A stretch of 64,000 nt of DNA from Streptomyces broussonetiae. Its GTDB lineage: Bacteria > Actinomycetota > Actinomycetes > Streptomycetales > Streptomycetaceae. Location: the NCBI RefSeq assembly GCF_009796285.1, contig NZ_CP047020.1, positions 6,448,001 to 6,512,000 on the forward strand, read 5' to 3'. The position numbers were made by a program, and so were the translations under genes. This document shows positions 1 through 64,000 of this stretch, one piece after another (positions within the stretch are counted from its first letter, which is position 1; the number at the start of each line of letters is the position of its first letter). Under the pieces are notes generated by a model. That model did no database searches. It was given only the letters and a program-made list of their open reading frames with translations, and was not told the origin of the DNA.

Positions 1-1998
<1,998 letters not shown>

Positions 1999-2036
1999 CT
2001 GTCGGTCCCTCTTTCAGCCCGGGGGCGGCGCAGTGC

Positions 2037-2077
2037 GCCGTACCGGAGAGCAGCCACGCTCGGCTCTCCGGTACGGC
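2037..2077. repeat. Perfect 15-bp inverted repeat in the glgX/transpeptidase spacer
   Basis: Arms 2037-2051 and 2063-2077 are exact reverse complements with an 11-base loop. The hairpin lies between two divergent genes, where a terminator is not needed, so it is either an operator or a 5'-UTR structure. No T-run follows on either side. Confidence 0.6.
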
Positions 2078-2201
2078 TGCGCCCCTTACGGCTCCGGTGC
2101 GGGCGCGGCGGCTCCCCAACGTGTCGTCCTTCCCTCTTTTCTGCCCAGCGCGTGCGTCGCACTCACGTTTCCCCCGAGCGGGCCCGGTCGTTGAGTCCTG
2201 C

Positions 2202-3416
2202 GTGAGGCACGTACAAGGACGCGCACGGCGCGCGGGGGCCGCGCTGGCCGCGGTACTGACAGGGGCGGCACTGCTGGCGGGCTGTACCAAGGACCCGTTC
2301 GGCCCGGGCGGGACGTTCGGTGATCCCCCCGCACCCGGGGACGTCATCCACATCAGCCCCGACGACGGCGGCAAGGACGTCCGCCCGGACCAGCGGCTGC
2401 GCATCGAGGTGCCGGACGGGCGGCTGGAGAAGGTGCTCGTCGTCAAGTCGCAGGACGCACAGGACTCCGCGGTCCCCGGCCGCATCAGCACCGACGGGCA
2501 GACCTGGCAGCCCGACGACGACCGGCTCGCGCTCGCCGCGAAGTACACCGTCGACGTGGTGGCGGACGACGCCGACGGCCGCCGCACGGCCCGGCACACC
2601 ACCTTCACCACCCTCGTCCCCGACCGGCGGTTCATCGCCTACGTCACGCCCGAGAACCGCGCCACCGTCGGCACCGGCGTGATCGTCTCCCTCTCCTTCA
2701 GCGGGGAGGTCGCCGACCGTGCCGCCGTCGAACGCGCCGTCCGTGTCAGCGCGCAGCCGCCCGTCGAGATCCGCCCGCACTGGTTCGGCAGGAGCCGTCT
2801 GGACTTCCGCCCGGAGCAGTACTGGAAACCCGGCACCGAGGTCACCGTCGACCTGAACCTGCGGGACGTCCAAGGGGCGCCCGGTGTCTACGGGTTGCAG
2901 GACAAGACCTTCGCCTTCACCGTGGGCCGCAGCCAGGTCTCCGTCGTGGACGCCAGGAGGCACACCATGTCGGTGCGGCGCGACGGCCAGTTGCTCGCCA
3001 CCGTGCCGATCACCGCGGGCGCCCCGCAGCACCCGACGTACAACGGCAGGATGGTGGTGATGGACATGCAGGACATCACCCGTATGAACAGCCACACGGT
3101 CGGCTTCGGCGGCGAGTACGACATTCCCGACGTCCCGCACGCCATGAAGCTCACCAACTCCGGGACCTACGTGCACGGCAACTACTGGTCGCCGGACGCC
3201 CCCGGGCACGTCAACGTCAGTCACGGGTGCGTGGGTCTCATGGACGTCAAGGGCGGCAGTTCGGACACGCCCGCGGGCTGGTTCTTCGACCGCAGTCTCG
3301 TCGGTGACGTGGTCGAGGTCGTGGGCAGCAACGACAGGACGGTCGCCGCGGACAACGGCCTGGGCGGCTGGAACATGACCTGGAAGGAGTGGAAGGCGGG
3401 CAGCGCGGTGAAGTAA
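2202..3416 (+). CDS. L,D-transpeptidase lipoprotein (YkuD domain, Ig-like N-terminal domains)
   Basis: This envelope enzyme forms 3-3 peptidoglycan cross-links. The 404-residue product has a lipoprotein leader with lipobox LLAGC, then two Ig-like modules (roughly residues 45-260), and a C-terminal YkuD domain. The catalytic block has HGNYW, then SHGCVGL carrying the nucleophile cysteine, as in actinobacterial Ldt enzymes. GTG at 2202 is chosen because it directly begins the leader; the frame is open further upstream but encodes no sensible protein. The next gene is a close paralogue in the same direction, 157 bases downstream, so a tandem duplication is likely. Confidence 0.9.
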   Translation: MRHVQGRARRAGAALAAVLTGAALLAGCTKDPFGPGGTFGDPPAPGDVIHISPDDGGKDVRPDQRLRIEVPDGRLEKVLVVKSQDAQDSAVPGRISTDGQTWQPDDDRLALAAKYTVDVVADDADGRRTARHTTFTTLVPDRRFIAYVTPENRATVGTGVIVSLSFSGEVADRAAVERAVRVSAQPPVEIRPHWFGRSRLDFRPEQYWKPGTEVTVDLNLRDVQGAPGVYGLQDKTFAFTVGRSQVSVVDARRHTMSVRRDGQLLATVPITAGAPQHPTYNGRMVVMDMQDITRMNSHTVGFGGEYDIPDVPHAMKLTNSGTYVHGNYWSPDAPGHVNVSHGCVGLMDVKGGSSDTPAGWFFDRSLVGDVVEVVGSNDRTVAADNGLGGWNMTWKEWKAGSAVK

Positions 3417-3573
3417 CCAGGTGAGGGGCCTTGGGCCGGGGCCGCGGTGGCGGGCGGAAGTTGCGACGCAACGGTGACATTCGCCTGACACCCTGCTCAA
3501 AACCAGGCGGCTAATATGCGCGCACCAGTGTGGTGGGGAGCGGGCCAGGCCAGGCCCGACGAGGGGAGACGAC

Positions 3574-4818
3574 TTGAACGTGCGGCCAATATCGGGGGCG
3601 TCGGCGACGGGGCGGCGAGGCCGTGGGGGACGGCGGGGCGGTACGGGTCTCGCGCTGATATCCGGGGCCCTGGTGCTGTCGCTCGCGGCCTGCGGCGGGG
3701 GCGGCGGCAAGGGGGCGGACGACGGCAAGGGAGCCGTTACCCAGCAGGGCAAGCAGCAGTCGACGGCAGCCGTCACCATCTCGCCCAGGTCCGGCGCCAC
3801 CGGCGTCGACACGAGCGGCGCGCTCAAGGTCGACGCCGCCCGGGGCAAGCTGACCGAGGTGACCGTCAAGGACGGCAAGGGCACGAAGATCGACGGCAGC
3901 ATCACCGGCGGGGGCGCGTCCTGGACGCCGTCGACCCATCTGGCCGCCGCCACCAAGTACACGGTGCACGCGGTCGCGAAGGACTCCGAGGGCCGCGAGA
4001 GCGCCGAGGACTCCACCTTCACCACGCTCACCCCCAAGAACACCTTCCTCGGCTACTTCACCCCTGAGGACGGATCCACCGTCGGCGTGGGCATGCCGTT
4101 CTCCATCAACTTCAACCGGGGCATCACCCAGCCGCAGGCCGTCGAGAAGGCCATCAGGATCACGACGCAGCCCGCGGTGGACGTCGAGGGCCACTGGTTC
4201 GGCAACGACCGCCTCGACTTCCGCCCCGAGAAGTACTGGAAGGAAGGCACGAAGGTCACCGTCGACCTCGACCTCGACGGCGTCGAGGGCCGCTCCGGCG
4301 TCTACGGCAAGCAGCACAAGACCGTGAAGTTCACCATCGGCCGCAACCAGGTCTCCGTCGTGGACGCCAAGCAGCACACGATGAAGATCACCCAGGACGG
4401 CAAGGTCGTCAAGACCCTCCCCGTCACCACCGGCAAGCCCGGCTACGACACCTGGAACGGCCAGATGGTCATCAGCGAGAAGCTCTCGGTGACCCGGATG
4501 AACGGCGAGACGGTCGGCTACGGCGGCGAGTACGACATCAAGGACGTCCCGCACGCCATGCGCCTGACCACGTCCGGCACCTTCATCCACGGCAACTACT
4601 GGGGCGGCGACGCCTTCGGCAACTACAACGCCAGCCACGGCTGCGTGGGCCTGCGCGACGTGCGCGGCGGCTACGACGGCTCCGTCCCCGCGGCCTGGTT
4701 CTTCAACCACTCGCTCATCGGAGACGTGGTCGTCGTCCAGCACGCGCACGAGCGCACGGTGGACCCGTCCAACGGGCTCAACGGGTGGAACATGTCGTGG
4801 GCCGACTGGAAGAAGTGA
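3574..4818 (+). CDS. L,D-transpeptidase lipoprotein, tandem paralogue
   Basis: This is a second Ldt-type 3-3 cross-linking enzyme of 414 residues. It has a basic N-region, a lipobox (LAAC) followed by a Gly/Lys-rich linker, two Ig-like modules and a YkuD domain with HGNYWGG and SHGCVGL. It aligns with the upstream protein throughout, including the HWFG..RLDFRPE segment. The TTG start at 3574 follows the strong ribosome site GAGGGGAG; GTG at 3580 is an alternative two codons in. The gene ends at a strong terminator, so the pair may be one unit or two. Confidence 0.9.
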   Translation: MNVRPISGASATGRRGRGGRRGGTGLALISGALVLSLAACGGGGGKGADDGKGAVTQQGKQQSTAAVTISPRSGATGVDTSGALKVDAARGKLTEVTVKDGKGTKIDGSITGGGASWTPSTHLAAATKYTVHAVAKDSEGRESAEDSTFTTLTPKNTFLGYFTPEDGSTVGVGMPFSINFNRGITQPQAVEKAIRITTQPAVDVEGHWFGNDRLDFRPEKYWKEGTKVTVDLDLDGVEGRSGVYGKQHKTVKFTIGRNQVSVVDAKQHTMKITQDGKVVKTLPVTTGKPGYDTWNGQMVISEKLSVTRMNGETVGYGGEYDIKDVPHAMRLTTSGTFIHGNYWGGDAFGNYNASHGCVGLRDVRGGYDGSVPAAWFFNHSLIGDVVVVQHAHERTVDPSNGLNGWNMSWADWKK

Positions 4819-4832
4819 CCTTCCGCCGAGGT

Positions 4833-4869
4833 GCGGGCCCGGTGCTGTGACGGACGGCACCGGGCCCGC
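4833..4869 (+). terminator. Intrinsic terminator after the second L,D-transpeptidase gene
   Basis: A perfect 13-bp stem (4833-4845 with 4857-4869) encloses an 11-base loop 14 bases after the stop codon. It lacks a clear T-run, as is common in Streptomyces. Confidence 0.75.
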
Positions 4870-4897
4870 CCGCGTTAGTCCCCGTTAACCTGCCTCC

Positions 4898-5665
4898 ATG
4901 ACCGTCAATCTCGAAGTCGCCGAAGGCGTCGGTACCCTCCGTCTCGACCGGCCGCCGATGAACGCGCTGGACGTCGCCACCCAGGACCGGCTGAAGGAAC
5001 TCGCCGAGGAGGTCACGCGCCGCGACGACGTGCGCGCCGTGGTGATCTACGGCGGCGAGCGGGTGTTCGCGGCGGGCGCGGACATCAAGGAGATGCAGAA
5101 CATGGACCACACCGCGATGGTCCTGCGCTCCCGCGCCCTGCAGGACGCCTTCACGGCCGTGGCCCGCATCCCCAAGCCCGTCGTCGCGGCCGTCACCGGC
5201 TACGCCCTCGGTGGCGGCTGCGAACTGGCCCTGTGCGCCGACTTCCGCATCGCCGCCGACAACGCCAAGCTCGGCCAGCCCGAGATCCTGCTGGGCCTGA
5301 TCCCGGGCGCCGGCGGTACCCAGCGGCTGCCCCGGCTGATCGGCCCCTCCAAGGCCAAGGACCTCATCTTCACGGGCCGTCAGGTCAAGGCCGCCGAGGC
5401 CCTGGAGATCGGCCTGGTGGACCGGGTCGTCCCGGCCGCCGAGGTGTACGAGCAGGCGCGCGCGTGGGCCGCGAAGCTCGCCCAGGGCCCGGCGATCGCC
5501 CTGCGTGCCGCGAAGGAGTCGATCGACGCCGGCCTGGAGGCCGACATCGACACCGGGCTCACCGTGGAACGCAGTTGGTTCGCAGGCCTGTTCGCCACCG
5601 AGGACCGCGAGATCGGCATGCGCAGCTTCGTGGAGGAGGGGCCGGGCAAGGCCAAGTTCCGCTGA
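4898..5665 (+). CDS. Enoyl-CoA hydratase/isomerase family protein
   Basis: This crotonase-fold enzyme of 255 residues probably hydrates trans-2-enoyl-CoA in fatty-acid or amino-acid breakdown. Visible landmarks are the oxyanion-hole segments AAGADIKEM and GYALGGGCELAL, the downstream PEILLGLIPGAGGTQ segment, which carries a conserved glutamate, and the C-terminal helix. Length fits single-domain hydratases. No ribosome site precedes ATG 4898, so the message may be leaderless or start very close by. The stretch 5666-5963 after it has no convincing ORF; it contains a TTGACA at 5713 without a matching -10. Exact substrate is unknown. Confidence 0.88.
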   Translation: MTVNLEVAEGVGTLRLDRPPMNALDVATQDRLKELAEEVTRRDDVRAVVIYGGERVFAAGADIKEMQNMDHTAMVLRSRALQDAFTAVARIPKPVVAAVTGYALGGGCELALCADFRIAADNAKLGQPEILLGLIPGAGGTQRLPRLIGPSKAKDLIFTGRQVKAAEALEIGLVDRVVPAAEVYEQARAWAAKLAQGPAIALRAAKESIDAGLEADIDTGLTVERSWFAGLFATEDREIGMRSFVEEGPGKAKFR

Positions 5666-5963
5666 GCGCCACGGTGTGATCCTCCCCGCAACTTGCGTGC
5701 GTCGTCTTGCAATTGACACGTCGTCTCATCCGGGTCCCTCGATGGAGCGGTTTATGGGAGCCTTAATGCAGCCTTAAACCTGCTCTGTCGAGGAAGCCTG
5801 TCGATTGCCCGGAAGCGAGCCGTCCGCGCAGGTCAACCGGGTTGCATCGGACGTCGGCGTGCCCTCGGCATATGCCGGGCGCGGAGTGGGGCGCGGGGGC
5901 GTGCGGGGGGCGTATTCCTCCGGAACGGCCCCCAAGACGCCTCCGGACGGCCATCATGGGGGC

Positions 5964-6467
5964 ATGGCGGGGCTGGAGGGCATCGAACAGCCACGGGGAC
6001 ACAGTCGTGCGGCCGCGGCACGCTGGTCGCCCGGGGTCGAGGACGAGCAGGCGCTGAAGGCGCTCGAACTGTTCGGAAACCCGGCGGAGATCGAGGTGCC
6101 ACTGCCGTCCCGCCCGGAATCCGCGGCCACCGCCCGCCGGCTCACCCAGGTCGTCGTGCTGCGCACCTGGCGGCTTACCCCCAGACTGGCCGAGGACACG
6201 GTCTTACTCGTGTCGGAACTCGTCGGCAACGCCGTACGGCACACCGGCGCCCGGGTCTTCGGCCTCAGGATGCGCTGCCGCCCCGGCCGGATCCGGGTCG
6301 AGGTCCGCGATCCCTCGCGCGGGCTGCCCTGTCTGATGCCGGTTCAGGAGATGGACATCAGCGGCCGCGGACTCTTCCTCGTGGACAAGCTCTCCGACCG
6401 CTGGGGCGTGGACCTGCTGCCGCGGGGCAAGACGACATGGTTCGAGATGCGGGTGGCCGACCGGTAG
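5964..6467 (+). CDS. ATP-binding anti-sigma-type regulatory protein (HATPase_c, RsbW/SpoIIAB-like)
   Basis: This 167-residue single-domain GHKL ATPase belongs to the large Streptomyces family that binds sigma factors or anti-anti-sigma factors. The N-box LVSELVGNAVRHT, the G1 box VEVRDPS and the G2 box GRGLFLVDKL are all present. ATG 5964 is chosen because a G-rich ribosome site precedes it and the family alignment begins soon after; the open frame upstream lacks family character. A TTA leucine codon at 6204-6206, inside the N-box, makes translation dependent on the bldA tRNA. No partner sigma factor gene is adjacent. Confidence 0.85.
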   Translation: MAGLEGIEQPRGHSRAAAARWSPGVEDEQALKALELFGNPAEIEVPLPSRPESAATARRLTQVVVLRTWRLTPRLAEDTVLLVSELVGNAVRHTGARVFGLRMRCRPGRIRVEVRDPSRGLPCLMPVQEMDISGRGLFLVDKLSDRWGVDLLPRGKTTWFEMRVADR

Positions 6468-6563
6468 CGGGGACATGGCGCTGTCCTTGCGGCATTCTCA
6501 CGGCGACCCGAAATCATCGCTCGTTCGGGGTAATCGGCGGTTTTCTTACCAAACGCGCCTTAA

Positions 6564-7382
6564 ATGGACCGGGTGACCAACACCAACCGACGCGGGGTGC
6601 TGCGTGCGGGCGCCGGACTCGTCGCCGGCGGCGCGCTCGCCGCCGGTTGCGGTGCGGGCCAGGACGGACCACCCGCCACCGCGGGCTCCACGTCTGCTTC
6701 CCCGTCCCCGTCCACCGCGCGCGCCGCCGGCCACCCGTCGGCCGGTGCCCAGGCGGCCCCCGCCCCCCGCGCCTATCCCGGCCTGCCCGCCCAGATCACC
6801 CACGGCCCGCGCACCCGCCCCCAGGTCGCCCTTACCTTCCACGGCCAGGGCGATCCCGGTATCGCCCACTCCCTGCTGAGCACCGCCGAACGACACGGCG
6901 CCCACCTCACCGTGCTGGCCGTCGGTACCTGGCTGGACGAACACCCCGACGTCGCCCGCCGGATCCTCGACGGCGGCCACGACCTGGGCAACCACACCCA
7001 GCGGCACATCTCCGTCAACGCCATGCCCGAGGCCGCCGCCCGCAAGGAGATCACCGACTGCGCGGACCGCCTGAAGAAGCTCACCGGATCCATCGGGACC
7101 TGGTTCCGCCCCTCCCGGTCCCCGGTCGCCTCGCCGCTGGTCGCCCGGCTCGCCCGCGAGGCCGGCTACCCGCACGTGCTGTCGTACGACGTCGACTCGC
7201 TCGACTACACGAGCCCTGGCGCCGCCGCCGTCACCCGCAAGGTTCTCGCCGAAGTCAGGAACGGGTCGGTGGTGAGCATGCACTTCGGGTACCCGGGCAC
7301 CGTCGCCGCCCTGCCCGACGTCCTCCACGAACTCGACCGCCGTGCCCTGCGCGCGGTCACCACCACGGAGCTGCTGAGCTGA
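6564..7382 (+). CDS. Polysaccharide-deacetylase-like protein with altered catalytic motif
   Basis: This 272-residue exported NodB-fold protein starts with a twin-arginine leader (NRRGVLRAG) that also carries a lipobox (LAAGC), then a Pro/Ala/Ser linker, then the deacetylase domain from about residue 85. The metal-binding NHTQRH motif is intact. The usual TFDDG motif reads TFHGQGD, replacing the catalytic base and a metal ligand, and the usual RPPYG reads RPSRSP. It may therefore be catalytically altered or only carbohydrate-binding. GTG 6573 is an alternative start three codons in. Its TGA overlaps the next gene's ATG (7382) by one base, so the two are translationally coupled. Confidence 0.82.
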   Translation: MDRVTNTNRRGVLRAGAGLVAGGALAAGCGAGQDGPPATAGSTSASPSPSTARAAGHPSAGAQAAPAPRAYPGLPAQITHGPRTRPQVALTFHGQGDPGIAHSLLSTAERHGAHLTVLAVGTWLDEHPDVARRILDGGHDLGNHTQRHISVNAMPEAAARKEITDCADRLKKLTGSIGTWFRPSRSPVASPLVARLAREAGYPHVLSYDVDSLDYTSPGAAAVTRKVLAEVRNGSVVSMHFGYPGTVAALPDVLHELDRRALRAVTTTELLS

Positions 7383-8569
7383 TGCGAACCACGAAAGCCG
7401 CCCGGCTGCTGGCCGCCGGCGCCGCCCTCACCGCCCTGACGCTGCTGTCCGCGTGCAGTTCCGGATCCTCGAAAGGCGAGAACCAGGACCTCGGCAGCAA
7501 GCCCCCGGTCCAGCCGCAGGTGCGGCAGAACCGGGTGAACGTGCTGCCCGGGATGCCGCCGGTGGAGAACCCGGAGGACCTCTACAGCGCCGACCGACCG
7601 GGCCAACTCTCCCCGGTGGTCAAGGACTTCCCCTCCCGGGTGTACGTCCCCAACACCAACTCCAACACCGTCACCGTCATCGACCCCGAGACCTACAAGG
7701 TCATCGACACGATCCCGGTCGGCCGCCAGCCCCAGCACGTCGTACCGTCCTGGGACCTCAAGACCCTGTGGGTCAACAACGATCTCGGCAACAGCCTCAC
7801 GCCCATCGACCCCAAGACCGGCAAGGCCGGCAAGGCGGTGGCCGTGCACGACCCGTACAACCTGTACTTCACGCCCGACGGCAAGTACGCCGTCGTCATG
7901 GCCTCCATGGACCGCCAGCTGGTCTTCCGTGACGCGCACACCATGAAGGTCGTCAAGGCCGTGCCGGTCCACTGCTACGGCGTCAACCACGCCGACTTCT
8001 CCCCGGACGGCCGCTACTTCATCGTCTCCTGCGAGTTCAGCGGTGAGCTGCTCAAGGTCGACACCGCGAAGATGGAGGTCGTCGACCACCGGAAGCTGCC
8101 GTACCGCGGAGCGATGCCGCAGGACGTCAAGATCTCCCCGGACGGCAAGCTGTTCTACATCGCCGACATGGTCGCCGACGGTCTGTGGATCCTCGACGGC
8201 GACAACTTCACCAGGCCGCGTTTCCTCTACACCGGCAAGGGCTGCCACGGCCTCTACATCAGCCGCGACTCCCGCGAGATGTACATCTCCAACCGGGGCG
8301 AGGGCACCATCTCCGTCTTCGACTTCACCCTGGACAAGCTCACCAAGAAGTGGCGGCTGCCCGGTGGCGGCAGCCCCGACATGGGCGGTGTGTCGGCCGA
8401 CGGCAAGGTGCTGTGGCTGTCCGGCCGCTACAACTCCGAGGTGTACGCCATCGACACGAAGACCGGCAAGCAGCTCGCCCGTATCCAGGTCGGCAGCGGC
8501 CCGCACGGACTCGCCGTCTACCCGCAGCCGGGCCGCTACTCGCTCGGCCACACCGGCGTCTTCCGCTGA
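7382..8569 (+). CDS. YncE-like beta-propeller lipoprotein
   Basis: This 395-residue exported lipoprotein (lipobox LLSAC) is followed by a linker and repeated YVTN-type blades such as VYVPNTNSNTVTVID, LFYIADMVADGLWIL and MYISNRGEGTISVFD. These form a seven-bladed propeller used for binding rather than catalysis. Coupling to the deacetylase-like gene suggests a joint role on the cell surface, perhaps with a glycan. It ends 34 bases inside the oppositely oriented GNAT gene, so the two transcripts overlap tail to tail. Confidence 0.85.
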   Translation: MRTTKAARLLAAGAALTALTLLSACSSGSSKGENQDLGSKPPVQPQVRQNRVNVLPGMPPVENPEDLYSADRPGQLSPVVKDFPSRVYVPNTNSNTVTVIDPETYKVIDTIPVGRQPQHVVPSWDLKTLWVNNDLGNSLTPIDPKTGKAGKAVAVHDPYNLYFTPDGKYAVVMASMDRQLVFRDAHTMKVVKAVPVHCYGVNHADFSPDGRYFIVSCEFSGELLKVDTAKMEVVDHRKLPYRGAMPQDVKISPDGKLFYIADMVADGLWILDGDNFTRPRFLYTGKGCHGLYISRDSREMYISNRGEGTISVFDFTLDKLTKKWRLPGGGSPDMGGVSADGKVLWLSGRYNSEVYAIDTKTGKQLARIQVGSGPHGLAVYPQPGRYSLGHTGVFR

Positions 8570-9210
8570 CGCGGGGCGAGCGCCCGCTGCAGCAACAGCG
8601 CCTCCGCGCCCACCGCGCGGTAGCCGGCCGCCTGGAACGCCCGCATGCTGCGGGCGTTCCCGGGTGAGACCTGCGCCCACAGCGGCTCCGTGGCGAGCTG
8701 CCGCGCGGCCGTCACCAGCCGCCGCCCCAGGCCCTGCTGCCGTACCCCCTCGTCCACCTCCACCGACACCTCCAGCCGCCCGGCGACCCCGCGCCCGAGG
8801 ACCAGCACCCCGCCCCGCGCCTGCCAGACGCGCACCTCGTCGCGCCGGGCCCGGGCGTAGGCGACGCGGGGATGGCCGGGGTCCTCGATCTCCCGCAGCG
8901 CGAGCGGCGGCCGGCCTTGCAGCGGGTCGGCCACCAGCAGCGCGTCGACGACGTCACAGGAACGGCCGGTGCGGTCCATGAGGGCGCAGAGGAAGCGCGG
9001 GCTCGTCGCCGCCGACAGGGGGTCGCCGTCCAGGGCGCGCAGTGTCGCCCGTACCCAGGCCGGATCCTCGTCGGTGAAGACGACCGCGTGGGCCGTGAAG
9101 GACAGCGCCCCCGCGTCCCGGGCCGACGGCTGCGGCACCACCACCGTACGGCCGTCCGCCGGCGGGAAGACGCCCCGCGCCGCCGCATCCAGAATGTCCC
9201 GCAAGGTCAC
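8536..9210 (-). CDS. GNAT-family N-acetyltransferase
   Basis: The 224-residue protein has a C-terminal GNAT fold. The acetyl-CoA loop is RQQGLGRRLV, followed by a SPGNARSMRAFQAAGYRAV segment typical of motif B. The N-terminal hundred residues resemble no domain I can name. GTG at 9210 is preceded by AAGGAG at good spacing. It diverges from the MerR gene with only 51 bases between start codons, so the MerR protein probably also affects it. Acceptor substrate is unknown. Confidence 0.8.
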   Translation of the reverse strand: MTLRDILDAAARGVFPPADGRTVVVPQPSARDAGALSFTAHAVVFTDEDPAWVRATLRALDGDPLSAATSPRFLCALMDRTGRSCDVVDALLVADPLQGRPPLALREIEDPGHPRVAYARARRDEVRVWQARGGVLVLGRGVAGRLEVSVEVDEGVRQQGLGRRLVTAARQLATEPLWAQVSPGNARSMRAFQAAGYRAVGAEALLLQRALAPRQRKTPVWPSE

Positions 9211-9223
9211 AGGCGCCCGCTCC

Positions 9224-9254
9224 TTGAGTCTCCACCCACTGGAAGGCCCAGACT
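9224..9254 (+). promoter_or_regulatory. MerR-type promoter with 19-bp spacer
   Basis: TTGAGT (9224-9229) and CAGACT (9249-9254) are separated by 19 bases, the over-long spacing typical of MerR-controlled promoters. The dyad GAGTCT...AGACTC lies between 9226 and 9255. Seven bases after the -10 lies the merR ATG (9262), so the transcript is probably leaderless and autoregulated. Confidence 0.6.
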
Positions 9255-9261
9255 CCCAGAC

Positions 9262-10173
9262 ATGACCGACGACGGCACCGGACTCCTCACCATCGGCGAG
9301 CTGGCCCGGGTCACCGGGCTGACCGTGCGCACCATCCGCTACTGGTCCGACGAGGGCGTGCTCACCCCCATGGCCCGTTCCTCGGGCGGCTACCGGCTCT
9401 ACGACACCGCCTGTGTGGCCCGCCTGGAGCTGATCCGCACGCTGCGCGAGCTGGGGCTCGGCCTCGCGGACGTGCGCCGGGTGCTGGCCGGGGAGCGTTC
9501 GGTGGCCGAGGTGGCGGCCACGCATGTGGTGGCGCTGGACGCGCAGATCAGGGCGCTGAAGGTGACCCGGGCCGTGCTGTCGACGGTCGCCAGGAGAGGC
9601 TCGACGGCCAAGGAGATGACCCTGATGAACAAGCTCGCCCGGCTGTCCGCGGCGCAGCGGCAGCAGATCGTGGACGACTTCGTGGAGGAGATCTTCCACG
9701 GGCTGGACACGGCCGACCCGTGGATCCGCGAGCGGACCCGCAGCATCGGCGTGCAGTTGCCCGACGACCCGACACCGCAGCAGGTCGACGCCTGGGTGGA
9801 GCTGGCGGAACTGCTGCAGAACCCCGATTTCCGGGCCGCGATGCGCCGGATGATCGAGTACAACGCCGCCGATCGCACCCCGGACACCCCGGCCGGCGCC
9901 TCCGCGACGTTCTTCAAGCGGCTGGTCGAGCTGGCCGGTGGGGCACGGGAGCGGGGCGTGGCACCCGAGTCGCCCGAGGCGGACGCGGTCCTGACCGAAC
10001 TGCTCGGCGAGGGCACCGACCGTGCGGCCGTGCTCCGCCGTATCGACCTCGGCAACGAGGTGGCCCGCTACCGGGAGTTGGCGGCCGTGATCAAGGGCGA
10101 GTCGGAGCCGCCGAGGTTCCAGGAGGAGGTCGGCTGGGTGGTCGCGGCGCTGAGGGCCTGGCCGGGCCGTTAA
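9262..10173 (+). CDS. MerR-family transcriptional regulator
   Basis: The 303-residue protein has an N-terminal MerR winged helix (TIGELARVTGLTVRTIRYW...GYRLYD, residues 10-50), a dimerisation helix, and a long C-terminal region of about 200 residues. That region is helical and has no cysteine cluster, so a metal sensor is unlikely and an organic ligand more probable. ATG 9262 is supported by the promoter geometry. The divergent GNAT gene is its likely co-target. Confidence 0.9.
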   Translation: MTDDGTGLLTIGELARVTGLTVRTIRYWSDEGVLTPMARSSGGYRLYDTACVARLELIRTLRELGLGLADVRRVLAGERSVAEVAATHVVALDAQIRALKVTRAVLSTVARRGSTAKEMTLMNKLARLSAAQRQQIVDDFVEEIFHGLDTADPWIRERTRSIGVQLPDDPTPQQVDAWVELAELLQNPDFRAAMRRMIEYNAADRTPDTPAGASATFFKRLVELAGGARERGVAPESPEADAVLTELLGEGTDRAAVLRRIDLGNEVARYRELAAVIKGESEPPRFQEEVGWVVAALRAWPGR

Positions 10174-10232
10174 TCTGACCAGCGTCAGTACGCCAGCACG
10201 GCATGAGAAACACGAGCAAAAGGGGCGGATCG

Positions 10233-10445
10233 GTGGCGGACATCGAGGAAGCACGCAAGCAGTTCGAGCGGATCGACGCGAACGGTGACGGATTCATCAC
10301 CGCCGCCGAGTTCAAGCAGGCCCTGGCCGAGGGGGGCGACTGGAACGTCACCGAGACGGTGGCGGAGTCCCTCATCAAGCAGCGCGACCTGAACGGCGAC
10401 AAGGTCCTGTCGTTCGACGAGTTCTGGGCCTACCTGAACAAGTGA
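10233..10445 (+). CDS. Small EF-hand calcium-binding protein (CabD-like)
   Basis: The 70-residue cytoplasmic protein contains two EF-hand loops, DANGDGFITAAE and DLNGDKVLSFDE. Both have acidic or amide ligands at positions 1, 3 and 5 and glutamate at 12, so both should bind calcium. It resembles the small Streptomyces calcium sensors of the CabD type. GTG 10233 has a GGGGCGGA ribosome site and gives the family length; an upstream ATG at 10203 would add ten unconserved residues. A very strong terminator follows. Confidence 0.88.
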   Translation: MADIEEARKQFERIDANGDGFITAAEFKQALAEGGDWNVTETVAESLIKQRDLNGDKVLSFDEFWAYLNK

Positions 10446-10465
10446 CGCGCAGGTGACGCGCCCGA

Positions 10466-10511
10466 GGGGGTGCCCCGGCCGGACGGAATCCTCCGGCGGC
10501 GGGGCACCCCC
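10466..10511 (+). terminator. Strong intrinsic terminator after the EF-hand gene
   Basis: Arms 10466-10476 and 10501-10511 match perfectly (GGGGGTGCCCC type). The interior also folds (GCCGGA with TCCGGC), giving a long compound stem. Confidence 0.85.
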
Positions 10512-10551
10512 TTCGTTCTGCGGTCCCCTCTCTGCGCGCGCAGCACCTCGC

Positions 10552-10730
10552 TCACCGGGCCACCGCCCGGTTCACCGCGGACAGCACCGCCTGCACCGAG
10601 GCCTCGGGACCGCGGGCGCCCCGGCCCGCGCCCCACAGGACCCGGTCGCCGACCCGGCACTCGGCGTAGGCGACCACCTCGCCGTCCACGTCCGGCTGCT
10701 CCACCACGCCCCGTACCTCACCGGGTGCCC
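10552..10730 (-). pseudogene. Remnant of a LeuA-type C-terminal regulatory domain
   Basis: The last 55 or so codons before the stop at 10552 read like the end of 2-isopropylmalate synthase: an AYAECRVGDRVLWGAG segment, then ASVQAVLSAVNRA. The catalytic barrel is absent, and the frame upstream has no LeuA character and no convincing start. I read it as a decayed leuA-like fragment. The region 10446-10982 otherwise holds only the terminator and a second remnant. Confidence 0.6.
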
Positions 10731-10816
10731 GGCGCCCGCGAGTGCCTGCGCACAGGCCACGAGCGGGGTGCCACCGGTGCCTTCGAGGCCGTCGCCCGAG
10801 GCGAGCGTGCCCGTGA

Positions 10817-10876
10817 ACCGACCTCGCGCTCCTGGAGTCCGACCGCCACATGGGCAAGATCGTCGTACGCCTCTGA
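10817..10876 (+). pseudogene. Remnant of an alcohol dehydrogenase/quinone oxidoreductase C-terminus
   Basis: The frame ending at TGA 10874-10876 reads ALLESDRHMGKIVVRL. This resembles the closing helix and strand of zinc-type medium-chain dehydrogenases (LLESGRHxGKIVL). An in-frame TGA lies just upstream and no further homology is visible, so this is at most a relic. Confidence 0.4.
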
Positions 10877-10982
10877 GCGGATTCACGCCATTGCCGCAAT
10901 CCCGGAATAGCACCGACACCCGAGGAGTTGTCGGGGGTATCCGAAGTATGCACATGCATCGAACTACCCCGGAAGGCGTGTC

Positions 10983-11645
10983 ATGAAGATCGGCATCATC
11001 GGCGCGGGCAACATCGGCGGCAACCTCACCCGGCGCCTCACCGCCCTCGGCCACGACGTCTCCGTGGCCAACTCCCGCGGTCCCGAGACGCTCGGGGAGC
11101 TGGCCGCGCAGACCGGCGCGAGCGCGGTACGGGTCGAGGAGGCGGCCAGGGGCGCCGAGATCGTGGTCGTCACGGTCCCGCTGAAGGCGGTCCCGAACCT
11201 CCCCGCGGGCGTGCTCGACGGCGCGGCGAAGGACGCGGCGGTGATCGACACCGGCAACTACTACCCGCAGCAGCGCGACGGCCGCATCGCGGCGATCGAG
11301 GACGACGGGCTGACCGAGAGCCGCTGGACCGAGCAGCACCTCGGTCACCCGGTCGTCAAGGCCTTCAACGGCACCTACGCCCAGGACATCCTGGACCGCC
11401 CCCGCGAGGCCGGCGCGCCCGACCGCATGGCGCTCCCGGTCGCCGGCGACGACGCGGCCGCCAAGGCCAAGGTCCGCGCCCTGATCGACGAACTCGGCTT
11501 CGACACCGTCGACGCGGGCGGCATCGACGACTCCTGGCGCCAGCAGCCGGGCACCCCGGTCTACGGCCTGCAGGCCGGCACCGAAGCGGTCGAGAAGGCC
11601 CTGGCGGAGGCGTCCCAGGAGCGCCCGGCGGACTTCCGTGGCTGA
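10983..11645 (+). CDS. NADPH-dependent F420 reductase-like oxidoreductase
   Basis: This 220-residue Rossmann protein has the dinucleotide motif GIIGAGNIGGNL at its start and the VANSRGPETL loop typical of NADP binding. The second half matches the NADP_F420 / dinucleotide-binding family, including VKAFNGTYAQDI and GGIDDSWRQQPGTPVYG. Members move hydride between NADPH and F420 or reduce related substrates. The ATG follows a GGAAGGCG ribosome site. It stands alone between a remnant region and a convergent lysozyme gene. Confidence 0.82.
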   Translation: MKIGIIGAGNIGGNLTRRLTALGHDVSVANSRGPETLGELAAQTGASAVRVEEAARGAEIVVVTVPLKAVPNLPAGVLDGAAKDAAVIDTGNYYPQQRDGRIAAIEDDGLTESRWTEQHLGHPVVKAFNGTYAQDILDRPREAGAPDRMALPVAGDDAAAKAKVRALIDELGFDTVDAGGIDDSWRQQPGTPVYGLQAGTEAVEKALAEASQERPADFRG

Positions 11646-11705
11646 CCGACGGGCCCGGCCGCACCGACGGCGCACCACGGACCGCGGACCGTGGCGCGCC
11701 GTTCC

Positions 11706-12260
11706 TCAGCCGTCGGCCCAGCTCTTGAGTGCGGCCAGGCTGGAGAAGTTCGCCACGTCCTTGTCGTACGGATCGCTGGTGTACTGGTGGAAGCGCCAGT
11801 GCGCCTTGATGCGCGGGTGGCCGGCCGTGACGTAGTCCGCGATCCACAGACCGTCGCCCGCGTAGGACGTGCTGTCGACGGTGAGCCAGAAGTCGCGGTT
11901 GGTGTAGAGGATGACCCGGTGCGTGGGGCGCAGGGCCTTCACCTTCTTGATGAAGGTGTCCTTCTCCGCGTTGCTCGCGTGGGTGCCGTCGCCCGTGGTC
12001 TCCCAGTCGACGGCGAGGACGTCGCCCGCCCTGGACGGGGCCTGGTCGACGAAGTACTCGGCCTGGGCGGTGAGGTTGCCGGGCCACAGGAAGTGGTAGA
12101 AGCCCACGACCAGTCCGGCGTCCCGGGCGGTCTTCGCCTGGGCGGCTGCGTGGGGGTTGGTGTACGAATGGCCCTCCGTCGCCTTGACGAAGGCGAAGGA
12201 GAGGCCGCTCGTGTCGTACGAGGACGACTGGAACGCGCTGACATCGATGCCGCGGAGCAT
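11706..12260 (-). CDS. GH25 muramidase (lysozyme) without signal peptide
   Basis: The 184-residue protein is a single GH25 barrel with GIDVSAFQ at the N-terminus, FVKATEG, GFYHFLWPG and the catalytic AVDWE. These are the family's acidic residues for cleaving MurNAc-GlcNAc bonds. It has no signal peptide and no cell-wall-binding repeats, so it must leave the cell by another route or by lysis. The ATG at 12260 has a weak AGGAG-like site (GGAGTCC) upstream. A prophage origin is possible, but no phage genes are nearby. Confidence 0.87.
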   Translation of the reverse strand: MLRGIDVSAFQSSSYDTSGLSFAFVKATEGHSYTNPHAAAQAKTARDAGLVVGFYHFLWPGNLTAQAEYFVDQAPSRAGDVLAVDWETTGDGTHASNAEKDTFIKKVKALRPTHRVILYTNRDFWLTVDSTSYAGDGLWIADYVTAGHPRIKAHWRFHQYTSDPYDKDVANFSSLAALKSWADG

Positions 12261-12361
12261 GTGGGGACTCCTCGAAGTGCCGGTGGGGGTAAGGAGCGGG
12301 AGTTGCTGGTTGAGTGATGCCCCACGATGGCACGCCCGATCCGTCCCGCGCCGGGGGAACG

Positions 12362-13399
12362 TCAGCTCCGGGTGACCACCGAACTGAGTACCGAAGCCGA
12401 CTTCGAGGACCAGTCCGAGGTGATGATGCTCGCGTGGTCCCCGGCCAGCAGTGCCAGCCTGGCGGCGACTTCGGCATCCGACGGGGCGGTGGAGGAGATC
12501 GCCGGGGCGACGTTGTAGGCGTCCGTCATGATCAGCATGTAGTGGTTCGTGGAGTAGAACGACGTGCCGTAGCCGTTGTTGACGTACGTCGCCGCATCAC
12601 CGTCGAAGAAGACGAACCAGGGCCGGATCGAGGTGTCGGAGGTCCACTTGCTCGCCCGCGGGTCACCGCCCGCCGCGCCCAGCACCGTGGGGAAGGCCTC
12701 GGCCTGCGCGATGTTCCCGGCCGCGTAGAGGTCGCGCAGATGGTCCCCGTACTCCTGGTCCGTCCAGTAGTGGTCGAACGGGTTGTTCATCTCCACGGTG
12801 CCCGGGATCACCTCGAAGAGGAACTTGCCCTTGAGTGAGTCACGGCTCGGCCAGGCGTTCGCCTTCGCTGCCGCGTCCAGCGTGGAGTACGACGAACCCA
12901 GCAGGTCGGACGGCTTGTAGACGCTGCTGCCGAGCTTCTGGTCGATGAGGGTGTCGAACTCGTCGGGCCCGAGCCCCACGTTGTTGTTGAAGCCGACCTT
13001 CATCTCCATCTTGAAGACGATCGGCGGGTGGTCGGGGTGGAGCTGGTTCCAGGCCGCGATGTTGTCCAGGCAGCTGCCGAAGTCCTGGTCGCGGTTCTTG
13101 CTGTACAGCTCGCCCGGCGTCTTGGCGGCCTCGCAGTTGTTGTCGTTGCCGAACGGGTTGCTGTGGCTCACCCGCCACCGCCTGCTCAGGCTGTCCGCGT
13201 AGACGTCGATCTCGAGCAGTGAGGCACCGGAGTCCAGCGCCTGGGCGAAGTACGTGTACTTGGACTTGTCGTACGCGTTGTGCGTGCCGATGGCGGTCGT
13301 CTCGGACACCTTCTCCGCCGCCGCGTGCGCGTTGCCCGGCACCACCACCAGCACAGCCGCCGCTCCCACGAGTGCCGCCAGCCGTCTCATCACCCGCAT
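12362..13399 (-). CDS. Secreted phosphatidylinositol-specific phospholipase C-like protein
   Basis: The 345-residue protein has a Sec signal peptide ending near residue 27 (NAHAAAE). The PI-PLC X-box barrel follows. GTHNAY carries the first catalytic histidine, LEIDVYAD the metal-binding acids, and RVSHSNP the second histidine. This pattern fits the small calcium-dependent PI-PLC enzymes of Streptomyces. It acts outside the cell on phosphoinositides or related lipids. A terminator separates it from the upstream WD40 gene. Confidence 0.87.
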   Translation of the reverse strand: MRVMRRLAALVGAAAVLVVVPGNAHAAAEKVSETTAIGTHNAYDKSKYTYFAQALDSGASLLEIDVYADSLSRRWRVSHSNPFGNDNNCEAAKTPGELYSKNRDQDFGSCLDNIAAWNQLHPDHPPIVFKMEMKVGFNNNVGLGPDEFDTLIDQKLGSSVYKPSDLLGSSYSTLDAAAKANAWPSRDSLKGKFLFEVIPGTVEMNNPFDHYWTDQEYGDHLRDLYAAGNIAQAEAFPTVLGAAGGDPRASKWTSDTSIRPWFVFFDGDAATYVNNGYGTSFYSTNHYMLIMTDAYNVAPAISSTAPSDAEVAARLALLAGDHASIITSDWSSKSASVLSSVVTRS

Positions 13400-13413
13400 G
13401 TCCGAACTCCCTT

Positions 13414-13442
13414 ACGCTGCGGTCGAGTTGGCCGCAGCGTAG
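13414..13442 (-). terminator. Terminator between the WD40 gene and the PI-PLC gene
   Basis: A perfect 10-bp stem (13414-13423 with 13433-13442) lies just after the stop of the leftward WD40 gene and before the PI-PLC start, separating the two units. Confidence 0.6.
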
Positions 13443-13480
13443 GGGCAAGCGGTTACTGCGCGGTAGCCCCTGGGGGAACA

Positions 13481-14608
13481 TCAGTCTCCGGTCAAGGGCC
13501 TGCGTTTCCACAGGCTCGCTGTCCCGTTGGCGTTCACGGTGGCCACGAGCCGGGCGTCGGGGCTGAAGGCGATGCCGGTGATCCGCTCGCCATCGGTCAA
13601 GGGGTGTCCGAGGCGGTGGGGGTGCGCAGGGTCGGACACGTCCCACAGACATACCGTCCTGCCGTCGTTCACCGTGGCCAGCATGCGGCCGTCCCGGCTG
13701 AAGGCGAGGGCGCCGGTGTCCTTGCTCCCCGACGCGAAGGGGGGTGCTGCCGCCTGTGGATGCCGCGGGTCCGCGAGGTTCCACAGACGTACGGCTCCGG
13801 AGGTTTCGGCGAGCGCGAGCAGCCGCCCGTCCGGGGTGAACTGCGCCGACCGCGCCGAGCCGGACAGACGGCTCAGGGCGATGGGGGCCAGTGGTCCCTC
13901 GTGTCCGAGGGGTACCTCCGTCAACTCCGTGGTGCCGTTCGCGCGGGAGGCGGCCAGCAGTACACCGCGCTCGGTGACCAGCAGAGCCTTGACCTGCCCG
14001 GCAATGCCGTTGACGGACCACAGCGGTCGTCCTGATGCCAGCGCCAGTGCGCGCACTCCCTGCGTCCCGGCGGTCACGAGTGCCTGCCCGTCCGGGCTGA
14101 CGGAGAGAGCCGTCACTCCCGCCGCGCCCCGCTCGGAAGCGACGCGTTCCGGCCGATCGGGTGTTGTCGTGTCCCACAGTTCCGTAGTGGAACCGGCGAC
14201 TGTCACGAGCGTCCGACCGTCCGGTGCGAACGCCGCAGTGCCGGCCCGCCGCAGCGGACCGGCGCCCGCCCGCCACTGCTCCGGCCGCAACGCGACCCCC
14301 TGTTCCGGAACCTCGTTCTGCCAGGGCGCCGGCAGTACGCTCTGCACGGCCGCCGCCGTCAGGCAGGCCAGCACCACCAGTACGCCGGTCAGCAGGACGG
14401 GCAGCCATCTCGCCCGCGGCGACGTCCGGCGCAGGGGCGGACGCGGACGTGCCGGCCGGACCGAGGGGAACTCGGGCGACAGCGGTCGTGCCGCCAGTGC
14501 CGTCACCCATCGAGCGCCGGGCCGGTCCGGTCCCGGCGCGGTCGTATCCGGCGGGGTGGCCGCGAGGGCCAGGATCAGGCGGCCGAAGAAGGTATCAGCT
14601 CGCAGCAT
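13481..14608 (-). CDS. Membrane-anchored WD40-repeat protein
   Basis: The 375-residue protein has a Pro/Arg-rich cytoplasmic head, one membrane helix (about residues 69-90), and a C-terminal beta-propeller. Recognisable blades include AFAPDGRTLVTV...TELWD, QFTPDGRLLALAETSGAVRLWN, AFSRDGRMLATV...CLWD and AFSPDARLVATVNANGTASLWK. It is a binding platform with no catalytic domain. Its ATG overlaps the end of the upstream membrane-protein gene by 14 bases, so the two are co-translated. Divergent from a STAND NTPase, the trio may act together. Confidence 0.75.
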   Translation of the reverse strand: MLRADTFFGRLILALAATPPDTTAPGPDRPGARWVTALAARPLSPEFPSVRPARPRPPLRRTSPRARWLPVLLTGVLVVLACLTAAAVQSVLPAPWQNEVPEQGVALRPEQWRAGAGPLRRAGTAAFAPDGRTLVTVAGSTTELWDTTTPDRPERVASERGAAGVTALSVSPDGQALVTAGTQGVRALALASGRPLWSVNGIAGQVKALLVTERGVLLAASRANGTTELTEVPLGHEGPLAPIALSRLSGSARSAQFTPDGRLLALAETSGAVRLWNLADPRHPQAAAPPFASGSKDTGALAFSRDGRMLATVNDGRTVCLWDVSDPAHPHRLGHPLTDGERITGIAFSPDARLVATVNANGTASLWKRRPLTGD

Positions 14609-15002
14609 TGGATCCCCTCGGCCGGGACAGCGCCTCTTCGGTGTCCTCGCCCGTCTGCCGTGCGGCCGGCAGTGGGGGCTCCGGGGGCTGCGGCACGCCA
14701 GGGCCGCTGACCGGGATGGACTGGAAGAACCTGGCCACGACGAGCGGGGTGGTCACGCCGACGGCGAACGCCGCGGTCGCGTTGGGTAGTTGACCGGAGT
14801 TTCCCAGCGCCGCGGTGAGGCCGAGGCCTGCGAACAGCCGCAGGCTGATGGCGGCCAGCATCACCGGGCGGTCGGCGCGGTTGCGCCACGGCCAGCGCCA
14901 GCGGCTGCGTGGACCGCTCGGGCGCATGAGCGCGGAGAGGTTGAGCGCTTCGGCCACGCTGCTGCCCAGCAGGCCCCAGAGCGCGGCATGCAGGTCGTTC
15001 AC
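14595..15002 (-). CDS. Small membrane protein of unknown function
   Basis: I do not recognise the family. The 135-residue product has an amphipathic first helix (ALWGLLGSSVAEAL), a basic loop, two membrane segments (PVMLAAISLRLFAGLGL and AAFAVGVTTPLVVARFF) and a Pro/Glu-rich tail. GTG 15002 is preferred because TACCAT sits 7 bases before it, as a leaderless -10. An alternative GTG at 15074 adds 24 hydrophilic residues. It overlaps the WD40 gene, and 366 bases separate it from the divergent STAND gene at 15369. Confidence 0.6.
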   Translation of the reverse strand: MNDLHAALWGLLGSSVAEALNLSALMRPSGPRSRWRWPWRNRADRPVMLAAISLRLFAGLGLTAALGNSGQLPNATAAFAVGVTTPLVVARFFQSIPVSGPGVPQPPEPPLPAARQTGEDTEEALSRPRGSNAAS

Positions 15003-15119
15003 CAAACCGATGGTAGCGGTATGTGCCGTTTTGGCGACTTTCTGTGACTGATCTGATTTTCGTGGCTCGCGCACTGCCGGATTGCCGGCAAGCCGGCCTC
15101 GGCGGTGTGGGTGGCGAGG

Positions 15120-15293
15120 ATGTCAAGCATCGACGACGCCCCCGGGCCGGAGATGCCGCAGCCGGCCCGCGCGGCAGGGTCCAGGGACGTCCGGCACGTC
15201 TCGGGTGCCGCCCTCGCCGAGCGGTACTTCACCGGCCGCCCGGACGGCCTGCGCCCGTCGACGGGGGAGGGTCTGCTGCCGGCCGGTACCTGA
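15120..15293 (+). CDS. Possible small protein, unknown
   Basis: A 57-codon frame with about 90% G/C in third positions starts at ATG 15120 next to GAGG and stops 75 bases before the STAND NTPase gene. It resembles no family I know. It could be a small partner of the NTPase, or the tail of a lost gene. Codon bias is the only real support. Confidence 0.3.
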   Translation: MSSIDDAPGPEMPQPARAAGSRDVRHVSGAALAERYFTGRPDGLRPSTGEGLLPAGT

Positions 15294-15368
15294 ACCCACC
15301 GCCGGTCGTCCCGGCCCTGTTCCTCGACGCGTCGATACGATGGCGGGAACCGAGTTGGGGGAGTCCGG

Positions 15369-17783
15369 GTGGAACCGTTGATGGGCATGGCGCTCTCGGC
15401 TGTCGGCACGGTCGCTTCGGGCGCCCTGTCCGGAGCGGGCGGTGAAGCGGGCAGACGGCTCTCCGAGCGGCTCTACGACCTGCTGAGCAGAGGACGCGGC
15501 GGCGACAACTCCGGTTCGGCCGACAGCGGTTCCACTCGGCCCACCCTTCCCGTCACCGGGCCCGAGCGGACGGCGGCGGCCCGGCACCTGCTCGAACTCG
15601 CCCGCAGCTCACCGGAGTTCGCCCGCGAGGTGACCGAGTGGGTCCGCGAGGCCTCGTGGCTGTCGCCGCGCACTGTACCCGCCGTCGCGCACGGCGCATC
15701 CCGTCCGCGGATGCTGCCGCCGACGACGGCGGTGTTCACCGACCGCGCGGACGTGCTCGCCTGGCTCACCGCCCTGCTGGACGAGGAGGGCCGCCCGCCC
15801 GGCGCACCCGCCGTCGCCGTCCTCACCGGCCCGGGCGGCATCGGCAAGACCGCCGCCGCCGTGCACTGCGCGACCGAGCTGCGGGAGCGGTTTCCGGACG
15901 GGGTGCTGTTCGCGGACCTGAAAGGCGCCTCGGCCGCCACGGCACTCCAGCCGTCCGACGTGCTCGCACGCTTCCTGGAACGGCTCGGGGTGCCGCCCGC
16001 CATGGTGCCGGGCGACGAGGCACGGCAGCGGGACCTCTACCGCGACTGCACCGCCGACCGGCGCATCGTCGTCGTTCTGGACAACGCCCATGACGACGCC
16101 CAGGTCGTCCCGCTGCTCCCGGCCTCGCCGCAGTGCCTCGTCCTGGTGACGAGCCGGCACCGCCCCGGGCGCCTCGTGGGCGAGCACGGTGCCCGGCCGT
16201 ATCCGCTCGGGCCGCTGTCGGCCGAGGACGCGGTGACCCTGATCAGGCGGGTCGCCGGCCGCGACCGTCCGACCGCTCCCGACGCGGTCGTTCGGGCCGT
16301 GGTGGACGGCACGGGAGGGATTCCGCTCGCGCTGTGCACCACGGGCGCCGGCCTCGCCGTACGGCACCAGCTGACCTGGGAGCGTGTCGCGCAGCAGCTC
16401 TCCGCCCGGAACAGGGGTCACGACCAGGGAGGCACCGCCGTGCGCGCAGCGGACGGGCAAGGGGCGGCCGATCCCGTCCGACTGGTCCAGGACGCCGCCT
16501 ACGCCGAACTGGCCCCCGACCGCGCCGCGTTCTACCGCGCCGTCGCGGTGTGGCCCTGGCCGACCGTGACCGTCCTGTGCGCCGCGCACGCCGCGGGAGT
16601 CTCCGAGGACGCGGCGCGGGGGCTGCTGGAGGAACTGGCCCGGGCGCATCTGCTGGAGGAGGCCGAGGAGGAGCGCTACCGGTTTCACGACCTGACCCGG
16701 GCGCACGCCCACGCACTCGCGGAGACCGAGGACGGGCACGGCCGGATGGCCGCCGCCGTCCGCCGGGTGGCGGTCGCGCACCTGCGCCTCGCGGCCGGTG
16801 CCGACTTCCGGGTCATGCCGCTGCGTTGGCGGCTCGGCCCCGCCTATCGGGGACTCGCCCTGCCGGAACACCGCGACCGCGCCGACGGCAAGCACGCGCT
16901 CGCCGAACTGCGCGCCGAGCGTGAGAACCTCGCGGCCGTCGTCCGGGCCGCCGCCCACCACGGTTTCGACGACCTCGTGTGGCAGCTGTGCGAGGCCATG
17001 TGGAGCCTGCATCTGCTGCTCGGCTTCCATGCCCAGTGGATCGACACCCACCTCCTCGGCGTCGAGGCGGCCCGGCGCGGCGCGCAGGAGTTCGGCGACC
17101 CGCGTGCCGTCGGCCGCATGTGGACGCAACTCGCCTTCGGGTACATGGGAGCCGGCCGGGCGAGTGCGGCCGCGGACGCCCTCGCGCAGGCCAGGGCCGC
17201 CGACCGGGGCTGCGGTCACCACCGGGGCGAGGCGACCGCCGTCGAGGCGCTGGGGCTGCTCCGCCTCAAACAGTGGGAGTTCGCGGCGGCCCAGCGGTGT
17301 TTCGAGGAGGCGCAGGAGGTGCTGCGCCGTATCGGTCCGGGTGAGGACGGCTGGGCGGACGTGCCGCGCGCCACGGCCCTGTTGGCGCACCACATCGGCC
17401 GCGCCCAGACCAAGCAGCGGCAATTCCCGGCCGCCGTAGCGCGGTTGAACGACGCCCTCGCACAGTTCCGTCGGCTGCCGGGCGGCGGGGACACCTACAA
17501 CGCCGGCCGCGTCTACATGAGCTTGGGCGACGCCCATCTGGACGCCGGAGACGCGGAGCAGGCGCGCGTGTGCCTGGACGAGGCCGTCATGGCCATGACC
17601 GAGGCGGGCGCGGGGCTCCAACTGGCCGACGCCGTCGAGGCGCGGGCCCGCTGCCATCGCCTGTCGGGCCGCCCGGCCGAGGAGGCGCAGGACCTGCGCA
17701 CCGCCGCCGCCCGCTACGAGGCGAACGAGGACCGGATCGGCCTGACCCGCGTACGGACGCGCCTGGCCGAACTGGAGCGCTGA
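15369..17783 (+). CDS. STAND NTPase (NB-ARC) with C-terminal TPR repeats
   Basis: The 804-residue protein has a short N-terminal domain rich in Gly/Ala that may contact membrane. An NB-ARC module follows at about residues 110-420, with Walker A GPGGIGKT, Walker B VVVLDNA, the LVTSR sensor and the GIPLAL motif. A winged-helix region (RYRFHDLTRAHA) and at least six TPR units complete it. It resembles AfsR without the SARP DNA-binding domain. Such proteins act as signal-triggered switches in regulation or immunity. GTG 15369 follows GGGGGAG. It is divergent from the WD40/membrane pair. Confidence 0.85.
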   Translation: MEPLMGMALSAVGTVASGALSGAGGEAGRRLSERLYDLLSRGRGGDNSGSADSGSTRPTLPVTGPERTAAARHLLELARSSPEFAREVTEWVREASWLSPRTVPAVAHGASRPRMLPPTTAVFTDRADVLAWLTALLDEEGRPPGAPAVAVLTGPGGIGKTAAAVHCATELRERFPDGVLFADLKGASAATALQPSDVLARFLERLGVPPAMVPGDEARQRDLYRDCTADRRIVVVLDNAHDDAQVVPLLPASPQCLVLVTSRHRPGRLVGEHGARPYPLGPLSAEDAVTLIRRVAGRDRPTAPDAVVRAVVDGTGGIPLALCTTGAGLAVRHQLTWERVAQQLSARNRGHDQGGTAVRAADGQGAADPVRLVQDAAYAELAPDRAAFYRAVAVWPWPTVTVLCAAHAAGVSEDAARGLLEELARAHLLEEAEEERYRFHDLTRAHAHALAETEDGHGRMAAAVRRVAVAHLRLAAGADFRVMPLRWRLGPAYRGLALPEHRDRADGKHALAELRAERENLAAVVRAAAHHGFDDLVWQLCEAMWSLHLLLGFHAQWIDTHLLGVEAARRGAQEFGDPRAVGRMWTQLAFGYMGAGRASAAADALAQARAADRGCGHHRGEATAVEALGLLRLKQWEFAAAQRCFEEAQEVLRRIGPGEDGWADVPRATALLAHHIGRAQTKQRQFPAAVARLNDALAQFRRLPGGGDTYNAGRVYMSLGDAHLDAGDAEQARVCLDEAVMAMTEAGAGLQLADAVEARARCHRLSGRPAEEAQDLRTAAARYEANEDRIGLTRVRTRLAELER

Positions 17784-18035
17784 GGCCCGGTTGCGGGGCG
17801 CGCCGAGGGTGAGTGGCCGGCCGGGGAGGCCACGTCACGGGGTCTTAGGTGAGTGTGATGTCGGGCGAGCGGGGCGTCGGGTGGGCGCCGTGCCGGGCGA
17901 GTGGCTTGTCGGCGGATGTCTGAGGCCCCGGCCCTGCGGAGGGCTCGGGGTGAGTGGCTCGACGGGGGGTGAGGGTGAGGTCCTGTCACGGGATGTCGGC
18001 GAGCTGGGGTGTCGGCGGGTGCCTGGGATCCCGGG

Positions 18036-19896
18036 TCACGGTGCGCCCGAGGTGAGCGGGGTGACAGGGGCGAGCGGGGCGAGTGGGTCCACGGTGACGT
18101 GGTGCACGGTGTCACCCGTGCGCACGGTGATCCCGGGCACGGCGTCGGCCAGGTCACGGCCGCTCGTCAGCCAGGCGTGGAGGGCGGAGGCGTAAGCGGC
18201 GGGATCGCACAGGTCGGCCCGCCCGTCGGGGCCCGCGGCGGCGGACAGCCGTACGAGGTCCCCCTCGCGGGTGCGGACGACACAGCGGTCCGGTCCGTCG
18301 ACATAGGCGGTCAGCCCGCAGTACGGGTAGCGGTCGAGCGCCTCCGCCGTCCAGGCGGCCGGCGGCCCGAGACGCGGGTCGTCCCCGGCCGCGTACCGTA
18401 CGACGACATCGGCGATCCGCAGCCGGCCGGTCTGCGGTGTCTCCTCGTCGACCACGGTGTGGGCGGAGTCGACCCACGGTGCCGCGTCGTCCGCCGGGTC
18501 GGGCCCGTCACTCACGACGGCGTGGCGCACGACGGAGACCTCTGGCGGAGCGGTGCCGATGACGCCGCTGAGCACACGGACCGGGGCGGTACGGCGGGCG
18601 GGCAGGTAGGGCGGCAGCGGCAGCGGGTCGAGCAGCGCGGGGTGTGCCGCGGGTTCGGGCAGGCCCATGAGGCCGTAGAACAGGCGGCGCAGCAGAGCGG
18701 CCGACTCGCCCGGCGCCGAACTGGTCTGCTCCGCAAGCTCCTTGTACCGGCCGGGATCGTGCGCCGCCATGACCCGGTCGATCTGGGCACGCAGGCTGCC
18801 CCGGCGGACGAGACGGGGAGCGCTGCGGCCGAGGGCGGCGACCGGCGAGAGCGGGTCGAGGTCCTGCTGAGGGAACGCGCCGAGCAGGACGGGGACGCCG
18901 ATCGACGCCGCATAGTAGGTGACGCTCGAATGGTCGCCCAGGACGCAGTCGGCGGCGATCAGGGCTTGGCGCCACCCGTCGAGCGGCGGGATCGCGTCGA
19001 GGCCGGCCCGCCGTGCGTTGCCCAGCCAGGCACGCACCTGTCCGGGCCCGTGGCCGTACCAGATGTTGGGATGCAGCACCGCGACGGTCCGGTACTCGTC
19101 GGCCGGCAGCTCCGCCGAGAGGCGGGACAGCAGCCAGGGCAGCAGATCGTCCGCCGCCGGCTCCCAGTCCCCGCCGAAGAGGGAGCGGGGGGCCCAGGTG
19201 GAGCTGACGACGATCAGCCGCTGGCCGGGGCCCACGCCCAACGCGCGGCGTAGCAGGGCGCGTTGGGGGAGGGCGGCGAGTATGCGGTCGTAGCAGGGGT
19301 CACCCGCGAGCACGGCCGTGGGAGCCGCCTGCGGACAGGCCGAGCGCAGCCGGTCCAGCTGCTCGGGGTGGGAGAGGACGGTGGCGTCTGCCAGGGGGCG
19401 CCCGTCGTGGAGAAGCCAGTCAGGAGACAGACCGAAGACCGGTGTTGTCCGGTGTTGTCCGGTGTTGTCCGGTGTTGTCCGGTGTTGCGAGCCTCTTATT
19501 ATAGCCAACACCGTGTGACAGGACGGCCAACTTGCCTTGCAGTGCGCTCAGTTCGCCACCGTAACTGGCCGAGACGGCCAGGTCGAACGGTGTGTCCCTG
19601 GCCTGCTCCCAGGGCAGCACCGGCAGCCCCGCCCGGGCCAGCAGCTCGGGCACTCCGGCCAGGAACGGGGACGAGCCCGTGCAGGTGGCGAACATCTGCA
19701 CGCGCAGGTCGCCGGAGAACAGCGGGAGAACGTCCAGCAGCCGCGTCGCCGACGTCACGTTGTGCACGATGAACAGGACCCGACGACAGCCCACCCGCGT
19801 GACCCAGCGCTCCGCGCCCTCGCCCACGGGCACCCGCACCCGTGCCGCCTCGCCCGTCACCTCACCCGCCGCTGCCCCACCCGCCACGCGGTTCAC
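18036..19896 (-). pseudogene. CDP-glycerol glycerophosphotransferase-like gene split by a 10-bp tandem repeat (possible phase variation)
   Basis: Two frames encode one protein. The N-terminal part starts at GTG 19896 and runs through a LSHGVGYNKR segment, then the repeat, ending out of frame near 19420. The C-terminal part continues from VFGLSPDWL to the stop at 18036, with GDPCYDRI and GDHSSVTYY typical of the glycerophosphotransferase-like family. Removing one 10-base unit gives 1851 bases and 616 residues in one frame; adding two units also works. GTG 19896 lies one base after the sdaA stop, so the gene is in the sdaA transcript. Codons just before the repeat (TAT AAT AAG AGG) are unusual here. 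It may be a contingency gene now off, or an inactive allele. Confidence 0.75.
19441..19488. repeat. 10-bp tandem repeat, four full units plus a partial
   Basis: GGTGTTGTCC occurs four times head to tail from 19441 to 19480, and a fifth partial unit runs to 19488. The unit length is not a multiple of three and the array lies inside a coding region, so copy-number change switches the frame. An inverted copy of the core (CAACACC) lies at 19506-19512 and could pair with the array. Confidence 0.95.
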
Positions 19897-19897
19897 C

Positions 19898-21280
<1,383 letters not shown>

Positions 21281-21331
21281 GGACGACTCCTCAAGACGGG
21301 GGTGGTGCGAAAAAGGGCGGTACGGGGGTGC

Positions 21332-21372
21332 GGGCACCGCGCACGCCGGTACTCCCAGTGTGCGCGGTGCCC
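21332..21372 (-). terminator. Terminator between glyA and sdaA
   Basis: A perfect 13-bp stem (21332-21344 with 21360-21372) with a 15-base loop lies 13 bases after the glyA stop. sdaA therefore probably has its own promoter or is reached by read-through. Confidence 0.7.
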
Positions 21373-21385
21373 CGCGAAAGGTGTC

Positions 21386-22651
21386 CTACTTGTTCAGACC
21401 CGGGTACAGCGGGTGCTTCTCGGCCAGGGCCTTCACCCGGGCCTGGAGGGCCTGGGCGTCGTACGACGGCTTGAGCGCCTCGGCGATCACGTCCGCGACC
21501 TCGGTGAAGTCCTCGGCCGTGAAGCCGCGGGTGGCGAGGGCGGGCGTGCCGATCCTGAGGCCCGAGGTGACCATCGGGGGCCGCGGGTCGTTCGGGACGG
21601 CGTTGCGGTTGACCGTGATGCCGACCTCGTGGAGCCGGTCCTCGGCCTGCTGGCCGTCCAGCTCGGACGCGCGCAGGTCGACCAGGATCAGGTGCACGTC
21701 CGTACCGCCGGAGAGCACGTTCACCCCGGCCTCGCGGGCGTCGGCGGCCGTCAGGCGCTGCGCCAGGATGCGGGCGCCCTCGACCGTACGGCGCTGGCGC
21801 TCCTTGAAGTCCTCCGAGGCCGCGACCTTGAAGGAGACGGCCTTGGCCGCGATCACGTGCTCCAGGGGGCCGCCCTGGAAGCCCGGGAAGACGGAGGAGT
21901 TCAGCTTCTTCGCGAAGTCCTGCTTGGCGAGGATGATGCCGCCGCGCGGGCCGCCCAGCGTCTTGTGAGTGGTGGAGGTCACGACGTCGGCGTAGGGCAC
22001 CGGGTTCGCGTGCAGTCCGGCCGCGACCAGACCGGCGAAGTGCGCCATGTCGACCCACAGGTACGCCCCGGTCTCGTCGGCGATCCGGCGGAACTCGGCG
22101 AAGTCCAGCTCACGGGGGTACGCCGACCAGCCCGCGATGATCACCTTGGGGCGGTGCTCCTTGGCGAGCTTCTCCAGCTCGGCCATGTCGACCAGGCCGG
22201 TCTCCGGGTCCACGTGGTAGGCGACCACGTTGAACTGCTTGCCGGAGAAGTTCAGCCGCATGCCGTGGGTCAGGTGGCCGCCGTGGGCGAGGTCCAGGCC
22301 GAGGATGGTGTCCCCGGGCTGGGCCAGCGCGAACAGGGCCGCCTGGTTGGCGGAGGCGCCGGAGTGGGGCTGGACGTTGGCGTACTCGGCGCCGAACAGC
22401 TCCTTGACCCGGTCGATGGCGATCTGCTCGGCGACGTCGACGTGCTCGCAGCCGCCGTAGTAGCGGCGGCCCGGGTAGCCCTCGGCGTACTTGTTGGTGA
22501 GGACCGAACCCTGCGCCTCCATCACCGCGAGCGGCGCGAAGTTCTCGGAGGCGATCATCTCCAGCGTGGACTGCTGGCGGCTCAGCTCGGCGTCGACCGC
22601 GGCGGCGATCTCCGGGTCCAGCTCGTGCAGGGACGTGTTCAGGACGGTCAT
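21386..22651 (-). CDS. glyA: Serine hydroxymethyltransferase
   Basis: This PLP enzyme of 421 residues interconverts serine and glycine with tetrahydrofolate. The PLP lysine lies in [16 protein letters not shown], and the family landmarks [17 protein letters not shown] and [11 protein letters not shown] are present. The ATG follows AGGAGG and lies four bases after the gcvH stop. It is the third gene of the leftward gcvT-gcvH-glyA unit and so falls under the glycine riboswitch. Confidence 0.97.
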
Positions 22652-22655
22652 GCGG

Positions 22656-23042
22656 TTACGCCTCCTCGCCGGTGGCAAAAGCCGTGTACTCGGCGGCGGA
22701 GAGCAGGCCGGCCGGCTCCTGCGTGACGCGGATCTTGAACAGCCAGCCGCCCTCGAAGGGCTCGGAGTTCACCAGCGACGGGTCGTCGACCACGTCCTCG
22801 TTGATCGCGGTGATCTCGCCGGTGACCGGCGAGTACAGCTCGGAGACCGACTTGGTCGACTCCAGCTCACCGCAGGACTCGCCCGCGGTCACGGTGGAGC
22901 CGACCTCGGGGAGCTGGACGAAGACGACATCGCCGAGCGCGTTGGCCGCGTGCTCCGTGATGCCGACCGTCGAGACGCCGTCCTCGGCGCCCGACAGCCA
23001 CTCGTGCTCCTTGCTGTAGCGGTGGTGCTGGGGGTTGCTCAT
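22656..23042 (-). CDS. gcvH: Glycine cleavage system H protein
   Basis: The 128-residue lipoyl carrier shuttles the aminomethyl group between the P and T proteins. The lipoylation lysine is in [13 protein letters not shown]. The N-terminal YSKEHEW and C-terminal GWLFKI segments are typical. ATG 23042 is chosen because the family begins there and AGGAGAATTC precedes it. It lies 135 bases after gcvT and 4 bases before glyA. Confidence 0.97.
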
Positions 23043-23177
23043 GGCCTGAATTCTCCTGTACGAGCGGGAGTGCTGTTGAAGGGGGACTGCGAAAACTGCT
23101 GGTGACCAGGCGAATGTGCGCAGGCTCACGTGCCGTCGCGGGACCGGCCGCGCACAGGACGTGATCGCGCCCAGTCT

Positions 23178-24296
23178 CTACTTCTGGCGCTTGTAGAACG
23201 GAAGCGCCACGACCTCGTACGGCTCGTGGCTGCCTCGGATGTCCACGCCGACGCCCTCGGTGCCGGGCGCCGCGTGCGCCGCGTCGACGTAGGCCATCGC
23301 GATCGGCTTGCCCAGGGTGGGGGAGGGAGCGCCGGAGGTGACCTCGCCGACCACCCGGCCGCCGGCGACGACGGCGTACCCGGCGCGCGGCACCCGGCGG
23401 CCCTCGGCGACCAGCCCGACGAGCACCCGCGGGGGCTCGGAGGCGGCGCGCTCGGCGGCCTGCCGGAGCGCCTCGCGCCCGACGAAGTCGCCTTCCTTCT
23501 CGAACTTCACCACCCGGCCGAGCCCGGCGTCGAAGGGGGTGAGCGAGGTGGTCAGCTCGTGCCCGTACAGCGGCATGCCCGCCTCCAGGCGCAGGGTGTC
23601 CCGGCAGGACAGGCCGCACGGGATCAGACCGACGCCCTCGCCGGCCTTGGTCAGCGCCTGCCACAGCTCGACCGCGTGCCCGGGCTTCACGAACACCTCG
23701 AAGCCGTCCTCGCCGGTGTAGCCGGTGCGGGCGATGAGCGCGGGGACGCCGGCGACGGTGCCGGGCAGGCCGGCGTAGTACTTCAGCCCGTCCAGGTCGG
23801 CGTCGGTGAGGGACTTGAGGATGCCGGGGGACTCAGGGCCCTGGACGGCGATCAGCGCGTAGGCGTCCCGGTCGTCGCGGACCTCGGCGTCGAAGCCGGC
23901 CGCGCGCTCGGTGAGGGCGTCCAGCACCACCTGGGCGTTGGAGGCGTTGGCGACGACCATGTACTCGGTCTCGGCGAGCCGGTAGACGATCAGGTCGTCC
24001 AGGATGCCGCCGTCGGCCTGGCAGATCATGGTGTAGCGGGCGCGGCCGACGCCGACGGAGGCGATGTTGCCGACCAGGGCGTGGTTCAGCAGGGCGGCGG
24101 CCCCGGCGCCGGTCACCGTGATCTCGCCCATGTGGGAGAGGTCGAACAGACCCGCTTTGGTCCGCACCGCGACATGCTCGTCGCGCTCGGAGCCGTAGCG
24201 CAGGGGCATGTCCCAGCCGGCGAAGTCGGTCATCGTCGCACCGAGCGCGCGATGCACGGCATCCAGCGCGGTGTGACGGAGTTCAGTGCTGCTCAT
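23178..24296 (-). CDS. gcvT: Glycine cleavage system T protein (aminomethyltransferase)
   Basis: This 372-residue folate-dependent aminomethyltransferase releases ammonia and forms methylene-tetrahydrofolate from H-protein-bound glycine carbon. Landmarks are FAGWDMPLRYGS at the N-terminus, FDLSHMGEI, and ARTGYTGEDGFEVF. ATG 24296 lies about 50 bases after the tandem glycine riboswitch and follows a GGGAGCC site. gcvP is not in this window. Confidence 0.97.
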   Translation of the reverse strand: MSSTELRHTALDAVHRALGATMTDFAGWDMPLRYGSERDEHVAVRTKAGLFDLSHMGEITVTGAGAAALLNHALVGNIASVGVGRARYTMICQADGGILDDLIVYRLAETEYMVVANASNAQVVLDALTERAAGFDAEVRDDRDAYALIAVQGPESPGILKSLTDADLDGLKYYAGLPGTVAGVPALIARTGYTGEDGFEVFVKPGHAVELWQALTKAGEGVGLIPCGLSCRDTLRLEAGMPLYGHELTTSLTPFDAGLGRVVKFEKEGDFVGREALRQAAERAASEPPRVLVGLVAEGRRVPRAGYAVVAGGRVVGEVTSGAPSPTLGKPIAMAYVDAAHAAPGTEGVGVDIRGSHEPYEVVALPFYKRQK

Positions 24297-24344
24297 CGGT
24301 CGGTCGGCTCCCAGGAAAGGCGGACGGGCGAGGAACGTTCCTCC

Positions 24345-24545
24345 CCATCTGTCATCGGAACCTGAGAGGTTCGCCGCGACCGCCACGGGGACGACCACGG
24401 TTTGCACCTTGGGTGGAGCCACTGTCACGAGCGGCCCGCTTTTCAGATGTGCCTCGCCCGCGCGGTAACGGGGCCTGAGAGATTCAAGGGAGGGACTTGC
24501 TCCTTCGGCGCCCCAGCGAAGGCTGCTGGGGACTCTCCCGCGCGG
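24345..24545 (-). promoter_or_regulatory. Tandem glycine riboswitch (gcvT type)
   Basis: Read on the minus strand, the first aptamer (about 24540-24471) shows GGGAGAGTCC, GGCGCCGAAGGAGCAA and CTCTCAGGC. The second (about 24440-24350) shows CCCAAGGTGCAAACC and AACCTCTCAGGTTCCGATGACAG. Both are diagnostic of the gcvT element. It lies in the 5' leader of gcvT-gcvH-glyA and should switch expression on with glycine. A perfect 14-base palindrome (24330-24343) follows and may be part of the expression platform. Confidence 0.93.
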
Positions 24546-24713
24546 ATTCAAGCGGCCGGTATGCAGTTGGCGGCCACATCATTGCACGCCGAGCGGGCTT
24601 TTGTAACCGGCCTGTGGCAAGGCGCGGACCGTATCGCCGACCTCCACCCATTACCTTCTCTTTACGTTTTTCGGGCATGGCCATTACCGAATGGACAGGG
24701 GAGGACGATCACG

Positions 24714-25382
24714 GTGAACAGGACCCCGGTGTACGCCACCGTCACCAGCGGCATCACGGTGCCGAAGCAGCGCCGCGCCCCGGCCCCCGTCGTGCGCGAC
24801 CTGCGCGACCGGGAGGGCCGCAGCCCGCGCGCCCTGATCCTCGGCCCCCGGGACGTCGTCGTGATCACCGGCCTGCCGGGCAGCGGCAAGTCCACCCTGA
24901 TGCACCGGGCGGTCCAGGGCCGCCGCATCGACTCGCAGGACACCCGCGACCGCTTCGACGCCCGCATCCCCCGCTTCGTCCCCTACACGCTCTACCGCCC
25001 CCTGGTCCGCCTCGTCCACTACGCCGCCCTGCGCCGCGCCCTGCGCACCGGTGAGGGCGTCGTCGTGCACGACTGCGGCACCCGGAGCTGGGTGCGCGGC
25101 TGGCTCGTCCGCGCGGCCCGGCGCCGCGGCGGCACGCTGCACCTGCTCCTGCTCGACGTGCCACCCGAGACGGCCCGCGAGGGCCAGCGCGCACGCGGCC
25201 GGGGCGTCTCGCGCCACGCCTTCACCCGCCACCGCCGTACGACCGCCCGGCTGCTCGCCGCCGTCGAGCAGGGCGAGCCGCCCGCAGGCTGCGGCTCGGC
25301 GGTGGTGCTCGACCGGGCCGCGGCGGACGCCCTGCACCGGATCGGGTTCACCAGGGGCGGGAGTGTCACGGCAACCCGCTAG
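24714..25382 (+). CDS. P-loop NTPase, small-molecule-kinase-like
   Basis: The 222-residue protein carries a Walker A motif (ITGLPGSGKST, about residues 51-61) after a 45-residue leader, then a DSQDTRDRF segment and an Arg-rich lid region (ARGRGVSRHAFTRHRR). This is the layout of zeta-toxin or Zeta/Shikimate-type small kinases. The substrate is unknown. GTG 24714 has GGGGAGGA upstream, while the longer open frame runs back into the riboswitch. It diverges from gcvT. Confidence 0.75.
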   Translation: MNRTPVYATVTSGITVPKQRRAPAPVVRDLRDREGRSPRALILGPRDVVVITGLPGSGKSTLMHRAVQGRRIDSQDTRDRFDARIPRFVPYTLYRPLVRLVHYAALRRALRTGEGVVVHDCGTRSWVRGWLVRAARRRGGTLHLLLLDVPPETAREGQRARGRGVSRHAFTRHRRTTARLLAAVEQGEPPAGCGSAVVLDRAAADALHRIGFTRGGSVTATR

Positions 25383-25424
25383 CCTTCATGGTCACAGCAG
25401 TTGTTCCCAGCAGGCGGTAGGCAG

Positions 25425-26216
25425 ATGGACTTCCCGGCGGACACTCCCGCGGACTTCCCGACACAGACGCATCCCCACCCGCACGGCGGTTGGCCCGGCA
25501 ACGAGCTGGAGGAGGTGCTCTCGGCCTCCCTCGGCATACCCGCCGCGGCCGGCCGGATCATCGAGGTCCTGGGCCGCAGCTTCCTGTGGATCCCGCTGCC
25601 CAACGGCGGCGGCCCCGGCAGCGGCCCGCTCGACCTGCCCACCCTGGAGATCGACGGCCAGGCCTACGTCCCGGTGTTCAGCTCCGCGGAGCAGCTGCAC
25701 CAGGCGACCGGCTCCCACATGTCCTACACCATCGCCCCGGCCGTGGAGTTCGCCCGCGGCCTGCCCGCACAGGTCGGCATCGTGGTGAACCCGGACGCGC
25801 TGGTCGGTGTCCCGCTCCCGCCGGCCGCGGTGGCCGAGCTGTGCCGTGCGGGCCGTACCCCCCTCGACGGTCCCAGCACCGGGGGCCGGGTCCGCCTCTT
25901 CGAGCCCGACTGGCAGGACGACCCGGTCGACTTCCTCTCCGCCGCGTCCGCCGAGTTCGCCGAGACCGGCGTGGTCCGCACCGCCCGCCGCTGCCTGGCC
26001 GCCGTCGAGACGGCCGACCCGGTGCTGTTCGTGGGCGTGGAACTCGCCCAGTGGGAGGGCGACCTGCGCGCCCTTCCCATGGAGGCGCTGGGCAGAGCCC
26101 TCGGCAAGGTCCCGGTCGCCTGGCCGGTCAGCCTGGTCCTGCTGGACGTGACGGACGACCCGGTGGCGGAATGGCTGAGGGCGAACGTGCGTCCCTTCTA
26201 TCAATCCGGTCACTGA
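25425..26216 (+). CDS. SseB-family protein
   Basis: The 263-residue protein belongs to the enhanced-serine-sensitivity SseB family. An SseB N-terminal domain is visible around residues 65-130 (PTLEIDGQAYVPVFSSAEQL, then ARGLPAQVGIVVNPD), and a second lobe ends in VAEWLRANVRPFY. The biochemical role is not established. It is paired with another SseB-like gene 136 bases downstream and lies near sdaA/glyA, which fits the serine-related name but proves nothing. The start at ATG 25425 has a GGCGGTAGG site. Confidence 0.75.
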   Translation: MDFPADTPADFPTQTHPHPHGGWPGNELEEVLSASLGIPAAAGRIIEVLGRSFLWIPLPNGGGPGSGPLDLPTLEIDGQAYVPVFSSAEQLHQATGSHMSYTIAPAVEFARGLPAQVGIVVNPDALVGVPLPPAAVAELCRAGRTPLDGPSTGGRVRLFEPDWQDDPVDFLSAASAEFAETGVVRTARRCLAAVETADPVLFVGVELAQWEGDLRALPMEALGRALGKVPVAWPVSLVLLDVTDDPVAEWLRANVRPFYQSGH

Positions 26217-26352
26217 AACACCTCAAGGGGCGCAAGGCACTGCGCGACCGGCCACGATGCTCCCGCACGCGTGCACGGACCCGGGGTGACAGCCCGGTGG
26301 GCGCATAAGCTGTCTCCCAACACGGGGCACGGAATAGAGAAGGGCACGACAG

Positions 26353-27183
26353 GTGAGCGCGAGCCACAGCGGCAGCGTGGAGCACACGCTGCGCCAGGTC
26401 ACGCCCGGACGCTACGACGCCTACGAGGCCCTGCTGCGCTCTCTCGCCACCCCGTCCTCCGGCCAGATCTGGATGCTGCTGTGGCACGGCCAGGCCGGCT
26501 CCCCGGACGCCCAGTACGGGAACATGGAGGTCGACGGCTTCCAGTACGCCCCCTGCGTCACCTCCGCCCAGGAGCTGTCGGCCAGCGGCTGGAACCGCTC
26601 GTACGAGGTCGTCGACGGCCTCGACGTGGCCCGCACCCTCTATCCCGACCACTACGGCCTCTGGCTCAACCCGCACGCCCCGGGCGGCGGCGTCGGCATC
26701 CCCTGGCTGGACCTGCGGCGCATCGCCACGGGCCTGGACCGCCAGCCCGCCGGCCCCCTGCGGCTCACCGCGCCCGGTATCGAGATCCCGCAGTTCTACG
26801 CCCTGCTCGCGCAGAACGCCCACCACACCCCGGCCCTGCGCTCCCTGCGCCGCGCCTGGGTGCAGCCCGCGCTCGGGGCGCCCTACCTCGCGCTCGGCCT
26901 GGACGTCTACGACACCTCCCCGGCCGCGGTCGACTCGGTGCGCGCGATGATGCTGCAGTCCGTCGGCGCGGTCCCCGAGGGCCTGCCGGTGTCGACGGTC
27001 GCGATGACCGACGACTACGACCCGGTCGTGATGTGGATGCGGGCCAACGCCCGCCCGTTCTACGACCGCGAGGCCCACGCGGTCGTGGCCGCACCCCACG
27101 CCCAGCCCCCACTCCAGTTGCCGCCCCAGCCGCAGGCCCCGGCCGCCGGCTACGGCTATCCGCCGGTGTCCGGCGGCTACTGA
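26353..27183 (+). CDS. SseB-family protein, second copy
   Basis: The 276-residue protein is similar in layout to the preceding gene. It has an SseB-type domain (GQIWMLLWHG...QYAPCVTSAQELS), an ALGLDVYDTS segment and the shared ending MWMRANARPFYDRE. A Pro/Gln-rich tail (about 35 residues) has been added. GTG 26353 follows an AGGGCACGACAG site. The two probably arose by duplication. The 272 bases after it, up to 27455, contain no gene I can support. Confidence 0.7.
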   Translation: MSASHSGSVEHTLRQVTPGRYDAYEALLRSLATPSSGQIWMLLWHGQAGSPDAQYGNMEVDGFQYAPCVTSAQELSASGWNRSYEVVDGLDVARTLYPDHYGLWLNPHAPGGGVGIPWLDLRRIATGLDRQPAGPLRLTAPGIEIPQFYALLAQNAHHTPALRSLRRAWVQPALGAPYLALGLDVYDTSPAAVDSVRAMMLQSVGAVPEGLPVSTVAMTDDYDPVVMWMRANARPFYDREAHAVVAAPHAQPPLQLPPQPQAPAAGYGYPPVSGGY

Positions 27184-27455
27184 CCCACGCCGCTGACCCG
27201 GGCTTTTTCCGCACTCCACGACCCGCCCACCCACCGGTGGACGTCCGGTCGGCGCAACTTCCTGTCCGGATAACAGGAAACGCCAGCTTGCATCACGGTT
27301 GCGCATCCATTCTCCGCCAAGGCTGGCGGCTCATCACCGGCGCGTTGAAGACTCCCCCTTCAAGGGGCTCGCCCCTGTGTACGACGGACTGAATGATGCC
27401 GCTACCAGCGGCGAGTGCGGGCCGGTTACCGCCGGTTGAGAGGGGTCCCAGCCTA

Positions 27456-28463
27456 ATGACGGCACCATTGCACGAGCCGGCCGCGGAAGCGGTCCCGGGC
27501 GCGGCCGAGGAAGCGGCGGTCGCCGCCGCCGACGCGAAGGCCGTTCAGGGCCGTTCCCTGGGACGGATCGCCTGGGAGCGCCTGAAGCGGGACAGACTCG
27601 CCCTGACGGGTGGGGTCGTCGTGCTTGTCCTGATCGTGATCGCGCTGCTCGCGCCCGTCATCACCAACCTGGTCGGTCAGGACCCGGACGTCTACCACGA
27701 GAACCTCATCGACCCGCTGTTCAGCACCCCCAAGGCGTCGTTGGGCGGCATCAGCGGCGACCACCTGCTCGGTGTCGAACCGGTCAACGGCCGCGACATC
27801 TTCGCGCGCATCATCTACGGGTCTCAGGTCTCCCTGCTGGTCGGCTTCCTGTCCGCCCTCGTCGCCGTCGTGCTGGGCACGATTCTCGGCGTCCTGGCCG
27901 GTTTCTTCGGTGGCTGGGTCGACTCGGTCATCAGCCGGGTCATGGACGGTCTGCTCGCCTTCCCGCAGCTGCTGTTCATCATCGCCCTGGTCTCCGTCAT
28001 GCCGAACAACATGCTGGGGCTGTCCGGCACCGGCGTGCGGCTGTTCGTGATGATCCTGGTCATCGGCTTCTTCGGCTGGCCCTACATCGGCCGCGTGGTG
28101 CGCGGCCAGACGCTCTCGCTGCGCGAACGCGAGTACGTCGAGGCCGCCCGCTCGCTGGGCGCCGGGCGCTTCTACATCCTCTTCAAGGAGCTGCTGCCCA
28201 ACCTGGTGGCGCCGATCATCGTGTACACGACGATGATGATCCCCACCAACATCCTCACCGAGGCGGCACTCAGCTTCCTGGGCGTGGGCGTCAAGCCGCC
28301 GACCCCCTCCTGGGGCCAGATGCTCTCGAACGCGATCGACTACTACGACTCGGACCCCATGTACATGGTGATCCCGGGCGTGGCGATCTTCATCACCGTA
28401 CTGGCGTTCAACCTCTTCGGCGACGGCGTGCGCGACGCGCTCGACCCCAAGGGCTCCCGCTGA
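27456..28463 (+). CDS. Oligopeptide/dipeptide ABC transporter permease (DppC/OppC type)
   Basis: The 335-residue inner-membrane permease has an N-terminal cytoplasmic region, a first helix (GGVVVLVLIVIALLAPVI), a periplasmic loop, and five further helices. The EAA loop is EYVEAARSLGAG...ELLPNLVAPI. ATG 27456 follows GAGAGGGG. It is first in a C-A-B-D-F gene order, unlike the usual A-B-C-D-F. It works with the permease at 30431 and the ATPases at 31426 and 32520. Confidence 0.92.
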   Translation: MTAPLHEPAAEAVPGAAEEAAVAAADAKAVQGRSLGRIAWERLKRDRLALTGGVVVLVLIVIALLAPVITNLVGQDPDVYHENLIDPLFSTPKASLGGISGDHLLGVEPVNGRDIFARIIYGSQVSLLVGFLSALVAVVLGTILGVLAGFFGGWVDSVISRVMDGLLAFPQLLFIIALVSVMPNNMLGLSGTGVRLFVMILVIGFFGWPYIGRVVRGQTLSLREREYVEAARSLGAGRFYILFKELLPNLVAPIIVYTTMMIPTNILTEAALSFLGVGVKPPTPSWGQMLSNAIDYYDSDPMYMVIPGVAIFITVLAFNLFGDGVRDALDPKGSR

Positions 28464-28533
28464 ACTGCCGCACCCCAAGCGTCCCGTGAGCACAGCCACG
28501 GGGTCTCTCATCAATTCCGGAGGATCCGAGATC

Positions 28534-30321
28534 GTGACTACCCAACGCACCTCAGGGCGGCGCAAGCAGGCCCTTGCCGCTGCCGCAGTGGTCGCCGGGC
28601 TGCTGACCACGGCGGCGTGCGGCGGTGGCAATGGCAGCGGTTCGAAGGACGGCGCTGCCGGCTTCGACGCGGCCAACAACAAGGTTGCCCAGGCCTCGCT
28701 GGCCAAGAAGGGCGGCGAGCTGAAGTTCGCGTCCGCTCAGGACGCCGACTCGTGGGACACCACGCGTGGCTACTACGGCTTCATGTGGAACTTCTCCCGC
28801 TACTACGCCCGCCAGCTGGTCACCTTCGACACCAAGCCGGGCAAGGACGGCGGCAAGGTCGTCCCCGACCTGGCCACCGACACGGGCAAGGTCTCGGCCG
28901 ACGGAAAGACCTACACGTTCACCCTGCGTGACGGGATCACCTGGGAGGACGGCAAGCCGATCACCTCCCAGGACATCAAGTACGGCATCGAGCGCGACTG
29001 GGCGCAGGACGTGCTCTCCGGCGGCCCGACGTACCTGAAGGACACCCTGGACCCGGACGGCAAGTACCAGGGCCCCTACAAGGACAGCAGCAAGGACCAC
29101 CTGGGCCTGTCGGCGGTCGAGACGCCGAACGCGAAGACGATCGTCTTCCACCTGCCCAAGCCCAACGCCGACTTCCAGGACATCCTGGCGCTGCCCGCGG
29201 CGTCCCCGGTCCGCCAGGACATGGACACCAAGTCCAAGTACGCCCTGCACCCGTTCTCCTCGGGCCCGTACAAGTTCCAGTCGTACGACCCGGGCAAGTC
29301 GCTGGTCCTGGTCCGCAACGACAAGTGGAACGCTTCTTCGGACCCGGTCCGCAAGGCGTACCCGGACAAGATCAGCATCAAGTTCTTCACCAACGCCAAC
29401 GACCTCGACCAGCGTCTGATCAACGGCGACTACCAGCTGGACATGACCCAGACCGGTCTGTCCCCGCAGGGCCGCCAGACGGCGCTGAAGCAGGACAAGG
29501 GCAACCTGGACAACCCGATCTCCGGCTACGTCCGTTACGCGGTCTTCCCGCAGAGTGTCAAGCCATTCGACAACATCCACTGCCGCAAGGCCGTGATCCT
29601 CGGCGCCGACCACGTGTCGATCCAGACCGCCCGCGGCGGCCCGATCGCCGGTGGTGACATCGGCACCAACATGCTCCCGCCCGCCGTCGCCGGCGCCGAG
29701 GGCCAGAAGTACGACCCGTACCAGATCGCCGGTGCCAACAAGAACGGCAACGTCGACCAGGCCAAGGCCGAGCTGAAGGCCTGCGGCCAGCCGAACGGCT
29801 TCAGCACCACCATCGCGGTCCGCAACAACAAGCCCGCCGAGGTGGCCACCGCCGAGTCGCTCCAGGCGTCGCTGAAGAAGGTCGGCATCAACGCCCAGAT
29901 CGACCAGTACGACGGCTCGCAGACCACCGGCATCATCGGCAGCCCCTCGAACGTCCAGAAGAAGGGCTACGGCATCATCATCATGGGCTGGGGCCCGGAC
30001 TACCCGACCGTCCAGGGCTACGGCGCCCCGCTGTGGGACAGCCACTTCATCCAGCAGAGCGGTAACAACAACTACGCGCTCATCAAGGACAAGACGATCG
30101 ACGGCCTGTTCGACACGTACAGCACCACGCTGGACGACGCGAAGAAGGCCGACCTCGCCACGCAGATCAACCACAAGGTGATGGACGGCGCGTACTACCT
30201 GCCCTTCACCTTCGAGAAGTTCCTGAACTGGCGCGGTTCGAACCTGGCGAACGTCTACACGACCGACGCGTACAACGGTATGTACGACTTCGTCAACCTC
30301 GGTCTGAAGTCGGCGAAGTAA
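28534..30321 (+). CDS. ABC transporter substrate-binding lipoprotein (family 5, peptide type)
   Basis: The 595-residue extracytoplasmic lipoprotein (lipobox TTAAC, then a Gly/Ser/Asn linker) has the SBP family 5 fold. It includes DSWDTTRGYYGF, VPDLATDTGKVSADGKTYTFTL type sequence and the LKACG hinge region. It captures oligopeptides, or possibly another ligand, for the adjacent permeases. GTG 28534 follows GGAGGA and directly begins the leader. The strong hairpin after it suggests the binding protein is made in excess over the permeases. Confidence 0.93.
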   Translation: MTTQRTSGRRKQALAAAAVVAGLLTTAACGGGNGSGSKDGAAGFDAANNKVAQASLAKKGGELKFASAQDADSWDTTRGYYGFMWNFSRYYARQLVTFDTKPGKDGGKVVPDLATDTGKVSADGKTYTFTLRDGITWEDGKPITSQDIKYGIERDWAQDVLSGGPTYLKDTLDPDGKYQGPYKDSSKDHLGLSAVETPNAKTIVFHLPKPNADFQDILALPAASPVRQDMDTKSKYALHPFSSGPYKFQSYDPGKSLVLVRNDKWNASSDPVRKAYPDKISIKFFTNANDLDQRLINGDYQLDMTQTGLSPQGRQTALKQDKGNLDNPISGYVRYAVFPQSVKPFDNIHCRKAVILGADHVSIQTARGGPIAGGDIGTNMLPPAVAGAEGQKYDPYQIAGANKNGNVDQAKAELKACGQPNGFSTTIAVRNNKPAEVATAESLQASLKKVGINAQIDQYDGSQTTGIIGSPSNVQKKGYGIIIMGWGPDYPTVQGYGAPLWDSHFIQQSGNNNYALIKDKTIDGLFDTYSTTLDDAKKADLATQINHKVMDGAYYLPFTFEKFLNWRGSNLANVYTTDAYNGMYDFVNLGLKSAK

Positions 30322-30373
30322 CCCGGCACACCCGCTGAACAGCACGAAAGGCAGGTGAAGGCCGGCGCGGTGT

Positions 30374-30412
30374 GACCGTGGGCCGCTGGACACAATCCGG
30401 CGGCCCACGGTC
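30374..30412 (+). terminator. Intra-operon hairpin after the binding-protein gene
   Basis: A perfect 13-bp stem (30374-30386 with 30400-30412) lies between the binding-protein and permease genes. Position and strength suggest partial termination or mRNA 3'-end protection that lowers downstream expression. Confidence 0.6.
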
Positions 30413-30430
30413 CGCGGCGGGCCGTACGCT

Positions 30431-31429
30431 GTGCTCGCTTACCTCATCAGGCGGCTGTTCGCTGCCGCAGTGATGCTGGTGGTCACCGTCGTGGTGGTCT
30501 TCTGCATCTTCTTCCTCGTCCCGAAGTGGGCAGGCGTCGACCCGGCCCTGAGCTTCGTGGGCAAGCAGGCCGACCCGGCCTCCGTCGAGGCGGTGCGTAC
30601 GAAGCTGGGTCTGAGCGACCCGATCTACGCGCAGGTCTGGCACTTCTTCAAGGGCATCTTCGTGGGCCGTACCTACGCGGCCGGCGGCGATGTCACCCAC
30701 TGCTCGGCGCCGTGCTTCGGCTACTCGTTCCGCAGCGAGCAGGCCGTCTGGCCCGTCCTGACCAGCCGCTTTCCGGTGACCCTGGAACTCGCGCTCGGTG
30801 CCGCCGTGCTGTGGCTCGTCTTCGGTGTCGCGGCGGGTGTCCTCTCCGCGCTCAAGCGGGGCACCCTGTGGGACCGCGGCGCCATGGTCATCGCCCTCGC
30901 CGGTGTCTCCCTGCCCATCTACTTCACCGGTCTGCTCGCCTCGGCGATCTTCGTCTTCGGACTGAAGTTGTTCAACGGCGAGTACGTCTCGATCAGCGAC
31001 AGCTTCAGCGGCTGGCTCGGCGGCATGATCCTGCCCTGGATCACCCTCGCCTTCCTGTACGCCGCGATGTACGCCCGGATCACCCGGGCCACCATGCTGG
31101 AGGTCCTCGGCGAGGACTACATCCGCACCGCGCGTGCCAAGGGCCTGAAGGAGCCGGTCGTCATCGGCAAGCACGCCATGCGCTCGACGATGACCCCGAT
31201 CCTGACGATGCTCGGCATGGACCTCGGCGCCCTGATCGGCGGCGCGATCCTCACCGAGACCACGTTCAGCCTCCCCGGCCTCGGCCAGGCGGTGCTGAAC
31301 GCGATCCGCAACCAGGACCTGCCGGTCATCCTCGGCGTCGTCCTGATCACGTCGCTGGCCGTGCTCGTCGCGAACCTGCTGGTGGACGTCCTCTACGCCG
31401 TGATCGACCCCCGGGTGAGGCTCTCATGA
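30431..31429 (+). CDS. Oligopeptide/dipeptide ABC transporter permease (DppB/OppB type)
   Basis: The 332-residue integral membrane protein has an N-terminal helix (AAVMLVVTVVVVFCIFFL), a long external loop, five more helices and the EAA loop (EDYIRTARAKGL...HAMRSTMTPIL). An external Cys-rich patch (THCSAPCFGYSF) is notable for the family. The GTG start lies 18 bases after a hairpin and its stop overlaps the next ATG by 4 bases, so it is coupled to the ATPase gene. Confidence 0.92.
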   Translation: MLAYLIRRLFAAAVMLVVTVVVVFCIFFLVPKWAGVDPALSFVGKQADPASVEAVRTKLGLSDPIYAQVWHFFKGIFVGRTYAAGGDVTHCSAPCFGYSFRSEQAVWPVLTSRFPVTLELALGAAVLWLVFGVAAGVLSALKRGTLWDRGAMVIALAGVSLPIYFTGLLASAIFVFGLKLFNGEYVSISDSFSGWLGGMILPWITLAFLYAAMYARITRATMLEVLGEDYIRTARAKGLKEPVVIGKHAMRSTMTPILTMLGMDLGALIGGAILTETTFSLPGLGQAVLNAIRNQDLPVILGVVLITSLAVLVANLLVDVLYAVIDPRVRLS

Positions 31430-32523
31430 CCGACCTCAGCAAGAGCGGGGCGGCCGTCGGTGAACCCACCGGTTCCTCGCCCACGCCGTCCTCCTTCCTC
31501 GAAGTGCGCGACCTGAAGGTGCACTTCCCGACCGACGACGGCCTGGTGAAGTCCGTCGACGGGCTCAGCTTCCAGCTGGAGAAGGGCAAGACCCTCGGCA
31601 TCGTGGGCGAGTCGGGCTCCGGCAAGTCGGTGACCTCGCTCGGCATCATGGGCCTGCACACCGCCGGCCAGTACGGCAAGCGCAAGGCTCAGATCTCCGG
31701 CGAGATCTGGCTGGACGGCACCGAGCTGCTGTCCGCCAACCCCGACGACGTGCGCCGGCTGCGCGGCCGCCAGATGGCGATGATCTTCCAGGATCCGCTG
31801 TCCGCGCTGCACCCGTACTACACGATCGGCCAGCAGATCGTGGAGGCGTACCGGATCCACCACGACGTCGACAAGAAGACCGCGAAGAAGCGCGCGGTCG
31901 AGATGCTCGACCGGGTGGGCATCCCGCAGCCCGACAAGCGGGTGGACAACTACCCGCACGAGTTCTCCGGCGGTATGCGCCAGCGCGCCATGATCGCCAT
32001 GTCGCTGGTGAACAACCCCGAACTGCTGATCGCGGACGAGCCGACCACCGCGCTCGACGTCACCGTCCAGGCGCAGATCCTGGACCTGATCCGCGACCTG
32101 CAGAAGGAGTTCGGCTCCGCGGTCATCGTCATCACCCACGACCTGGGCGTCGTCGCCGAACTCGCCGACGACATCCTGGTGATGTACGGCGGCCGCTGCG
32201 TCGAGCGCGGTCCCGCCGACAAGGTGTTCTACGAGCCCCGCCACCCCTACACCTGGGGTCTGCTCGGCTCGATGCCGCGCCTGGACCGCGAGCAGCAGGA
32301 GCGGCTGATCCCGGTCAAGGGTTCCCCGCCGTCCCTGATCAACGTCCCGTCCGGCTGCGCCTTCAACCCGCGCTGCCCGTACGCCGACCTGCCCAAGGAC
32401 AACGTCACCCGCACGGTCCGCCCCGAACTGGCCGAGATCGGCAGTCGGCACTGGGCCGCCTGCCACCTGACCAAGGAGCAGCGGGAGCGGATCTGGACCG
32501 AAGAGATTGCGCCGAAACTGTGA
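31426..32523 (+). CDS. Oligopeptide ABC transporter ATP-binding protein (DppD/OppD type)
   Basis: The 365-residue ATPase has Walker A GESGSGKS, signature FSGGMRQR and Walker B LLIADEPT with the H-loop ITHDLG. The C-terminal oligopeptide-specific region has the cysteine set [12 protein letters not shown]. It pairs with the second ATPase to power import through the two permeases. ATG 31426 overlaps the permease stop, and its own stop overlaps the next GTG. Confidence 0.95.
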
Positions 32524-33953
32524 GTGACGAAACAGCCGAGAAGGCAGGGTCGATTCCCCGGCAGAGCGAAGAGAACGGCCGCGTCGCCGACGGCGAGGTG
32601 CTGCTGAAGGTCACCGGCCTGCAGAAGCACTTCCCGATCAAGAAGGGTCTGCTCCAGCGGCAGGTCGGGGCCGTGCACGCCGTCGACGGCCTCGACTTCG
32701 AGGTCCGCTCGGGCGAGACGCTCGGCGTGGTGGGCGAGTCGGGCTGCGGCAAGTCCACCATGGGCCGGCTGATCACCCGGCTGCTCGAACCGACCGGCGG
32801 AAAGGTCGAGTTCGAGGGCAAGGACATCACGCACCTCGGCGTCACGGGCATGCGCCCGATGCGCCGCGATGTGCAGATGATCTTCCAGGACCCGTACTCC
32901 TCGCTGAACCCGCGCCACACCATCGGCACCATCATCGGAGCCCCCTTCCGGCTCCAGGGTGTCGAGCCGGAGGGCGGGATCAAGAAGGAGGTGCAGCGGC
33001 TGCTGTCGGTGGTCGGCCTCAACCCCGAGCACTACAACCGCTATCCGCACGAGTTCTCCGGCGGTCAGCGCCAGCGCATCGGCATCGCCCGCGCGCTCGC
33101 CCTGAAGCCCAAGCTGGTCGTCGCCGACGAGCCGGTCTCCGCGCTGGACGTGTCGATCCAGGCCCAGGTCGTCAACCTCATGGACGATCTCCAGGAGGAA
33201 CTGGGCCTGACGTACGTGATCATCGCGCACGACCTCTCGGTGGTCCGGCACGTCTCGGACCGGATCGCGGTCATGTACCTCGGCAAGATCGTCGAACTCG
33301 CCGACCGGGACCTGCTGTACAAGACGCCGATGCACCCGTACACCAAGGCGCTCATGTCCGCGGTGCCGATCCCGGACCCCAAGCGGAAGAACGCCAAGAG
33401 CGAGCGCATCCTGCTCAAGGGCGACGTGCCCTCGCCGATCTCGCCGCCGAGCGGCTGCCGGTTCCACACCCGGTGCTGGAAGGCCACGGAGATCTGCAGG
33501 ACGACCGAGCCCGCGCTCGTGGAGCTGCGGCCCGGCCAGCAGGTCGCCTGTCACCACCCGGAGAACTTCGAGGACCAGGCACCCCAGGACACCGTCCTGC
33601 TGTCGGCCGCGAAGGAGGCCGCCGAGCTGGTCGCCGACGAGGTGCTCGCCGAGTCGGCCCAGACCTCGGAGGCCCTGGCCACGGCGGTGGCCGAGGGCGA
33701 GGTGGGCACCGAGGAGGCCACGGCTTCCGCGGACGCAGGCACCGAGGAGGCGGGTGCTTCCGAGGAGGCTGCGGCCTCCGACGAGTCCGCGGCTTCCGAG
33801 GAGCCGGAGGCGTCGGAGTCCTCCGAACAGGCGGACGAAGAGGCCGAGGCTCCCGAGGAGCCGGCCACGGCGGAGAAGCCGGCGGTCGCCGAGAAGCCCG
33901 CGGTCGCCGAGAAGCCCGCGGTCGCCGAGAAGCCCGCGGCGTCCGAGGACTGA
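32520..33953 (+). CDS. Oligopeptide ABC transporter ATP-binding protein (DppF/OppF type) with long acidic tail
   Basis: The 477-residue protein has a normal OppF ATPase over residues 1-350: Walker A GESGCGKS, signature FSGGQRQR, Walker B LVVADEP and the CRFHTRCW cysteine motif. About 120 extra residues follow, rich in Glu, Ala and Ser and ending in four EKPAVA-type units. The tail is disordered and unlike normal OppF proteins of about 330 residues. It may regulate assembly or simply be repeat-driven growth. A strong bidirectional terminator follows. Confidence 0.93.
33873..33944 (+). repeat. 18-bp tandem repeat encoding EKPAVA units
   Basis: Four units of 18 bases (33873, 33891, 33909 and 33927), the first three nearly identical and the fourth diverged, encode the end of the OppF tail. 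The unit is a multiple of three, so copy changes keep the frame. Confidence 0.9.
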
Positions 33954-33971
33954 CGACCGACCCCAGCAAGG

Positions 33972-34014
33972 CCGATGCCCCGCCCTCCGTGTCGTACGGA
34001 GGGCGGGGCATCGG
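33972..34014. terminator. Bidirectional terminator between the ABC operon and the accessory cluster
   Basis: A perfect 19-bp stem (33972-33990 with 33996-34014) with a 5-base loop lies between the convergent oppF-type gene and the asparagine synthetase gene. Confidence 0.9.
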
Positions 34015-34018
34015 TGTG

Positions 34019-35869
34019 TCAGTGCGTGAGCACCAGCCGGGGGTTGTGGATCTCCAGCCAGGTCGCCAGGTCGAGCCAGCGCTCCAGACCGGTGCGGGCC
34101 GCGCCGTCGACGTCGGCGGCGGCCAGGGACACCGTCTGCTGCAGCCATTCCTGGTCGGTGAGCGCGTGCACGGCGTGCCCGCGGTCGGCGAGCAGCTCCT
34201 TGGCGTGCTGCTGGAGCGCGGCCGTGTAGAACGGGTCGCGGGTGGACGGGTAGGGCGCCTTGCGGCGCTCCACGACCGACCGCGGCAGCAGATCGGCGGA
34301 GGCCGCCCGCAGCAGACTCTTCTCACGGCCGTCGTACGTCTTCATCGACCACGGCGTGTTGAAGACGTACTCGACCAGCCGGTGGTCGCAGAACGGCACC
34401 CGGACCTCCAGGCCGACGGCCATGCTGAGCCGGTCCTTGCGGTCGAGCAGGATGCGCAGGTACCGCGTCAGGTGCAGGTAGCACACGAGCCGCATCCGTG
34501 CCTCGAACGCGTCCTCGCCGGCCAGCCTGGGGGCCTGTGCGACCGCCTCCGCGTACCGCCCGCGGATGTAGCCGGGCAGATCGAGGTCGGCCAGCAGGCC
34601 CTTGTCGTAGATCCCGGTGCCGGTGTGCGGGCTGGTCACATGCGTGTGGTCGACCCAGGGGAAGGTGTCGGCCTGCTGGGCCTCGGGCTGGTGCAGCCAC
34701 TTGTAGCCGCCGAACACCTCGTCGGCGGACTCCCCGGACAGGGCGACGGTGGAGCGTTCCCGGATGGCCTTGAAGAGCAGATAGAGGGAGTTGTCGGCAT
34801 CGCCGAACCCGGCCGGCAGGTCCTTCGCGGCCACCACCGCGCGCCGTACCGCAGGATCGGCCATGCTCTGGGCCTCGAACACCAGGTTCTCGTGCGCGGT
34901 GCCGCAGTGCGCGGCGGTCTCGATGGCGAACGGGGCGTCGGCGTCGGCGCGGAACGGGTCGGCGGCGAAGTTCTCCTCGTGCCGGGCGAAGTCGACGGAG
35001 AAGCTGCGGATCTGCTCACGGTCGCCCAGTTCCCGCTGGGCGAAGGCGGTGATGGCGCTGGAGTCCAGGCCGCCGGAGAGCAGGGTGCAGCGCGGCACGT
35101 CGGTGACCAGCTGGCGGCGCACGATGTCGGTGAGCAGCTCGCGCACCCGGGCGACGGAGGCGGCCGTGTCGTCGGTGTGCTCGGTGGCCTCCAGCTTCCA
35201 GTAGGTGTGGGTGCGTTCGCCGCCGCGGTCGACCGTGACCAGGGTGCCGGGCCGGACCTCCCGCATGCCGCGCCACACGGCGTGTCCGGGGGTGCGGATC
35301 CAGGAGAACGCCTCCCGCAGCCCGTCGAGGTCGACGGCCTTCTCCGCCTCGGGGTTGGCGAGAACGGCCTTGGGCTCGGAGCCGAAGAGCACCCCGTCCT
35401 CGGTCGGGTAGTAGTACAGCGGCTTGACGCCCAGGCGGTCGCGGACGAGCAGCAGCCGCTCGGTGCGGCCGTCCCAGACGACGAAGGCGTACATGCCGTT
35501 CAGCCGCTCGGCGAACGCCTCGCCCCACTCCAGGTAGGCGTGCAGCACGACCTCGGTGTCGCTGCGGGTGCGGAAGGTGTGGCCGCGGCGGCGCAGTTCG
35601 TCGCGCAGCTCGACGAAGTTGTAGATCTCGCCGGTGTAGGCGAGGGCGACCTCGCCGCCGCCGGTGTCGTAGGACATCGGCTGGCGGCCGCCCTCGATGT
35701 CGATGACGGCGAGCCGGCGGTGGCCGAGCGCCACGTGCGGCCGGGTCCACACGCCGGAGTCGTCGGGGCCGCGGCAGGCCATGGTCGCGGTCATGGCGGC
35801 GACCGCTTCCTGCTCCCGCTCCCTCGTCAGGTCTCGTCCGTAGGAGACCCAACCGGTCAGACCGCACAT
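34019..35869 (-). CDS. Asparagine synthase (glutamine-hydrolysing), cluster gene
   Basis: The 616-residue AsnB-type amidotransferase has the N-terminal nucleophile Cys2 (MCGLTGWV), the glutaminase domain to about residue 210, then a synthetase domain with the pyrophosphate motif LSGGLDSSAI. It may amidate a carboxylate, or use the adenylating domain for another C-N bond, as in antibiotic pathways. It is last in the leftward five-gene operon (cupin, MetRS-like, fused oxidase, FMN protein, this). The 55-base gap upstream is consistent with co-transcription. Full catalytic residues suggest an active enzyme. Confidence 0.92.
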   Translation of the reverse strand: MCGLTGWVSYGRDLTREREQEAVAAMTATMACRGPDDSGVWTRPHVALGHRRLAVIDIEGGRQPMSYDTGGGEVALAYTGEIYNFVELRDELRRRGHTFRTRSDTEVVLHAYLEWGEAFAERLNGMYAFVVWDGRTERLLLVRDRLGVKPLYYYPTEDGVLFGSEPKAVLANPEAEKAVDLDGLREAFSWIRTPGHAVWRGMREVRPGTLVTVDRGGERTHTYWKLEATEHTDDTAASVARVRELLTDIVRRQLVTDVPRCTLLSGGLDSSAITAFAQRELGDREQIRSFSVDFARHEENFAADPFRADADAPFAIETAAHCGTAHENLVFEAQSMADPAVRRAVVAAKDLPAGFGDADNSLYLLFKAIRERSTVALSGESADEVFGGYKWLHQPEAQQADTFPWVDHTHVTSPHTGTGIYDKGLLADLDLPGYIRGRYAEAVAQAPRLAGEDAFEARMRLVCYLHLTRYLRILLDRKDRLSMAVGLEVRVPFCDHRLVEYVFNTPWSMKTYDGREKSLLRAASADLLPRSVVERRKAPYPSTRDPFYTAALQQHAKELLADRGHAVHALTDQEWLQQTVSLAAADVDGAARTGLERWLDLATWLEIHNPRLVLTH

Positions 35870-35924
35870 GGCGTTTCGCCTTTCTGTGTGTCGTCGTACT
35901 ACGTCTCGGACCCCGGGCGGGGTC

Positions 35925-36590
35925 TCAGCCGAGGTGGCGCGGCAGCGGGATGTCCGGTGCGAGCGCTGGGTCGGGCACCGGGGTGCCCCGCACCAGGCTC
36001 ACGGGGACGACGCCCGCCCACAGGCCGAGTGCGGCGTCGGGGCTGTCGCCGTCGTCCGGCGGTCCGGTGCGGACCTTGACCGACGCCTCCTGAAGGCTCA
36101 GGGCCAGCAGCGTCGTCGCGGCCAGTTCCTTGCGGCTGGGGCGGCGGGCGTAGTCCCACTGGCCGGGCTGGGCCTGCTCGGCGATCAGGCGCAGTCCGGC
36201 CAGGGTCTCCTCCGGGTCGGTGACCCGGCGCGGGACGCCGTAGATCATGGCGCTGCGGTAGTTGATGCTGTGCTCGAACAGCGAGCGGGCCAGCACGATC
36301 CCGTCCACATGCGTGACGGTCACGCAGACGGCCTGCTCGGGCGCCGAGGTCAGGCTGCGCGCGGCGACGGAGCCGTGGACGTACAGGGTGTCCGCGGTGG
36401 CGCCGTACACCGTGGGTACGACCACGGGGGTGCCGTCGACGACGACGCCGAGGTGGCAGACGAACCCGGAGGCGAGGACGGCGTCCAGGTCCGCGCGGTC
36501 GGTACGGCCCTTCTCCTTCATGCGGCGCAGCCGCGTGCGGTCCGTGACCGGGAGCCGGTCTGCGAGGGGCTGGCGGGGGGCAGTGCTCAA
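35925..36590 (-). CDS. FMN-binding split-barrel protein (pyridoxamine-phosphate-oxidase-like, Pyridox_ox_2)
   Basis: The 221-residue protein has the split-barrel core: a CHLGVVVDGTPVVVPTVYGA segment, then DTLYVHGSVAARSL, and the NYRSAMIYG strand. This is the flavin- or heme-binding family related to pyridoxamine oxidase, not the true PdxH. It may oxidise or reduce a cluster intermediate. TTG 36590 has GAAGGTGA upstream and lies 35 bases after the fused-oxidase stop; the first ATG lies inside the protein (MKEKGR). Role in the pathway is inferred only from position. Confidence 0.78.
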   Translation of the reverse strand: MSTAPRQPLADRLPVTDRTRLRRMKEKGRTDRADLDAVLASGFVCHLGVVVDGTPVVVPTVYGATADTLYVHGSVAARSLTSAPEQAVCVTVTHVDGIVLARSLFEHSINYRSAMIYGVPRRVTDPEETLAGLRLIAEQAQPGQWDYARRPSRKELAATTLLALSLQEASVKVRTGPPDDGDSPDAALGLWAGVVPVSLVRGTPVPDPALAPDIPLPRHLG

Positions 36591-36625
36591 GGTGTCACCT
36601 TCGGTGTGTGCCGGGGGCGGAGCGG

Positions 36626-38608
36626 TCACGGCGTGGCGCCCTGCCACTGCAGCAGGCACCGCACGGCGCCGGCCGCCTCTTCGGCGGCGCCCGGCGCCGT
36701 CTTGAAACCGGCTCCGGACCAGCACGCGGCCACCACGACCGGGGGCTCGCCGGGAAGAAGACCCACGAACGGCCCGTCCGGATGGTACAGGTCGGTGCCG
36801 AACCGGCCGCCCTGGAAGGCGACTTGGGCGATCCACGGCCAGCGGTGCCCGACCCCGGCACGAATGTGGGCGACCTGCTCGTCGGTGAGGGTGTCACCGC
36901 CCTCGGCCGGTACGTCCCACTCGTCGACCGGCCTGCCGGTCAGATGGCCGCCGGCGTACGGCCCGTCGAGCTGCGGGCGGCCCCAGATGCCCGAGGTCAG
37001 ATCGCTGACCGCGGGCAGCGGCCGGCCGGGGCCGCGGAAGAAGGCGTACCGGATGCGTTTGGTGCGCGGGGCCGGGCCGCCCGGGCGGGGCGGCAGCCGG
37101 TCGCCGAGCAGGGCGGCGGTGCCGCTGCCCGCGGCCACCACCGCACACCGTGCGGTCACCGAGCCCGCCGGGGTGCTCACCCGCACCCCGCGCCGGTGCG
37201 GCTCCAGGGCCGGCACGGACCCCGGCGGCAGCAGTACGGCCCCGTGCCGCACGGCCCGGGCGAGATACAGGGCGGCGGTACCGGCCGGGTCGGCGTAGCC
37301 GCCGCCCGGTTCCCAGACGGCCGCCGCGACGCCGCTCGCCGTCAAGTCGGGCCACCGCCCGGTCAGTTCGCCGGGGGTGAGCAGATCCGCCTTGATCCCG
37401 GCCGCGGTCAGCTCGCCGACCCCGCGTTCGGCCTCGGCGACGTCGTCCGGGCCGAGCAGCACCACCGAGCCGGTGCGGCGCAGGCCGGCCGACCGCGGCG
37501 GGGCCGCGGTGCCCCACAGCAGCTGGTGGCTGCGCACGGCCAGGGCGCGTACGACGGGCTCCGGCTCGTACGCCCGGACCAGGCCCCCGGAGAACCGGGT
37601 GGCCGACGCGGCCCGCGGGCCGGGGTCGGCGACCGCCACGGACAGGCCCGTCGCGGCCAGTTCGGCCGCGGTGGCGGCGCCCACCACGCCGGCGCCGACG
37701 ACCACCACGTCGTATCCGGTGACCGCCGCAGCGGCCGGGGCCGTGAGCCGGGTGACCGGTACGACCTCCCAGCCGGCGGCGTCGTCCGCGTCGACGGGAT
37801 CGCCGTCGGCGTCGAAGGAGAGATCCGCGGCGGCGCGTACGGCGGTCAGGAGCCGGTCACCGGTGGCGGCCGGGTCCGTGCGCAGGGCTCCTACGAGTGC
37901 CGCGAAGGCCGCGTCGACCTGCCGCTGCGGACCGCCGCGCAGTCGTACGACCCGGGCGGCATCGGCCAGTTCGCCGAGCAGGTCCGCGAATTCGGGCACG
38001 GCGCAGTCGTCGGTGAAGAACAGCGGGCCCTGCCGGCCCTCGGCGCGCAGGCGGTGCGCGGTGGCCGCGGCGCCGTGGTGGGTGCCGCAGACGACGAGGG
38101 GGTCGTCGGGTGCCGGCGGCGCCTTTCCGGAGCCGGCACCGAACCGCTCCGCCAGACGGCGGCCGTAGGCGCTGCCGTCGTCCACCACGGCCGGCACGGC
38201 GATGCCCAGGTCCTGCGCGGCCCGCCGTATCGCCCCCGGCTGGCCCGCGTCGTGCGGGCACCAGCGCAGCGCCCCGCCGCCGCCCCGGGCGAGCAGGTCC
38301 GGGTCGGTGGCCAGGGGCAGGAGCAACGGGAGTCCGGCCTGCCGGTACCAGGGCAACGCCCGTGCCGCGCCCAGGCTGTTGAAGTGGCCGACGACGGCGC
38401 GCACGCCGGCCCCGGGGTCCGCCGTCAGGGCGCGGGCGACCCGCTCGGCCTCCTCGGCGTCGCCCCGGTCGTCGTGGAACTCCCAGGCGAAACCCGGATC
38501 GGTGTGGCCGGCGGCGGCCCGGGTCAGCAGTTCGCCCCAGGCCGCCCGTGGCCCGCTGAAGGGGCCGACGACGGCGACACGCACCGCCCGGGGGTCCTGT
38601 CGCGCCAT
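36626..38608 (-). CDS. Fusion of a periplasmic-binding-protein-like domain to a FAD-dependent amine oxidase
   Basis: The first 300 or so residues resemble the type-1 ligand-binding fold of branched-chain amino acid binding proteins: VAVVGPFSGPR, then GLPLLLPLATDPDL, then FTDDCAVPEFADLL. There is no signal peptide. From about residue 303 a DAO-family flavoenzyme begins with the FAD motif VVVVGAGVVGAATAAEL and ends with GFKTAPGAAE. A cytoplasmic substrate-binding domain may deliver or sense an amino-acid-like substrate for oxidation. The start is ATG 38608, or GTG 38620 overlapping the upstream stop. It is translationally coupled to the MetRS-like gene. Confidence 0.82.
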   Translation of the reverse strand: MARQDPRAVRVAVVGPFSGPRAAWGELLTRAAAGHTDPGFAWEFHDDRGDAEEAERVARALTADPGAGVRAVVGHFNSLGAARALPWYRQAGLPLLLPLATDPDLLARGGGGALRWCPHDAGQPGAIRRAAQDLGIAVPAVVDDGSAYGRRLAERFGAGSGKAPPAPDDPLVVCGTHHGAAATAHRLRAEGRQGPLFFTDDCAVPEFADLLGELADAARVVRLRGGPQRQVDAAFAALVGALRTDPAATGDRLLTAVRAAADLSFDADGDPVDADDAAGWEVVPVTRLTAPAAAAVTGYDVVVVGAGVVGAATAAELAATGLSVAVADPGPRAASATRFSGGLVRAYEPEPVVRALAVRSHQLLWGTAAPPRSAGLRRTGSVVLLGPDDVAEAERGVGELTAAGIKADLLTPGELTGRWPDLTASGVAAAVWEPGGGYADPAGTAALYLARAVRHGAVLLPPGSVPALEPHRRGVRVSTPAGSVTARCAVVAAGSGTAALLGDRLPPRPGGPAPRTKRIRYAFFRGPGRPLPAVSDLTSGIWGRPQLDGPYAGGHLTGRPVDEWDVPAEGGDTLTDEQVAHIRAGVGHRWPWIAQVAFQGGRFGTDLYHPDGPFVGLLPGEPPVVVAACWSGAGFKTAPGAAEEAAGAVRCLLQWQGATP

Positions 38609-38612
38609 GACC

Positions 38613-40202
38613 TCAGTCACCGAAGACCGGGCGGTCGGGCACGGTCAGCGGCCGGCCCGCCGGGGGCGGGGTCAGCGCGGCGGCGTTCACCGCGCGGTCC
38701 GCTTCCTCGCCCAGCAGCGCGGCGAGCCGGGCCGCGCCGGCCGGCATGACGGGAGCGGCCCACGCCGACAGGGCGCCGGCGACGGTGAGCTGGGCGGTCA
38801 GGGCGGCCCGGTGGGCGCGGAGCGAGCGGTCGCGTTCGTGCGCGTGGACGAAACCGAAGTCGTCGGCGCTCGCGACGACCTCGTCCAGCAGGGCGACGGC
38901 GTGGCGCGTGTCGAAGCCCTCGACGCCGTACGCCTCGCGCAGCTCGGCCACGATGCGCTCCAGGCGGGCGTGCAGCCGCTGCCAGGCGGGGCCCGTGGGC
39001 CGCTCCTCGGGGACCCGGCCGTCGCTGTCGCGGGCGACGGCCGCGAACAGCCGCTCCAGCCAACCGTTCCACCGGGTGGTCAGCAGGGCCCGGGTGCGCT
39101 CGAGGTCGGCCCGGGTGAAGCTGGTCTGGCGGCCGTTCGGCCGGTCGGCGAGCACATGGTGGCGCAGGACGTCGGAGCCCGCCTCGGCGAGCGCCTCGTG
39201 GGCCCAGATGGCGTGCCGCCGGCTGGTGGAGAACTTCAGCCCCTCCAGCTGGTAGAACTCGTTGACCACGAAGGCCCGGGCCAGTGCGGCCCGGGGGTGC
39301 AGGGCGGCGTACAGGGCGGGGAACAGTACCGCGTGGAAGTAGCCGTTGTCGAAGCCGAAGAACTGCACGGGCGCCGGCCAGTTCTCCTGCGTGCGCTGCG
39401 CCTCGGGCAGCTCCCACAGATAGCCCGGGGCCATCTCGAACCACACATAGGCCCGCTGGTCCTCGAACCCGGGCACGGTCACCGGCACACCCCAGTCGCC
39501 GGGGTGGCTCACGGCGATCTCCGGCAGCCCGTCGGCCAGCATCCGGTCGCACAGGACCCGCAGATGCGGCGGCATGTCGACCTCGGCCCAGAACGCCTTC
39601 AGCCGGTCGGCGAACGGTGCCAGCGGGAAGTACAGCCGGGCGGCGTCACGGACCTCGGCCGGGGTGCCGCACACCGTGCAGTGCGGGTCGGCGAGGTCGG
39701 CGCAGTCGTTGGGCCGGCCGCACGGCTCGCAGGCGTTGCCGTTGGAGGAGGAGCCGCAGTGCGGGCACTTGCCCGTCAGGTACGCCTCGTACAGCCAGCG
39801 CTCGCACGGGGTGCAGTACGGCAGCGGGCGGGTGCGGGCGACGACGTGCCCGGCGTCGTACAGCCGCTCGAGGAAGTCCTGGACGTGGGCGCGGTAGCCG
39901 TCCTCCTTGCGCGGGTGAACCACCCGGTCGAAGCCGACCTCGGCCTGCCGCCAGACCCGGACGATGGACTCGCCGTAGCCGTCGGCGACCTCGTCGCCGG
40001 TGCGCCCGCCGTCCTTGAGGCCGCGCACCGGGACGTAGCTCTGGTGGTCGTCGAGGCCGGTGGTGTAGCGGACGTCGACGCCGTCGGCCAGGAGGAAGCG
40101 GCGCAGCACGTCACCGGCGACGTAGGGCCCGGCGACATGGCCGACGTGCAGGTCGCCGTTGGGCGTGGGCGGGGTGGCGGTGATCCAGACCGGAGCGTTC
40201 AC
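38613..40202 (-). CDS. Methionyl-tRNA-synthetase-like protein, probable half of a split hydrazine synthetase
   Basis: The 529-residue class I synthetase fold has the HIGH-type motif GDLHVGHV, zinc knuckles (CTPCERW, CPHCGSS, CEPCGRP, CTVCG), a KFSTSR motif in the KMSKS place, and a helical anticodon-type domain. It lacks the extras of a housekeeping MetRS. In known N-N-forming enzymes (Spb40, Tri28) such a domain is fused to a small cupin. Here the cupin is the gene just upstream, overlapping by four bases (GTGA). It probably activates the amino acid that receives the N-hydroxylated amine. The alternative, a resistance MetRS, fits the context less well. Confidence 0.85.
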   Translation of the reverse strand: MNAPVWITATPPTPNGDLHVGHVAGPYVAGDVLRRFLLADGVDVRYTTGLDDHQSYVPVRGLKDGGRTGDEVADGYGESIVRVWRQAEVGFDRVVHPRKEDGYRAHVQDFLERLYDAGHVVARTRPLPYCTPCERWLYEAYLTGKCPHCGSSSNGNACEPCGRPNDCADLADPHCTVCGTPAEVRDAARLYFPLAPFADRLKAFWAEVDMPPHLRVLCDRMLADGLPEIAVSHPGDWGVPVTVPGFEDQRAYVWFEMAPGYLWELPEAQRTQENWPAPVQFFGFDNGYFHAVLFPALYAALHPRAALARAFVVNEFYQLEGLKFSTSRRHAIWAHEALAEAGSDVLRHHVLADRPNGRQTSFTRADLERTRALLTTRWNGWLERLFAAVARDSDGRVPEERPTGPAWQRLHARLERIVAELREAYGVEGFDTRHAVALLDEVVASADDFGFVHAHERDRSLRAHRAALTAQLTVAGALSAWAAPVMPAGAARLAALLGEEADRAVNAAALTPPPAGRPLTVPDRPVFGD

Positions 40203-40594
40203 GCGCTCACCTCCGTGCCCTCGTTTTGCCGGGGCTCGTGCAGCGGCCAGTAGACCGAGAGCCAGGTCAGGGTCTGCGCGGTCGGGTTGTGCACGACGTG
40301 CTCCTTGTTGCGGGCCAGGACGAGCACGTCGCCGACGGTGAACTCGGCCTTCTCACCGGCGAGGTCGAGGCTGCCGGAGCCGGAGAGGATCACCATGACC
40401 TCGTCCTGGTCGTGGCAGTCGGGGTCCGAGGAGGCGCCGGCCGGCAGGAAGCAGGCCATACCGCCGATCGGCGGTTCCTCCTGGCTCTGCTGCCCCTCCT
40501 GGCCCTCCCGGGTCTGCCAGGGAATGATCCGCTGGCACGCCATGCCGAACTCGCTCTCGGCGGCGCCTTCATGTATCCGAAACTTGGTGATCAT
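40199..40594 (-). CDS. Small cupin, probable N-N-bond-forming partner of the MetRS-like protein
   Basis: The 131-residue single-domain cupin has metal-binding residues in CHDQDEV and in KEHVVHN, within the two cupin motifs. It corresponds to the separate cupin part of hydrazine synthetases, where a zinc-bound cupin joins an N-hydroxylysine nitrogen to the amino group of an activated amino acid. It is first in the leftward operon, and its TGA overlaps the MetRS-like GTG by four bases. The ribosome site before ATG 40594 is weak. Assignment rests on the adjacent N-hydroxylase and MetRS-like genes. Confidence 0.78.
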   Translation of the reverse strand: MITKFRIHEGAAESEFGMACQRIIPWQTREGQEGQQSQEEPPIGGMACFLPAGASSDPDCHDQDEVMVILSGSGSLDLAGEKAEFTVGDVLVLARNKEHVVHNPTAQTLTWLSVYWPLHEPRQNEGTEVSA

Positions 40595-40917
40595 GCGCTA
40601 TCCATATCCCGAAAAGGGTCGCTCGGCCGGTGGGCCAGGGTAATTCACATGCCATTTCCTGCCCCTCTCAACTGTGCGTGGCCGCCCGGGTGCCGAGCCA
40701 GAGCGATCCGGCCGACCCTGCAGGAAGGTGCCAGCGGCATAGACCGAAATAACCTGTGATGTCGGGCAAGTTGGCAGGGTGTGACGCGTGTCGAGTGGCA
40801 GCCCGCTGCCACGCTCCGCTGCCCGGCGGCTGCTCGGCCGAAATCCGGGATAGCTTCGAACTCGCCTCGGGCAATGGCATATCGAAACAACGGCCCGACG
40901 GGAAGGGAAATGTCTTG
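40595..40917. promoter_or_regulatory. Divergent promoter region of the cluster
   Basis: The 323 bases between the two divergent operons hold no ORF and are less GC-rich in places. A weak candidate for the rightward operon is TTCGAA / CATATC with a 17-base spacer near 40855-40885. I see no clear operator. The two LuxR-type regulators of the cluster probably act here. Confidence 0.45.
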
Positions 40918-42249
40918 ATGGGGAATCCGCGCGACAATTTCTCGCCGGTTTACGATGTCGTGGGAATCGGTTTCGGGCCGGCCAACCTGGCCCTGGCCAT
41001 CGCCCTTGAGGAACACGACGACAGCGCGCCACGCGACCAGGCGGTCACCGCACTCTTCCTGGAGCGCCAGCCGGCCTTCGGCTGGCACCGGGGGATGCTC
41101 ATCGACGGCGCCACGATGCAGGTGTCGTTCCTGAAGGATCTGGCCACCCTGCGCAACCCGACCAGCCGTTTCGGGTTCGTCCCCTATCTGCACGCACGCG
41201 GCAGGCTGGTGGACTTCATCAACCACAAGATCCTCTACCCCACGCGTGAGGAGTTCCACGACTACCTCGAGTGGGCCGCGGCCGGGGTCGACCACCTGGT
41301 CTCCTACTCCAGCGAGGCGACCGAGGTCCGTGCGGTCGGCGACCTGCTGGAAGTGGTCGTCCAGGGCCCCGGCGGCAGCACCGTGCACCGGGCGCGCAAC
41401 GTGGTCGTCGCCTGCGGGCTGCAGCCCCGGATGCCCGACGGGGTGAAGGCCGGCGCCAACGTCTGGCACAGCAGCGAGCTGCTGAACCGGCTCGCCGGGC
41501 GCAGCGCGCAGGCCCGCCGGTTCGTGGTGGTCGGCGCCGGGCAGAGCGCCGCGGAGGCGGCCGAGTACCTGCACCGCACCTATCCGCAGGCCGAGGTCGA
41601 GGCGGTCTTCGCCCGCTACGGCTACAGCCCGGCCGACGACAGCCCGTACGCCAACCGGGTCTTCGACCCCGAGGCCGTCGACGTCTACTACGACGCCGAC
41701 CAGGCCGCCAAGGACCGGCTGATGGCGTACCACCGCAACACGAACTACGCGGTGGTGGACCTCGATCTGATCGAGGAGCTGTACCGGCGCGCGTACCAGG
41801 AGAAGGTGCGCGGCCACGCCCGGCTGCACATCCGCGGCGTCAGCGAGGTCACCGACGTGCGCGACGAGGGCACCGGCGTCACCCTGCGGATCCGCTCACA
41901 GGCCACCGGCGCCGAGGAGACGGTCACCGCCGACGCGGCCGTCTTCGCCACCGGCTACGACGAACAGGACCCGGTGCCGCTGCTCGGCCCCCTGGCCCCG
42001 TACGTCTCCCGGGACACCGACGGACGGCTGCGGGTCGGCCGCGACTACCGGCTGAGCGTCGAGGGCCTCGGGGACGCCGGGATCTACGTCCAGGGCGGCA
42101 CCGAGCACACGCACGGCATCACCTCCTCGCTGCTGTCGATGGTCGCGGTCCGCTCCGGCGAGATCCTCCGCTCGGTGCTGGAGCACCGGGACGCGGCGAA
42201 GTACCGCGACGACGCCTCGCTCGCCCTGGAAGGCGCGGCGCATGACTGA
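40918..42249 (+). CDS. L-lysine/L-ornithine N-hydroxylase (FAD, NADPH)
   Basis: The 443-residue class B monooxygenase hydroxylates the side-chain amine of lysine or ornithine. It has the FAD motif GIGFGPANLAL, the substrate region MQVSFLKDLATLRNP, the NADPH motif VVGAGQSAAEAAEYL, the DDSPYANRVFDPE segment and the ATGYDEQDP loop. ATG 40918 is chosen for the AAGGGA site; the frame is open upstream without homology. With the cupin and MetRS-like genes it completes the first two steps of N-N-bond formation. It overlaps the next gene by eight bases. Confidence 0.9.
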   Translation: MGNPRDNFSPVYDVVGIGFGPANLALAIALEEHDDSAPRDQAVTALFLERQPAFGWHRGMLIDGATMQVSFLKDLATLRNPTSRFGFVPYLHARGRLVDFINHKILYPTREEFHDYLEWAAAGVDHLVSYSSEATEVRAVGDLLEVVVQGPGGSTVHRARNVVVACGLQPRMPDGVKAGANVWHSSELLNRLAGRSAQARRFVVVGAGQSAAEAAEYLHRTYPQAEVEAVFARYGYSPADDSPYANRVFDPEAVDVYYDADQAAKDRLMAYHRNTNYAVVDLDLIEELYRRAYQEKVRGHARLHIRGVSEVTDVRDEGTGVTLRIRSQATGAEETVTADAAVFATGYDEQDPVPLLGPLAPYVSRDTDGRLRVGRDYRLSVEGLGDAGIYVQGGTEHTHGITSSLLSMVAVRSGEILRSVLEHRDAAKYRDDASLALEGAAHD

Positions 42250-43324
42250 CCCCGTCCACCGGGCCGACGTGGTCGTGGTCGGCGCGGGTGTGATCGGTAC
42301 GGCCGTCTTCCACGAACTGGCCGCCCGCGGCGCCCGCGTCACCCTGGTCGAGCGGGACCGCGCCGGGCTCGGTACGACGGCCTGGAGCGGCGGCATCGTG
42401 CGCTGCTACCACGACGACCCGGCCCTGTCCGACCGGGCGGCGGCCGGCTGGCGCTACTTCCGGGACTTCACCGGGCACACCGGTGAACCGGCCGCCTTCC
42501 ACACCAGCGGGTTCCTGTACCTGCCGGCCCCCGAGCGCGTGGACCCTTCCCGCGCGGAGGCCGTCCGGCTCGGCGGCGAGCTGCCCGTGAGCTGGCTGGA
42601 GGCCGAGGAGGTGGCCAAGCGCTTCGGTCACCTGCTGGCAGGCGCGCCCGGCGGTGGAGCGGTGTGGGAGCCGGAGTCCGGCTGGCTGGACCCGGCCGAG
42701 GTGACCCGCGGTTTCCTGCGCGCCGGGCAGCGCCGGGGCGGCACGGTCCTCGAAGGCGTCGCCGTGCACAGCCCGCTGCGCGCTGCCGACGGCCGGATCG
42801 CCGGGGTGCGCACCACCTCCGGAGCGGTCCGGGCCGACCGGGTGGTCCTGGCCACCGGCGCCACCACCCCGCACCTGCTGACCAGTTGGGGACTGCAGCA
42901 CGACCTGTGGGCGCAGGCCGTCCAGGTCGAGCTGTACCGGCCCGACGCGCCCGTGGCCGGCCAACCCGCCTACACCGACGACGAGTTCGACGTCAACGGC
43001 AGGCCCGACCCGGACTCCGGCGGGGTGTACGTAGGACATCCGACGGGGGCCCGGCTGCCCTCGCCGCCCGGCCGGGAGCCGGTGGACGCGGCCCAGTCCC
43101 AGCTGGCCGCCACGGCCGCCGCCCGACGCTGGGGATGGTTCCCCGGCAGCCGTCACCTCGGCGGGCTGCGTGCCGCGGAGTGCTGGGCCCCGGACGGCCG
43201 GGCCCGTGTCACGGCGCACCCGGACGAGCCCGCGCTGCTGCTGGCCACCGGGTTCAACGGGGGCGGATTCAAGATGGCGCCCTGGGCCGCCGTCGAGATC
43301 GCCCGCCTGACCGGTCTGGCATGA
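42242..43324 (+). CDS. FAD-dependent amine oxidase (DAO family)
   Basis: The 360-residue flavoenzyme has the FAD motif VVVVGAGVIGTAVFHEL, a WSGGIVRCYHDD substrate loop and the C-terminal GFNGGGFKMAPWAA motif of glycine/sarcosine-type oxidases. In triacsin and s56-p1 pathways a similar enzyme oxidises the lysine-glycine hydrazine conjugate and frees hydrazinoacetic acid. It is translationally coupled to the N-hydroxylase gene. A second DAO-type enzyme is fused to a binding domain in the leftward operon, so the pathway may have two amine oxidations. Confidence 0.87.
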   Translation: MTDPVHRADVVVVGAGVIGTAVFHELAARGARVTLVERDRAGLGTTAWSGGIVRCYHDDPALSDRAAAGWRYFRDFTGHTGEPAAFHTSGFLYLPAPERVDPSRAEAVRLGGELPVSWLEAEEVAKRFGHLLAGAPGGGAVWEPESGWLDPAEVTRGFLRAGQRRGGTVLEGVAVHSPLRAADGRIAGVRTTSGAVRADRVVLATGATTPHLLTSWGLQHDLWAQAVQVELYRPDAPVAGQPAYTDDEFDVNGRPDPDSGGVYVGHPTGARLPSPPGREPVDAAQSQLAATAAARRWGWFPGSRHLGGLRAAECWAPDGRARVTAHPDEPALLLATGFNGGGFKMAPWAAVEIARLTGLA

Positions 43325-43373
43325 CCACCCGGACGACGCCGCAGGGGCGGCGCGACAGGAACGGAGAGAACCG

Positions 43374-44312
43374 ATGAGTCAGCAACGGCCCGACGGAACC
43401 AGGGAGATCAAGGGGGTTCTGCCGGTCGTCATCATGCCGTTCACCGAGGACGGCGCCCTCGACGAGGACGACTTCCTCGCCCAGACGGAGCACATGTTCG
43501 ACGTCGGCTGCGACGGGTTCGTGGTCGGCCAGGTCTCCGAGGTGCTGCGCCTCACGCACACCGAGCGGCTGCGCGTCGCCGAGCTGTGCGCGAAGGGCGC
43601 CGCCGGGCGCGGGGTGTCCGTGATGAGCACGGGCGCCGAGACGCCCGAGGCGGCCGTCGAGTACTCCCGGCACGCCGAGTCCGTCGGCGTGGACGCCCTG
43701 CTCGTCATGCACCCGGCCACGATCCCGCTGGACGAGCGCGGGATGGTCGAGTACTTCACGCGGGTCGTGGAGTCGGTCCGGATCCCCGTGATCATCCACC
43801 ACGCCAAGAGCCTGGCCAAGCAGCCGCTGACCATCGGCGCCCAGGCCCGGATGCTGGAGAAGTACGGCCCCGACCGGGTGCTGTTCAAGCCCGAGGCCCA
43901 GCCGTCCCCGCCCAAGGTCAGCGAGCTGCGCGACGCCACCGGCGGCCGGGCCCGCATCTTCGAGGGCGACGGCGGCATGATGCTCCTCGACTGTCACAGC
44001 CGGGGCCTGGCCGGCACGATCCCCGCCACCGAGATCGCCGAGATCGTGGTGACCCTGTGGCGGCTCCTGGAGGCCGGCGAGCGGGAGAAGGCCGAACGGC
44101 TCGCCCACCCGCTGTCGTACCTCATGTGCCACATGATGAACAGCACCGACTACTACCTGTCGATCGCCAAGCGCTTCCTGAAAGAACGCGGCCTGATCAA
44201 GACCACCCATGTCCGTGGTCCGAGCCGCCACGTCCTCGACGACGAGTCCTGGACCGAGGTCAACCGCACGTACCAGCACCTGCTCACCCTTGCCGAGGAG
44301 CTCGCCCCATGA
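43374..44312 (+). CDS. Dihydrodipicolinate-synthase-family aldolase
   Basis: The 312-residue class I aldolase barrel of the DapA/NanA superfamily makes or splits pyruvate-type adducts through a lysine Schiff base. The lysine is in VLFKPEAQ. The usual Tyr of the proton relay lies where VMHPATIP is found here, so the classical tyrosine is missing and the substrate differs from that of DapA. The GxTGE motif reads GQVSE. ATG 43374 follows GGAGAG. The stop overlaps the mutarotase ATG by four bases. It is a cluster enzyme building or trimming a keto-acid skeleton. Confidence 0.85.
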   Translation: MSQQRPDGTREIKGVLPVVIMPFTEDGALDEDDFLAQTEHMFDVGCDGFVVGQVSEVLRLTHTERLRVAELCAKGAAGRGVSVMSTGAETPEAAVEYSRHAESVGVDALLVMHPATIPLDERGMVEYFTRVVESVRIPVIIHHAKSLAKQPLTIGAQARMLEKYGPDRVLFKPEAQPSPPKVSELRDATGGRARIFEGDGGMMLLDCHSRGLAGTIPATEIAEIVVTLWRLLEAGEREKAERLAHPLSYLMCHMMNSTDYYLSIAKRFLKERGLIKTTHVRGPSRHVLDDESWTEVNRTYQHLLTLAEELAP

Positions 44313-44698
44313 AGAACCACGCCTTCACCATCCGCCTTCGGGACGAGGCCGCTGCGGAGAAGTACATCGCGCTGCACAAGGAGGTGTGGCCCGAGATCGT
44401 CGGACCGGGCGGCGCCCTGGAGACGATCGGCGTCCGCAAGCTGCAGATCTTCCACATCGACCCGCTCACGCTCTTCATGTACGTCGAGGCCGAGGACCAC
44501 TTCGAGCCGGTGCGCGACTTCCTGCGCGCCAACGACCTGCACCCCCGGGTCCAGGAGTGGGACGACATGATGCACGACGGCGGCGGCAGCCTCCTGGTCC
44601 GCCACCCGGGCAACGACGGCCGCCTCAACTGGGCGCCGATGCGCCGCATCCACCACGTCGACTTCACCAACACGCTGCCGGACCTGGAGGACAAGTGA
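44309..44698 (+). CDS. L-rhamnose mutarotase-like protein (RhaM family)
   Basis: The 129-residue ferredoxin-like protein resembles RhaM/DUF718. It has the catalytic-type segments HKEVWPEI and HIDPLTLFMYVEAED, and the C-terminal W near the active site. Family members interconvert anomers of rhamnose and similar sugars. Its four-base overlaps with both neighbours suggest it handles the same cyclic intermediate as the aldolases. Rhamnose itself is unlikely, because no rhamnose genes are near. Confidence 0.8.
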   Translation: MKNHAFTIRLRDEAAAEKYIALHKEVWPEIVGPGGALETIGVRKLQIFHIDPLTLFMYVEAEDHFEPVRDFLRANDLHPRVQEWDDMMHDGGGSLLVRHPGNDGRLNWAPMRRIHHVDFTNTLPDLEDK

Positions 44699-45729
44699 GC
44701 GCCGTGGCCCGCACGGACGTCACCGTCCTGGACTGCACACTGCGGGACGGCGGTTACTACACCAACTGGGAGTTCGAGGACGCCCTCGTAGAGGAGTACC
44801 TCAAGGCCTGCGCGGCCACCGGCGTGGACGTGGTCGAGCTGGGCTACACCCAGTTCACCCCGAGCGACCGGGGCGCCTACGGCCGCTACCCCTCGGGGGG
44901 CACCCCCGCCCTGCGCGACGCCCTGCCCGACGGCCACGGCCTGCGCTTCGCCGTCATGCTGGACGCCACCGCACTGGCCGAGGTCCCGGCGGCCGAGGCC
45001 GGCCCGCGGCTGCGCCGGCTGCTGGCCGACGGCCCGCTGCCCGTCGACCTGGTGCGGGTGGCCGTCCACCACAGCAGGACGGCCGGCGTCACCGACGCCG
45101 TCGAATCGCTGCGCGGGGCCGGCTTCGGGGTCTGCCTGAACCTCATGCAGGTCGACCTCGCGACCCCCGCCGAAGTCGCCGAACTGGTCCGCCTGGTGGC
45201 CGGCATGGGCCCGCTGGAGTCGGTCTACGTCGCCGACTCCCTGGGCTCCCTGCACGCGCCCCGGATCGCCGAACTGGTCGACCAGTTCAAGGTCGGCCAG
45301 ACCGCCCCCGTGGGTCTGCACGGCCATGACAACCAGGGCTTCGCGCTGCACAACACCCTCGCCGCGGCCCAGGCGGGCGCCACCTGGCTGGACGCCACCG
45401 TCCTCGGCATGGGCCGGGGCGCGGGCAACACCAGGACCGAACAGCTCCTGGCCGCGCTCGGCACCGACCAGCAGGCGCTGCAGCCGATGCTGGACCTGGT
45501 GGCCCGTCGCTTCGAACCGCTGATGACGAAGTACCGCTGGGGCGCCAGCGCCCTGTACGCCATCGCGGGCATGCGCCGGATCCACCCGACCTACGTCCAG
45601 CGCCTGGAGGAGAGCCTGGAGCGGGACGTGGAGGTCAAACTGCGCGCCCTGGACTTCCTCGCCCGCAACCGCAAGACGTCGTTCGCCCCGGCGTCGCTGG
45701 AGGACGCACTCCGCCATGCCGCTGTCTGA
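44695..45729 (+). CDS. DRE-TIM aldolase (HMGL-like domain)
   Basis: The 344-residue barrel has the metal-binding LDCTLRDGGYY motif at residues 10-20 and the HGHDNQGFALHN motif further on, as in 4-hydroxy-2-oxovalerate aldolases and related Claisen or aldol enzymes. It most resembles the aldolase-catalytic-domain proteins found in surface polysaccharide loci. It lacks the dimerisation domain of LeuA. The GTG start overlaps the mutarotase stop by four bases and the stop overlaps the HAD gene by 14. It probably extends or cleaves a keto-acid chain. Confidence 0.85.
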   Translation: MSAVARTDVTVLDCTLRDGGYYTNWEFEDALVEEYLKACAATGVDVVELGYTQFTPSDRGAYGRYPSGGTPALRDALPDGHGLRFAVMLDATALAEVPAAEAGPRLRRLLADGPLPVDLVRVAVHHSRTAGVTDAVESLRGAGFGVCLNLMQVDLATPAEVAELVRLVAGMGPLESVYVADSLGSLHAPRIAELVDQFKVGQTAPVGLHGHDNQGFALHNTLAAAQAGATWLDATVLGMGRGAGNTRTEQLLAALGTDQQALQPMLDLVARRFEPLMTKYRWGASALYAIAGMRRIHPTYVQRLEESLERDVEVKLRALDFLARNRKTSFAPASLEDALRHAAV

Positions 45730-46468
45730 CCACGCCGGCACGCGCCTCGAGCAGGCGCTGGCCACTCACCGCCTCGTCGTGTTCGACCTCGACGGTGTGC
45801 TCGTGGACTCCAACGAGCTGAAGGTGGAGTGCATGCGCGAGGCGCTGGCGGAGTTCGGTCCGGAACTCGTGGACCCCTACGTCCACGAGTTCCGCCGGAC
45901 CTTCGGCCGCTCCCGCCGCGAGCACTTCCTCGCCTTCCACCAGGACCATCTGGGCGGAGAACAGGCCACGGGGGAGAGATTCGAGACGTTCTACGAGCGC
46001 TGTGCGGGTGGCTACGCCGAACTGCTCGCCGAGCGCTACCCCAAGGCACCGCTGTGCCCCGACGCCGACCGGCTGGTGCGCGCCCTGTCCGCGCGCGGAC
46101 TGCCGCTGTACGTGGCCACCGGCACCCTGACCGCCGAGGCGGAACGGGTCCTGGACGGGCACGGGCTGGTGGGCGAGTTCCGGGCCGTGCTCGGCGGCGA
46201 GGAACCCAAGGCGCGGCGCCTGGCCGCGGCGCTCAGCGCCGAGGGCGCAGCGCCCGGCGAGGCGGTCCTGCTCGGCGACTCGCGCCAGGACCTGCTCGCC
46301 GCCCAGGCAGTCGGCATGGGCTTCGTGCTCGTCACCGGGCACGGATTCTTCCCGCCGGCCCAGGTGCTCGACGGCGCGGACGGGCAAAATGCGCTGGTGG
46401 CGGCCGGATTGGACCCCAGCGGCTTGCTGACCGGCACAGTGGCGTACGAGGGTCGTGCGGGGCGCTGA
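45716..46468 (+). CDS. HAD-family phosphatase
   Basis: The 250-residue haloacid-dehalogenase-fold protein has motif I FDLDGVLVDS, motif II TGT in LYVATGTLT, a motif III Lys (GGEEPKARR) and motif IV LLGDSRQD. The cap type fits beta-phosphoglucomutase or phosphoglycolate-type phosphatases. It probably removes a phosphate from a product of the aldolase genes. It is translationally coupled to the aldolase by a 14-base overlap. Confidence 0.85.
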   Translation: MPLSDHAGTRLEQALATHRLVVFDLDGVLVDSNELKVECMREALAEFGPELVDPYVHEFRRTFGRSRREHFLAFHQDHLGGEQATGERFETFYERCAGGYAELLAERYPKAPLCPDADRLVRALSARGLPLYVATGTLTAEAERVLDGHGLVGEFRAVLGGEEPKARRLAAALSAEGAAPGEAVLLGDSRQDLLAAQAVGMGFVLVTGHGFFPPAQVLDGADGQNALVAAGLDPSGLLTGTVAYEGRAGR

Positions 46469-46542
46469 CCTCCGGCCCCCTGCGGGGGCGGCAGAGCCCG
46501 CCCCGTACGTCCTGACCCGACTGCGAACACGGAAACCCCACA

Positions 46543-47304
46543 GTGACACTTGAGAACGGCAACCGGACCGGCCGGGAGCACGGCGCCCGGCGCGTGGTCA
46601 TCACCGGAGCCGCCCGGGACTTCGGCAGAACGCTCGCCCTCTTCTTCGCCCGCCGGGGAGACGAAGTCCTGCTCTGCGCACGGGACCTGACGGCGGCCGA
46701 GCGGGTCGCCGACGAGATCCGCGGCCTCGGGCACGGCCAGGTCCACGCCTTGCGCTGCGACCTGGCGGACCCGGCGTCGGTGCGCTCCTGCACCGACGAG
46801 ATCGCCACGCTGACCGACCACGTCGACGTGCTGGTCAACAACGGTGCCCGCTGGCTGCCCGGCGAGGACCTCGCCTCCGCCGAGGACGAGGACATCGCCG
46901 CCACGGTCGCCTCGACCGTGACCGGCACCGTCCTCGTCACCAAGCACCTGCTGCCGCTGCTCCTGAAGTCCGAACGGCCCGACGTGGTCAACCTGATCTC
47001 GTCGGCCGGGCTCACCGGGAACCACCGCACCCAGGCCCACGCCGCGTTCTACGCGGCCAAGCACGGACAGGCCGGCCTCGCCGATCTGCTCTCGCCCCAG
47101 CTGCGCCCGCACGGCGTGCGGGTCATCTCGCTGTACCCGCCCGACTTCAGCAACCCGGACCCGCTCGGCCCCGACTGGGACACGACGCCCCGCGGGGCCG
47201 GCGACAAGCTCACCGCCCACTCCCTCGTGGAGTGCGTCATGTTCGCGATCGACCAGCCACGGGACTGCTTCATCAAGGCGTTCCACTTCGAACAGACCGT
47301 CTGA
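46543..47304 (+). CDS. Short-chain dehydrogenase/reductase (first paralogue)
   Basis: The 253-residue Rossmann oxidoreductase has the glycine motif VITGAARDFGRTLA, the NNGA motif, the serine segment NLISSAG and the YAAKHG catalytic Tyr-Lys. It is clearly paralogous to the SDR at 51512 over the whole length, including the ending PRDCFIKAFHFE. Cofactor preference is unknown, although the arginine after the GAA loop hints at NADP. It reduces or oxidises a hydroxyl in the pathway. GTG 46543 follows the HAD gene by 74 bases. Confidence 0.88.
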   Translation: MTLENGNRTGREHGARRVVITGAARDFGRTLALFFARRGDEVLLCARDLTAAERVADEIRGLGHGQVHALRCDLADPASVRSCTDEIATLTDHVDVLVNNGARWLPGEDLASAEDEDIAATVASTVTGTVLVTKHLLPLLLKSERPDVVNLISSAGLTGNHRTQAHAAFYAAKHGQAGLADLLSPQLRPHGVRVISLYPPDFSNPDPLGPDWDTTPRGAGDKLTAHSLVECVMFAIDQPRDCFIKAFHFEQTV

Positions 47305-47313
47305 AAGAACACC

Positions 47314-48030
47314 ATGGGTTCCCTCAACACCAGCACGCCCGTCGTCGTCTCCGGCGTGAGCCGGGGCCTGGGCGCCGCCCTGGCCCGCCGCTTCGCCGAA
47401 CTGGGCCACCCCGTCGCCGGCTGCGGTCGCGACCGCGCGGCCCTGGACCTGCTCCGCGCCGACCTCGGCGCGGGCCACCTGATCACCGTGGCCGACGTCA
47501 CCGACGCCGACGCCGTCCAGACCTGGGCCGAGCAGACCGTACGGCAACTCGGCGCGCCCGCGCTGGTCGTCGCCAACGCCGGGTACATCAGCCCGCAGAC
47601 CCCGGTGTGGGAGACCAGCCCGGCGGACTTCCGCACCACCGTCGACGTCAACGTCGTCGGCGTCTACACCCTGGCCCGCGCCTTCCTGCCCCGCATCGCG
47701 GCCGGCGGCACCTTCGTCGCCGTCTCCTCGGGCTGGGGCCGCAACCCGCGCGGCAGGCTGGCCGCCTACACCGCGAGCAAGTTCGCCGTCGAGGGCTTCA
47801 CCAAGGCCATCGCCCAGGAGGCCGAGGAACTGCTGCCGGGCGTCACCGCCGTCGCCGTGGACCCGGGCGGCGGCGTGGACACCGACATGCTCGCCACCTG
47901 TCTGCCGGACGAACACACCGAGTACCCGGGCCCGCAGGAGTGGGCGAGGGTGGCTGCCGACTACCTGCTCAACGACGTACCCAAGGAGCCGAACGGGGCT
48001 TCCCTGACTGTTCCGTCGCCTTGGGCGTGA
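47314..48030 (+). CDS. Short-chain dehydrogenase/reductase (second type)
   Basis: The 238-residue SDR has the motif VSGVSRGLGAALA, the VANAG motif, serine in AVSSGWG and YTASK as the catalytic Tyr/Lys. It is a more typical SDR than its neighbour and not a close paralogue. It starts nine bases after the first SDR gene, so the two are co-transcribed. It is followed by a small hairpin, where the operon may weaken. Confidence 0.88.
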   Translation: MGSLNTSTPVVVSGVSRGLGAALARRFAELGHPVAGCGRDRAALDLLRADLGAGHLITVADVTDADAVQTWAEQTVRQLGAPALVVANAGYISPQTPVWETSPADFRTTVDVNVVGVYTLARAFLPRIAAGGTFVAVSSGWGRNPRGRLAAYTASKFAVEGFTKAIAQEAEELLPGVTAVAVDPGGGVDTDMLATCLPDEHTEYPGPQEWARVAADYLLNDVPKEPNGASLTVPSPWA

Positions 48031-48047
48031 GCGCCCCCAAGGGGCGC
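48031..48047 (+). terminator. Small hairpin after the second SDR gene
   Basis: A perfect 7-bp stem with a 3-base loop lies directly after the stop codon. An alternative fold pairs CTTGGGCG upstream with CGCCCCCAAG. It may be a weak terminator splitting the rightward operon. Confidence 0.4.
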
Positions 48048-48171
48048 GGTGCCGTGCCGACATACGGCCACCGCCGGGTGGGCGCGGCCGGTGAAACCGG
48101 TCCGTAGCCGCCGAACGGCCCGATGCGCCACCCCGTGAAGCGATCCGCACACCGAACCGAAGGAGACGACC

Positions 48172-49092
48172 GTGCCGAAAGCCGCTGTGGCGGGCCCCTG
48201 GTCCAGCAAGATCCGCCAGCACGAAGCCATCGCGGCCGCCGACCCGGACCTCGCCTTCGACCTGCACGTACTGTCCGGCCCGGCGGAACTCGCAGCGCAC
48301 CTCGCGGCCCGCCGGGACCGGACGGTCGTCCTGCGGCCGGAGATCTCCGACGACACCGGCTCCGCCGTGCTGGTCCGGCCCGGTGCCGCGCTTCCGGAGC
48401 CCGAGATACGCAGGCTGTGGGAGCGGGGCGGACGGATCGTCGCACACGACCATGTGCCGGGGACCCCGTGCTTCGTCAACGGGGTCGTCCTCGACGGCAC
48501 GCTGCGCCTCACCGACGTATGGCGCTGCTTCTCGCTGGAGGAGGGCCCCCGCTCGCTGCTGACCAGTGTGGTGAACCTGGCACCCGGCTCGGCGCGCGAG
48601 CGCGAGCTGGCCCGTCGGCTCGCGCCCGTGATCAACAGCGCCGGCCTGACGGAAGGCCCCGTCACGTTCGAGGCGGTCACGGACGCGGACGGGACCGTGA
48701 AGGTGGTCAAGTTCGCCGCCCGGGCGGCCGGCCACCCGCTGCCGCACCTGTGCTCCCTGCTCGGCCTGCCCGACCAGGCGGCCGCACTTGCGGGCGGCCC
48801 GCAGACCCTCGCCGACCGCCCGCAGGCACCCGGATTCGTCGCCGACTACGCCTTCGTCGCCCGCGTGGGCGGCCGGCTGGTCCGTTTCGAAGGACTCGAC
48901 GAGATACGGGCGTTGCCCTCCTACGCGGGTGACATATTCCTGCCAACTCCGGGCGAGACCATCACCGTAACCACCGGCGAAGGCGGCGCGGGCGCCATCC
49001 TGTTGAGGCACCGGGACGAGGAAGTGCTGCTCGCCGACGTCGAGTTCTGCCAGCGACGCAATCGCGCGGGCGTCTTCTCCGTCACCCCCTGA
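48172..49092 (+). CDS. Degenerate ATP-grasp-like protein
   Basis: The 306-residue protein aligns in its middle part with the ATP-grasp ligase encoded next. HDHVPGTPCFVNGVVLDGTLRLTDVW matches the EYLFGGEYYVNTVSLDG...CDIW stretch. But the acidic metal site of a normal ligase (ELKLTPDGPCLIE) is replaced by FEAVTDADGTVKVV, and no complete ATP-binding lobe is visible. It may be a non-catalytic partner or a substrate-holding subunit. GTG 48172 has AAGGAGACGACC upstream. Confidence 0.6.
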   Translation: MPKAAVAGPWSSKIRQHEAIAAADPDLAFDLHVLSGPAELAAHLAARRDRTVVLRPEISDDTGSAVLVRPGAALPEPEIRRLWERGGRIVAHDHVPGTPCFVNGVVLDGTLRLTDVWRCFSLEEGPRSLLTSVVNLAPGSARERELARRLAPVINSAGLTEGPVTFEAVTDADGTVKVVKFAARAAGHPLPHLCSLLGLPDQAAALAGGPQTLADRPQAPGFVADYAFVARVGGRLVRFEGLDEIRALPSYAGDIFLPTPGETITVTTGEGGAGAILLRHRDEEVLLADVEFCQRRNRAGVFSVTP

Positions 49093-49140
49093 CGGCCTCC
49101 GGTCCCTCCACCCCACACGTAATCGACGGGAGTAACCCAG

Positions 49141-50415
49141 ATGTCAGCACGCCGCAGGGTCGCCATCGTCGACGCCTACTCCTCCGGGCGCCGGCTCGCC
49201 CCCCTGTTCCGGGAACGCGGCTTCTCCTGCGTCCACATCCGCAGCACGCCCGTCGTGCCCGCGGTGTACGCGCCCTCCTTCGTACCGGGCGACTTCGAGG
49301 CGGAGGTCGTCCACGGCGGCGATCCCGGGGAGACCGCGGCCCGTGTCGCCGAGCACGAGCCGGTCGCGCTCATCGCCGGCATCGAGAGCGGCGTGGAACT
49401 GGCCGACACCCTGAGCGAGGCCCTCGGCCTGCTGACCAACGGCACACAGCTCAGCTCCGCCCGCCGGGACAAACACCGCATGGGGGAGACCGTGCGCGCG
49501 GCCGGGCTGCGGGCGGCCCGGCAGCTCCTCACCGCCGACGAGGACGAACTGCTCGCCTGGTACGAGGGTGAGATACGGGCCCGCGCGGGCGACGGCCGGC
49601 CCGCCCGGGTGGTGCTCAAACCGGTCAAGAGCGCGGGCAACGACGGGGTGTTCTTCTGCGACGGCCCGGACGAGATACGTGCCGCCTTCCGTTCCGTGCT
49701 CGGCACCGACAGCGCGCTGGCCATCCGCAACGACGAAGTGCTCGCCCAGGAGTACCTGTTCGGCGGCGAGTACTACGTCAACACGGTCAGCCTCGACGGT
49801 GTGCACCAGGTCTGCGACATCTGGAGGACCAGCCACATCAACGCCAACGGCGTACGCGACCTGCTCGACGGCGCCTGGCTGCTGGACCGGCACGGCCCGC
49901 TGCAGGAGAAGCTGACCCGGTACGCGTTCTCCGTCCTGGACGCCCTCGGCATCCGGCACGGCCCCGCCCACACCGAGCTGAAACTGACCCCCGACGGCCC
50001 GTGTCTGATCGAGACCGGCGCCCGGCTGTGCGGTGGCGACCTGCCCCGCCTGGTGCGCAAGGCGGTGGGGGAGAGCCAGCTGGACTGGACGGCCGACGCC
50101 TACACCGAACCGGAGCGCTTCCGGGCCCGGGCCGGAGAGCCGTACGCCATCCGTGAGTACGTCTCCTCGATGTCGCTGATCGCACCCCGCTCCGGCACCC
50201 TGCTCAGCTACCCACGGCTGGAGCAGGTCAAGGCGCTGGAGAGCTTCCACGAGGCGAAGATCTCCGTGAACGCGGGCGAGGCGATCCGGCGCAGCGTCGA
50301 CGACTTCAGCGTGCCGATGCTGGTCGACCTCGCGCACCCCGTGCAGGACGTGGTCCTGCGCGACTACGCGACGGTGCGCTACCTGGACGGGGAAGGGTTC
50401 TATGACATCGCCTGA
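49141..50415 (+). CDS. ATP-grasp carboxylate-amine ligase
   Basis: The 424-residue ligase has an N-terminal preATP-grasp domain, an ATP-binding lobe with the lysine in LKPVKSAGNDGVFF, and the metal-binding HTELKLTPDGP and CLIETGARL. This is a complete site for acyl-phosphate formation and amide bond formation, as in dipeptide or amide-forming enzymes. It likely joins an amino acid or the hydrazine unit to another acid. It overlaps the exporter gene by 14 bases and follows the degenerate homologue. Confidence 0.9.
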   Translation: MSARRRVAIVDAYSSGRRLAPLFRERGFSCVHIRSTPVVPAVYAPSFVPGDFEAEVVHGGDPGETAARVAEHEPVALIAGIESGVELADTLSEALGLLTNGTQLSSARRDKHRMGETVRAAGLRAARQLLTADEDELLAWYEGEIRARAGDGRPARVVLKPVKSAGNDGVFFCDGPDEIRAAFRSVLGTDSALAIRNDEVLAQEYLFGGEYYVNTVSLDGVHQVCDIWRTSHINANGVRDLLDGAWLLDRHGPLQEKLTRYAFSVLDALGIRHGPAHTELKLTPDGPCLIETGARLCGGDLPRLVRKAVGESQLDWTADAYTEPERFRARAGEPYAIREYVSSMSLIAPRSGTLLSYPRLEQVKALESFHEAKISVNAGEAIRRSVDDFSVPMLVDLAHPVQDVVLRDYATVRYLDGEGFYDIA

Positions 50416-51394
50416 CCCGGCCCGGCGGGCCGGAACGCTCGTCGGACCGCTGCTGGTCCTCAGCTACTGCGTGGCCAACTCGGTCAAGTCGGTGGTCGAG
50501 GGCCGGCTGGTGCAGGACATCAGCCCCGAGTTCTACGCGTTCAACGCCTTCTTCGTCATCCAGGTGCTCTACCTGGCGCTGTGCCGGGACCACCGGGCGC
50601 TGCTCGCGGCCGTACGCCGCTGTCTGCCGGACGTCCTCGCCTACAACGTGACGACGACCCTGAGCTGGGTGGCGGTGCTCTACGCGCTGCGCGTGTTCGA
50701 GCCGGCGGTGACCAACTCGCTGATCGTCGGCATGGTGCCGGTCCTGACCATCCTGATCGGCGGCCGGCTGCGCCCGCAGGCCCGTCCCTCGCGTACCGAG
50801 GTCCTCTCCTCGCTGGGCGTGCTGGCCTCCATGGGCTACCTCGCCGCGATGACCCTGACCGGCTCCTCGGGCACCGGGTCCGTCTCCGCCGGCGGATTCG
50901 TGCTCGGCGTGGTGGCCAGCGTGGTCACCGCGGCGGCGGTGGCCGGCAACACCTTCTACACCAAGCGCCTGGGCGAGGCGGGCATGAAACCGGGCCAGAT
51001 GATGGCCTGCCGCTTCCCGCTGCTCCTCGTCTCCACCCTCGTGCTCTTCCTCGTCCGGGGCAGCGCCGCCCCCTACTCCGCCGTCAACGTCACGCTGTTC
51101 CTGGTGCTCGGCCTGGGCGTGGCCGGCACCCTGCTGCTGCTCCAGGTGGGCATCACCCGTACCGAGCCGATGACGGTGTCCCTGCTGTTCGGCAGCAATC
51201 TGATCCTGACGTTCGCCATCCAGTTCTTCGACCCGCGCATCGACCAGTCCGTGCACACCCTGATCGGGGTGCTGCTGCTGACCGGCTTCATCCTCTGGGG
51301 CAGCCTCTCCGGGGTCCGGCAGGCCGCCGGAGCGGACCGCGAACCACCCCGGGCGCCGGCGCCCGCCACCGACACCTCACCACACCGCAGCTGA
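50402..51394 (+). CDS. EamA/DMT-family transporter
   Basis: The 330-residue membrane protein has about ten helices in two EamA halves. Examples are NAFFVIQVLYLALC, VLYALRVFEPAVTNSLIVGMVPV and TLFLVLGLGVAGTLLLLQVGI. Family members export small polar metabolites. As the only transporter in the cluster it is the likely exporter and self-protection of the product. ATG 50402 overlaps the ligase stop. Confidence 0.87.
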   Translation: MTSPDPARRAGTLVGPLLVLSYCVANSVKSVVEGRLVQDISPEFYAFNAFFVIQVLYLALCRDHRALLAAVRRCLPDVLAYNVTTTLSWVAVLYALRVFEPAVTNSLIVGMVPVLTILIGGRLRPQARPSRTEVLSSLGVLASMGYLAAMTLTGSSGTGSVSAGGFVLGVVASVVTAAAVAGNTFYTKRLGEAGMKPGQMMACRFPLLLVSTLVLFLVRGSAAPYSAVNVTLFLVLGLGVAGTLLLLQVGITRTEPMTVSLLFGSNLILTFAIQFFDPRIDQSVHTLIGVLLLTGFILWGSLSGVRQAAGADREPPRAPAPATDTSPHRS

Positions 51395-51511
51395 CCCGGG
51401 CGCCGACCGCCCCGCGAAGGCCACCCGCGGCCGATCCGGGGCCGCCGCCCCGCGAAGCCCACCCTCCGCACGAGCGGACGTCCGCTCGCGATCCGAAAGG
51501 CACCCCCTGCA

Positions 51512-52234
51512 ATGGAGAACCTCCGCGTCGTCATCACCGGAGCCGCCCGGGACTTCGGGCGCACCCTGGCCATCGTCCTCGCCCGGCAGGGCGCCGAGGT
51601 GTTCCTCTCCGCGCGCAGCCTGGACGGCGCGCGCCGCACCGAGCAGGAGATCCGCGACCTCGGCCACGACCGGGTGCACGCGTTCGCCTGCGACATCACC
51701 GACCCCGAGTCCGTACGCGCCTTCGCCGAGGGCGTGCGGGAACGGGCCGGTGCCGTCGACGTGCTCCTCAACAACGGCGCCAACTGGCTGGAGAGCGAGG
51801 ACCTCACCACCGCGGACGACATCGACATCCTTGCCACCACCGCGTCCGCCGGCGGCACCGTCCTGATGGTCAAGCACTTCCTGCCGCTGCTGCGCGCCTC
51901 CCAGCGGCCCGACATCGTCACCCTGGTCTCGGCTGCGGCGACGCCGAACTACACCGGCTGCGCGGGCCACGAGGCGTTCTACGCGGCCAAGGGCGGCCAG
52001 GCCGCGTTCACCGGCATCCTGTCCAAGCGGCTGCGCGCGGAGGGCATCCGCGTGATCTCCCTGTTCCCGCCGGACTTCGACAACGTCGACCCGCTGTCGC
52101 CCGAGTGGGAGGGCGCCTCGCGCACCGCCAAGGACACCCTGACCGCCCAGTCCGTCGCGGAGTGCGTCACCTTCGCGGTGGGCCAGCCGCGGGACTGCTT
52201 CCTCAGCCAGCTGCACTTCGAGCCCAGCCACTGA
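51512..52234 (+). CDS. Short-chain dehydrogenase/reductase (paralogue of the 46.5-kb gene)
   Basis: The 240-residue SDR has the same VVITGAARDFGRTLA start, NNGANWLE motif and YAAKGG catalytic region as the protein at 46543, and the same PRDCF ending. The two paralogues likely act on two sites or on successive steps of one substrate. The 117 bases before it, after the exporter, hold no feature I can support. Confidence 0.88.
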   Translation: MENLRVVITGAARDFGRTLAIVLARQGAEVFLSARSLDGARRTEQEIRDLGHDRVHAFACDITDPESVRAFAEGVRERAGAVDVLLNNGANWLESEDLTTADDIDILATTASAGGTVLMVKHFLPLLRASQRPDIVTLVSAAATPNYTGCAGHEAFYAAKGGQAAFTGILSKRLRAEGIRVISLFPPDFDNVDPLSPEWEGASRTAKDTLTAQSVAECVTFAVGQPRDCFLSQLHFEPSH

Positions 52235-52278
52235 CCGGGCCCCGCGCCGTACGTCCGCACCCCCGAAAGGCAACTGTC

Positions 52279-52863
52279 ATGACACTGCTCCAGGTTCTGC
52301 CGGCCACGGGCGAGGCGAAGCCGCTGCTGACCACCCAGGACCCCGACCGCATCGCGGCCGAACTCGGCGCGCACGGCGCCCGGTTCGAGCGGTGGCCCCT
52401 CAAGGACCTGCCGGCCGGCTTCGGCGACGAGGACGTGCTCGCCTCGTACCGGGCCGAGGCCGACCGCTTCTCGGCCGAGACCGGCCTGGGTCACGTCGAG
52501 GTGGTCCGGATGGCACCGGACGACTCCGACCCCCAGTGGGCCACCGAGGCCCGCGCGTCCCGGGACCGCTACTTCAACGAGCACACCCACCGCTCGGACG
52601 AGGTCTGGTTCTTCGCCCAGGGCCGCTGCGGCTTCTATCTGCGGCTGGCCGGCGACGACACCGTGCATGTGCTGATCGCCGAGCCGGGCGACCTGGTGTG
52701 CACCCCTAAGGGCGTGCGGCACTGGTTCGACATGGGCGCAACGCCCGACTTCGCCGCCCTGCACATCTACGTCGCCGAGACCGACTGGGACGAGGCCTTC
52801 ACCGGCGATCCGATCGCGTCCCGCTTCCCGCACATGGAAGAGCTGCTGACCGCGGCCCGCTGA
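52279..52863 (+). CDS. Acireductone-dioxygenase-like cupin
   Basis: The 194-residue cupin carries the ARD metal motif HTHRSDEVWFF with the downstream histidine in PKGVRHWFDMG, and the family segment AGDDTVHVLIAEPGDL. ARDs cleave 1,2-dihydroxy-3-keto enediols with oxygen in methionine salvage. No salvage genes are near, so it probably acts on a cluster enediol, in line with aldolase and SDR neighbours. ATG 52279 follows AAAGGCAACTGTC. It is distinct from the small cupin at 40199. Confidence 0.83.
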   Translation: MTLLQVLPATGEAKPLLTTQDPDRIAAELGAHGARFERWPLKDLPAGFGDEDVLASYRAEADRFSAETGLGHVEVVRMAPDDSDPQWATEARASRDRYFNEHTHRSDEVWFFAQGRCGFYLRLAGDDTVHVLIAEPGDLVCTPKGVRHWFDMGATPDFAALHIYVAETDWDEAFTGDPIASRFPHMEELLTAAR

Positions 52864-52888
52864 CCCGCAGGCCCTCTTCCCCCCGCTC

Positions 52889-52926
52889 CCGGGGGTGCCC
52901 GGCACCACCGTGCCGCGCACCCCCGG
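52889..52926 (+). terminator. Compound hairpin between the ARD-like and DDAH-family genes
   Basis: A 10-bp stem (52889-52898 with 52917-52926) encloses a further CGGCAC/GTGCCG stem. It suggests that the DDAH-family gene has its own promoter or lies at reduced expression. Confidence 0.6.
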
Positions 52927-52957
52927 TCAGTTCCGCACACCCCGAAACAGGAGCGAC

Positions 52958-53794
52958 ATGACGTCCACGACCGCGCCCGCCACCCCTGAGCGCACCTTCC
53001 GTCCCCGCCGCTACCTCATGTGCCGACCCGTCCACTTCGAGGTGACGTACTCCATCAACCCCTGGATGGATCCCACCAAGCCGGTCGACGCCGAGCTGGC
53101 CGTCGCCCAGTGGGAGGCGCTGTACGCCCTGTACCGCGAACTCGGTCACACCGTCGACCTCATCGACCCGCTGCCCGGCCTGCCCGACATGGTGTACGCG
53201 GCCAACGGCGCCACCGTGGTGGACGGCAAGGTGCTGGGCGCCCGGTTCCGCAACGCGGAGCGCGCCGCCGAGGGTCCGGCCTATCTGGAGTGGTTCCGGT
53301 CCCACGGCTTCGGCGAGACCCACGACCCCGAGCACATCAACGAGGGGGAGGGCGACTTCCTCGTCACCGGCAGCTGGATCCTGGCCGGCCGGGGCTTTCG
53401 CAGCACCGCCGAGGGCCACCGGGAGGCACAGGAGTTCTTCGGCCGCCCGGTCATCGGCCTGGAACTGACCGATCCGCGCTACTACCACCTCGACACCGCG
53501 CTGGCCGTGCTGGACGGCGACGAGATCATGTACAACCCCGAGGCGTTCACGCCGGGCAGCCGGGAGGTGCTGCGCCGGCTGTTCCCGGACGCCCTGCTGG
53601 TCGGGCCCGAGGACGCCGGGGTCTTCGGACTCAACGCCGTCAGCGACGGCCGGCACGTGGTGCTTCCCGAGGCCGCCCAGAACCTGAGCGGCCGGCTGCG
53701 GGAGCGGGGCTTCGAGCCGCTCGGCCTCGACCTGTCCGAGCTGCTCAAGGGCGGCGGCAGCGTCAAGTGCTGCACTCTGGAGATACGCGGCTGA
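52958..53794 (+). CDS. Dimethylarginine dimethylaminohydrolase/amidinotransferase-family enzyme
   Basis: The 278-residue guanidine-modifying-fold enzyme has an NEGEGDFLVTG acidic motif, the catalytic histidine segment YYHLDTALAVLD and the C-terminal nucleophile in SVKCCTLEIRG. It hydrolyses or transfers amidine groups of arginine-type substrates, often giving citrulline or ornithine. It could supply ornithine to the N-hydroxylase or belong to core arginine metabolism. The ATG follows AGGAGCGAC. Its end overlaps the convergent regulator gene by 32 bases. Confidence 0.88.
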   Translation: MTSTTAPATPERTFRPRRYLMCRPVHFEVTYSINPWMDPTKPVDAELAVAQWEALYALYRELGHTVDLIDPLPGLPDMVYAANGATVVDGKVLGARFRNAERAAEGPAYLEWFRSHGFGETHDPEHINEGEGDFLVTGSWILAGRGFRSTAEGHREAQEFFGRPVIGLELTDPRYYHLDTALAVLDGDEIMYNPEAFTPGSREVLRRLFPDALLVGPEDAGVFGLNAVSDGRHVVLPEAAQNLSGRLRERGFEPLGLDLSELLKGGGSVKCCTLEIRG

Positions 53795-54563
53795 CGATGT
53801 CCGCCGGGACGGGCCTGGCCGCTACGCGCGTCGACCGCCGTGGCAGCAGGCCCGTCTCGACGGCCCTGGCACCGGCCTGGAACCGGGAGCTGGTGCCCAG
53901 CAGGGCCATGAGGTCGGCGACGTGGCGGCGGTAGGTGCGCACGGACATGGACACCTTCCTGGCCGCGACGTCGTCGATGAGCCCTTCCTGCAAGCAGCCG
54001 AGGACGCGGCGCAGTTCCTCGGCATGGCTCTGCTCTCTGAGGCGCAGGTGCTGGTCCAGCACCTGCGCGGTGGGCCAGACGGTGTCGAAGAGCGCGCGCA
54101 GGTTGGTCGCGACGGACGAGTTGTGTATCAGTGAGGGATCGCCCGGGGTGTTCGACACCAGGGTCGTTTTCGCGTCGGAGACGACCGCGGTCAGACCCGA
54201 GAGCATGGCGAGACGCACTTGTGCCCTTTCCGGAAACAGCGCGGCGAGCGCTTCCCGGGTCCGGGTGACGGGTGGGACGAGCGCCCGTACCGTGACCTGT
54301 GGGGCCAGTACGGGGGCGATACGGCGAAAGGCGGAGATGACCGCGGTGGCCGTCTCCGAGCGCTCGCCGATGATGAGACAGAGGGTTTCCGAAGCCTGCG
54401 ACATAAGGTTTTGTGCCGCTTCTTCCAGGGATTCGGGGTTCAGTGAGAGCTGGGTGACGAGGGAGTCGTTCGCCGTCTGGTTGCGCCGTTGTGCGGCCAT
54501 TGATTCCACCAGGCCCCGGACCTTGAGCAGATCCTGCTCCAGAACTTCCGTGGTCGGCAACAC
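53763..54563 (-). CDS. LuxR-type HTH transcriptional regulator (first of a pair)
   Basis: The 266-residue protein has an N-terminal helical region (LEQDLLKVRGLVESM), a central sensor-like domain, and a C-terminal GerE-type helix-turn-helix (MSVRTYRRHVADLMALLGTSSRFQAG). GTG 54563 is chosen because AAAGGA lies six bases before it; a TTG at 54578 is an alternative. It is homologous to the next gene from end to end. With the cluster on its right side ending here, both are likely pathway regulators. Confidence 0.85.
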   Translation of the reverse strand: MLPTTEVLEQDLLKVRGLVESMAAQRRNQTANDSLVTQLSLNPESLEEAAQNLMSQASETLCLIIGERSETATAVISAFRRIAPVLAPQVTVRALVPPVTRTREALAALFPERAQVRLAMLSGLTAVVSDAKTTLVSNTPGDPSLIHNSSVATNLRALFDTVWPTAQVLDQHLRLREQSHAEELRRVLGCLQEGLIDDVAARKVSMSVRTYRRHVADLMALLGTSSRFQAGARAVETGLLPRRSTRVAARPVPADIVSRVSPECST

Positions 54564-54574
54564 GTCGATTCCTT

Positions 54575-55357
54575 TCAAGGCATGTCAAACAGCTTCAATT
54601 CGGCTGCTCGGGTACCACCGGAAAAGCGGGAACTGACTCCCAGACACTCCAGGATTCTGGCGACGTGCCGACGGTACGTGCGCAAGGAAAGGCCCAGTTC
54701 GTGGGCCGCGATCGCGTCCGTGACGCCTGCTCTCAACCGGTCCAGAACCCCGCGCGCGGTGTCGCTGGTGAGATAGGCGTCCAGCCGCAACCACTCCGAC
54801 CAGGGCAGCGAGGCCTCCCAGGCGGCCATGAACAGCGAGGTCAGCACGCGGACCGCGGCCCGGTCCCGGACCAGCAGGTCACCCGCGGCGTCACCCGGTG
54901 CATGGGTCAGCGCCTCGGTGCCGTCCGTCACCAGGGACTCGGCGAGCGGACGGCCGGTCACCCGCAGTTCCGTCACGTCGTCCGCCCAGGCCGGCAGCTC
55001 GCGCAGTGCGGCGGCGGGCCCGAGGACGCGCACGGTGACCCCGCCGGGGCCGGCCGTGCCCCGGGCTCTGAGGTCACCCAGCACGGAGCGCACGGCCGCG
55101 AGCTGCTCGCTCTGGCCGGACAGCGAGATCAGCACGGTGCGCCGGGCCTGGGCGGTCAGCTCCGTCATGGTGTCGCCGCGGGCTTCCTGCCGCCGGTCGG
55201 CGGACAGTTCGACGAAGCGCGACGCGGGCAGCGAACGGAATTCAATAACGGCCGAATCGATCAGATTACGCGCCTGCAGTAACGCGTGTTCTACGGGATC
55301 GGGAGGTGAATGTGTAATTTTTGTTACGGGCTGGTTCCGATTGATGGCCGCCTCCAG
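54575..55357 (-). CDS. LuxR-type HTH transcriptional regulator (second of a pair, TTA codon, probable CTG start)
   Basis: The HTH (LSLRTYRRHVARILECLGVSSRFSGG) is at the C-terminus. An ATG at 55168 gives 197 residues but would omit a PVEHALLQARNLIDSA region homologous to LEQDLLKVRGLVES in the other regulator. Open frame continues upstream to a TAA near 55375. The only plausible start is CTG 55357, behind AGGGAG, giving 260 residues. A TTA codon at 55282-55280 falls in this N-terminal part and would tie expression to bldA. Frame and HTH are certain; the start is not. Confidence 0.7.
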   Translation of the reverse strand: MEAAINRNQPVTKITHSPPDPVEHALLQARNLIDSAVIEFRSLPASRFVELSADRRQEARGDTMTELTAQARRTVLISLSGQSEQLAAVRSVLGDLRARGTAGPGGVTVRVLGPAAALRELPAWADDVTELRVTGRPLAESLVTDGTEALTHAPGDAAGDLLVRDRAAVRVLTSLFMAAWEASLPWSEWLRLDAYLTSDTARGVLDRLRAGVTDAIAAHELGLSLRTYRRHVARILECLGVSSRFSGGTRAAELKLFDMP

Positions 55358-55647
55358 GTTCTCCCTGGTTGAAAGTTACTCAATCGAGATGGCCCTGGCA
55401 AGGGTTTCCTAAGTGCGAAGCGCGCCATTTGGTCCGATTTAAAGCGTGATGTCCATCACCCTTTGCTGTCAATCGGTTATCGAGTGTCTTGTTCTGATCG
55501 CTCGGTGGCGCAACTCGTATGGTGGGCGATCCGTCCGAATTCCGCGCCGAATGTATGCGTAGCGCCCCCGAATGAACGGCCGAGTGACCAGTCGGCGAAT
55601 TCGTGCACCAGGGGCGGCCCCCGACCCGGAGGGCGGGGGCCGGCAGC

Positions 55648-55700
55648 ACTCGGCGGCGGTGGCCCGCCTTGCCAGGCAGGGCGGGCCACCGCCGCCGAGT
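55648..55700. repeat. Perfect 21-bp inverted repeat before the TRIC-family gene
   Basis: Arms 55648-55668 and 55680-55700 match fully with an 11-base loop. The hairpin ends 11 bases before the GTG start of the next gene. It probably terminates transcription from the left and insulates the accessory block, or it masks the ribosome site. The remaining 55358-55647 is AT-richer and holds no ORF I can support. Confidence 0.85.
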
Positions 55701-55711
55701 AAGAATGTGGG

Positions 55712-56368
55712 GTGCTTCAGCCTCTCTTCGCCCCGTCCGTCCAGCACACGCTCGACGTCATCGGCATCTTCGTGTTCGCGATCTCCGGCGCGCTGCTGGC
55801 CGTCCGGAAGAACTTCGACGTGTTCGGCATCGCCGTCCTCGCCGAGGTGACCGCGCTGGGTGGGGGGCTGTTCCGCGACCTGGTCATCGGGGCCGTACCC
55901 CCGGCCGCCTTCACCGACCTCGGGTACTTCGTCACCCCGCTGGCCGCCGCGCTCGTCGTCTTCTTCCTGCATCCGCACGTGGAGCGGATCCAGTCGGCGG
56001 TGCTCGTCTTCGACGCGGCCGGCCTCGGTCTGTTCTGTGTCAGCGGTACGACAAAGGCGTACAGCCACGGCCTCGGCCTGACCGCGTCGGCGACGCTGGG
56101 CCTCGCGACCGCCGTGGGCGGCGGCGTGCTGCGGGACGTGCTCGCCAACGAGGTGCCGTCACTGCTGCGCTGGGACCGCGATCTGTATGCGGTCCCAGCG
56201 ATCGTCGGCGCCACGATGGTGGTGCTGTGCATCCGTTACCACGCCCTGACTCCGTTCACGAGCGGGCTCGCGGTGGTCACGGCTTTCGCGCTCCGCCTGC
56301 TCGCGATGCGCTTCCACTGGCGAGCTCCGCGCGCGTGGAACCGCCGGTCGACGGTGACAGAGGAGTGA
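55712..56368 (+). CDS. TRIC-family cation channel protein (UPF0126)
   Basis: The 218-residue membrane protein has about seven helices in two repeats, each with the GGGxxRD-type motif: ALGGGLFRDLVIG and AVGGGVLRDVLANEVP. This fits the bacterial TRIC/YadS family of trimeric channels. GTG 55712 directly follows a 21-bp hairpin, and there is no good ribosome site. The gene ends 92 bases inside the convergent esterase gene. Confidence 0.87.
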   Translation: MLQPLFAPSVQHTLDVIGIFVFAISGALLAVRKNFDVFGIAVLAEVTALGGGLFRDLVIGAVPPAAFTDLGYFVTPLAAALVVFFLHPHVERIQSAVLVFDAAGLGLFCVSGTTKAYSHGLGLTASATLGLATAVGGGVLRDVLANEVPSLLRWDRDLYAVPAIVGATMVVLCIRYHALTPFTSGLAVVTAFALRLLAMRFHWRAPRAWNRRSTVTEE

Positions 56369-57527
56369 GCGGGGTGGGCGTGTGGGTGTGCCGGGCGGTG
56401 CTGCCGTGTCCCGTCATCTGCAGGGTCAGCCACTCGAACACCGTCGGCACCTGCGGCCTCCACAGCGCCATCGAGTGCCCGCCCGCGCTGCGCGGCAGGA
56501 ACACCACCCGCACGGTCGTCGGCGGCTTCGCGATCTGTTCCAGTGCCACACCGGCCTGGTAGCCGTCGCCGTTCTCACCGGAGACGTACAGCGCGACCTT
56601 GGGCGGGGTGTGGGAGTTCTTCAGTATGTAGTAGGGGTTGTTGGCCCGGCGCAGCTCGATGCTCCCCGCGGCCAGCGAGTTGCGCTCGCCGATCGGGTCG
56701 TTGTAGCCGGAGAGGCTGATGGCGGCCCGGTAGCGGTCGGGGTGCGCGACGGCGAGCTTGGCCGCGCAGTGGGCGCCGGCCGAGTAGCCGGCCGCGGCCC
56801 AGCCGTCGGGCGCCGACTCCGCGCGGAAGTTGTCCGTGATCATCTTCGGCACGTCGATGCTCAGCCAGGTGTCCGCGTTCACGGTGCCGGGGATGTTGGC
56901 GCACCCCGTGTCGATCTTGGCGATCAGGTTCGTGCGCGGGGACACCAGGATGAACGGGGCGACCTGGCCGCTCCTCATGAGCGGCTCGAGCTGCTCGTGC
57001 ACCTTCAGGGAGCCGAACCAGGCCTTCGCCGAGCCCGGGTAGCCCGACAGTAGCTCGACGACCGGGAACTTCTTGTTCTTGTACGCCGGCTCGTTGTACT
57101 GCGGGGGCAGCCAGACGTAGACCTCCGCGTTCACGCCCGACACCCGGCCCTTGAGCTGGGTGACCTTGACTCCGCCTGCCGCGTGCATGCCGGGACCGTC
57201 GGCCTGGGTGAACTTCTGCGGCACCTTGGGCAGCCGCTTGTAGGCGATACCGCCGGTGCCGTCGGCGCCGAGGTTCGCGGCCTGCTGCACGTGGTTGCCC
57301 GTGCCGAGCAGGTCGGCCCAGTTGTCGTAGAGGTTGTTGGAGTTGTTGACCAACACGAAGACCAGAGTGATGGCGGTGCCCTGGGCGAAGAACAGCATCA
57401 GCACCCGGGCCACGGTGCGCAGGGCCTTGGGCCCGCGCACCCGCGACCACAGGGCGAGCGGCAGTATCAATGCGACCACGGCCAGCACGATGGTCGTGTA
57501 GAGGAACGGAGTCCCGGTGAGGCTCAT
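56277..57527 (-). CDS. Membrane-anchored esterase D/antigen-85-like alpha/beta hydrolase
   Basis: The 416-residue protein has two N-terminal helices (TTIVLAVVALILPLALW and VARVLMLFFAQGTAITLVFV), then an extracellular alpha/beta hydrolase. The nucleophile is in AAGYSAGAH, an acid lies in SGENGDG and the histidine in GGHSMALW. Related mycolyltransferase-like esterases act on cell-surface esters. ATG 57527 is used; the open frame extends further up without membrane features. The Ser/Thr/Pro-rich tail runs antisense to the TRIC gene end. Confidence 0.85.
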   Translation of the reverse strand: MSLTGTPFLYTTIVLAVVALILPLALWSRVRGPKALRTVARVLMLFFAQGTAITLVFVLVNNSNNLYDNWADLLGTGNHVQQAANLGADGTGGIAYKRLPKVPQKFTQADGPGMHAAGGVKVTQLKGRVSGVNAEVYVWLPPQYNEPAYKNKKFPVVELLSGYPGSAKAWFGSLKVHEQLEPLMRSGQVAPFILVSPRTNLIAKIDTGCANIPGTVNADTWLSIDVPKMITDNFRAESAPDGWAAAGYSAGAHCAAKLAVAHPDRYRAAISLSGYNDPIGERNSLAAGSIELRRANNPYYILKNSHTPPKVALYVSGENGDGYQAGVALEQIAKPPTTVRVVFLPRSAGGHSMALWRPQVPTVFEWLTLQMTGHGSTARHTHTPTPLTPLSPSTGGSTRAELASGSASRAGGARKP

Positions 57528-57711
57528 GTCCCCATAGAGGGGAATCGAGGGTTCTAGGTTGTGGACGTGTCGGGACACTTACCTAGAAATTGCCGGAACC
57601 TCACCCGGGAGGCCGATCCGCAGCCTACCCGGTGGGCGTCCTGAGAGGGTAACCGGAAGGGTCGCAAGCAAAAAGCTACCGCTTAGTAGTTTCCTGTTGT
57701 ACCGTTCACTC

Positions 57712-58608
57712 ATGCCAGAAGCAGCTTCCGCACCCTCCTCCGCTCTCGGCTTCGCTCGAGCGGGGGGACCTCCGTCGCGGGCCGTGATCGGCGACAGCGA
57801 GTTCGACCGCGACACCGCGGTCACGCGGCGCGAGCCCGGCGTCTACGACCTCGACCTCTCGGCCGGCTGGACCATCCTCGGCGCCGTCAACGGCGGGTAC
57901 CTGCTGGCCGTGCTCGGCCGGGCCCTCGCGGACACGCTGCCGCACCCGGACCCCTTCACCATCTCCGCGCACTACCTGACCGCGTCCCGGCCGGGCCCCG
58001 CGGTGATCCGCACCGAGCAGGTCCGCACCGGCCGCACCCTCTCCACCGGCCAGGCCTCGCTCCACCAGTACGACGACGAGGGCAACGAGGTGGAACGCAT
58101 CCGCGTCCTCGCGTCCTACGGCGACCTGGCAGACCTCCCCGACGACGTCCGCACGACGGCGACCCCGCCGCCGATCCCGCCGCTGGACCGGTGCTTCGGC
58201 CCGCAGGACGACCCCTCCCCGGTCGACGGCGTCTCGGCGATCGCCGGCCGGCTGATGCTCAGGCTGGACCCGTCGACCGTGGGCTGGGCGCTCGGCGCGC
58301 CCTCCGGCAAGGGCGAGATGCGCGCCTGGTTCGGCCTCGCGGACGGCCGTGACGCGGACCCCCTCTCGCTCCTGCTGGCGGTGGACGCCCTGCCGCCCAC
58401 CGCCTTCGAGATCGGCCTCAAGGGCTGGGTCCCCACGGTGGAACTCACCGTCCACGTCCGCCACCGCCCGGCCCCCGGCCCGCTGCGGGTCTCCATCACC
58501 ACCCGCAACCTGGCCGGCGGCTTCCTCGAGGAGGACGCCGAGATCTGGGACACCGAAGACCGCCTGGTCGCCCAGTCCCGCCAACTCGCCCGGGTGAGAC
58601 TGCCCTGA
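57712..58608 (+). CDS. Acyl-CoA thioesterase, double-hotdog (TesB-like)
   Basis: The 298-residue protein has two hotdog modules: WTILGAVNGGYLLAVLGRAL with HYLTASRPGPAVI in the first, and LSLLLAVDALPPTAFEIG with VELTVHVRHRPAPG in the second. Family members hydrolyse acyl-CoA esters. ATG 57712 starts the protein, and the longer upstream frame is not conserved. It diverges from the esterase gene. Confidence 0.85.
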   Translation: MPEAASAPSSALGFARAGGPPSRAVIGDSEFDRDTAVTRREPGVYDLDLSAGWTILGAVNGGYLLAVLGRALADTLPHPDPFTISAHYLTASRPGPAVIRTEQVRTGRTLSTGQASLHQYDDEGNEVERIRVLASYGDLADLPDDVRTTATPPPIPPLDRCFGPQDDPSPVDGVSAIAGRLMLRLDPSTVGWALGAPSGKGEMRAWFGLADGRDADPLSLLLAVDALPPTAFEIGLKGWVPTVELTVHVRHRPAPGPLRVSITTRNLAGGFLEEDAEIWDTEDRLVAQSRQLARVRLP

Positions 58609-59081
58609 CAGGCCCCGGCCCCGGCCGCCACGGCCTGCCCGCTCCTGCGCGGGAAGCGGCCGTGGACACCCGGCGGCTCGGGCGGCGTGGGGCTGTGCGG
58701 CTGCCGGGTGGGTCGGCGGGAGCCGGGCCGGGCTGATCGGTCTGCGTACGACCGTCTGCCGCACGGTCGGTTCTGCGGGGCCCGGCCCTTGGCCCGGCCG
58801 CAGCGGTTCCGCCCGCCCCGCCACCACCCGGTCCGCCGCAGCCGCCGCGCCGCCCGCCGCCGGGTCCGCCCCGGCCTCCCGGCCCAGCCGGCCACCGGGC
58901 ATCCGCACACACCCGCCCGCACGACACCGCGGCAGAGGGCCTGGTCCGGCACCGCCCGGACCGGCCGGACCGCGGGACACCTGCACGCGCCGGTCCCCGA
59001 GAGGAGCCGACGGAGCAGCGAGGCGGACGGCAGGGGCGGCACGCCCGGTGCGTGCCGCCCGTGCCGTCGTCCGTACGCGGT
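58609..59081. other. Intergenic region without recognisable gene
   Basis: These 473 bases contain only Gly/Pro/Arg-rich open frames with no start context or homology. I see no tRNA, riboswitch or long inverted repeat apart from short GC-rich hairpins near 58620-58675. Confidence 0.6.
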
Positions 59082-59708
59082 TCAGTCGAGCCAGTGGCTG
59101 CGGCCGACGGTGATGAGCCGCAGCTGCCGCCTGGCGAGCTGGGTGACGCGCTCCCGCTCCTCGGCCGGAGCCTCCTGCGCCTCCAGGAACAGGGAGGCGG
59201 TGATGAGCATCTGGTCGACGTAGAGGTGCGCGAGCATCAGCAGGTCGTCGTCGTCCCAGCCCTCGGCCTCCGGGTCCTTGGCCAGCTCCGCCTTCACCTC
59301 CTCGGCGAACCGCGCGAGCTGGTCGCGGATGGCCTCCCGTACCGGCTGCACCCCGCCGTGCCGCTCGCGCGCGACGAAGCGGACGTGGGCGGGATGGGTG
59401 TCCACGTGATGGGAGATCAACTCGATGGCGCGCGTGATGCGTTCCTCGCTGCCGCCCGCCGTGGACACCGTCGTGCGCACCATCGGGTGCAGGCTGCCCA
59501 GGGCCTCGTCGACCAGCGCCACGCCGAGGTCGGCGGTGGAGCGGAAGTGCCGGTAGAAGGCGGTCGGGGCGACGCCCACGGCCCGGGTGACCTCGCGCAG
59601 ACCCAGGCTGCTCAGGCTCTGCTCCTCCAGCAGTGCGAGCGCGGCGTCGAGGAACGCCTGACGGGTCTTCTGCTTCTGCGCCTGCCGGATGCCGAGGGTG
59701 TGACTCAT
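59082..59708 (-). CDS. TetR-family transcriptional regulator
   Basis: The 208-residue repressor has an N-terminal TetR HTH (LREVTRAVGVAPTAFYRHFRSTADLG, about residues 38-63) and a helical ligand domain. It resembles regulators of fatty-acid or envelope genes. It is divergent from two small membrane-protein genes and a palindrome lies between, so it likely controls itself and them. ATG 59708 follows a weak site. Confidence 0.9.
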   Translation of the reverse strand: MSHTLGIRQAQKQKTRQAFLDAALALLEEQSLSSLGLREVTRAVGVAPTAFYRHFRSTADLGVALVDEALGSLHPMVRTTVSTAGGSEERITRAIELISHHVDTHPAHVRFVARERHGGVQPVREAIRDQLARFAEEVKAELAKDPEAEGWDDDDLLMLAHLYVDQMLITASLFLEAQEAPAEERERVTQLARRQLRLITVGRSHWLD

Positions 59709-59772
59709 GTCATCCAGTTAACAACTGTTCTCTGGAATTGAAAAGCCGTGGGACGCGCTAGACTCAAAGTCA

Positions 59773-59800
59773 GTGAACAAGTGTTACTACAACTGTTCAC
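59773..59800. promoter_or_regulatory. Palindromic operator, probably for the TetR regulator
   Basis: GTGAACAAGTGT (59773-59784) and ACAACTGTTCAC (59789-59800) form an imperfect dyad with a 4-base spacer. A related half site (AACAACTGTTC) lies near 59720, next to the TetR start codon, suggesting binding at two places. Confidence 0.6.
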
Positions 59801-59864
59801 CCAAACTTCACAACGGCCCACACCCGGGCCGACACGAGGTATCCCGGAGGGGGGATCTGATCCC

Positions 59865-60032
59865 ATGTTGTTCCTCGTCGCCGCGCTCATGCTGCTCGGA
59901 GTCGTGCTGGGCACCGTCGCCCACGCGCCGCTGACCGTCACCGCACTCATCGCCGCCGTCATCGCCGTCTGGCTCGCCGTCTTCGCGATCCGCGAGCGCC
60001 TCGGCCGCCGACGCCGCACCCAGGCCAACTGA
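59865..60032 (+). CDS. Small hydrophobic membrane protein
   Basis: The 55-residue product consists of two membrane helices (LFLVAALMLLGVVLGTV and TVTALIAAVIAVWLAVFAI) and a basic tail (RRRRTQAN). ATG 59865 follows a strong GGAGGGGGG site. It lies after the operator palindrome and in an operon with the next membrane protein. Function is unknown. Confidence 0.7.
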   Translation: MLFLVAALMLLGVVLGTVAHAPLTVTALIAAVIAVWLAVFAIRERLGRRRRTQAN

Positions 60033-60065
60033 CCGTCCGCCACTACTTCCCTGGAGCTGAGCACC

Positions 60066-60344
60066 ATGCACCTCACCGCACCGGTCACCAGCGGCACCGA
60101 CACCCGTCAGGGTCCGCGCGACGCCGACGGCATGGCCGTGGCGTCGTTCATCCTCGGTCTGCTGGGCCTGCTCGTCCTCAACATCTTCCTCGGCCCGATC
60201 GCCATCGTCCTGGCCGCGGTCTCCCTCTGGCGCGGCACCACCCGCCGCGGCCGTGCCTGGCTGGGCCTCACCCTCGGCGTCGCGGACCTGGCGGTCCTGG
60301 TGCTGTCGATGCAGCTGAGCCACACGATTTCCTGGAGCCTGTGA
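60066..60344 (+). CDS. DUF4190-type membrane protein
   Basis: The 92-residue protein has a short hydrophilic head, then two or three hydrophobic segments ([31 protein letters not shown] and [15 protein letters not shown]) with the ASFILGLLG...LGPIAIVL pattern of DUF4190. It is probably co-transcribed with the small protein upstream, 33 bases away, and repressed by the TetR protein. Function is unknown. Confidence 0.75.
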
Positions 60345-60420
60345 CCGGCGGCCCGCTGCGTGCAGAAGGCGCATCCGGGGCCATGGCCACGTACAGGGGG
60401 CCCGTAGAATCGGGCACACC

Positions 60421-61590
60421 ATGGCTTACCTCGACCACGCCGCGACCACCCCGATGCTCCCGGAGGCGGCAGAGGCACTGACCGCCCAGCTGAGCATGAC
60501 GGGCAACGCCTCCTCCCTCCACGCATCCGGCCGCCGCGCCCGCCGTACGGTCGAGGAGTCCCGCGAAACCCTCGCGGAAGCGCTGGGCGCCCGCCCCAGC
60601 GAGGTCGTCTTCACCTCGGGCGGCACCGAGGCCGACAACCTCGCCGTCAAGGGCCTGTACTGGTCCCGCCGCGCCGCCGACCCGGCCCGCACCCGGGTAC
60701 TGGCCAGCCCCGTCGAGCACCACGCCGTCCTCGACGCCGTCCACTGGCTCGGTGAACACGAGGGCGCCAAGGTCGAGTACCTCCCCGTCGACTCCTACGG
60801 CCGGGTCCACCCCGACGCCCTGCGCGAGGCCGTCGCCCGCAACCCCGACGACGTCGCCCTGGTCACGGTGATGTGGGCCAACAACGAGATCGGCACCATC
60901 CTGCCGGTCCGCGAACTCGCCGACGTGGCCGCAGAGTTCGGCATCCCGATGCACGCCGACGCGGTCCAGGCCTTCGGGCAGGTCCCGGTCGGCTTCGCCG
61001 ACTCCGGCCTCGCCGCGATGACCGTTTCCGGCCATAAGATCGGCGGCCCGTACGGCGTCGGTGCGCTGCTGCTCGGCCGCGAGTACACCCCCGTCCCCGT
61101 GCTGCACGGCGGCGGCCAGGAGCGCCACGTGCGCTCCGGCACCCTCGACGTCCCCGTCATCGCGTCCTTCGCCGTCGCCGGCCGGCTCGCCACCGAGCGG
61201 CGCGAGGAGTTCGCCCGCGATATCGGCGCGCTGCGCGACCAGTTGACCGCCGCCGTGCGCCGTGCCGTACCCGACGCCCTCCTCGGTGGCGACCCGGCAC
61301 CCGAGGGGCGCCTGCCGGCCAACGCGCACTTCACCTTCCCCGGCTGCGAGGGCGACTCCCTGCTGCTCCTGCTGGACGCCCAGGGCATCGAGTGCTCCAC
61401 CGGCTCCGCCTGCACCGCGGGCGTCGCCCAGCCCAGCCATGTGCTGCTCGCCACCGGCACCGATCCGGAGCTGGCCCGGGGCACCCTGCGCTTCTCCCTC
61501 GGCCACACCTCCACCGAGGCGGACGTGCAGGCGGTCGCGAAGGCGATCGGCCCGGCGGTGGAACGCGCGCGCGCCGCGGGCCTGAGCTGA
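60421..61590 (+). CDS. Cysteine desulfurase (IscS/NifS family)
   Basis: The 389-residue PLP enzyme takes sulfur from cysteine for tRNA thiolation, Fe-S clusters and thiazole formation. The N-terminal [10 protein letters not shown], the PLP lysine in [10 protein letters not shown], and the catalytic cysteine in [10 protein letters not shown] are all present. ATG 60421 has TAGAAT about 14 bases upstream, suggesting a very short leader. mnmA, which uses persulfide sulfur, follows downstream after a structured non-coding region. Confidence 0.95.
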
Positions 61591-61600
61591 GACACGAAGC

Positions 61601-61811
61601 GACCTACGAGGCGGGTTCCCTTCGCCGGTATTGTCCGGATCAGGTAGCTGGGGGTCGCCTTCCGGTCCAGTCCTTGCGACCTTCTGGCCTCTCAGCCCGA
61701 GCGTCGACGTCGGCACCAGCGGAGATCTCGTACCTCTCGGTGAAGGGAGATCCTTTCTCTCTCGCTGAAGTCGGCTACTCCGCTTGGACTCCCTCACTCG
61801 TCTCGTAGGTC
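61601..61811 (-). promoter_or_regulatory. TPP-riboswitch-like element with no sense gene downstream
   Basis: On the minus strand the order is: P1 GACCTACGAG (61811-61802); AGTCC of P2; an extended P3 closed by GCGGAG/CTCCGC; GGGCTGAGAGG; a P4/P5 arm with TACCTGATCCGG and AATACCGGCGAAGGGA; and P1' CTCGTAGGTC (61610-61601). CTGAGA plus CCTGATCCGG...ACCGGCGAAGGGA is diagnostic of TPP aptamers. Downstream on this strand is only the antisense of the cysteine desulfurase gene. The element may control an antisense transcript. Confidence 0.8.
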
Positions 61812-61909
61812 TGATACCAGAATAGGACGTTCTTTCCGACACGGAACCGGTCAAATCATGATTTTTTTTGCGCCCGTGTCCTGACGCGGCCCCGTACCCT
61901 GGAAACGCT

Positions 61910-63034
61910 ATGACTGAGACCCCGCAGCGCCCCCTCCGCATCCTCGCCGCCATGTCCGGCGGAGTCGACTCCGCCGTAGCCGCCGCGCGCGCCGCGGAGG
62001 CCGGCCACGACGTCACCGGCGTCCACCTCGCGCTCTCCGCGAACCCGCAGTCCTTCCGCACCGGTGCGCGGGGCTGTTGCACCATCGAGGACTCGCGCGA
62101 CGCCCGCCGCGCGGCCGACGTCATCGGCATCCCCTTCTACGTCTGGGACCTCGCCGACCGTTTCCGCGAGGACGTGGTCGAGGACTTCATCGCCGAGTAC
62201 GAGGCCGGCCGTACCCCCAATCCGTGCCTGCGCTGCAACGAGAAGATCAAGTTCGCCGCGCTGCTCGACAAGGCACTGGCCCTCGGCTTCGACGCGGTCT
62301 GCACCGGCCACTACGCCAAGGTGATCGTGCGCGCGGACGGCTCCCGCGAGCTGCACCGCGCCTCCGACATGGCGAAGGACCAGTCGTACGTCCTGGGTGT
62401 CCTGGACGACAAGCAGCTCGCCCACGCGATGTTCCCGCTCGGCGACACGGTCACCACCAAGGAGGAGATCCGCGCGGAGGCCGAGCGCCGGGGCCTGGCG
62501 GTCGCCAAGAAGCCCGACTCGCACGACATCTGCTTCATCGCCGACGGCGACACCCAGGGCTTCCTCGCCGGGCGGCTCGGCAAGGCCGAGGGCGACATCG
62601 TCGACGAGTCCGGCACCAGGCTGGGCACGCACGAGGGTGCGTACGGCTTCACCATCGGCCAGCGCAAGGGGCTCAGGATCGGCACGCCCGCCCCCGACGG
62701 CAAGCCGCGCTACGTCCTCGACATCTCCCCGGTCGACAACACGGTCACCGTCGGCCCGGCCACCGCGCTGGACGTCACCGCCCTGACCGCGATCAAGCCC
62801 CGCTGGTGCGGTACCGCCCCCTCCGGCCCCGGCACCTACACCGCCCAGCTGCGCGCCCACGGCGGCGAGACCGAGGTCACCGCGGAGCCGGCCGACGGCG
62901 AGCTGCGGGTGACCTTCACCGAGCCGGTCCGAGGCGTCGCCCCCGGCCAGGCGATCGTCCTGTACGACGGCACCCGTGTGGTGGGCTCGGCGACGATCGC
63001 GACGACCACGCGCGCGACGACGGCCGCGCTGTAG
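61910..63034 (+). CDS. mnmA: tRNA-specific 2-thiouridylase
   Basis: The 374-residue enzyme makes 2-thiouridine at the wobble position of tRNA Lys/Glu/Gln. The N-type PP-loop motif [12 protein letters not shown], the first catalytic cysteine in [12 protein letters not shown] and the second in DICFIADGD are intact. The C-terminal beta-barrel is complete. ATG 61910 follows a GGAAACGCT leader. A run of eight T (61862-61869) and the palindrome AAATCATGATTT stand out upstream in a GC-rich setting. Sulfur comes from the cysteine desulfurase upstream. Confidence 0.96.
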
Positions 63035-63124
63035 CTCTCCGGGACCACGCCCGCGCAGGACACGGCCCGCAAGGGCTGCGCCCGGGCAGGAGTATGGCCG
63101 GGCGGGACCACGCCGGTCGGAGGA

Positions 63125-63913
63125 TTACGGCCGGGCCGTGAAGTAGTCCGCCAGCACCGGCCCCAGCACCTCCGGCTCCACCATGTGGGTCTGCCCCTCC
63201 AGGACCCGGTAGGTGCCCTCGGGCACGAAGTCGGCGACCGCGCGGGCCGCGTCGCGCATCCACCGGGGGCTCGCCCCGCCCGCGACCGACAGCACCGGCA
63301 CGGAGATCGTCGTGAGCCGGTCCCGGGGGAGCAGCCCGTCGCCCATGACCGTGTCGTCGTGGGCCAGGCTGGGCGCGACCGCCTCCATGCCGGCCCACAT
63401 CGGTGACTGGCGGGCGCCGCGGATGACCTCCTCGCCGAGTCCGGTCAGTCGCAGGAACAGCTCCACCGCGTCCCCGCGCCGGCCCGCGGAGAGAGCCTCG
63501 GTCAGCCGTTCCTTGTACACGGCCTCCCGTTCGGCCCCGCCCTCGAGGGCGTCGGCGTACGGGACCTCGTACACGGCCGCCCGGCGCACCGGCAGCCCGC
63601 TCGCCACCGCCTCGAGCACGAGCGCACCGCCCGAGGACACCCCGAACACCGCCGCGTCGCCGCCCACGGCGTCGAGCAGCGTCGCCAGGTCCTCGACCTC
63701 GCGCGCGACCGCGTAGGGCGCCGTGTCACCGCTCGCGCCGCGGCCCCGGCGGTCGTAGACGACGGCCGTGCAGCGCTCCGCGAGCCGTTCGGCCAGGGGC
63801 GCCATGGTGCCCCCGGTGGACATCGCGCCGCACACCAGGATCACCGTGGGCCCCCGGCCGGTCATCGCGTACGCCAGCGCGGTGCCGTCGCGGGAAGTCG
63901 TCTTCTTGTCCAT
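63125..63913 (-). CDS. Alpha/beta hydrolase
   Basis: The 262-residue hydrolase has the GVSSGGALVLEAVAS nucleophile elbow, an oxyanion-hole segment after VILVCGAMSTGG, and a C-terminal catalytic histidine in EGQTHMVEP. There is no signal peptide. It resembles small cytoplasmic esterases of the menH/haloperoxidase-like group. Convergent with mnmA; the last 87 bases of the window hold nothing I can support. Confidence 0.87.
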   Translation of the reverse strand: MDKKTTSRDGTALAYAMTGRGPTVILVCGAMSTGGTMAPLAERLAERCTAVVYDRRGRGASGDTAPYAVAREVEDLATLLDAVGGDAAVFGVSSGGALVLEAVASGLPVRRAAVYEVPYADALEGGAEREAVYKERLTEALSAGRRGDAVELFLRLTGLGEEVIRGARQSPMWAGMEAVAPSLAHDDTVMGDGLLPRDRLTTISVPVLSVAGGASPRWMRDAARAVADFVPEGTYRVLEGQTHMVEPEVLGPVLADYFTARP

Positions 63914-64000
63914 GCCGGTGCAGACTGCCGTACCGGCATGGACTCATCGCTCACGACACGTCGGTGCCGCGCGAGATCACGACACTTCCACCTCGTAGAA

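Follow-up and report, generated by a model that had tools for sequence, protein, structure and literature searches.

A probable contingency locus with a frame-breaking tandem repeat in a TagF-like gene, found across several families of Actinomycetes

The DNA analyzed here (the window) is a 64,000-nucleotide stretch of Streptomyces broussonetiae (NZ_CP047020.1, positions 6,448,001 to 6,512,000). On its minus strand a short tandem array divides a gene into two halves which lie in different reading frames, and a gene for an NB-ARC/TPR protein converges on this gene from the other strand. The features, in window coordinates, are as follows.

18036 to 19896, minus strand: the whole switched gene, encoding a TagF-like protein of GT-B fold, 616 aa when in frame and out of frame (OFF) in the window assembly
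19501 to 19896, minus strand: N-terminal half, 132 codons ending ...VLSHGVGY, used in tblastn searches for homologs
19495 to 19506, minus strand: rare-codon block GGCTATAATAAG (GGNTAYAMTAAR), present once in the whole 9.7-Mb genome
19439 to 19487, minus strand: frame-breaking tandem array, 4.9 copies of ACAACACCGG on the gene strand (GGTGTTGTCC on the plus strand)
18036 to 19438, minus strand: C-terminal half, beginning ...FGLSPDWLL, one unit out of frame with the N-terminal half
15369 to 17783, plus strand: NB-ARC/TPR (STAND-type) partner gene, 804 aa, convergent with the switched gene (Pfam NB-ARC, 3.5e-9, and TPR_12)
19898 to 21337, minus strand: sdaA-like gene for L-serine dehydratase, the immediate upstream neighbour, included only for context and retained in 4 of 80 named loci

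TRF analysis of the array gave a period of 10, 4.9 copies, 100% match and a score of 98, and this was the clearest perfect frame-breaking array of the whole window. The frame of the N-terminal half runs for 158 aa to a stop just beyond the array while the C-terminal half is open in a different frame, as had been proposed in a first-pass annotation in which a 10-bp repeat was said to split one gene into two frames. A 616-residue ORF had been predicted there following either the loss of one unit or the gain of two. In silico removal of one unit did give 616 aa followed by a stop, but addition of two units gave 626 aa. The genome is a single 9.7-Mb contig in which the full 301-base stretch searched for was found once and, since the assembly is in one contig and a 49-bp array falls within ordinary read lengths, a consensus error in the array is unlikely. 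Two sequence features close to the array were considered and set aside. An inverted copy of the unit core (CAACACCG, 8 bp, folding z about -2.3 in the window), which had been suggested to aid slippage, was absent from the nearest relatives. A palindrome upstream of the array (GGYSAACT-N17-AGTTGRCC) occurred equally in array-less homologs of the main family, with arms lacking covariation, and results incidentally from protein and codon constraints.

Direct evidence for unit-number switching was obtained from one pair of strains within a species, taken from complete plasmids in a plasmid collection, as the genome collections contained one genome per species. The genes of S. anthocyanicus NBC_01372 and NBC 01668 (NZ_CP109572.1, NZ_CP109229.1) were 99.95% identical over 1,894 nt and the sole length difference between them was 56 bp, corresponding to 9 versus 17 perfect GGGAGCC units. 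The NBC_01372 gene is in frame (ON) and annotated as one 589-residue protein, while that of NBC 01668 is out of frame and its annotation covers the C-terminal half only. On both plasmids (L310 and L311, about 6700-7550) the STAND partner gene appeared to have decayed to short ORFs while the switched gene was intact. Close species also differed. Three relatives of the window strain carried the same 10-bp unit in 3.9 copies and all were ON, as opposed to 4.9 copies and OFF in the window, and the same contrast was observed between S. sp. NBS 14/10 (4.9 copies, OFF) and S. milbemycinicus (3.9 copies, ON). The first-pass annotation had regarded a uniform unit count as grounds for rejecting a contingency locus; what we observed was the 4.9 versus 3.9 difference and the 8-unit difference between strains, and the proposal of a contingency locus is supported by this variation in unit count and frame.

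These comparisons also bear on assembly or consensus error at the repeat. Runs of N were present within the array in a few draft assemblies (L054, L088, L132, L133), which would favour such an error. Against it, the window assembly is complete in a single contig, further complete genomes also contain OFF alleles, and the two complete plasmids, with 99.95% identical sequence flanking the array, were exactly 8 units apart. Error is already refuted as a general explanation, and we give it a negligible probability.

Homologs were collected from 296 Streptomyces genomes, a family-wide sample, a class-wide sample, a named GTDB collection and homologs located by place. After duplicate removal this gave 199 junctions, which are related by descent and were sampled by similarity. 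Arrays were called by our own thresholds (score of at least 12, at least 1.8 units, start within 30 nt). The exactly homologous site lies between ...SHGxGY(N/T)K and (V)FGLxPxWL, and 136 of the 199 junctions had an array there. The locus is therefore more widespread than the first-pass annotation had supposed, with a frame-breaking array in most homologs, in several genera and in at least three families of the class. The unit was 7 bp long at 116 of the array junctions, 10 bp at 10, 8 bp at 9 and 4 bp at one, with no unit length a multiple of three (0/136). By comparison, 15 of 22 other perfect arrays in 1.28 Mb of sequence (the named loci and the window) had units which were multiples of three.

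The sequence of the unit varied considerably, with 36 distinct units in the tree set. Different groups carried ACACCGG, GGGAGCC, ACACCCA, GGTCGCC, GAGCACC or CCAAGCG, and further group-specific units included ACAACACCGG, CAGGCCCGGT, CAGCCGGG and GCCA, among others. Mixed arrays, for example GGGTGCC followed by GGGAGCC, show the route by which one unit replaces another. Given the drift of units at a fixed site and the existence of mixed arrays, a mobile element or insertion was rejected as the origin of the array. The sole insertion seen was an IS5-like element of about 1 kb in L021 / L297 (genome G009), which sits precisely at the block's CTAA, the array behind it being intact; it disrupts the block and does not create it, which also argues against an insertion origin. 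Arrays of 9-39 GGGAGCC units were observed elsewhere in many Streptomyces genomes (L324-L343 except L338), lacking the rare-codon block and mostly intergenic as judged by stops in most surrounding frames, which indicates that Streptomyces is prone to heptanucleotide arrays. Two other long heptanucleotide arrays, TGCCCAT x9.9 (L219, 7067-7135) and GCGGTCG x10.6 (L232, 3712-3785), lay a few kb from the switched gene and were probably intergenic.

The first-pass annotation had noted atypical codons flanking the repeat, and these proved to be a conserved rare-codon block. The codon following GY ended in T and was followed by AAR (NNT-AAR) in 134 of 136 array genes (AAT in 91, ACT in 42, AGT in one) compared with 3 of 60 array-less homologs (Fisher p = 4e-43), and the three exceptions were an IS-disrupted locus, a gene with 2.3 residual copies and one with a decayed array. 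In the remainder of the same N-terminal halves Asn was encoded by AAT in 2.8% of cases, Thr by ACT in 4.8% and Arg by AGA or AGG in 3.7%; the block therefore does not reflect ordinary codon usage. Retention of the T despite a change from Asn to Thr or Ser points to selection at the DNA or RNA level. The 12-mer GGNTAYAMTAAR, whose single occurrence in the window genome is at the switched gene, had nine matches across eight genomes and eight of these were array genes. The shorter motif TAYAVTAA occurred 77 times in the 1.28 Mb, and 73 perfect arrays adjoined such a motif. The block was absent from 19 of 20 other GGGAGCC array sites which were fetched, and a requirement of the block for an array to exist was rejected on this basis.

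Read on either strand, the block looks like a -10 element, with the array starting some 4-15 bp beyond it. On the plus strand of the window (19475-19502) one array unit and the block together form an antisense sigma-70-like sequence, TTGTCC-16-TATTAT, with 0 expected in shuffles. An alternative explanation is that TAYAMT is an internal promoter, or that TAKTRT on the other strand is an antisense promoter, and that the array controls transcription or a separate C-terminal protein, whether instead of the frame or alongside it. Only one base has been retained in opposition to codon preference, namely the final T of a TANNNT -10 hexamer, and the start of the array lies roughly where a transcript start would be expected; the antisense match in the window also agrees with this explanation. 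However, there is no -35 element at normal spacing on the sense strand, where a TTG lies 21 bp away and is missing in some paralogs, and the antisense -35 is tied to the variable unit. We consider a promoter role unlikely.

The frame of the C-terminal half relative to the N-terminal half could be scored for 128 arrays, of which 68, 34 and 26 were in frames 0, 1 and 2 respectively (68 ON, 60 OFF), whereas 57 of 59 array-less homologs were in frame, and by our reading the two others were one alignment slip and one decayed array. ON genes exceeded the one third predicted for a frame of no consequence (68/128, p=5e-6), and this excess was retained after clustering at 90% identity (55/105, p = 7e-5). 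On a tree of the N-terminal halves there were 43 ON/OFF changes compared with a mean of 40.1 for shuffled labels, hence no phylogenetic signal, whereas unit sequence changed 55 times compared with 86.7 for shuffled labels, which is a signal. Switching of state is therefore more rapid than species divergence, whereas the unit is passed on by descent. The absence of signal for state would also fit, indirectly, with frequent and reversible switching in culture. In two species pairs in which both genes were OFF, substitutions at the three codon positions numbered 13/12/38 (L013/L194; 38 of 63 at the third position) and 11/10/42 (L030/L257; 42 of 63), and there were no stops in the C-terminal halves. 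Third-position bias and the lack of stops indicate that OFF genes are not decaying and that purifying selection persists through OFF states.

The array could be a microsatellite drifting neutrally in a loop that tolerates it, within a gene that the cell can dispense with, and OFF alleles would then be plain losses. The loop is flexible, GGGAGCC arrays are widespread outside the gene and some homologs have no array, all of which would be accommodated by such an explanation. If the gene were needed, however, a tolerant loop should gather units which are multiples of three, yet there were none, and a dispensable gene should accumulate stops and relaxed substitution in OFF lineages, neither of which was found. 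The excess of ON genes over one third, and a rare-codon block retained only where an array is present, are also not accounted for, and we regard neutrality as very unlikely. Programmed recoding, in which a ribosome or RNA polymerase shifts frame at the block and array so that the array tunes the amount of full-length protein, would make use of the nearly invariant block and the rare codons before the arrays (AAT-AAR, often AGG). With C-terminal halves in all three frames no single direction of shift would serve all of the genes, which rules out a fixed programmed frameshift, and the enrichment of ON genes together with in-frame array-less homologs (57/59) is also contrary to recoding, which we judge highly improbable.

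To characterize the encoded protein we used a predicted structure of the in-frame close relative L178 (mean pLDDT 90.4, pTM 0.91), in which the array-coded segment was a loop of lower confidence directly after the HGxGYNK strand. The best Foldseek match of this model was TagF (3l7j, E 3.5e-10, prob 1.00), followed closely by TarL (8va1). UDP-GlcNAc 2-epimerases scored nearly as well, and the match thus supports the GT-B fold class, not a substrate or function. The protein shares this fold class with the TagF/TarL CDP-polyol:poly(polyol-phosphate) transferases (PF04464) and differs from them in having only 12-14% identity and sequence beyond the matched part. A PF04464 match was obtained for 3 of 51 homologs (best E 1e-5); neither the window protein nor L178 reached the Pfam gathering score, and L175, at 15.6, fell below the cut-off of 22.1. 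We therefore take the protein to act in the manner of a TagF-type transferase without assigning it to the family; the first-pass description as glycerophosphotransferase-like is, with the inverted copy, a weaker detail of that annotation, supported by the TagF fold similarity and by these few Pfam matches. Invariant H124 (HG) and H268 (HPN) are candidate counterparts of H444 and H548, which are altered in TagF variant structures. A sequence search of the PDB gave no useful match, and no teichoic-acid genes were seen as neighbours of the switched gene. One in-frame homolog (alignment A2) matched NCBIfam NF041631 ('KRQAASG repeat spurious translation'), and real array-coded peptides may be flagged as spurious through this model.

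The partner protein matched PF00931 and PF13424 above their cut-offs, giving an NB-ARC NTPase followed by a repeat domain as in STAND NTPases. It was encoded tail-to-tail with the switched gene in 86 of 90 array loci and in 20 of 26 array-less loci having enough sequence, and the association extended to other families and to deep paralogs. In the named loci the 3' ends of the two genes usually touched (median overlap 4 bp), while the gap in the window was 252 bp. An sdaA/glyA operon was rejected as functional context, being kept in only 4/80 named loci, and with the partner conserved and these genes not, the switched gene and its partner form an old module. This TagF-like/STAND module has gained the array as a switch in its first gene, or lost it there. 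L184 contained two switched paralogs at one locus; the second (3521-5338) had its own convergent STAND gene (5318-7876), and the partner of the first was inverted and lay behind a lysozyme-like gene. PADLOC gave nothing convincing for the window proteins and weak, scattered matches among 24 partner homologs, and the nearest curated NCBIfam models to the partner, AfsR and HaaT, were far below cut-off. The STAND-type architecture of the partner suggests a conflict or immune role.

Taken together, we consider it very probable that Actinomycetes have here an ancient contingency locus, family-wide in extent, in which slipped-strand changes in repeat number act as the switch, its age following from its presence in several families. 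Unit-number changes, which we infer to arise by slipped-strand mispairing and to be reversible within a culture, would move the C-terminal half in and out of the frame of the N-terminal half. In frame, the gene would encode a full TagF-like transferase; out of frame, it would encode only a truncated N-terminal product ending after HGxGYNK, a stretch which we take, from the analogy to TagF, to be the catalytic HG motif, and activity would presumably be lost. An OFF allele might yield some product through frameshifting or internal initiation. Because the array probably encodes a flexible loop any in-frame length may be tolerated, and GC-rich units would keep the frames open. Selection may hold unit lengths off multiples of three, such that the switch would persist while unit sequence drifts. 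The switched gene and the convergent STAND-type NTPase gene would act as a two-gene module and, from the class of the enzyme and the nature of the partner, we would guess that the cell benefits by varying a surface polymer recognised by phages or competitors.

A further reading, which we put forward tentatively as somewhat short of an even chance, is that the GGNTAYAMTAAR block and the non-triplet array constitute one dedicated cis-acting cassette that phase-varies a TagF-like/STAND immune-type module and that has been kept through the divergence of several actinomycete families while the repeat sequence was continually replaced. If true, this would be the first known family-wide repeat contingency system in Actinomycetes, and the block would be a sequence element setting or using array instability. 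The block and the 36 unit types provide a natural experiment on the causes of such instability. The switch occurs widely in a genus that produces antibiotics, and differences between strains in surface or phage phenotype, laboratory stocks included, may consequently be plain changes in unit number. Automatic annotation hides the switch, as OFF alleles appear as a shorter 'hypothetical protein'.

Slipped-strand contingency loci based on simple sequence repeats are a known kind of switch, found in surface-glycan genes of Haemophilus, Neisseria and Campylobacter, and repeat-driven contingency loci are known mainly from pathogens with small genomes. As in those three genera, the repeat described here is within the gene, breaks the frame with a unit that is not a multiple of three, affects a gene of surface-polymer type and has ON and OFF states coexisting between strains. 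Unlike in those loci, the unit is mostly 7 bp and sometimes 8, 10 or 4 bp, its sequence turns over while the site and the non-triplet length persist across families, and it is accompanied by a conserved rare-codon block in high-GC filamentous soil bacteria. Within Streptomyces, the case already known is the pglX gene of the Pgl (BREX-type) phage defence of S. coelicolor, which switches at 1e-2 to 1e-4 through a G tract (PMC4365076). It resembles the present locus as a case of repeat-length phase variation inside a Streptomyces coding sequence, and pglX is phage-related, but its tract is homopolymeric and lies in a methyltransferase gene, whereas the window has a 10-bp unit in an unrelated gene of another module and is not a Pgl/BREX system. 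In Mycobacterium tuberculosis, also an actinomycete, the copy number of promoter tandem repeats varies at 1e-2 to 1e-3 in isogenic populations (PMC12817950), whereas here the array lies within an ORF and changes the frame. Heptameric repeats are over-represented in bacteria and have been little studied (PMC4692102), and in a recent review (PMC11868660) Streptomyces and actinomycetes go unmentioned and soil bacteria are identified as a gap in knowledge. The STAND/NB-ARC conflict systems of multicellular bacteria (PMC7159879) share with our module the NB-ARC plus TPR architecture and a multicellular actinomycete host, and phase variation, tandem repeats and frameshifts are not mentioned in that text. 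No published report of a TagF-like/STAND switch locus was found in the open-licence literature. What is new in the locus compared with these systems is a switch conserved across genera and families with turnover of its repeat, a nearly unique rare-codon block, and a STAND-linked module.

Follow-up and report, generated by a model that had tools for sequence, protein, structure and literature searches.

The window, a stretch of 64,000 nucleotides from the Streptomyces broussonetiae chromosome (contig NZ_CP047020.1, positions 6,448,001 to 6,512,000), carries a 22-kilobase inserted gene island predicted to encode every enzyme required to link two nitrogen atoms as a hydrazine (Table 1), and the island product, judging from its genes, is very probably a small nitrogen–nitrogen metabolite. 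The aligned parts of oppF and of the gene at 55712 lie 300, 1649, 148 and 176 bp apart in the four relatives without the island (4/4), as against ∼22 kb in the window. The right edge falls at ∼55.71 kb, which places both LuxR-like regulators inside the island (their own Pfam matches are none or below threshold), while the left edge, of uncertain position, lies between 33.68 and 33.95 kb at the end of oppF, whose residues past 361 (of 451) are unmatched in the same four relatives. Every gene family named in an earlier note on this DNA is present as described there, the EamA match being weak; absent from that note are the LivJ-like domain, the PNPOx_2 protein, the short ATP-grasp-fold protein and the ArgZ/DDAH-family enzyme.

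Table 1. Features of the island, with positions in the window and the match or evidence for each.
Feature	Position	Strand	Match or evidence
Inserted island	33954..55711	.	Flank spacing in relatives without island
AsnB-type glutamine-dependent amidotransferase (candidate carboxamide/hydrazide former)	34019..35869	-	TIGR01536 496 bits
PNPOx_2 split-barrel protein, probable flavoprotein	35925..36521	-	PF12900 3e-41
FAD oxidase, sarcosine/glycine-oxidase type, with N-terminal cytosolic LivJ-like amino-acid-binding domain	36626..38584	-	DAO 7e-39
MetRS-like ligase (putative aminoacyl-AMP and ester-forming half of hydrazine synthetase)	38613..40202	-	PF09334 5e-69
Free-standing zinc cupin (putative N-N rearrangement half of hydrazine synthetase)	40199..40594	-	Alignment to RHS1 5uqp
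Side-chain amine N-hydroxylase (lysine or ornithine)	40918..42249	+	Best PDB match MbtG 6e-151, then KtzI 2e-122
Second DAO-family FAD oxidase	42242..43324	+	PF01266 1.7e-48
DHDPS-superfamily aldolase-like enzyme	43374..44312	+	PF00701 1.4e-26
RhaM-like small protein (mutarotase family)	44309..44698	+	PF05336 4.7e-16
DRE-TIM (HMGL/4-hydroxy-2-oxovalerate-aldolase-like) aldolase	44695..45729	+	PF00682 7e-27, PRK08195 1.8e-33 (scores from longer frame 44209-45729)
HAD phosphatase	45716..46468	+	PF00702 2e-22
Short-chain dehydrogenase 1	46543..47304	+	PF00106 3e-32
Short-chain dehydrogenase 2	47314..48030	+	PF00106 4e-36
Short ATP-grasp-fold protein, possibly non-catalytic	48172..49092	+	Best PDB matches L-amino-acid ligases 3vot, 4wd3
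ATP-grasp ligase, PRK07206 type, related to dapdiamide synthase	49141..50415	+	NF005543 372 bits (cut-off 302)
EamA-like exporter (weak match)	50402..51394	+	PF00892 3e-5, 24.8 bits (gathering cut-off 28.2)
Short-chain dehydrogenase 3	51512..52234	+	PF00106 6e-28
ARD-like metal cupin	52279..52863	+	PF03079 2e-16
ArgZ/DDAH-family enzyme, possible arginine dihydrolase supplying ornithine	52958..53794	+	ArgZ 6jv0 2.7e-48
Two tandem LuxR-like regulators	53763..55168	-	31-36% to GerE-domain regulators beside related clusters

The core comprises the zinc cupin, the MetRS-like ligase and the N-hydroxylase. Cupin residues D59, H61, E65 and H99 align with the zinc residues of the characterised RHS1 (Asp63, His65, Glu69 and His103 in 5uqp, a match that holds if the numbering of the deposited chain is shifted by three residues, as inferred), and this D/H/E/H site is kept in all 26 cupins of the group, that of the window included. 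The MetRS-like protein has intact adenylation motifs HVGH (HxGH) and KFSTS, and its gene is separate from the cupin gene, with a 4-bp overlap. In the MetRS tree, which is flagged with long-branch warnings that extend to the FUSED group, the window's group (CORE, 95/81) stands apart from five housekeeping MetRS rows (100/100) and from the 13 proteins in which cupin and MetRS are fused (FUSED, 90/88). Cupin and N-hydroxylase genes are co-located with the MetRS gene in 26 of 27 loci chosen by their MetRS (window included, many clipped by 10-kb flanks), the lone exception being a 3.4-kb contig, and this association goes beyond chance. Among the identified hydrazine synthetases in Table 2 of the review PMC11705231 (section 15) is a cupin/MetRS pair from S. 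malaysiensis; the genome of S. malaysiensis subsp. samsunensis has one MetRS-like gene besides the housekeeping one (E ≤ 1e-30), 88% identical to the window's. Matched by elimination rather than by accession, the orthologous pair has probably already been shown to be active, so the nitrogen–nitrogen chemistry itself would not be new. Taken together, the zinc site, the intact motifs for adenylation, the tree, the co-location and this probable assayed orthologue lend good support to reading the core as the known hydrazine synthetase system with its cupin and MetRS-like halves unfused. The earlier note had claimed hydrazine machinery, and on the point set beforehand, whether the cupin and MetRS-like proteins fall among unrelated families, they do not.

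Its assignment of that machinery to the s56-p1 and triacsin pathways holds for the hydrazine-synthetase functions but not for the enzyme type, the cupin and MetRS being fused in all 13 sampled clusters of that type (Pfam). These 13 clusters, which represent the s56-p1/triacsin/azaserine type in place of the Spb, Tri and Azs sequences themselves, are 35–39% identical to the window in the MetRS and 31–35% in the N-hydroxylase; given these hydroxylase values and the separation of CORE from FUSED in the tree, long-branch warnings included, membership of the core enzymes in the fused clade was rejected. The Spb38-40, Tri26-28 and AzsLMN cassettes share the N-hydroxylase, DAO-family oxidase, cupin and MetRS functions with the island, whose cupin and MetRS are, however, unfused and whose oxidase bears a LivJ-like domain. 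Systems of the PyrN/RHS1 type (pyrazofurin; Rhodococcus jostii RHS1) have a MetRS-like adenylating partner and a co-located side-chain amine hydroxylase, and RHS1 is an Asp-His-Glu-His zinc cupin that is free-standing, as is its MetRS. The island has oxidases, aldolases and AsnB in place of their saccharopine-dehydrogenase family (pyrL-type), which family profile searches did not find among its proteins. The albofungin cluster (Afn8, Afn9, Afn14, Afn18) also has separate MetRS-like and cupin genes, an N-hydroxylase and an AsnB-like enzyme, whereas the island is without a polyketide synthase and has an aldolase/phosphatase module.

Among the flavoenzymes, the oxidase encoded at 36626 is LivJ-like over its first ∼285 residues (2liv 8e-22 with profile A2), with no signal peptide at its start. 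Its oxidase half finds sarcosine and glycine oxidases as the best Foldseek matches, with iminodiacetate oxidases also among the best 50; none of these 50 covers the LivJ-like half, the assignment of which thus rests on sequence. For an amine oxidase, fusion to a cytosolic LivJ-like domain is unusual, and the domain may be a device for holding an amino-acid adduct. The PNPOx_2 protein, whose PDB relatives include a flavin-nucleotide-binding protein, is encoded near the core genes in 15 of the 27 loci.

The DHDPS-like, RhaM-like, DRE-TIM and HAD genes overlap each other in the window and occur in identical order in all nine other loci that show all four. The RhaM-like protein is found at 70–95% identity in 10 of the 26 other loci, and the DRE-TIM and HAD genes are fused in a second copy of the cluster in the same genome. 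Across 295 genomes of the genus, in a survey that scored seven first-look candidates per genome, the DHDPS-like gene (E ≤ 1e-30) is present in three genomes as four copies, all within these clusters.

The AsnB-type protein has an N-terminal Met-Cys and SGGLDSS, and its two paralogues in the genome are 72% and 61% identical to it. The short ATP-grasp-fold protein was modelled with a pLDDT of 90 and gave no match in the Pfam search, and the neighbouring ATP-grasp ligase scores 190 bits against DdaF, under the DdaF cut-off. In alignment, the ArgZ-like protein retains both the Asn that is replaced in deposit 6juz and the Cys that is replaced in 6jv1, residues that define ArgZ activity; it also scores 445 bits against the NCBIfam equivalog dimethylargininase (cut-off 300). 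A 56% paralogue sits between Lrp/AsnC and class-III aminotransferase genes. Of the ArgZ-like protein itself, searches in two of the three nearest relatives found fragments only. Its presence in the island would favour ornithine as the donor of the hydroxylamine; the dimethylargininase match, these fragments and the hydroxylase being most like the lysine enzyme MbtG count against that choice.

The second copy is shuffled and lies beside NRPS genes. The earlier statement that there is no NRPS is correct for this locus but not for the second copy or for orthologues in three species, which have an adjoining NRPS block. The earlier interpretation as a whole is partly supported. ATP-grasp plus EamA genes and a free-standing NRPS condensation gene are mutually exclusive in all five closely compared clusters, a pattern weakened by the fact that the window, one of the five, has no NRPS block at all. 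What is new here is the gene set and its architecture: the LivJ-oxidase fusion, the ArgZ-like enzyme, the DHDPS/RhaM/DRE-TIM/HAD operon and the AsnB-type amidotransferase. The combination of a hydrazine synthetase with a two-aldolase/phosphatase carbon module is absent from the reviewed pathways, as far as the review sections cited here describe them.

We propose, at a probability of roughly 0.7, that the island directs small-molecule biosynthesis built around an unfused hydrazine synthetase, in seven steps. The first three are strongly indicated by homology: the N-hydroxylase would add a hydroxyl to the side-chain amine of lysine or ornithine (step 1), the MetRS-like enzyme would adenylate a small amino acid, with glycine the likeliest, and esterify it onto the N-OH (step 2), and the zinc cupin would convert the ester to an N-N-linked adduct (step 3). 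The others, drawn from family membership, are less certain. One or both of the sarcosine/glycine-oxidase-type flavoenzymes might act on the C-N bond beside the hydrazine, either oxidising it to a hydrazone or cleaving it, with the fused LivJ-like domain gripping the amino-acid end of the adduct (step 4). The DHDPS-like aldolase, RhaM-like protein, DRE-TIM aldolase, HAD phosphatase and short-chain dehydrogenases could then add and reshape towards a ring a carbon unit that is probably a phosphorylated aldehyde or keto acid on entry (step 5), after which AsnB may make a carboxamide or hydrazide from a carboxylate (step 6, against which stands its presence in just 6 of the 27 loci, many of them clipped), and the ATP-grasp ligase may cap the product with an amino acid for export by EamA (step 7). 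The product may be, as the earlier note proposed, a hydrazine, diazo or azo compound on a sugar- or keto-acid-like unit.

The same three reaction types would also serve a route in which lysine is the nitrogen donor only: as for s56-p1, triacsin, azaserine and N-nitroglycine, cleavage of N6-(carboxymethylamino)lysine by the oxidase would yield hydrazinoacetic acid, from which the tailoring genes would build a product of the hydrazone, diazo or azo type. The closeness of the hydroxylase to MbtG and the presence of DAO-family oxidases, matching the description of Spb39, fit this route; we regard it as possible but doubtful, as the island enzymes lie outside the fused group, the gene between N-hydroxylase and MetRS in all 13 fused clusters encodes 352–374 aa (DAO label in 8), with no space for a LivJ-like domain, and carrier-protein, acyltransferase and AMP-ligase families were not found among the island proteins. 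It is decidedly improbable that the oxidases free hydrazine and AsnB moves it onto a carboxylate from the aldolase module to give a simple hydrazide. Such a transfer has a precedent in the albofungin cluster, where MetRS-like, cupin and hydroxylase genes occur together with the gene for AsnB-like Afn14, for which section 15 of PMC11705231 reports hydrazine transferase activity, and AsnB lies close to the core in both the window and the second copy, but it occurs in just 6 of the 27 core loci (many clipped by the 10-kb flanks), has in the window the normal Cys2 glutaminase site expected with ammonia as donor, and is 61% identical to a third AsnB of the genome, which makes recruitment from primary metabolism simple. 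That no N-N bond is made and the MetRS-like protein has another role is hardly credible: a sister MetRS-like group (16 rows) has lost KFSTS and, in the five genomes inspected, is encoded with neither a cupin nor a hydroxylase in the neighbourhood, so a shift of function is within reach of the family, but the window group retains KFSTS, the hydroxylase and a cupin with a full zinc site, and the orthologous pair is probably among the active ones in Table 2 of PMC11705231.

Within the preferred reading of an unfused hydrazine-synthetase cluster, a more specific and rather unlikely version is that the island and the second copy encode pyridazine-forming (pyridazomycin-type) pathways from ornithine, glycine and a three-carbon unit. 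Pyridazomycin is a 3-carbamoylpyridazinium N-linked to ornithine. The part of a 2020 review that treats it (PMC7347517) gives ornithine, oxaloacetate and glycine as the believed origin and calls the biosynthesis of the ring 'not well understood'; if this version were true, the genes for that ring would be in hand. Ornithine derived from the ArgZ-like enzyme would be N5-hydroxylated, the unfused hydrazine synthetase would link it to glycine, the LivJ-oxidase fusion would form a hydrazone, the two aldolases and the phosphatase would add the three-carbon unit, and closure to the pyridazinium ring would be followed by AsnB amidation. Compared by product only, pyridazomycin would need an ornithine N-hydroxylase, an N-N ligase, a C3 aldolase and amidation, all in the island as families, and its producer was named S. 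violaceoniger, while S. malaysiensis, with an orthologous cluster, belongs to the S. violaceusniger group; on the other hand, the island ATP-grasp ligase is not obviously required and the island hydroxylase is nearer the lysine type. One strain would then make two congeners, ATP-grasp-capped and NRPS-capped, and the compact 9-gene relatives a simpler ring, e.g. a pyrazole amino acid. The 27 compared loci form a family of related pathways, from this compact form to 19 genes plus regulators, the gene differences among which can be read against products.

The island is a real, conserved and complete-looking biosynthetic cluster, and its N-N chemistry is that of a known enzyme family. Family scans bore out the gene list of the earlier note and added four parts to it: a LivJ-like domain on the fusion oxidase, a PNPOx_2 protein, a short protein of ATP-grasp fold and an enzyme of the ArgZ/DDAH family. 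The genes from 43374 to 46468 overlap end to end, as do the cupin and MetRS-like genes. Searches of an open-access literature collection yielded no published description of this gene combination, nor of a periplasmic-binding-protein/FAD fusion tied to hydrazine.

Genes of the island, their positions in the window (nt) and their occurrence in 27 compared loci. Identity cut-offs were chosen by eye; the 10-kb flanks undercount genes distant from the MetRS gene (locus L040, for example, begins at RhaM), and the counts for the LivJ-like domain and its oxidase miss two Actinoplanes loci with more divergent genes.
Feature	Position	Strand	Loci
AsnB	34019-35869	-	6/27
Fusion oxidase, LivJ-like domain	36626-38584	-	24/27
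Fusion oxidase, oxidase part	36626-38584	-	25/27
MetRS-like protein	38613-40202	-	27/27
Zinc cupin	40199-40594	-	26/27
N-hydroxylase	40918-42249	+	26/27
Second oxidase			10/27
DHDPS-like protein	43374		10/27
RhaM-like protein	44309		11/27
DRE-TIM aldolase	44695		18/27
HAD phosphatase	45716		11/27
PNPOx protein			15/27
Short ATP-grasp protein			11/27
ATP-grasp ligase			6/27
ARD-like cupin			6/27
EamA exporter			3/27
ArgZ-like enzyme	52958-53794	+	10/27 (fragments in L038; nine look whole)

The window's genome, to judge from its relatives that of a Streptomyces, is a single contig of 9.74 Mb. There oppF, with which an operon for an Opp-type transporter closes, ends at 33953, and about 22 kb separate it from the following conserved gene, which begins at 55712; between the aligned parts of the same two genes we found 300, 1649, 148 and 176 bp in all four island-free relatives opened. 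Because the final ~90 residues of the window's oppF are unmatched in these relatives, we place the left edge between 33.68 and 33.95 kb, and the contents span AsnB through LuxR-like regulators. Membership of the oligopeptide transporter (27.4-33.9 kb) in the cluster was rejected, since the transporter stays put in relatives lacking the island and a SARP-type gene adjoins AsnB instead in three species with orthologous clusters. Genes for serine hydroxymethyltransferase and the glycine cleavage T-protein lie at 21386-24296, ~10 kb to the left and outside the island's limits.

The free-standing cupin aligns without gaps to RHS1 (5uqp; 9.5e-6), described in PMC8664883 as an N-N-forming zinc cupin with zinc residues Asp63, His65, Glu69 and His103. 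At these positions, given an inferred three-residue offset of the deposited chain, the window cupin has D59, H61, E65 and H99, and the same four residues occur in all 26 cupins found across the 27 loci, window included. The MetRS-like protein retains HVGH and KFSTS, the latter also present in Pyrococcus MetRS. A plain hydrazinoacetic acid cassette, as in the s56-p1, triacsin and azaserine pathways, would also supply a cupin and a MetRS; it was rejected on the MetRS tree (73 rows, short rows dropped), where five housekeeping MetRS (100/100) and 13 fused cupin-MetRS proteins (90/88), all 13 confirmed as fusions by Pfam, each stand separate from the group holding the window protein (25 rows, support 95/81, with L007 and L031 being one gene counted twice); the program gave long-branch warnings, the fused group included. 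A C-terminal carrier-protein domain is found on six of the 13 fused proteins (L066, L067, L068, L073, L074 and L075), as reported for azaserine clusters.

At what we take to be the pocket position of E. coli Ala256, the window protein has Met, as does the fused type, which suggests a small amino acid, the comparison not being decisive. A review (PMC11705231) mentions eight specificity residues. The nearest solved structure to the N-hydroxylase is MbtG, followed by KtzI, and those of its substrate residues that the alignments show did not separate lysine from ornithine types. One table of the same review includes, as an identified hydrazine synthetase, a cupin/MetRS pair from S. malaysiensis. 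S. samsunensis is a subspecies of S. malaysiensis (subsp. samsunensis), and in its genome the sole non-housekeeping MetRS-like gene at E <= 1e-30 is the one in this cluster; by elimination, the tabulated pair is probably orthologous to the window's (candidate accessions A0A291T5V8/A0A291T5Z9), and the N-N chemistry has probably already been assayed in an orthologue of the island's core.

A sister MetRS-like group of 16 rows (L008-L022, L033, L034, L087, L088, L091) has lost KFSTS, and no cupin or N-hydroxylase was found nearby in the five genomes checked. Near these genes stand AsnB-like (about 32%) genes in five of five genomes and SDR genes in four of five, with a glycosyltransferase in one annotated locus. 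The MetRS-like gene of L057 (9983-11810; S. violaceus NRRL B-2867) is broken into two open frames.

Residues 1-285 of the fusion oxidase match LivJ (2liv; 8e-22) and other amino-acid-binding proteins when searched as a 15-sequence profile. The domain opens at a conserved AVVGPFSGPR without a signal peptide; S70 is invariant and T93 nearly so, presumably the positions where LivJ binds the amino-acid backbone. At E <= 1e-15 it was found in at least 6 of 295 genomes of the genus, the five core genomes plus a sixth with a 38% match, and further weak matches are possible. The two halves are separate genes at two Actinoplanes loci, and Pfam identifies the oxidase half of the scanned one as DAO; in S. 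lonarensis (L045, 11634-13554) they lie in different frames, as separate genes or through a frame break, and the fusion of L039, missed by gene calling, was recovered by tblastn. The whole fusion model has a mean pLDDT of 81 and a pTM of 0.57. In this model the oxidase half adopts the fold of sarcosine and glycine oxidases (Foldseek 5.5e-22), and the best 50 matches listed cover this half only. Because members of this fold oxidise N-substituted glycines, a hydrazino-glycine would fit as the substrate.

The DHDPS-like, RhaM-like, DRE-TIM and HAD genes might be read as a common sugar operon, which we rejected on the rarity and cluster-bound occurrence of the DHDPS-like gene: at E <= 1e-30 it was found in at least 3 of the 295 genomes sampled from the genus, in at least four copies, each inside these clusters. 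Class-wide, 13 genomes besides the window's gave DHDPS-like matches (32-40%); at the seven of these 13 loci opened, one of them a 7.4-kb contig, relatives of RhaM, DRE or HAD (E <= 1e-4) were absent, and two had weak, partial SDR or AsnB matches. A 1.56-Mb plasmid record of Streptomyces sp. NBC_01483 (NZ_CP109439.1, 997256-998191) encodes a DHDPS-like protein with 94% identity to that of the window, so the cluster, judged from this sequence, may also sit on megaplasmids.

A second, paralogous and reordered cluster lies at 7.998-8.014 Mb of the window's genome (AsnB 72%, MetRS 71%, DHDPS-like 81%, RhaM-like 81%, N-hydroxylase 63% and ARD-like 39% identical), with DRE-TIM and HAD joined in one 578-aa protein. 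A SARP-type regulator and an NRPS block (C, A, SDR, TE, C-A-PCP, MFS) come after it; the window's locus is without any such block. The same regulator and most of the block adjoin the clusters orthologous to the window's in S. malaysiensis subsp. samsunensis, S. antioxidans and S. beigongshangae, TE not being called in the first two and C missing in the third. An ATP-grasp ligase and EamA are present and a free-standing C absent in the window and S. beigongshangae, whereas the reverse holds in the second copy, S. malaysiensis subsp. samsunensis and S. antioxidans. This alternation across a small sample of five clusters, the window's lacking the NRPS block, suggests alternative capping of the same product.

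Genus-wide, MetRS of the window's group occurred in at least 5 of 295 genomes (identity >= 68%); 5-8 first-look candidates were scored per genome (five for MetRS, eight for the LivJ-like domain), making the counts lower bounds. Scanning genome contigs yielded 25 loci, from Streptomyces, Actinophytocola, Micromonospora and Actinoplanes. Leaving out L060 (a match of 24 residues only), we compared 24 of these with the window, the second copy and genome G012. Three forms were seen: window-like extended, compact, and one with the ArgZ-like gene. The compact form (seven loci) comprises a regulator, usually a 67-84 aa gene, DRE-TIM aldolase, cupin, MetRS, fusion oxidase, a permease-sized gene (identified as a permease in one locus), N-hydroxylase and PNPOx; the ArgZ-like form has methyltransferase and MFS genes in S. 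djakartensis, where annotated. Another cupin/MetRS cluster type (L080, genome G207) carries an ArgZ-like gene (67%) and ATP-grasp-like genes. In a further one (L084, genome G219) PNPOx is 73% and MetRS 44% identical to the window's; PNPOx thus accompanies more than one hydrazine group.

The ArgZ-like enzyme has a match to the arginine dihydrolase ArgZ (2.7e-48). Two deposited ArgZ chains differ at an Asn and a Cys, and both of these residues are retained in the window protein. A paralogue with 56% identity, encoded at another place in the genome, is flanked by Lrp/AsnC-type and class-III aminotransferase genes, the latter resembling ornithine aminotransferase by eye. The match and this neighbourhood point to ornithine as the putative hydroxylamine-side substrate. 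Against ornithine, the protein's NCBIfam name is dimethylargininase (445 bits), the N-hydroxylase is closest to a lysine enzyme, and the ArgZ-like gene, intact in the window, was found just as fragments in S. antioxidans and in S. malaysiensis subsp. samsunensis. In L037 and L038 such fragments lie beyond the ARD gene.

A hydrazine adduct that would be oxidised, aldol-extended, perhaps cyclised, then amidated or peptide-capped suits the enzyme families present. Pyridazomycin is a 3-carbamoylpyridazinium on an ornithine side chain, a structure that would call for the enzyme classes found in the island; a pyridazomycin-like product is the boldest reading we entertain, at roughly one chance in five. 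Ornithine, oxaloacetate and glycine are the believed precursors of pyridazomycin (PMC7347517). The species named as making it is S. violaceoniger, and S. malaysiensis, with an orthologous cluster, belongs to the S. violaceusniger group.

Follow-up and report, generated by a model that had tools for sequence, protein, structure and literature searches.

Why should a fold known from exported amino acid receptors be joined, in a single chain and without a signal peptide, to a flavin oxidase? This question is raised by a gene in the 64,000-nucleotide stretch of Streptomyces broussonetiae DNA analysed here (the window), which a preliminary description had placed at 36626-38608, correctly and without naming a strand, as a cytoplasmic fusion of a LivJ-type binding-protein fold with a complete DAO-type flavoenzyme. 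The gene lies on the minus strand, with an ATG at 38608, a stop at 36626 and no internal stop across 660 codons. A GTG at 38620 would lengthen the protein by 4 residues; we assign the start to the ATG because the nearest relatives (L011, L012 and L027) share an identical MARQ start at the same codon. The fusion, abbreviated PBP-DAO here, is composed as follows:

36626..38608, minus strand: PBP-DAO fusion gene, a single open frame of 660 aa, with homologues
37742..38590, minus strand: type-1 periplasmic-binding-protein (LivJ-type) domain, residues 7-289, without signal peptide
37715..37741, minus strand: interdomain linker, residues 290-298, with low model confidence and a dN/dS of about 1
36671..37714, minus strand: DAO domain (monomeric sarcosine oxidase/glycine oxidase-like), residues 299-646, with R345 and K636 kept

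The fusion is real and no assembly fault. A frameshift or missing stop at the junction, which the preliminary description placed near 37700 and named as what would speak against the fusion, is ruled out by the open frame and by the conservation of the fusion in homologues, the actual border being at about 37715-37742. An assembly fault is excluded since 28 distinct loci from Streptomyces, Micromonospora and one further genus (each assembly counted once) carry the pair, including a second full-length fusion in the same genome, 54% identical and encoded in a second cluster at 8.0 Mb.

Residues 7-289 match LivJ, LivK and Atu2422 (phmmer, 2.6e-9), and a profile built from the binding domains of the fusions finds the LIV-binding protein at an E-value of 2.4e-22 over 223 positions. 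A Pfam search with the full 660-aa chain reported no receptor domain at E 0.01; with residues 1-298 alone Peripla_BP_6 reaches 38.4 bits against a gathering score of 31.7, and 11 of 11 homologous binding domains match this family at E <= 0.1. The AlphaFold model of the isolated domain (mean pLDDT 88, pTM 0.86) aligns with the leucine-bound Brucella receptor 4n0q over 274 residues (Z 25.0, rmsd 3.0), showing a complete two-lobed type-1 fold, and fits the Atu2422 receptor nearly as well. Pfam score, profile match and structure alignment rule out a chance resemblance to LivJ. The signal peptide and lipobox of an exported ABC-transporter binding protein are absent, no hydrophobic leader being found in MARQDPRAVRVAVVG; residue 9 of this sequence already belongs to the first strand of the fold, which leaves no space for a signal peptide. 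The domain comprises about 290 aa and is about 50 residues shorter than LivJ (about 345 aa). Four homologues (L007, L008, L049 and L050) carry long low-complexity insertions at one fixed place of this domain, after the helix ending near residue 155.

Residues 299-646 match the Pfam family DAO (PF01266) with 134.7 bits and 7e-39, covering profile positions 1-351 of 353, the closest solved structures being monomeric sarcosine oxidase (MSOX) and glycine oxidase. MSOX R52 and K348, which we take to be the pair binding the substrate carboxylate, align with R345 and K636 of the fusion, both invariant in 15 aligned fusions. At the position of MSOX Cys315, presumably the residue of covalent FAD attachment, the sequence alignment places Gly604, the cysteine not being kept. 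In a DAO tree that excludes Spb39, NngL, Tri27 and Apy10, the fused DAOs form one clade (SH-aLRT 99) and the other MetRS-linked DAOs fall into several deep clades. With both domains full, signal-less and in one 660-aa frame, the proposal of a cytoplasmic fusion holds.

The two domains are connected by a segment of different character. In the full-length model (pTM 0.62), which does not fix the relative domain placement, pLDDT is below 50 at residues 289-295 of the linker. Comparing the window with L011 or L027, dN/dS is 0.29-0.36 for the binding domain and 0.30-0.34 for the DAO domain, and about 1.0-1.1 for the linker (13 codons, residues 286-298, window against its two closest relatives). The low values in both halves show that purifying selection keeps both domains, but not the linker.

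The gene neighbourhood places the fusion within a hydrazine-type cluster:

34019..35869, minus strand: asparagine-synthetase-like (AsnB-like) amidotransferase, common to the nearest clusters and the paralogous cluster of the own genome
35925..36638, minus strand: pyridoxamine-phosphate-oxidase-like (Pyridox_ox_2) protein, start codon uncertain
38613..40202, minus strand: MetRS-like amino acid ligase gene, ending 4 bp upstream of the fusion ATG
40199..40594, minus strand: stand-alone cupin, matching RHS1 (5UQP) and overlapping the MetRS-like gene by 4 bp
40918..42249, plus strand: lysine N6-hydroxylase, closest solved relative MbtG
42242..43324, plus strand: stand-alone second DAO (DAO2), of a separate clade and present in only some clusters
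43374..44312, plus strand: DHDPS-family aldolase, conserved in the closest clusters
44309..44698, plus strand: small RhaM-like protein (provisional name, given by eye), conserved in the closest clusters
44695..45729, plus strand: HMGL-like aldolase
45716..46468, plus strand: HAD-family phosphatase

The 4 bp gap and the 4 bp overlap let the cupin, MetRS-like and fusion genes look like one transcription unit. With DAO2, two aldolases and the HAD phosphatase, the window cluster belongs to a richer type. The second cluster of the own genome (L010, 7,995,000-8,014,900) is a diverged hydrazine-type cluster built on the same core, with its own PBP-DAO, DAO2, aldolases and AsnB-like gene. We rejected an anti-phage defence reading for want of any PADLOC match, and an albofungin-type cluster because the fusion loci, read over about 20 kb, contain no type-II ketosynthase motif.

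RHS1, which the window cupin matches, is a cupin with demonstrated N-N bond formation alongside a MetRS-like partner (PMC8664883), and the conjugate of the hydrazinoacetic acid pathway is cleaved by its third enzyme, Spb39, a homologue of DAO (PMC10445470, PMC11705231, PMC13274452). In several clusters of the present family, L098-L100, L102 and L103 among them, no DAO was detected besides the fused one, which therefore has to carry out the oxidase step there, provided that the pathway includes it. The fused enzyme is thus a candidate for the Spb39 step and probably acts, like Spb39, as oxidase of the lysine-hydrazine conjugate. The surroundings of L099 encode an HMGL-like aldolase, an amino acid permease and a Pyridox_ox_2 protein. 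The pathway would run from the lysine N6-hydroxylase via the MetRS-like ligase and the cupin to the fused oxidase. Most likely the DAO domain would bind, through R345/K636, the carboxylate at the alpha-hydrazino-acid end of the conjugate and oxidise an adjacent N-C bond in the manner of Spb39, so that a hydrazino acid and an aldehyde would be set free.

The distribution of the fusion follows this context closely. The preliminary description had suggested looking for co-occurrence of fusion homologues with the cupin and MetRS genes, and this was found: at the fully read loci, cupin, MetRS-like gene and fusion follow in this order on one strand with a lysine N-hydroxylase nearby, except at L017 (Micromonospora sp. 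KC606), where MetRS-like and cupin genes lie about 8 kb from the fusion on the opposite strand. L017 also has a weak second MetRS-like match downstream, and the same strain carries another copy of the module, L020. The reading of gene order leaves out L024, a 3.4 kb contig covering no more than MetRS-like gene and fusion, and the neighbours of L067. The latter locus (NZ_CP109439.1, Streptomyces sp. NBC_01483) encodes an 83% identical fusion on a 1.56 Mb record labelled as a mobilizable plasmid. A scan of 84,980 species genomes gave 18 more fusion loci from Streptomyces and Micromonospora, using two short binding-domain peptide patterns that more distant fusions may escape, and further surveys including plasmids gave eight more, one of these in a second genus of the same family. 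A Saccharothrix MAG (L029) was discarded as a fusion locus, holding only a fragment without an intact frame.

MetRS-like loci were gathered from 394 genomes of the class and 392 of the genus, and about 20 kb were read around 58 selected loci. By profile search, one MetRS-like branch has the binding domain throughout, and no locus of another branch has it. A tree of 77 MetRS-like rows unites all 32 with the binding domain, five duplicate assemblies among them, in one clade, the 45 without it lying outside (SH-aLRT 87). The fusion is co-inherited exclusively with one MetRS-like clade, as a single change. Members of the sister branch, a common one, about 50% identical to the MetRS-like protein of the window (L051 and L105-L115, from Streptomyces genomes G150, G911, G774 and others), have no cupin, lysine hydroxylase or DAO within about 10 kb. 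Among 296 genomes across the phylum, both halves occur in one protein in the window's own genome only, which rejects a wider habit of receptor-DAO fusion. The earlier impression that the architecture is uncommon is borne out. Four other long frames with related receptor domains have no DAO match in the same frame and were judged by eye to be pentameric-channel-like (twice), kinase-like and ordinary lipoprotein-like; among these actinobacterial frames, L159 and L160 join the receptor domain to pentameric-channel-like proteins and L157 to a protein-kinase-like frame.

One natural variant separates the halves. In S. lonarensis (L026 and L104, which are one contig) two overlapping genes take the place of the single frame, with the break exactly between the domains. 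The DAO of this species nests inside the fused clade of the DAO tree, which disfavours the split as the ancestral state and suggests either a secondary fission or an error in sequencing. Unless the latter applies, the separate halves mean that covalent fusion is dispensable there, and the split suggests that the binding domain can act without a covalent tether.

To which ligand the binding domain may respond is indicated by its cleft. We mapped cleft residues via a sequence alignment with the LIV-binding protein, whose contact residues, with LivJ S79, T102 and E226 as amino-acid head-group residues, we take as the reference; the fusion has S78 for S79, T101 for T102, D200 for E226 and Y148 for Y150. 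The head-group residues are kept (S78 in 31/31, T101 in 30/31 and D200 in 31/31 rows, Asp replacing Glu), and W24, F76, N77, S78, L99, T101, Y148 and D200 are each conserved in at least 30 of 31 rows. This level is reached by 8 of the 10 mapped contact positions compared to 58 of 268 other positions (Fisher p = 2e-4), so that the putative amino-acid-binding cleft is nearly invariant. The GHFNS motif, which includes F76 and N77, is common to the fusion cleft and Atu2422, for which the PDB holds one entry with alanine, the leucine entry being the F77A mutant. The match of the motif to a receptor bound to alanine, and to leucine only as F77A, favours a small amino acid as predicted ligand; the lysine-hydrazine conjugate is large and therefore predicted to fit poorly.

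We favour a model according to which the N-terminal Venus-flytrap domain would bind a small amino acid, and ligand binding would alter the activity of the attached oxidase, matching release of the N-N product to how much of a pathway amino acid is available. We put the probability of this main reading, i.e. a flavin oxidase of a lysine-hydrazine pathway fused to an intracellular amino-acid receptor gating the oxidase, at roughly 0.45. With equal reserve we consider that a flytrap receptor may have been relocated to the cytoplasm, where it would control or feed the biosynthetic flavoenzyme into which it is built. The other cytoplasmic proteins of this fold known to us, AmiC and LacI-type regulators, are sensors; this, the small size of the predicted ligand and the split gene of S. 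lonarensis are our reasons for favouring a sensor over a carrier. The preliminary description had thought of substrate delivery or allostery for an unstable hydrazine intermediate. As to the intermediate this has to be revised, because the species reported as highly unstable is the ester from the MetRS-like enzyme, captured by the cupin, and not a hydrazine reaching the oxidase (PMC8664883).

A hand-over of substrate is less likely than the sensor role and on the whole improbable: here the binding domain would take up the conjugate after the cupin step and pass it to the tethered oxidase, or hold the released aminoadipate semialdehyde. The conjugate retains the free alpha-amino acid head from lysine, which the kept S78, T101 and D200 could recognise, the linker is flexible, and the succession of cupin, MetRS-like gene and fusion would suit a physical complex; however, the cleft is similar to that of small-amino-acid receptors, a Phe occupying the side-chain position, the conjugate is large, and we are not aware of any flytrap domain that passes substrate on to an enzyme fused to it. 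Preferential conservation of the cleft weighs against the idea that the binding domain has no ligand and serves the MetRS-cupin complex just as a structural or docking element, because docking alone does not predict such conservation. Complete co-inheritance with one MetRS-like clade and the cytoplasmic location would suit docking, to which we assign a small chance.

Two further alternatives concern the chemistry of the oxidase. The DAO domain might oxidise the hydrazine to a hydrazone, or aromatise a ring, with both halves of the conjugate being kept as in a pyridazomycin-like product and the binding domain still sensing or binding an amino acid. The asparagine-synthetase-like amidotransferase and the two aldolases of the cluster would fit this, as would the nearest named relatives with the cluster, S. 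samsunensis and S. antioxidans, which we assume to belong near S. violaceusniger; the pathway to pyridazomycin is described as poorly understood (PMC7347517). The amidotransferase is, however, outside most fusion clusters, the hydroxylase is closer to the lysine-specific MbtG than to ornithine enzymes, and no cluster is tied to pyridazomycin, making this route rather doubtful and somewhat less probable than a hand-over of substrate. Less probable still, and on a par with docking, is a free-hydrazine route, in which fused DAO and DAO2 would between them break both N-C bonds, leaving the asparagine-synthetase-like enzyme to transfer hydrazine: the window cluster and its nearest relatives encode two DAOs and an AsnB-like protein, and Afn14 is reported to transfer hydrazine in albofungin (PMC11705231) as a precedent, but DAO2 and AsnB are missing from many fusion clusters.

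Compared to known systems, parts and pathway are familiar and the arrangement is a new architecture on a known pathway. The FAD oxidases Spb39, NngL, Tri27 and AzsM of hydrazinoacetic acid pathways share the context of lysine N-hydroxylase, cupin and MetRS-like protein and the DAO superfamily; in these pathways cupin and MetRS-like domain are fused in one protein, whereas the window has two genes. NngL is a stand-alone 41.1 kDa homologue of Spb39, aligning to it over 343 positions (PMC13274452); in contrast, the 660-aa protein of the window has a binding domain of about 290 residues in front of the DAO. In the RHS1-type pair of Rhodococcus jostii, as in the window, cupin and MetRS-like protein are separate and accompanied by a lysine hydroxylase (PMC8664883), the Rhodococcus cluster having been found via a saccharopine-dehydrogenase homologue for the cleavage step, a position taken here by PBP-DAO. 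Albofungin orfDEF/abf6 likewise bring together a cupin, a tRNA-synthetase-like protein, an FAD oxidoreductase and a lysine monooxygenase (PMC9469721), the fusion loci read differing by having no type-II ketosynthase motif.

The LivJ/LivK and Atu2422 receptors (Peripla_BP_6) have the same two-lobed fold and head-group residues also kept in the fusion, the domain of which is, unlike these, signal-less, shortened (about 290 instead of about 345 aa) and joined to an enzyme. AmiC, a cytoplasmic binding-protein fold sensing small molecules, is intracellular as well; it regulates a separate antiterminator, whereas the partner in the fusion is the attached flavoenzyme. We found no published PBP-DAO fusion in the open-access literature; an earlier notice of the pairing by Aravind and colleagues is possible, as their 2010 text mentions binding proteins among MetRS-like gene neighbours without further detail (PMC2922099).

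Should the receptor indeed gate or feed the oxidase, it would belong to the few exported-type amino-acid receptors known to us that serve as intracellular control domain of a biosynthetic enzyme, and release of reactive hydrazine products would depend directly on how much of an amino acid is present. The isolated binding domain offers a simple soluble target, and its ligand would indicate an amino acid important in the pathway. The combination of cupin, MetRS-like protein and PBP-DAO serves as a genetic marker for a distinct branch of hydrazine-forming clusters.

Two loci add to the picture of domain and module. In genome G076, a relative of the binding domain stands alone and without a signal peptide at another locus (L156:9526-10461; profile E 1e-34). 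Its cleft motif is degenerate, with GHSDR for GHFNS, and as judged by eye it lies beside a P450, what appears to be an exporter and perhaps a PLP enzyme. In genome G155, the core module at L066:1669-14723 has as neighbours two ATP-grasp proteins and a protein of the inositol-phosphatase family, together with genes that by eye seem to serve sulfate activation, suggesting that the core module is reused in different cluster types.
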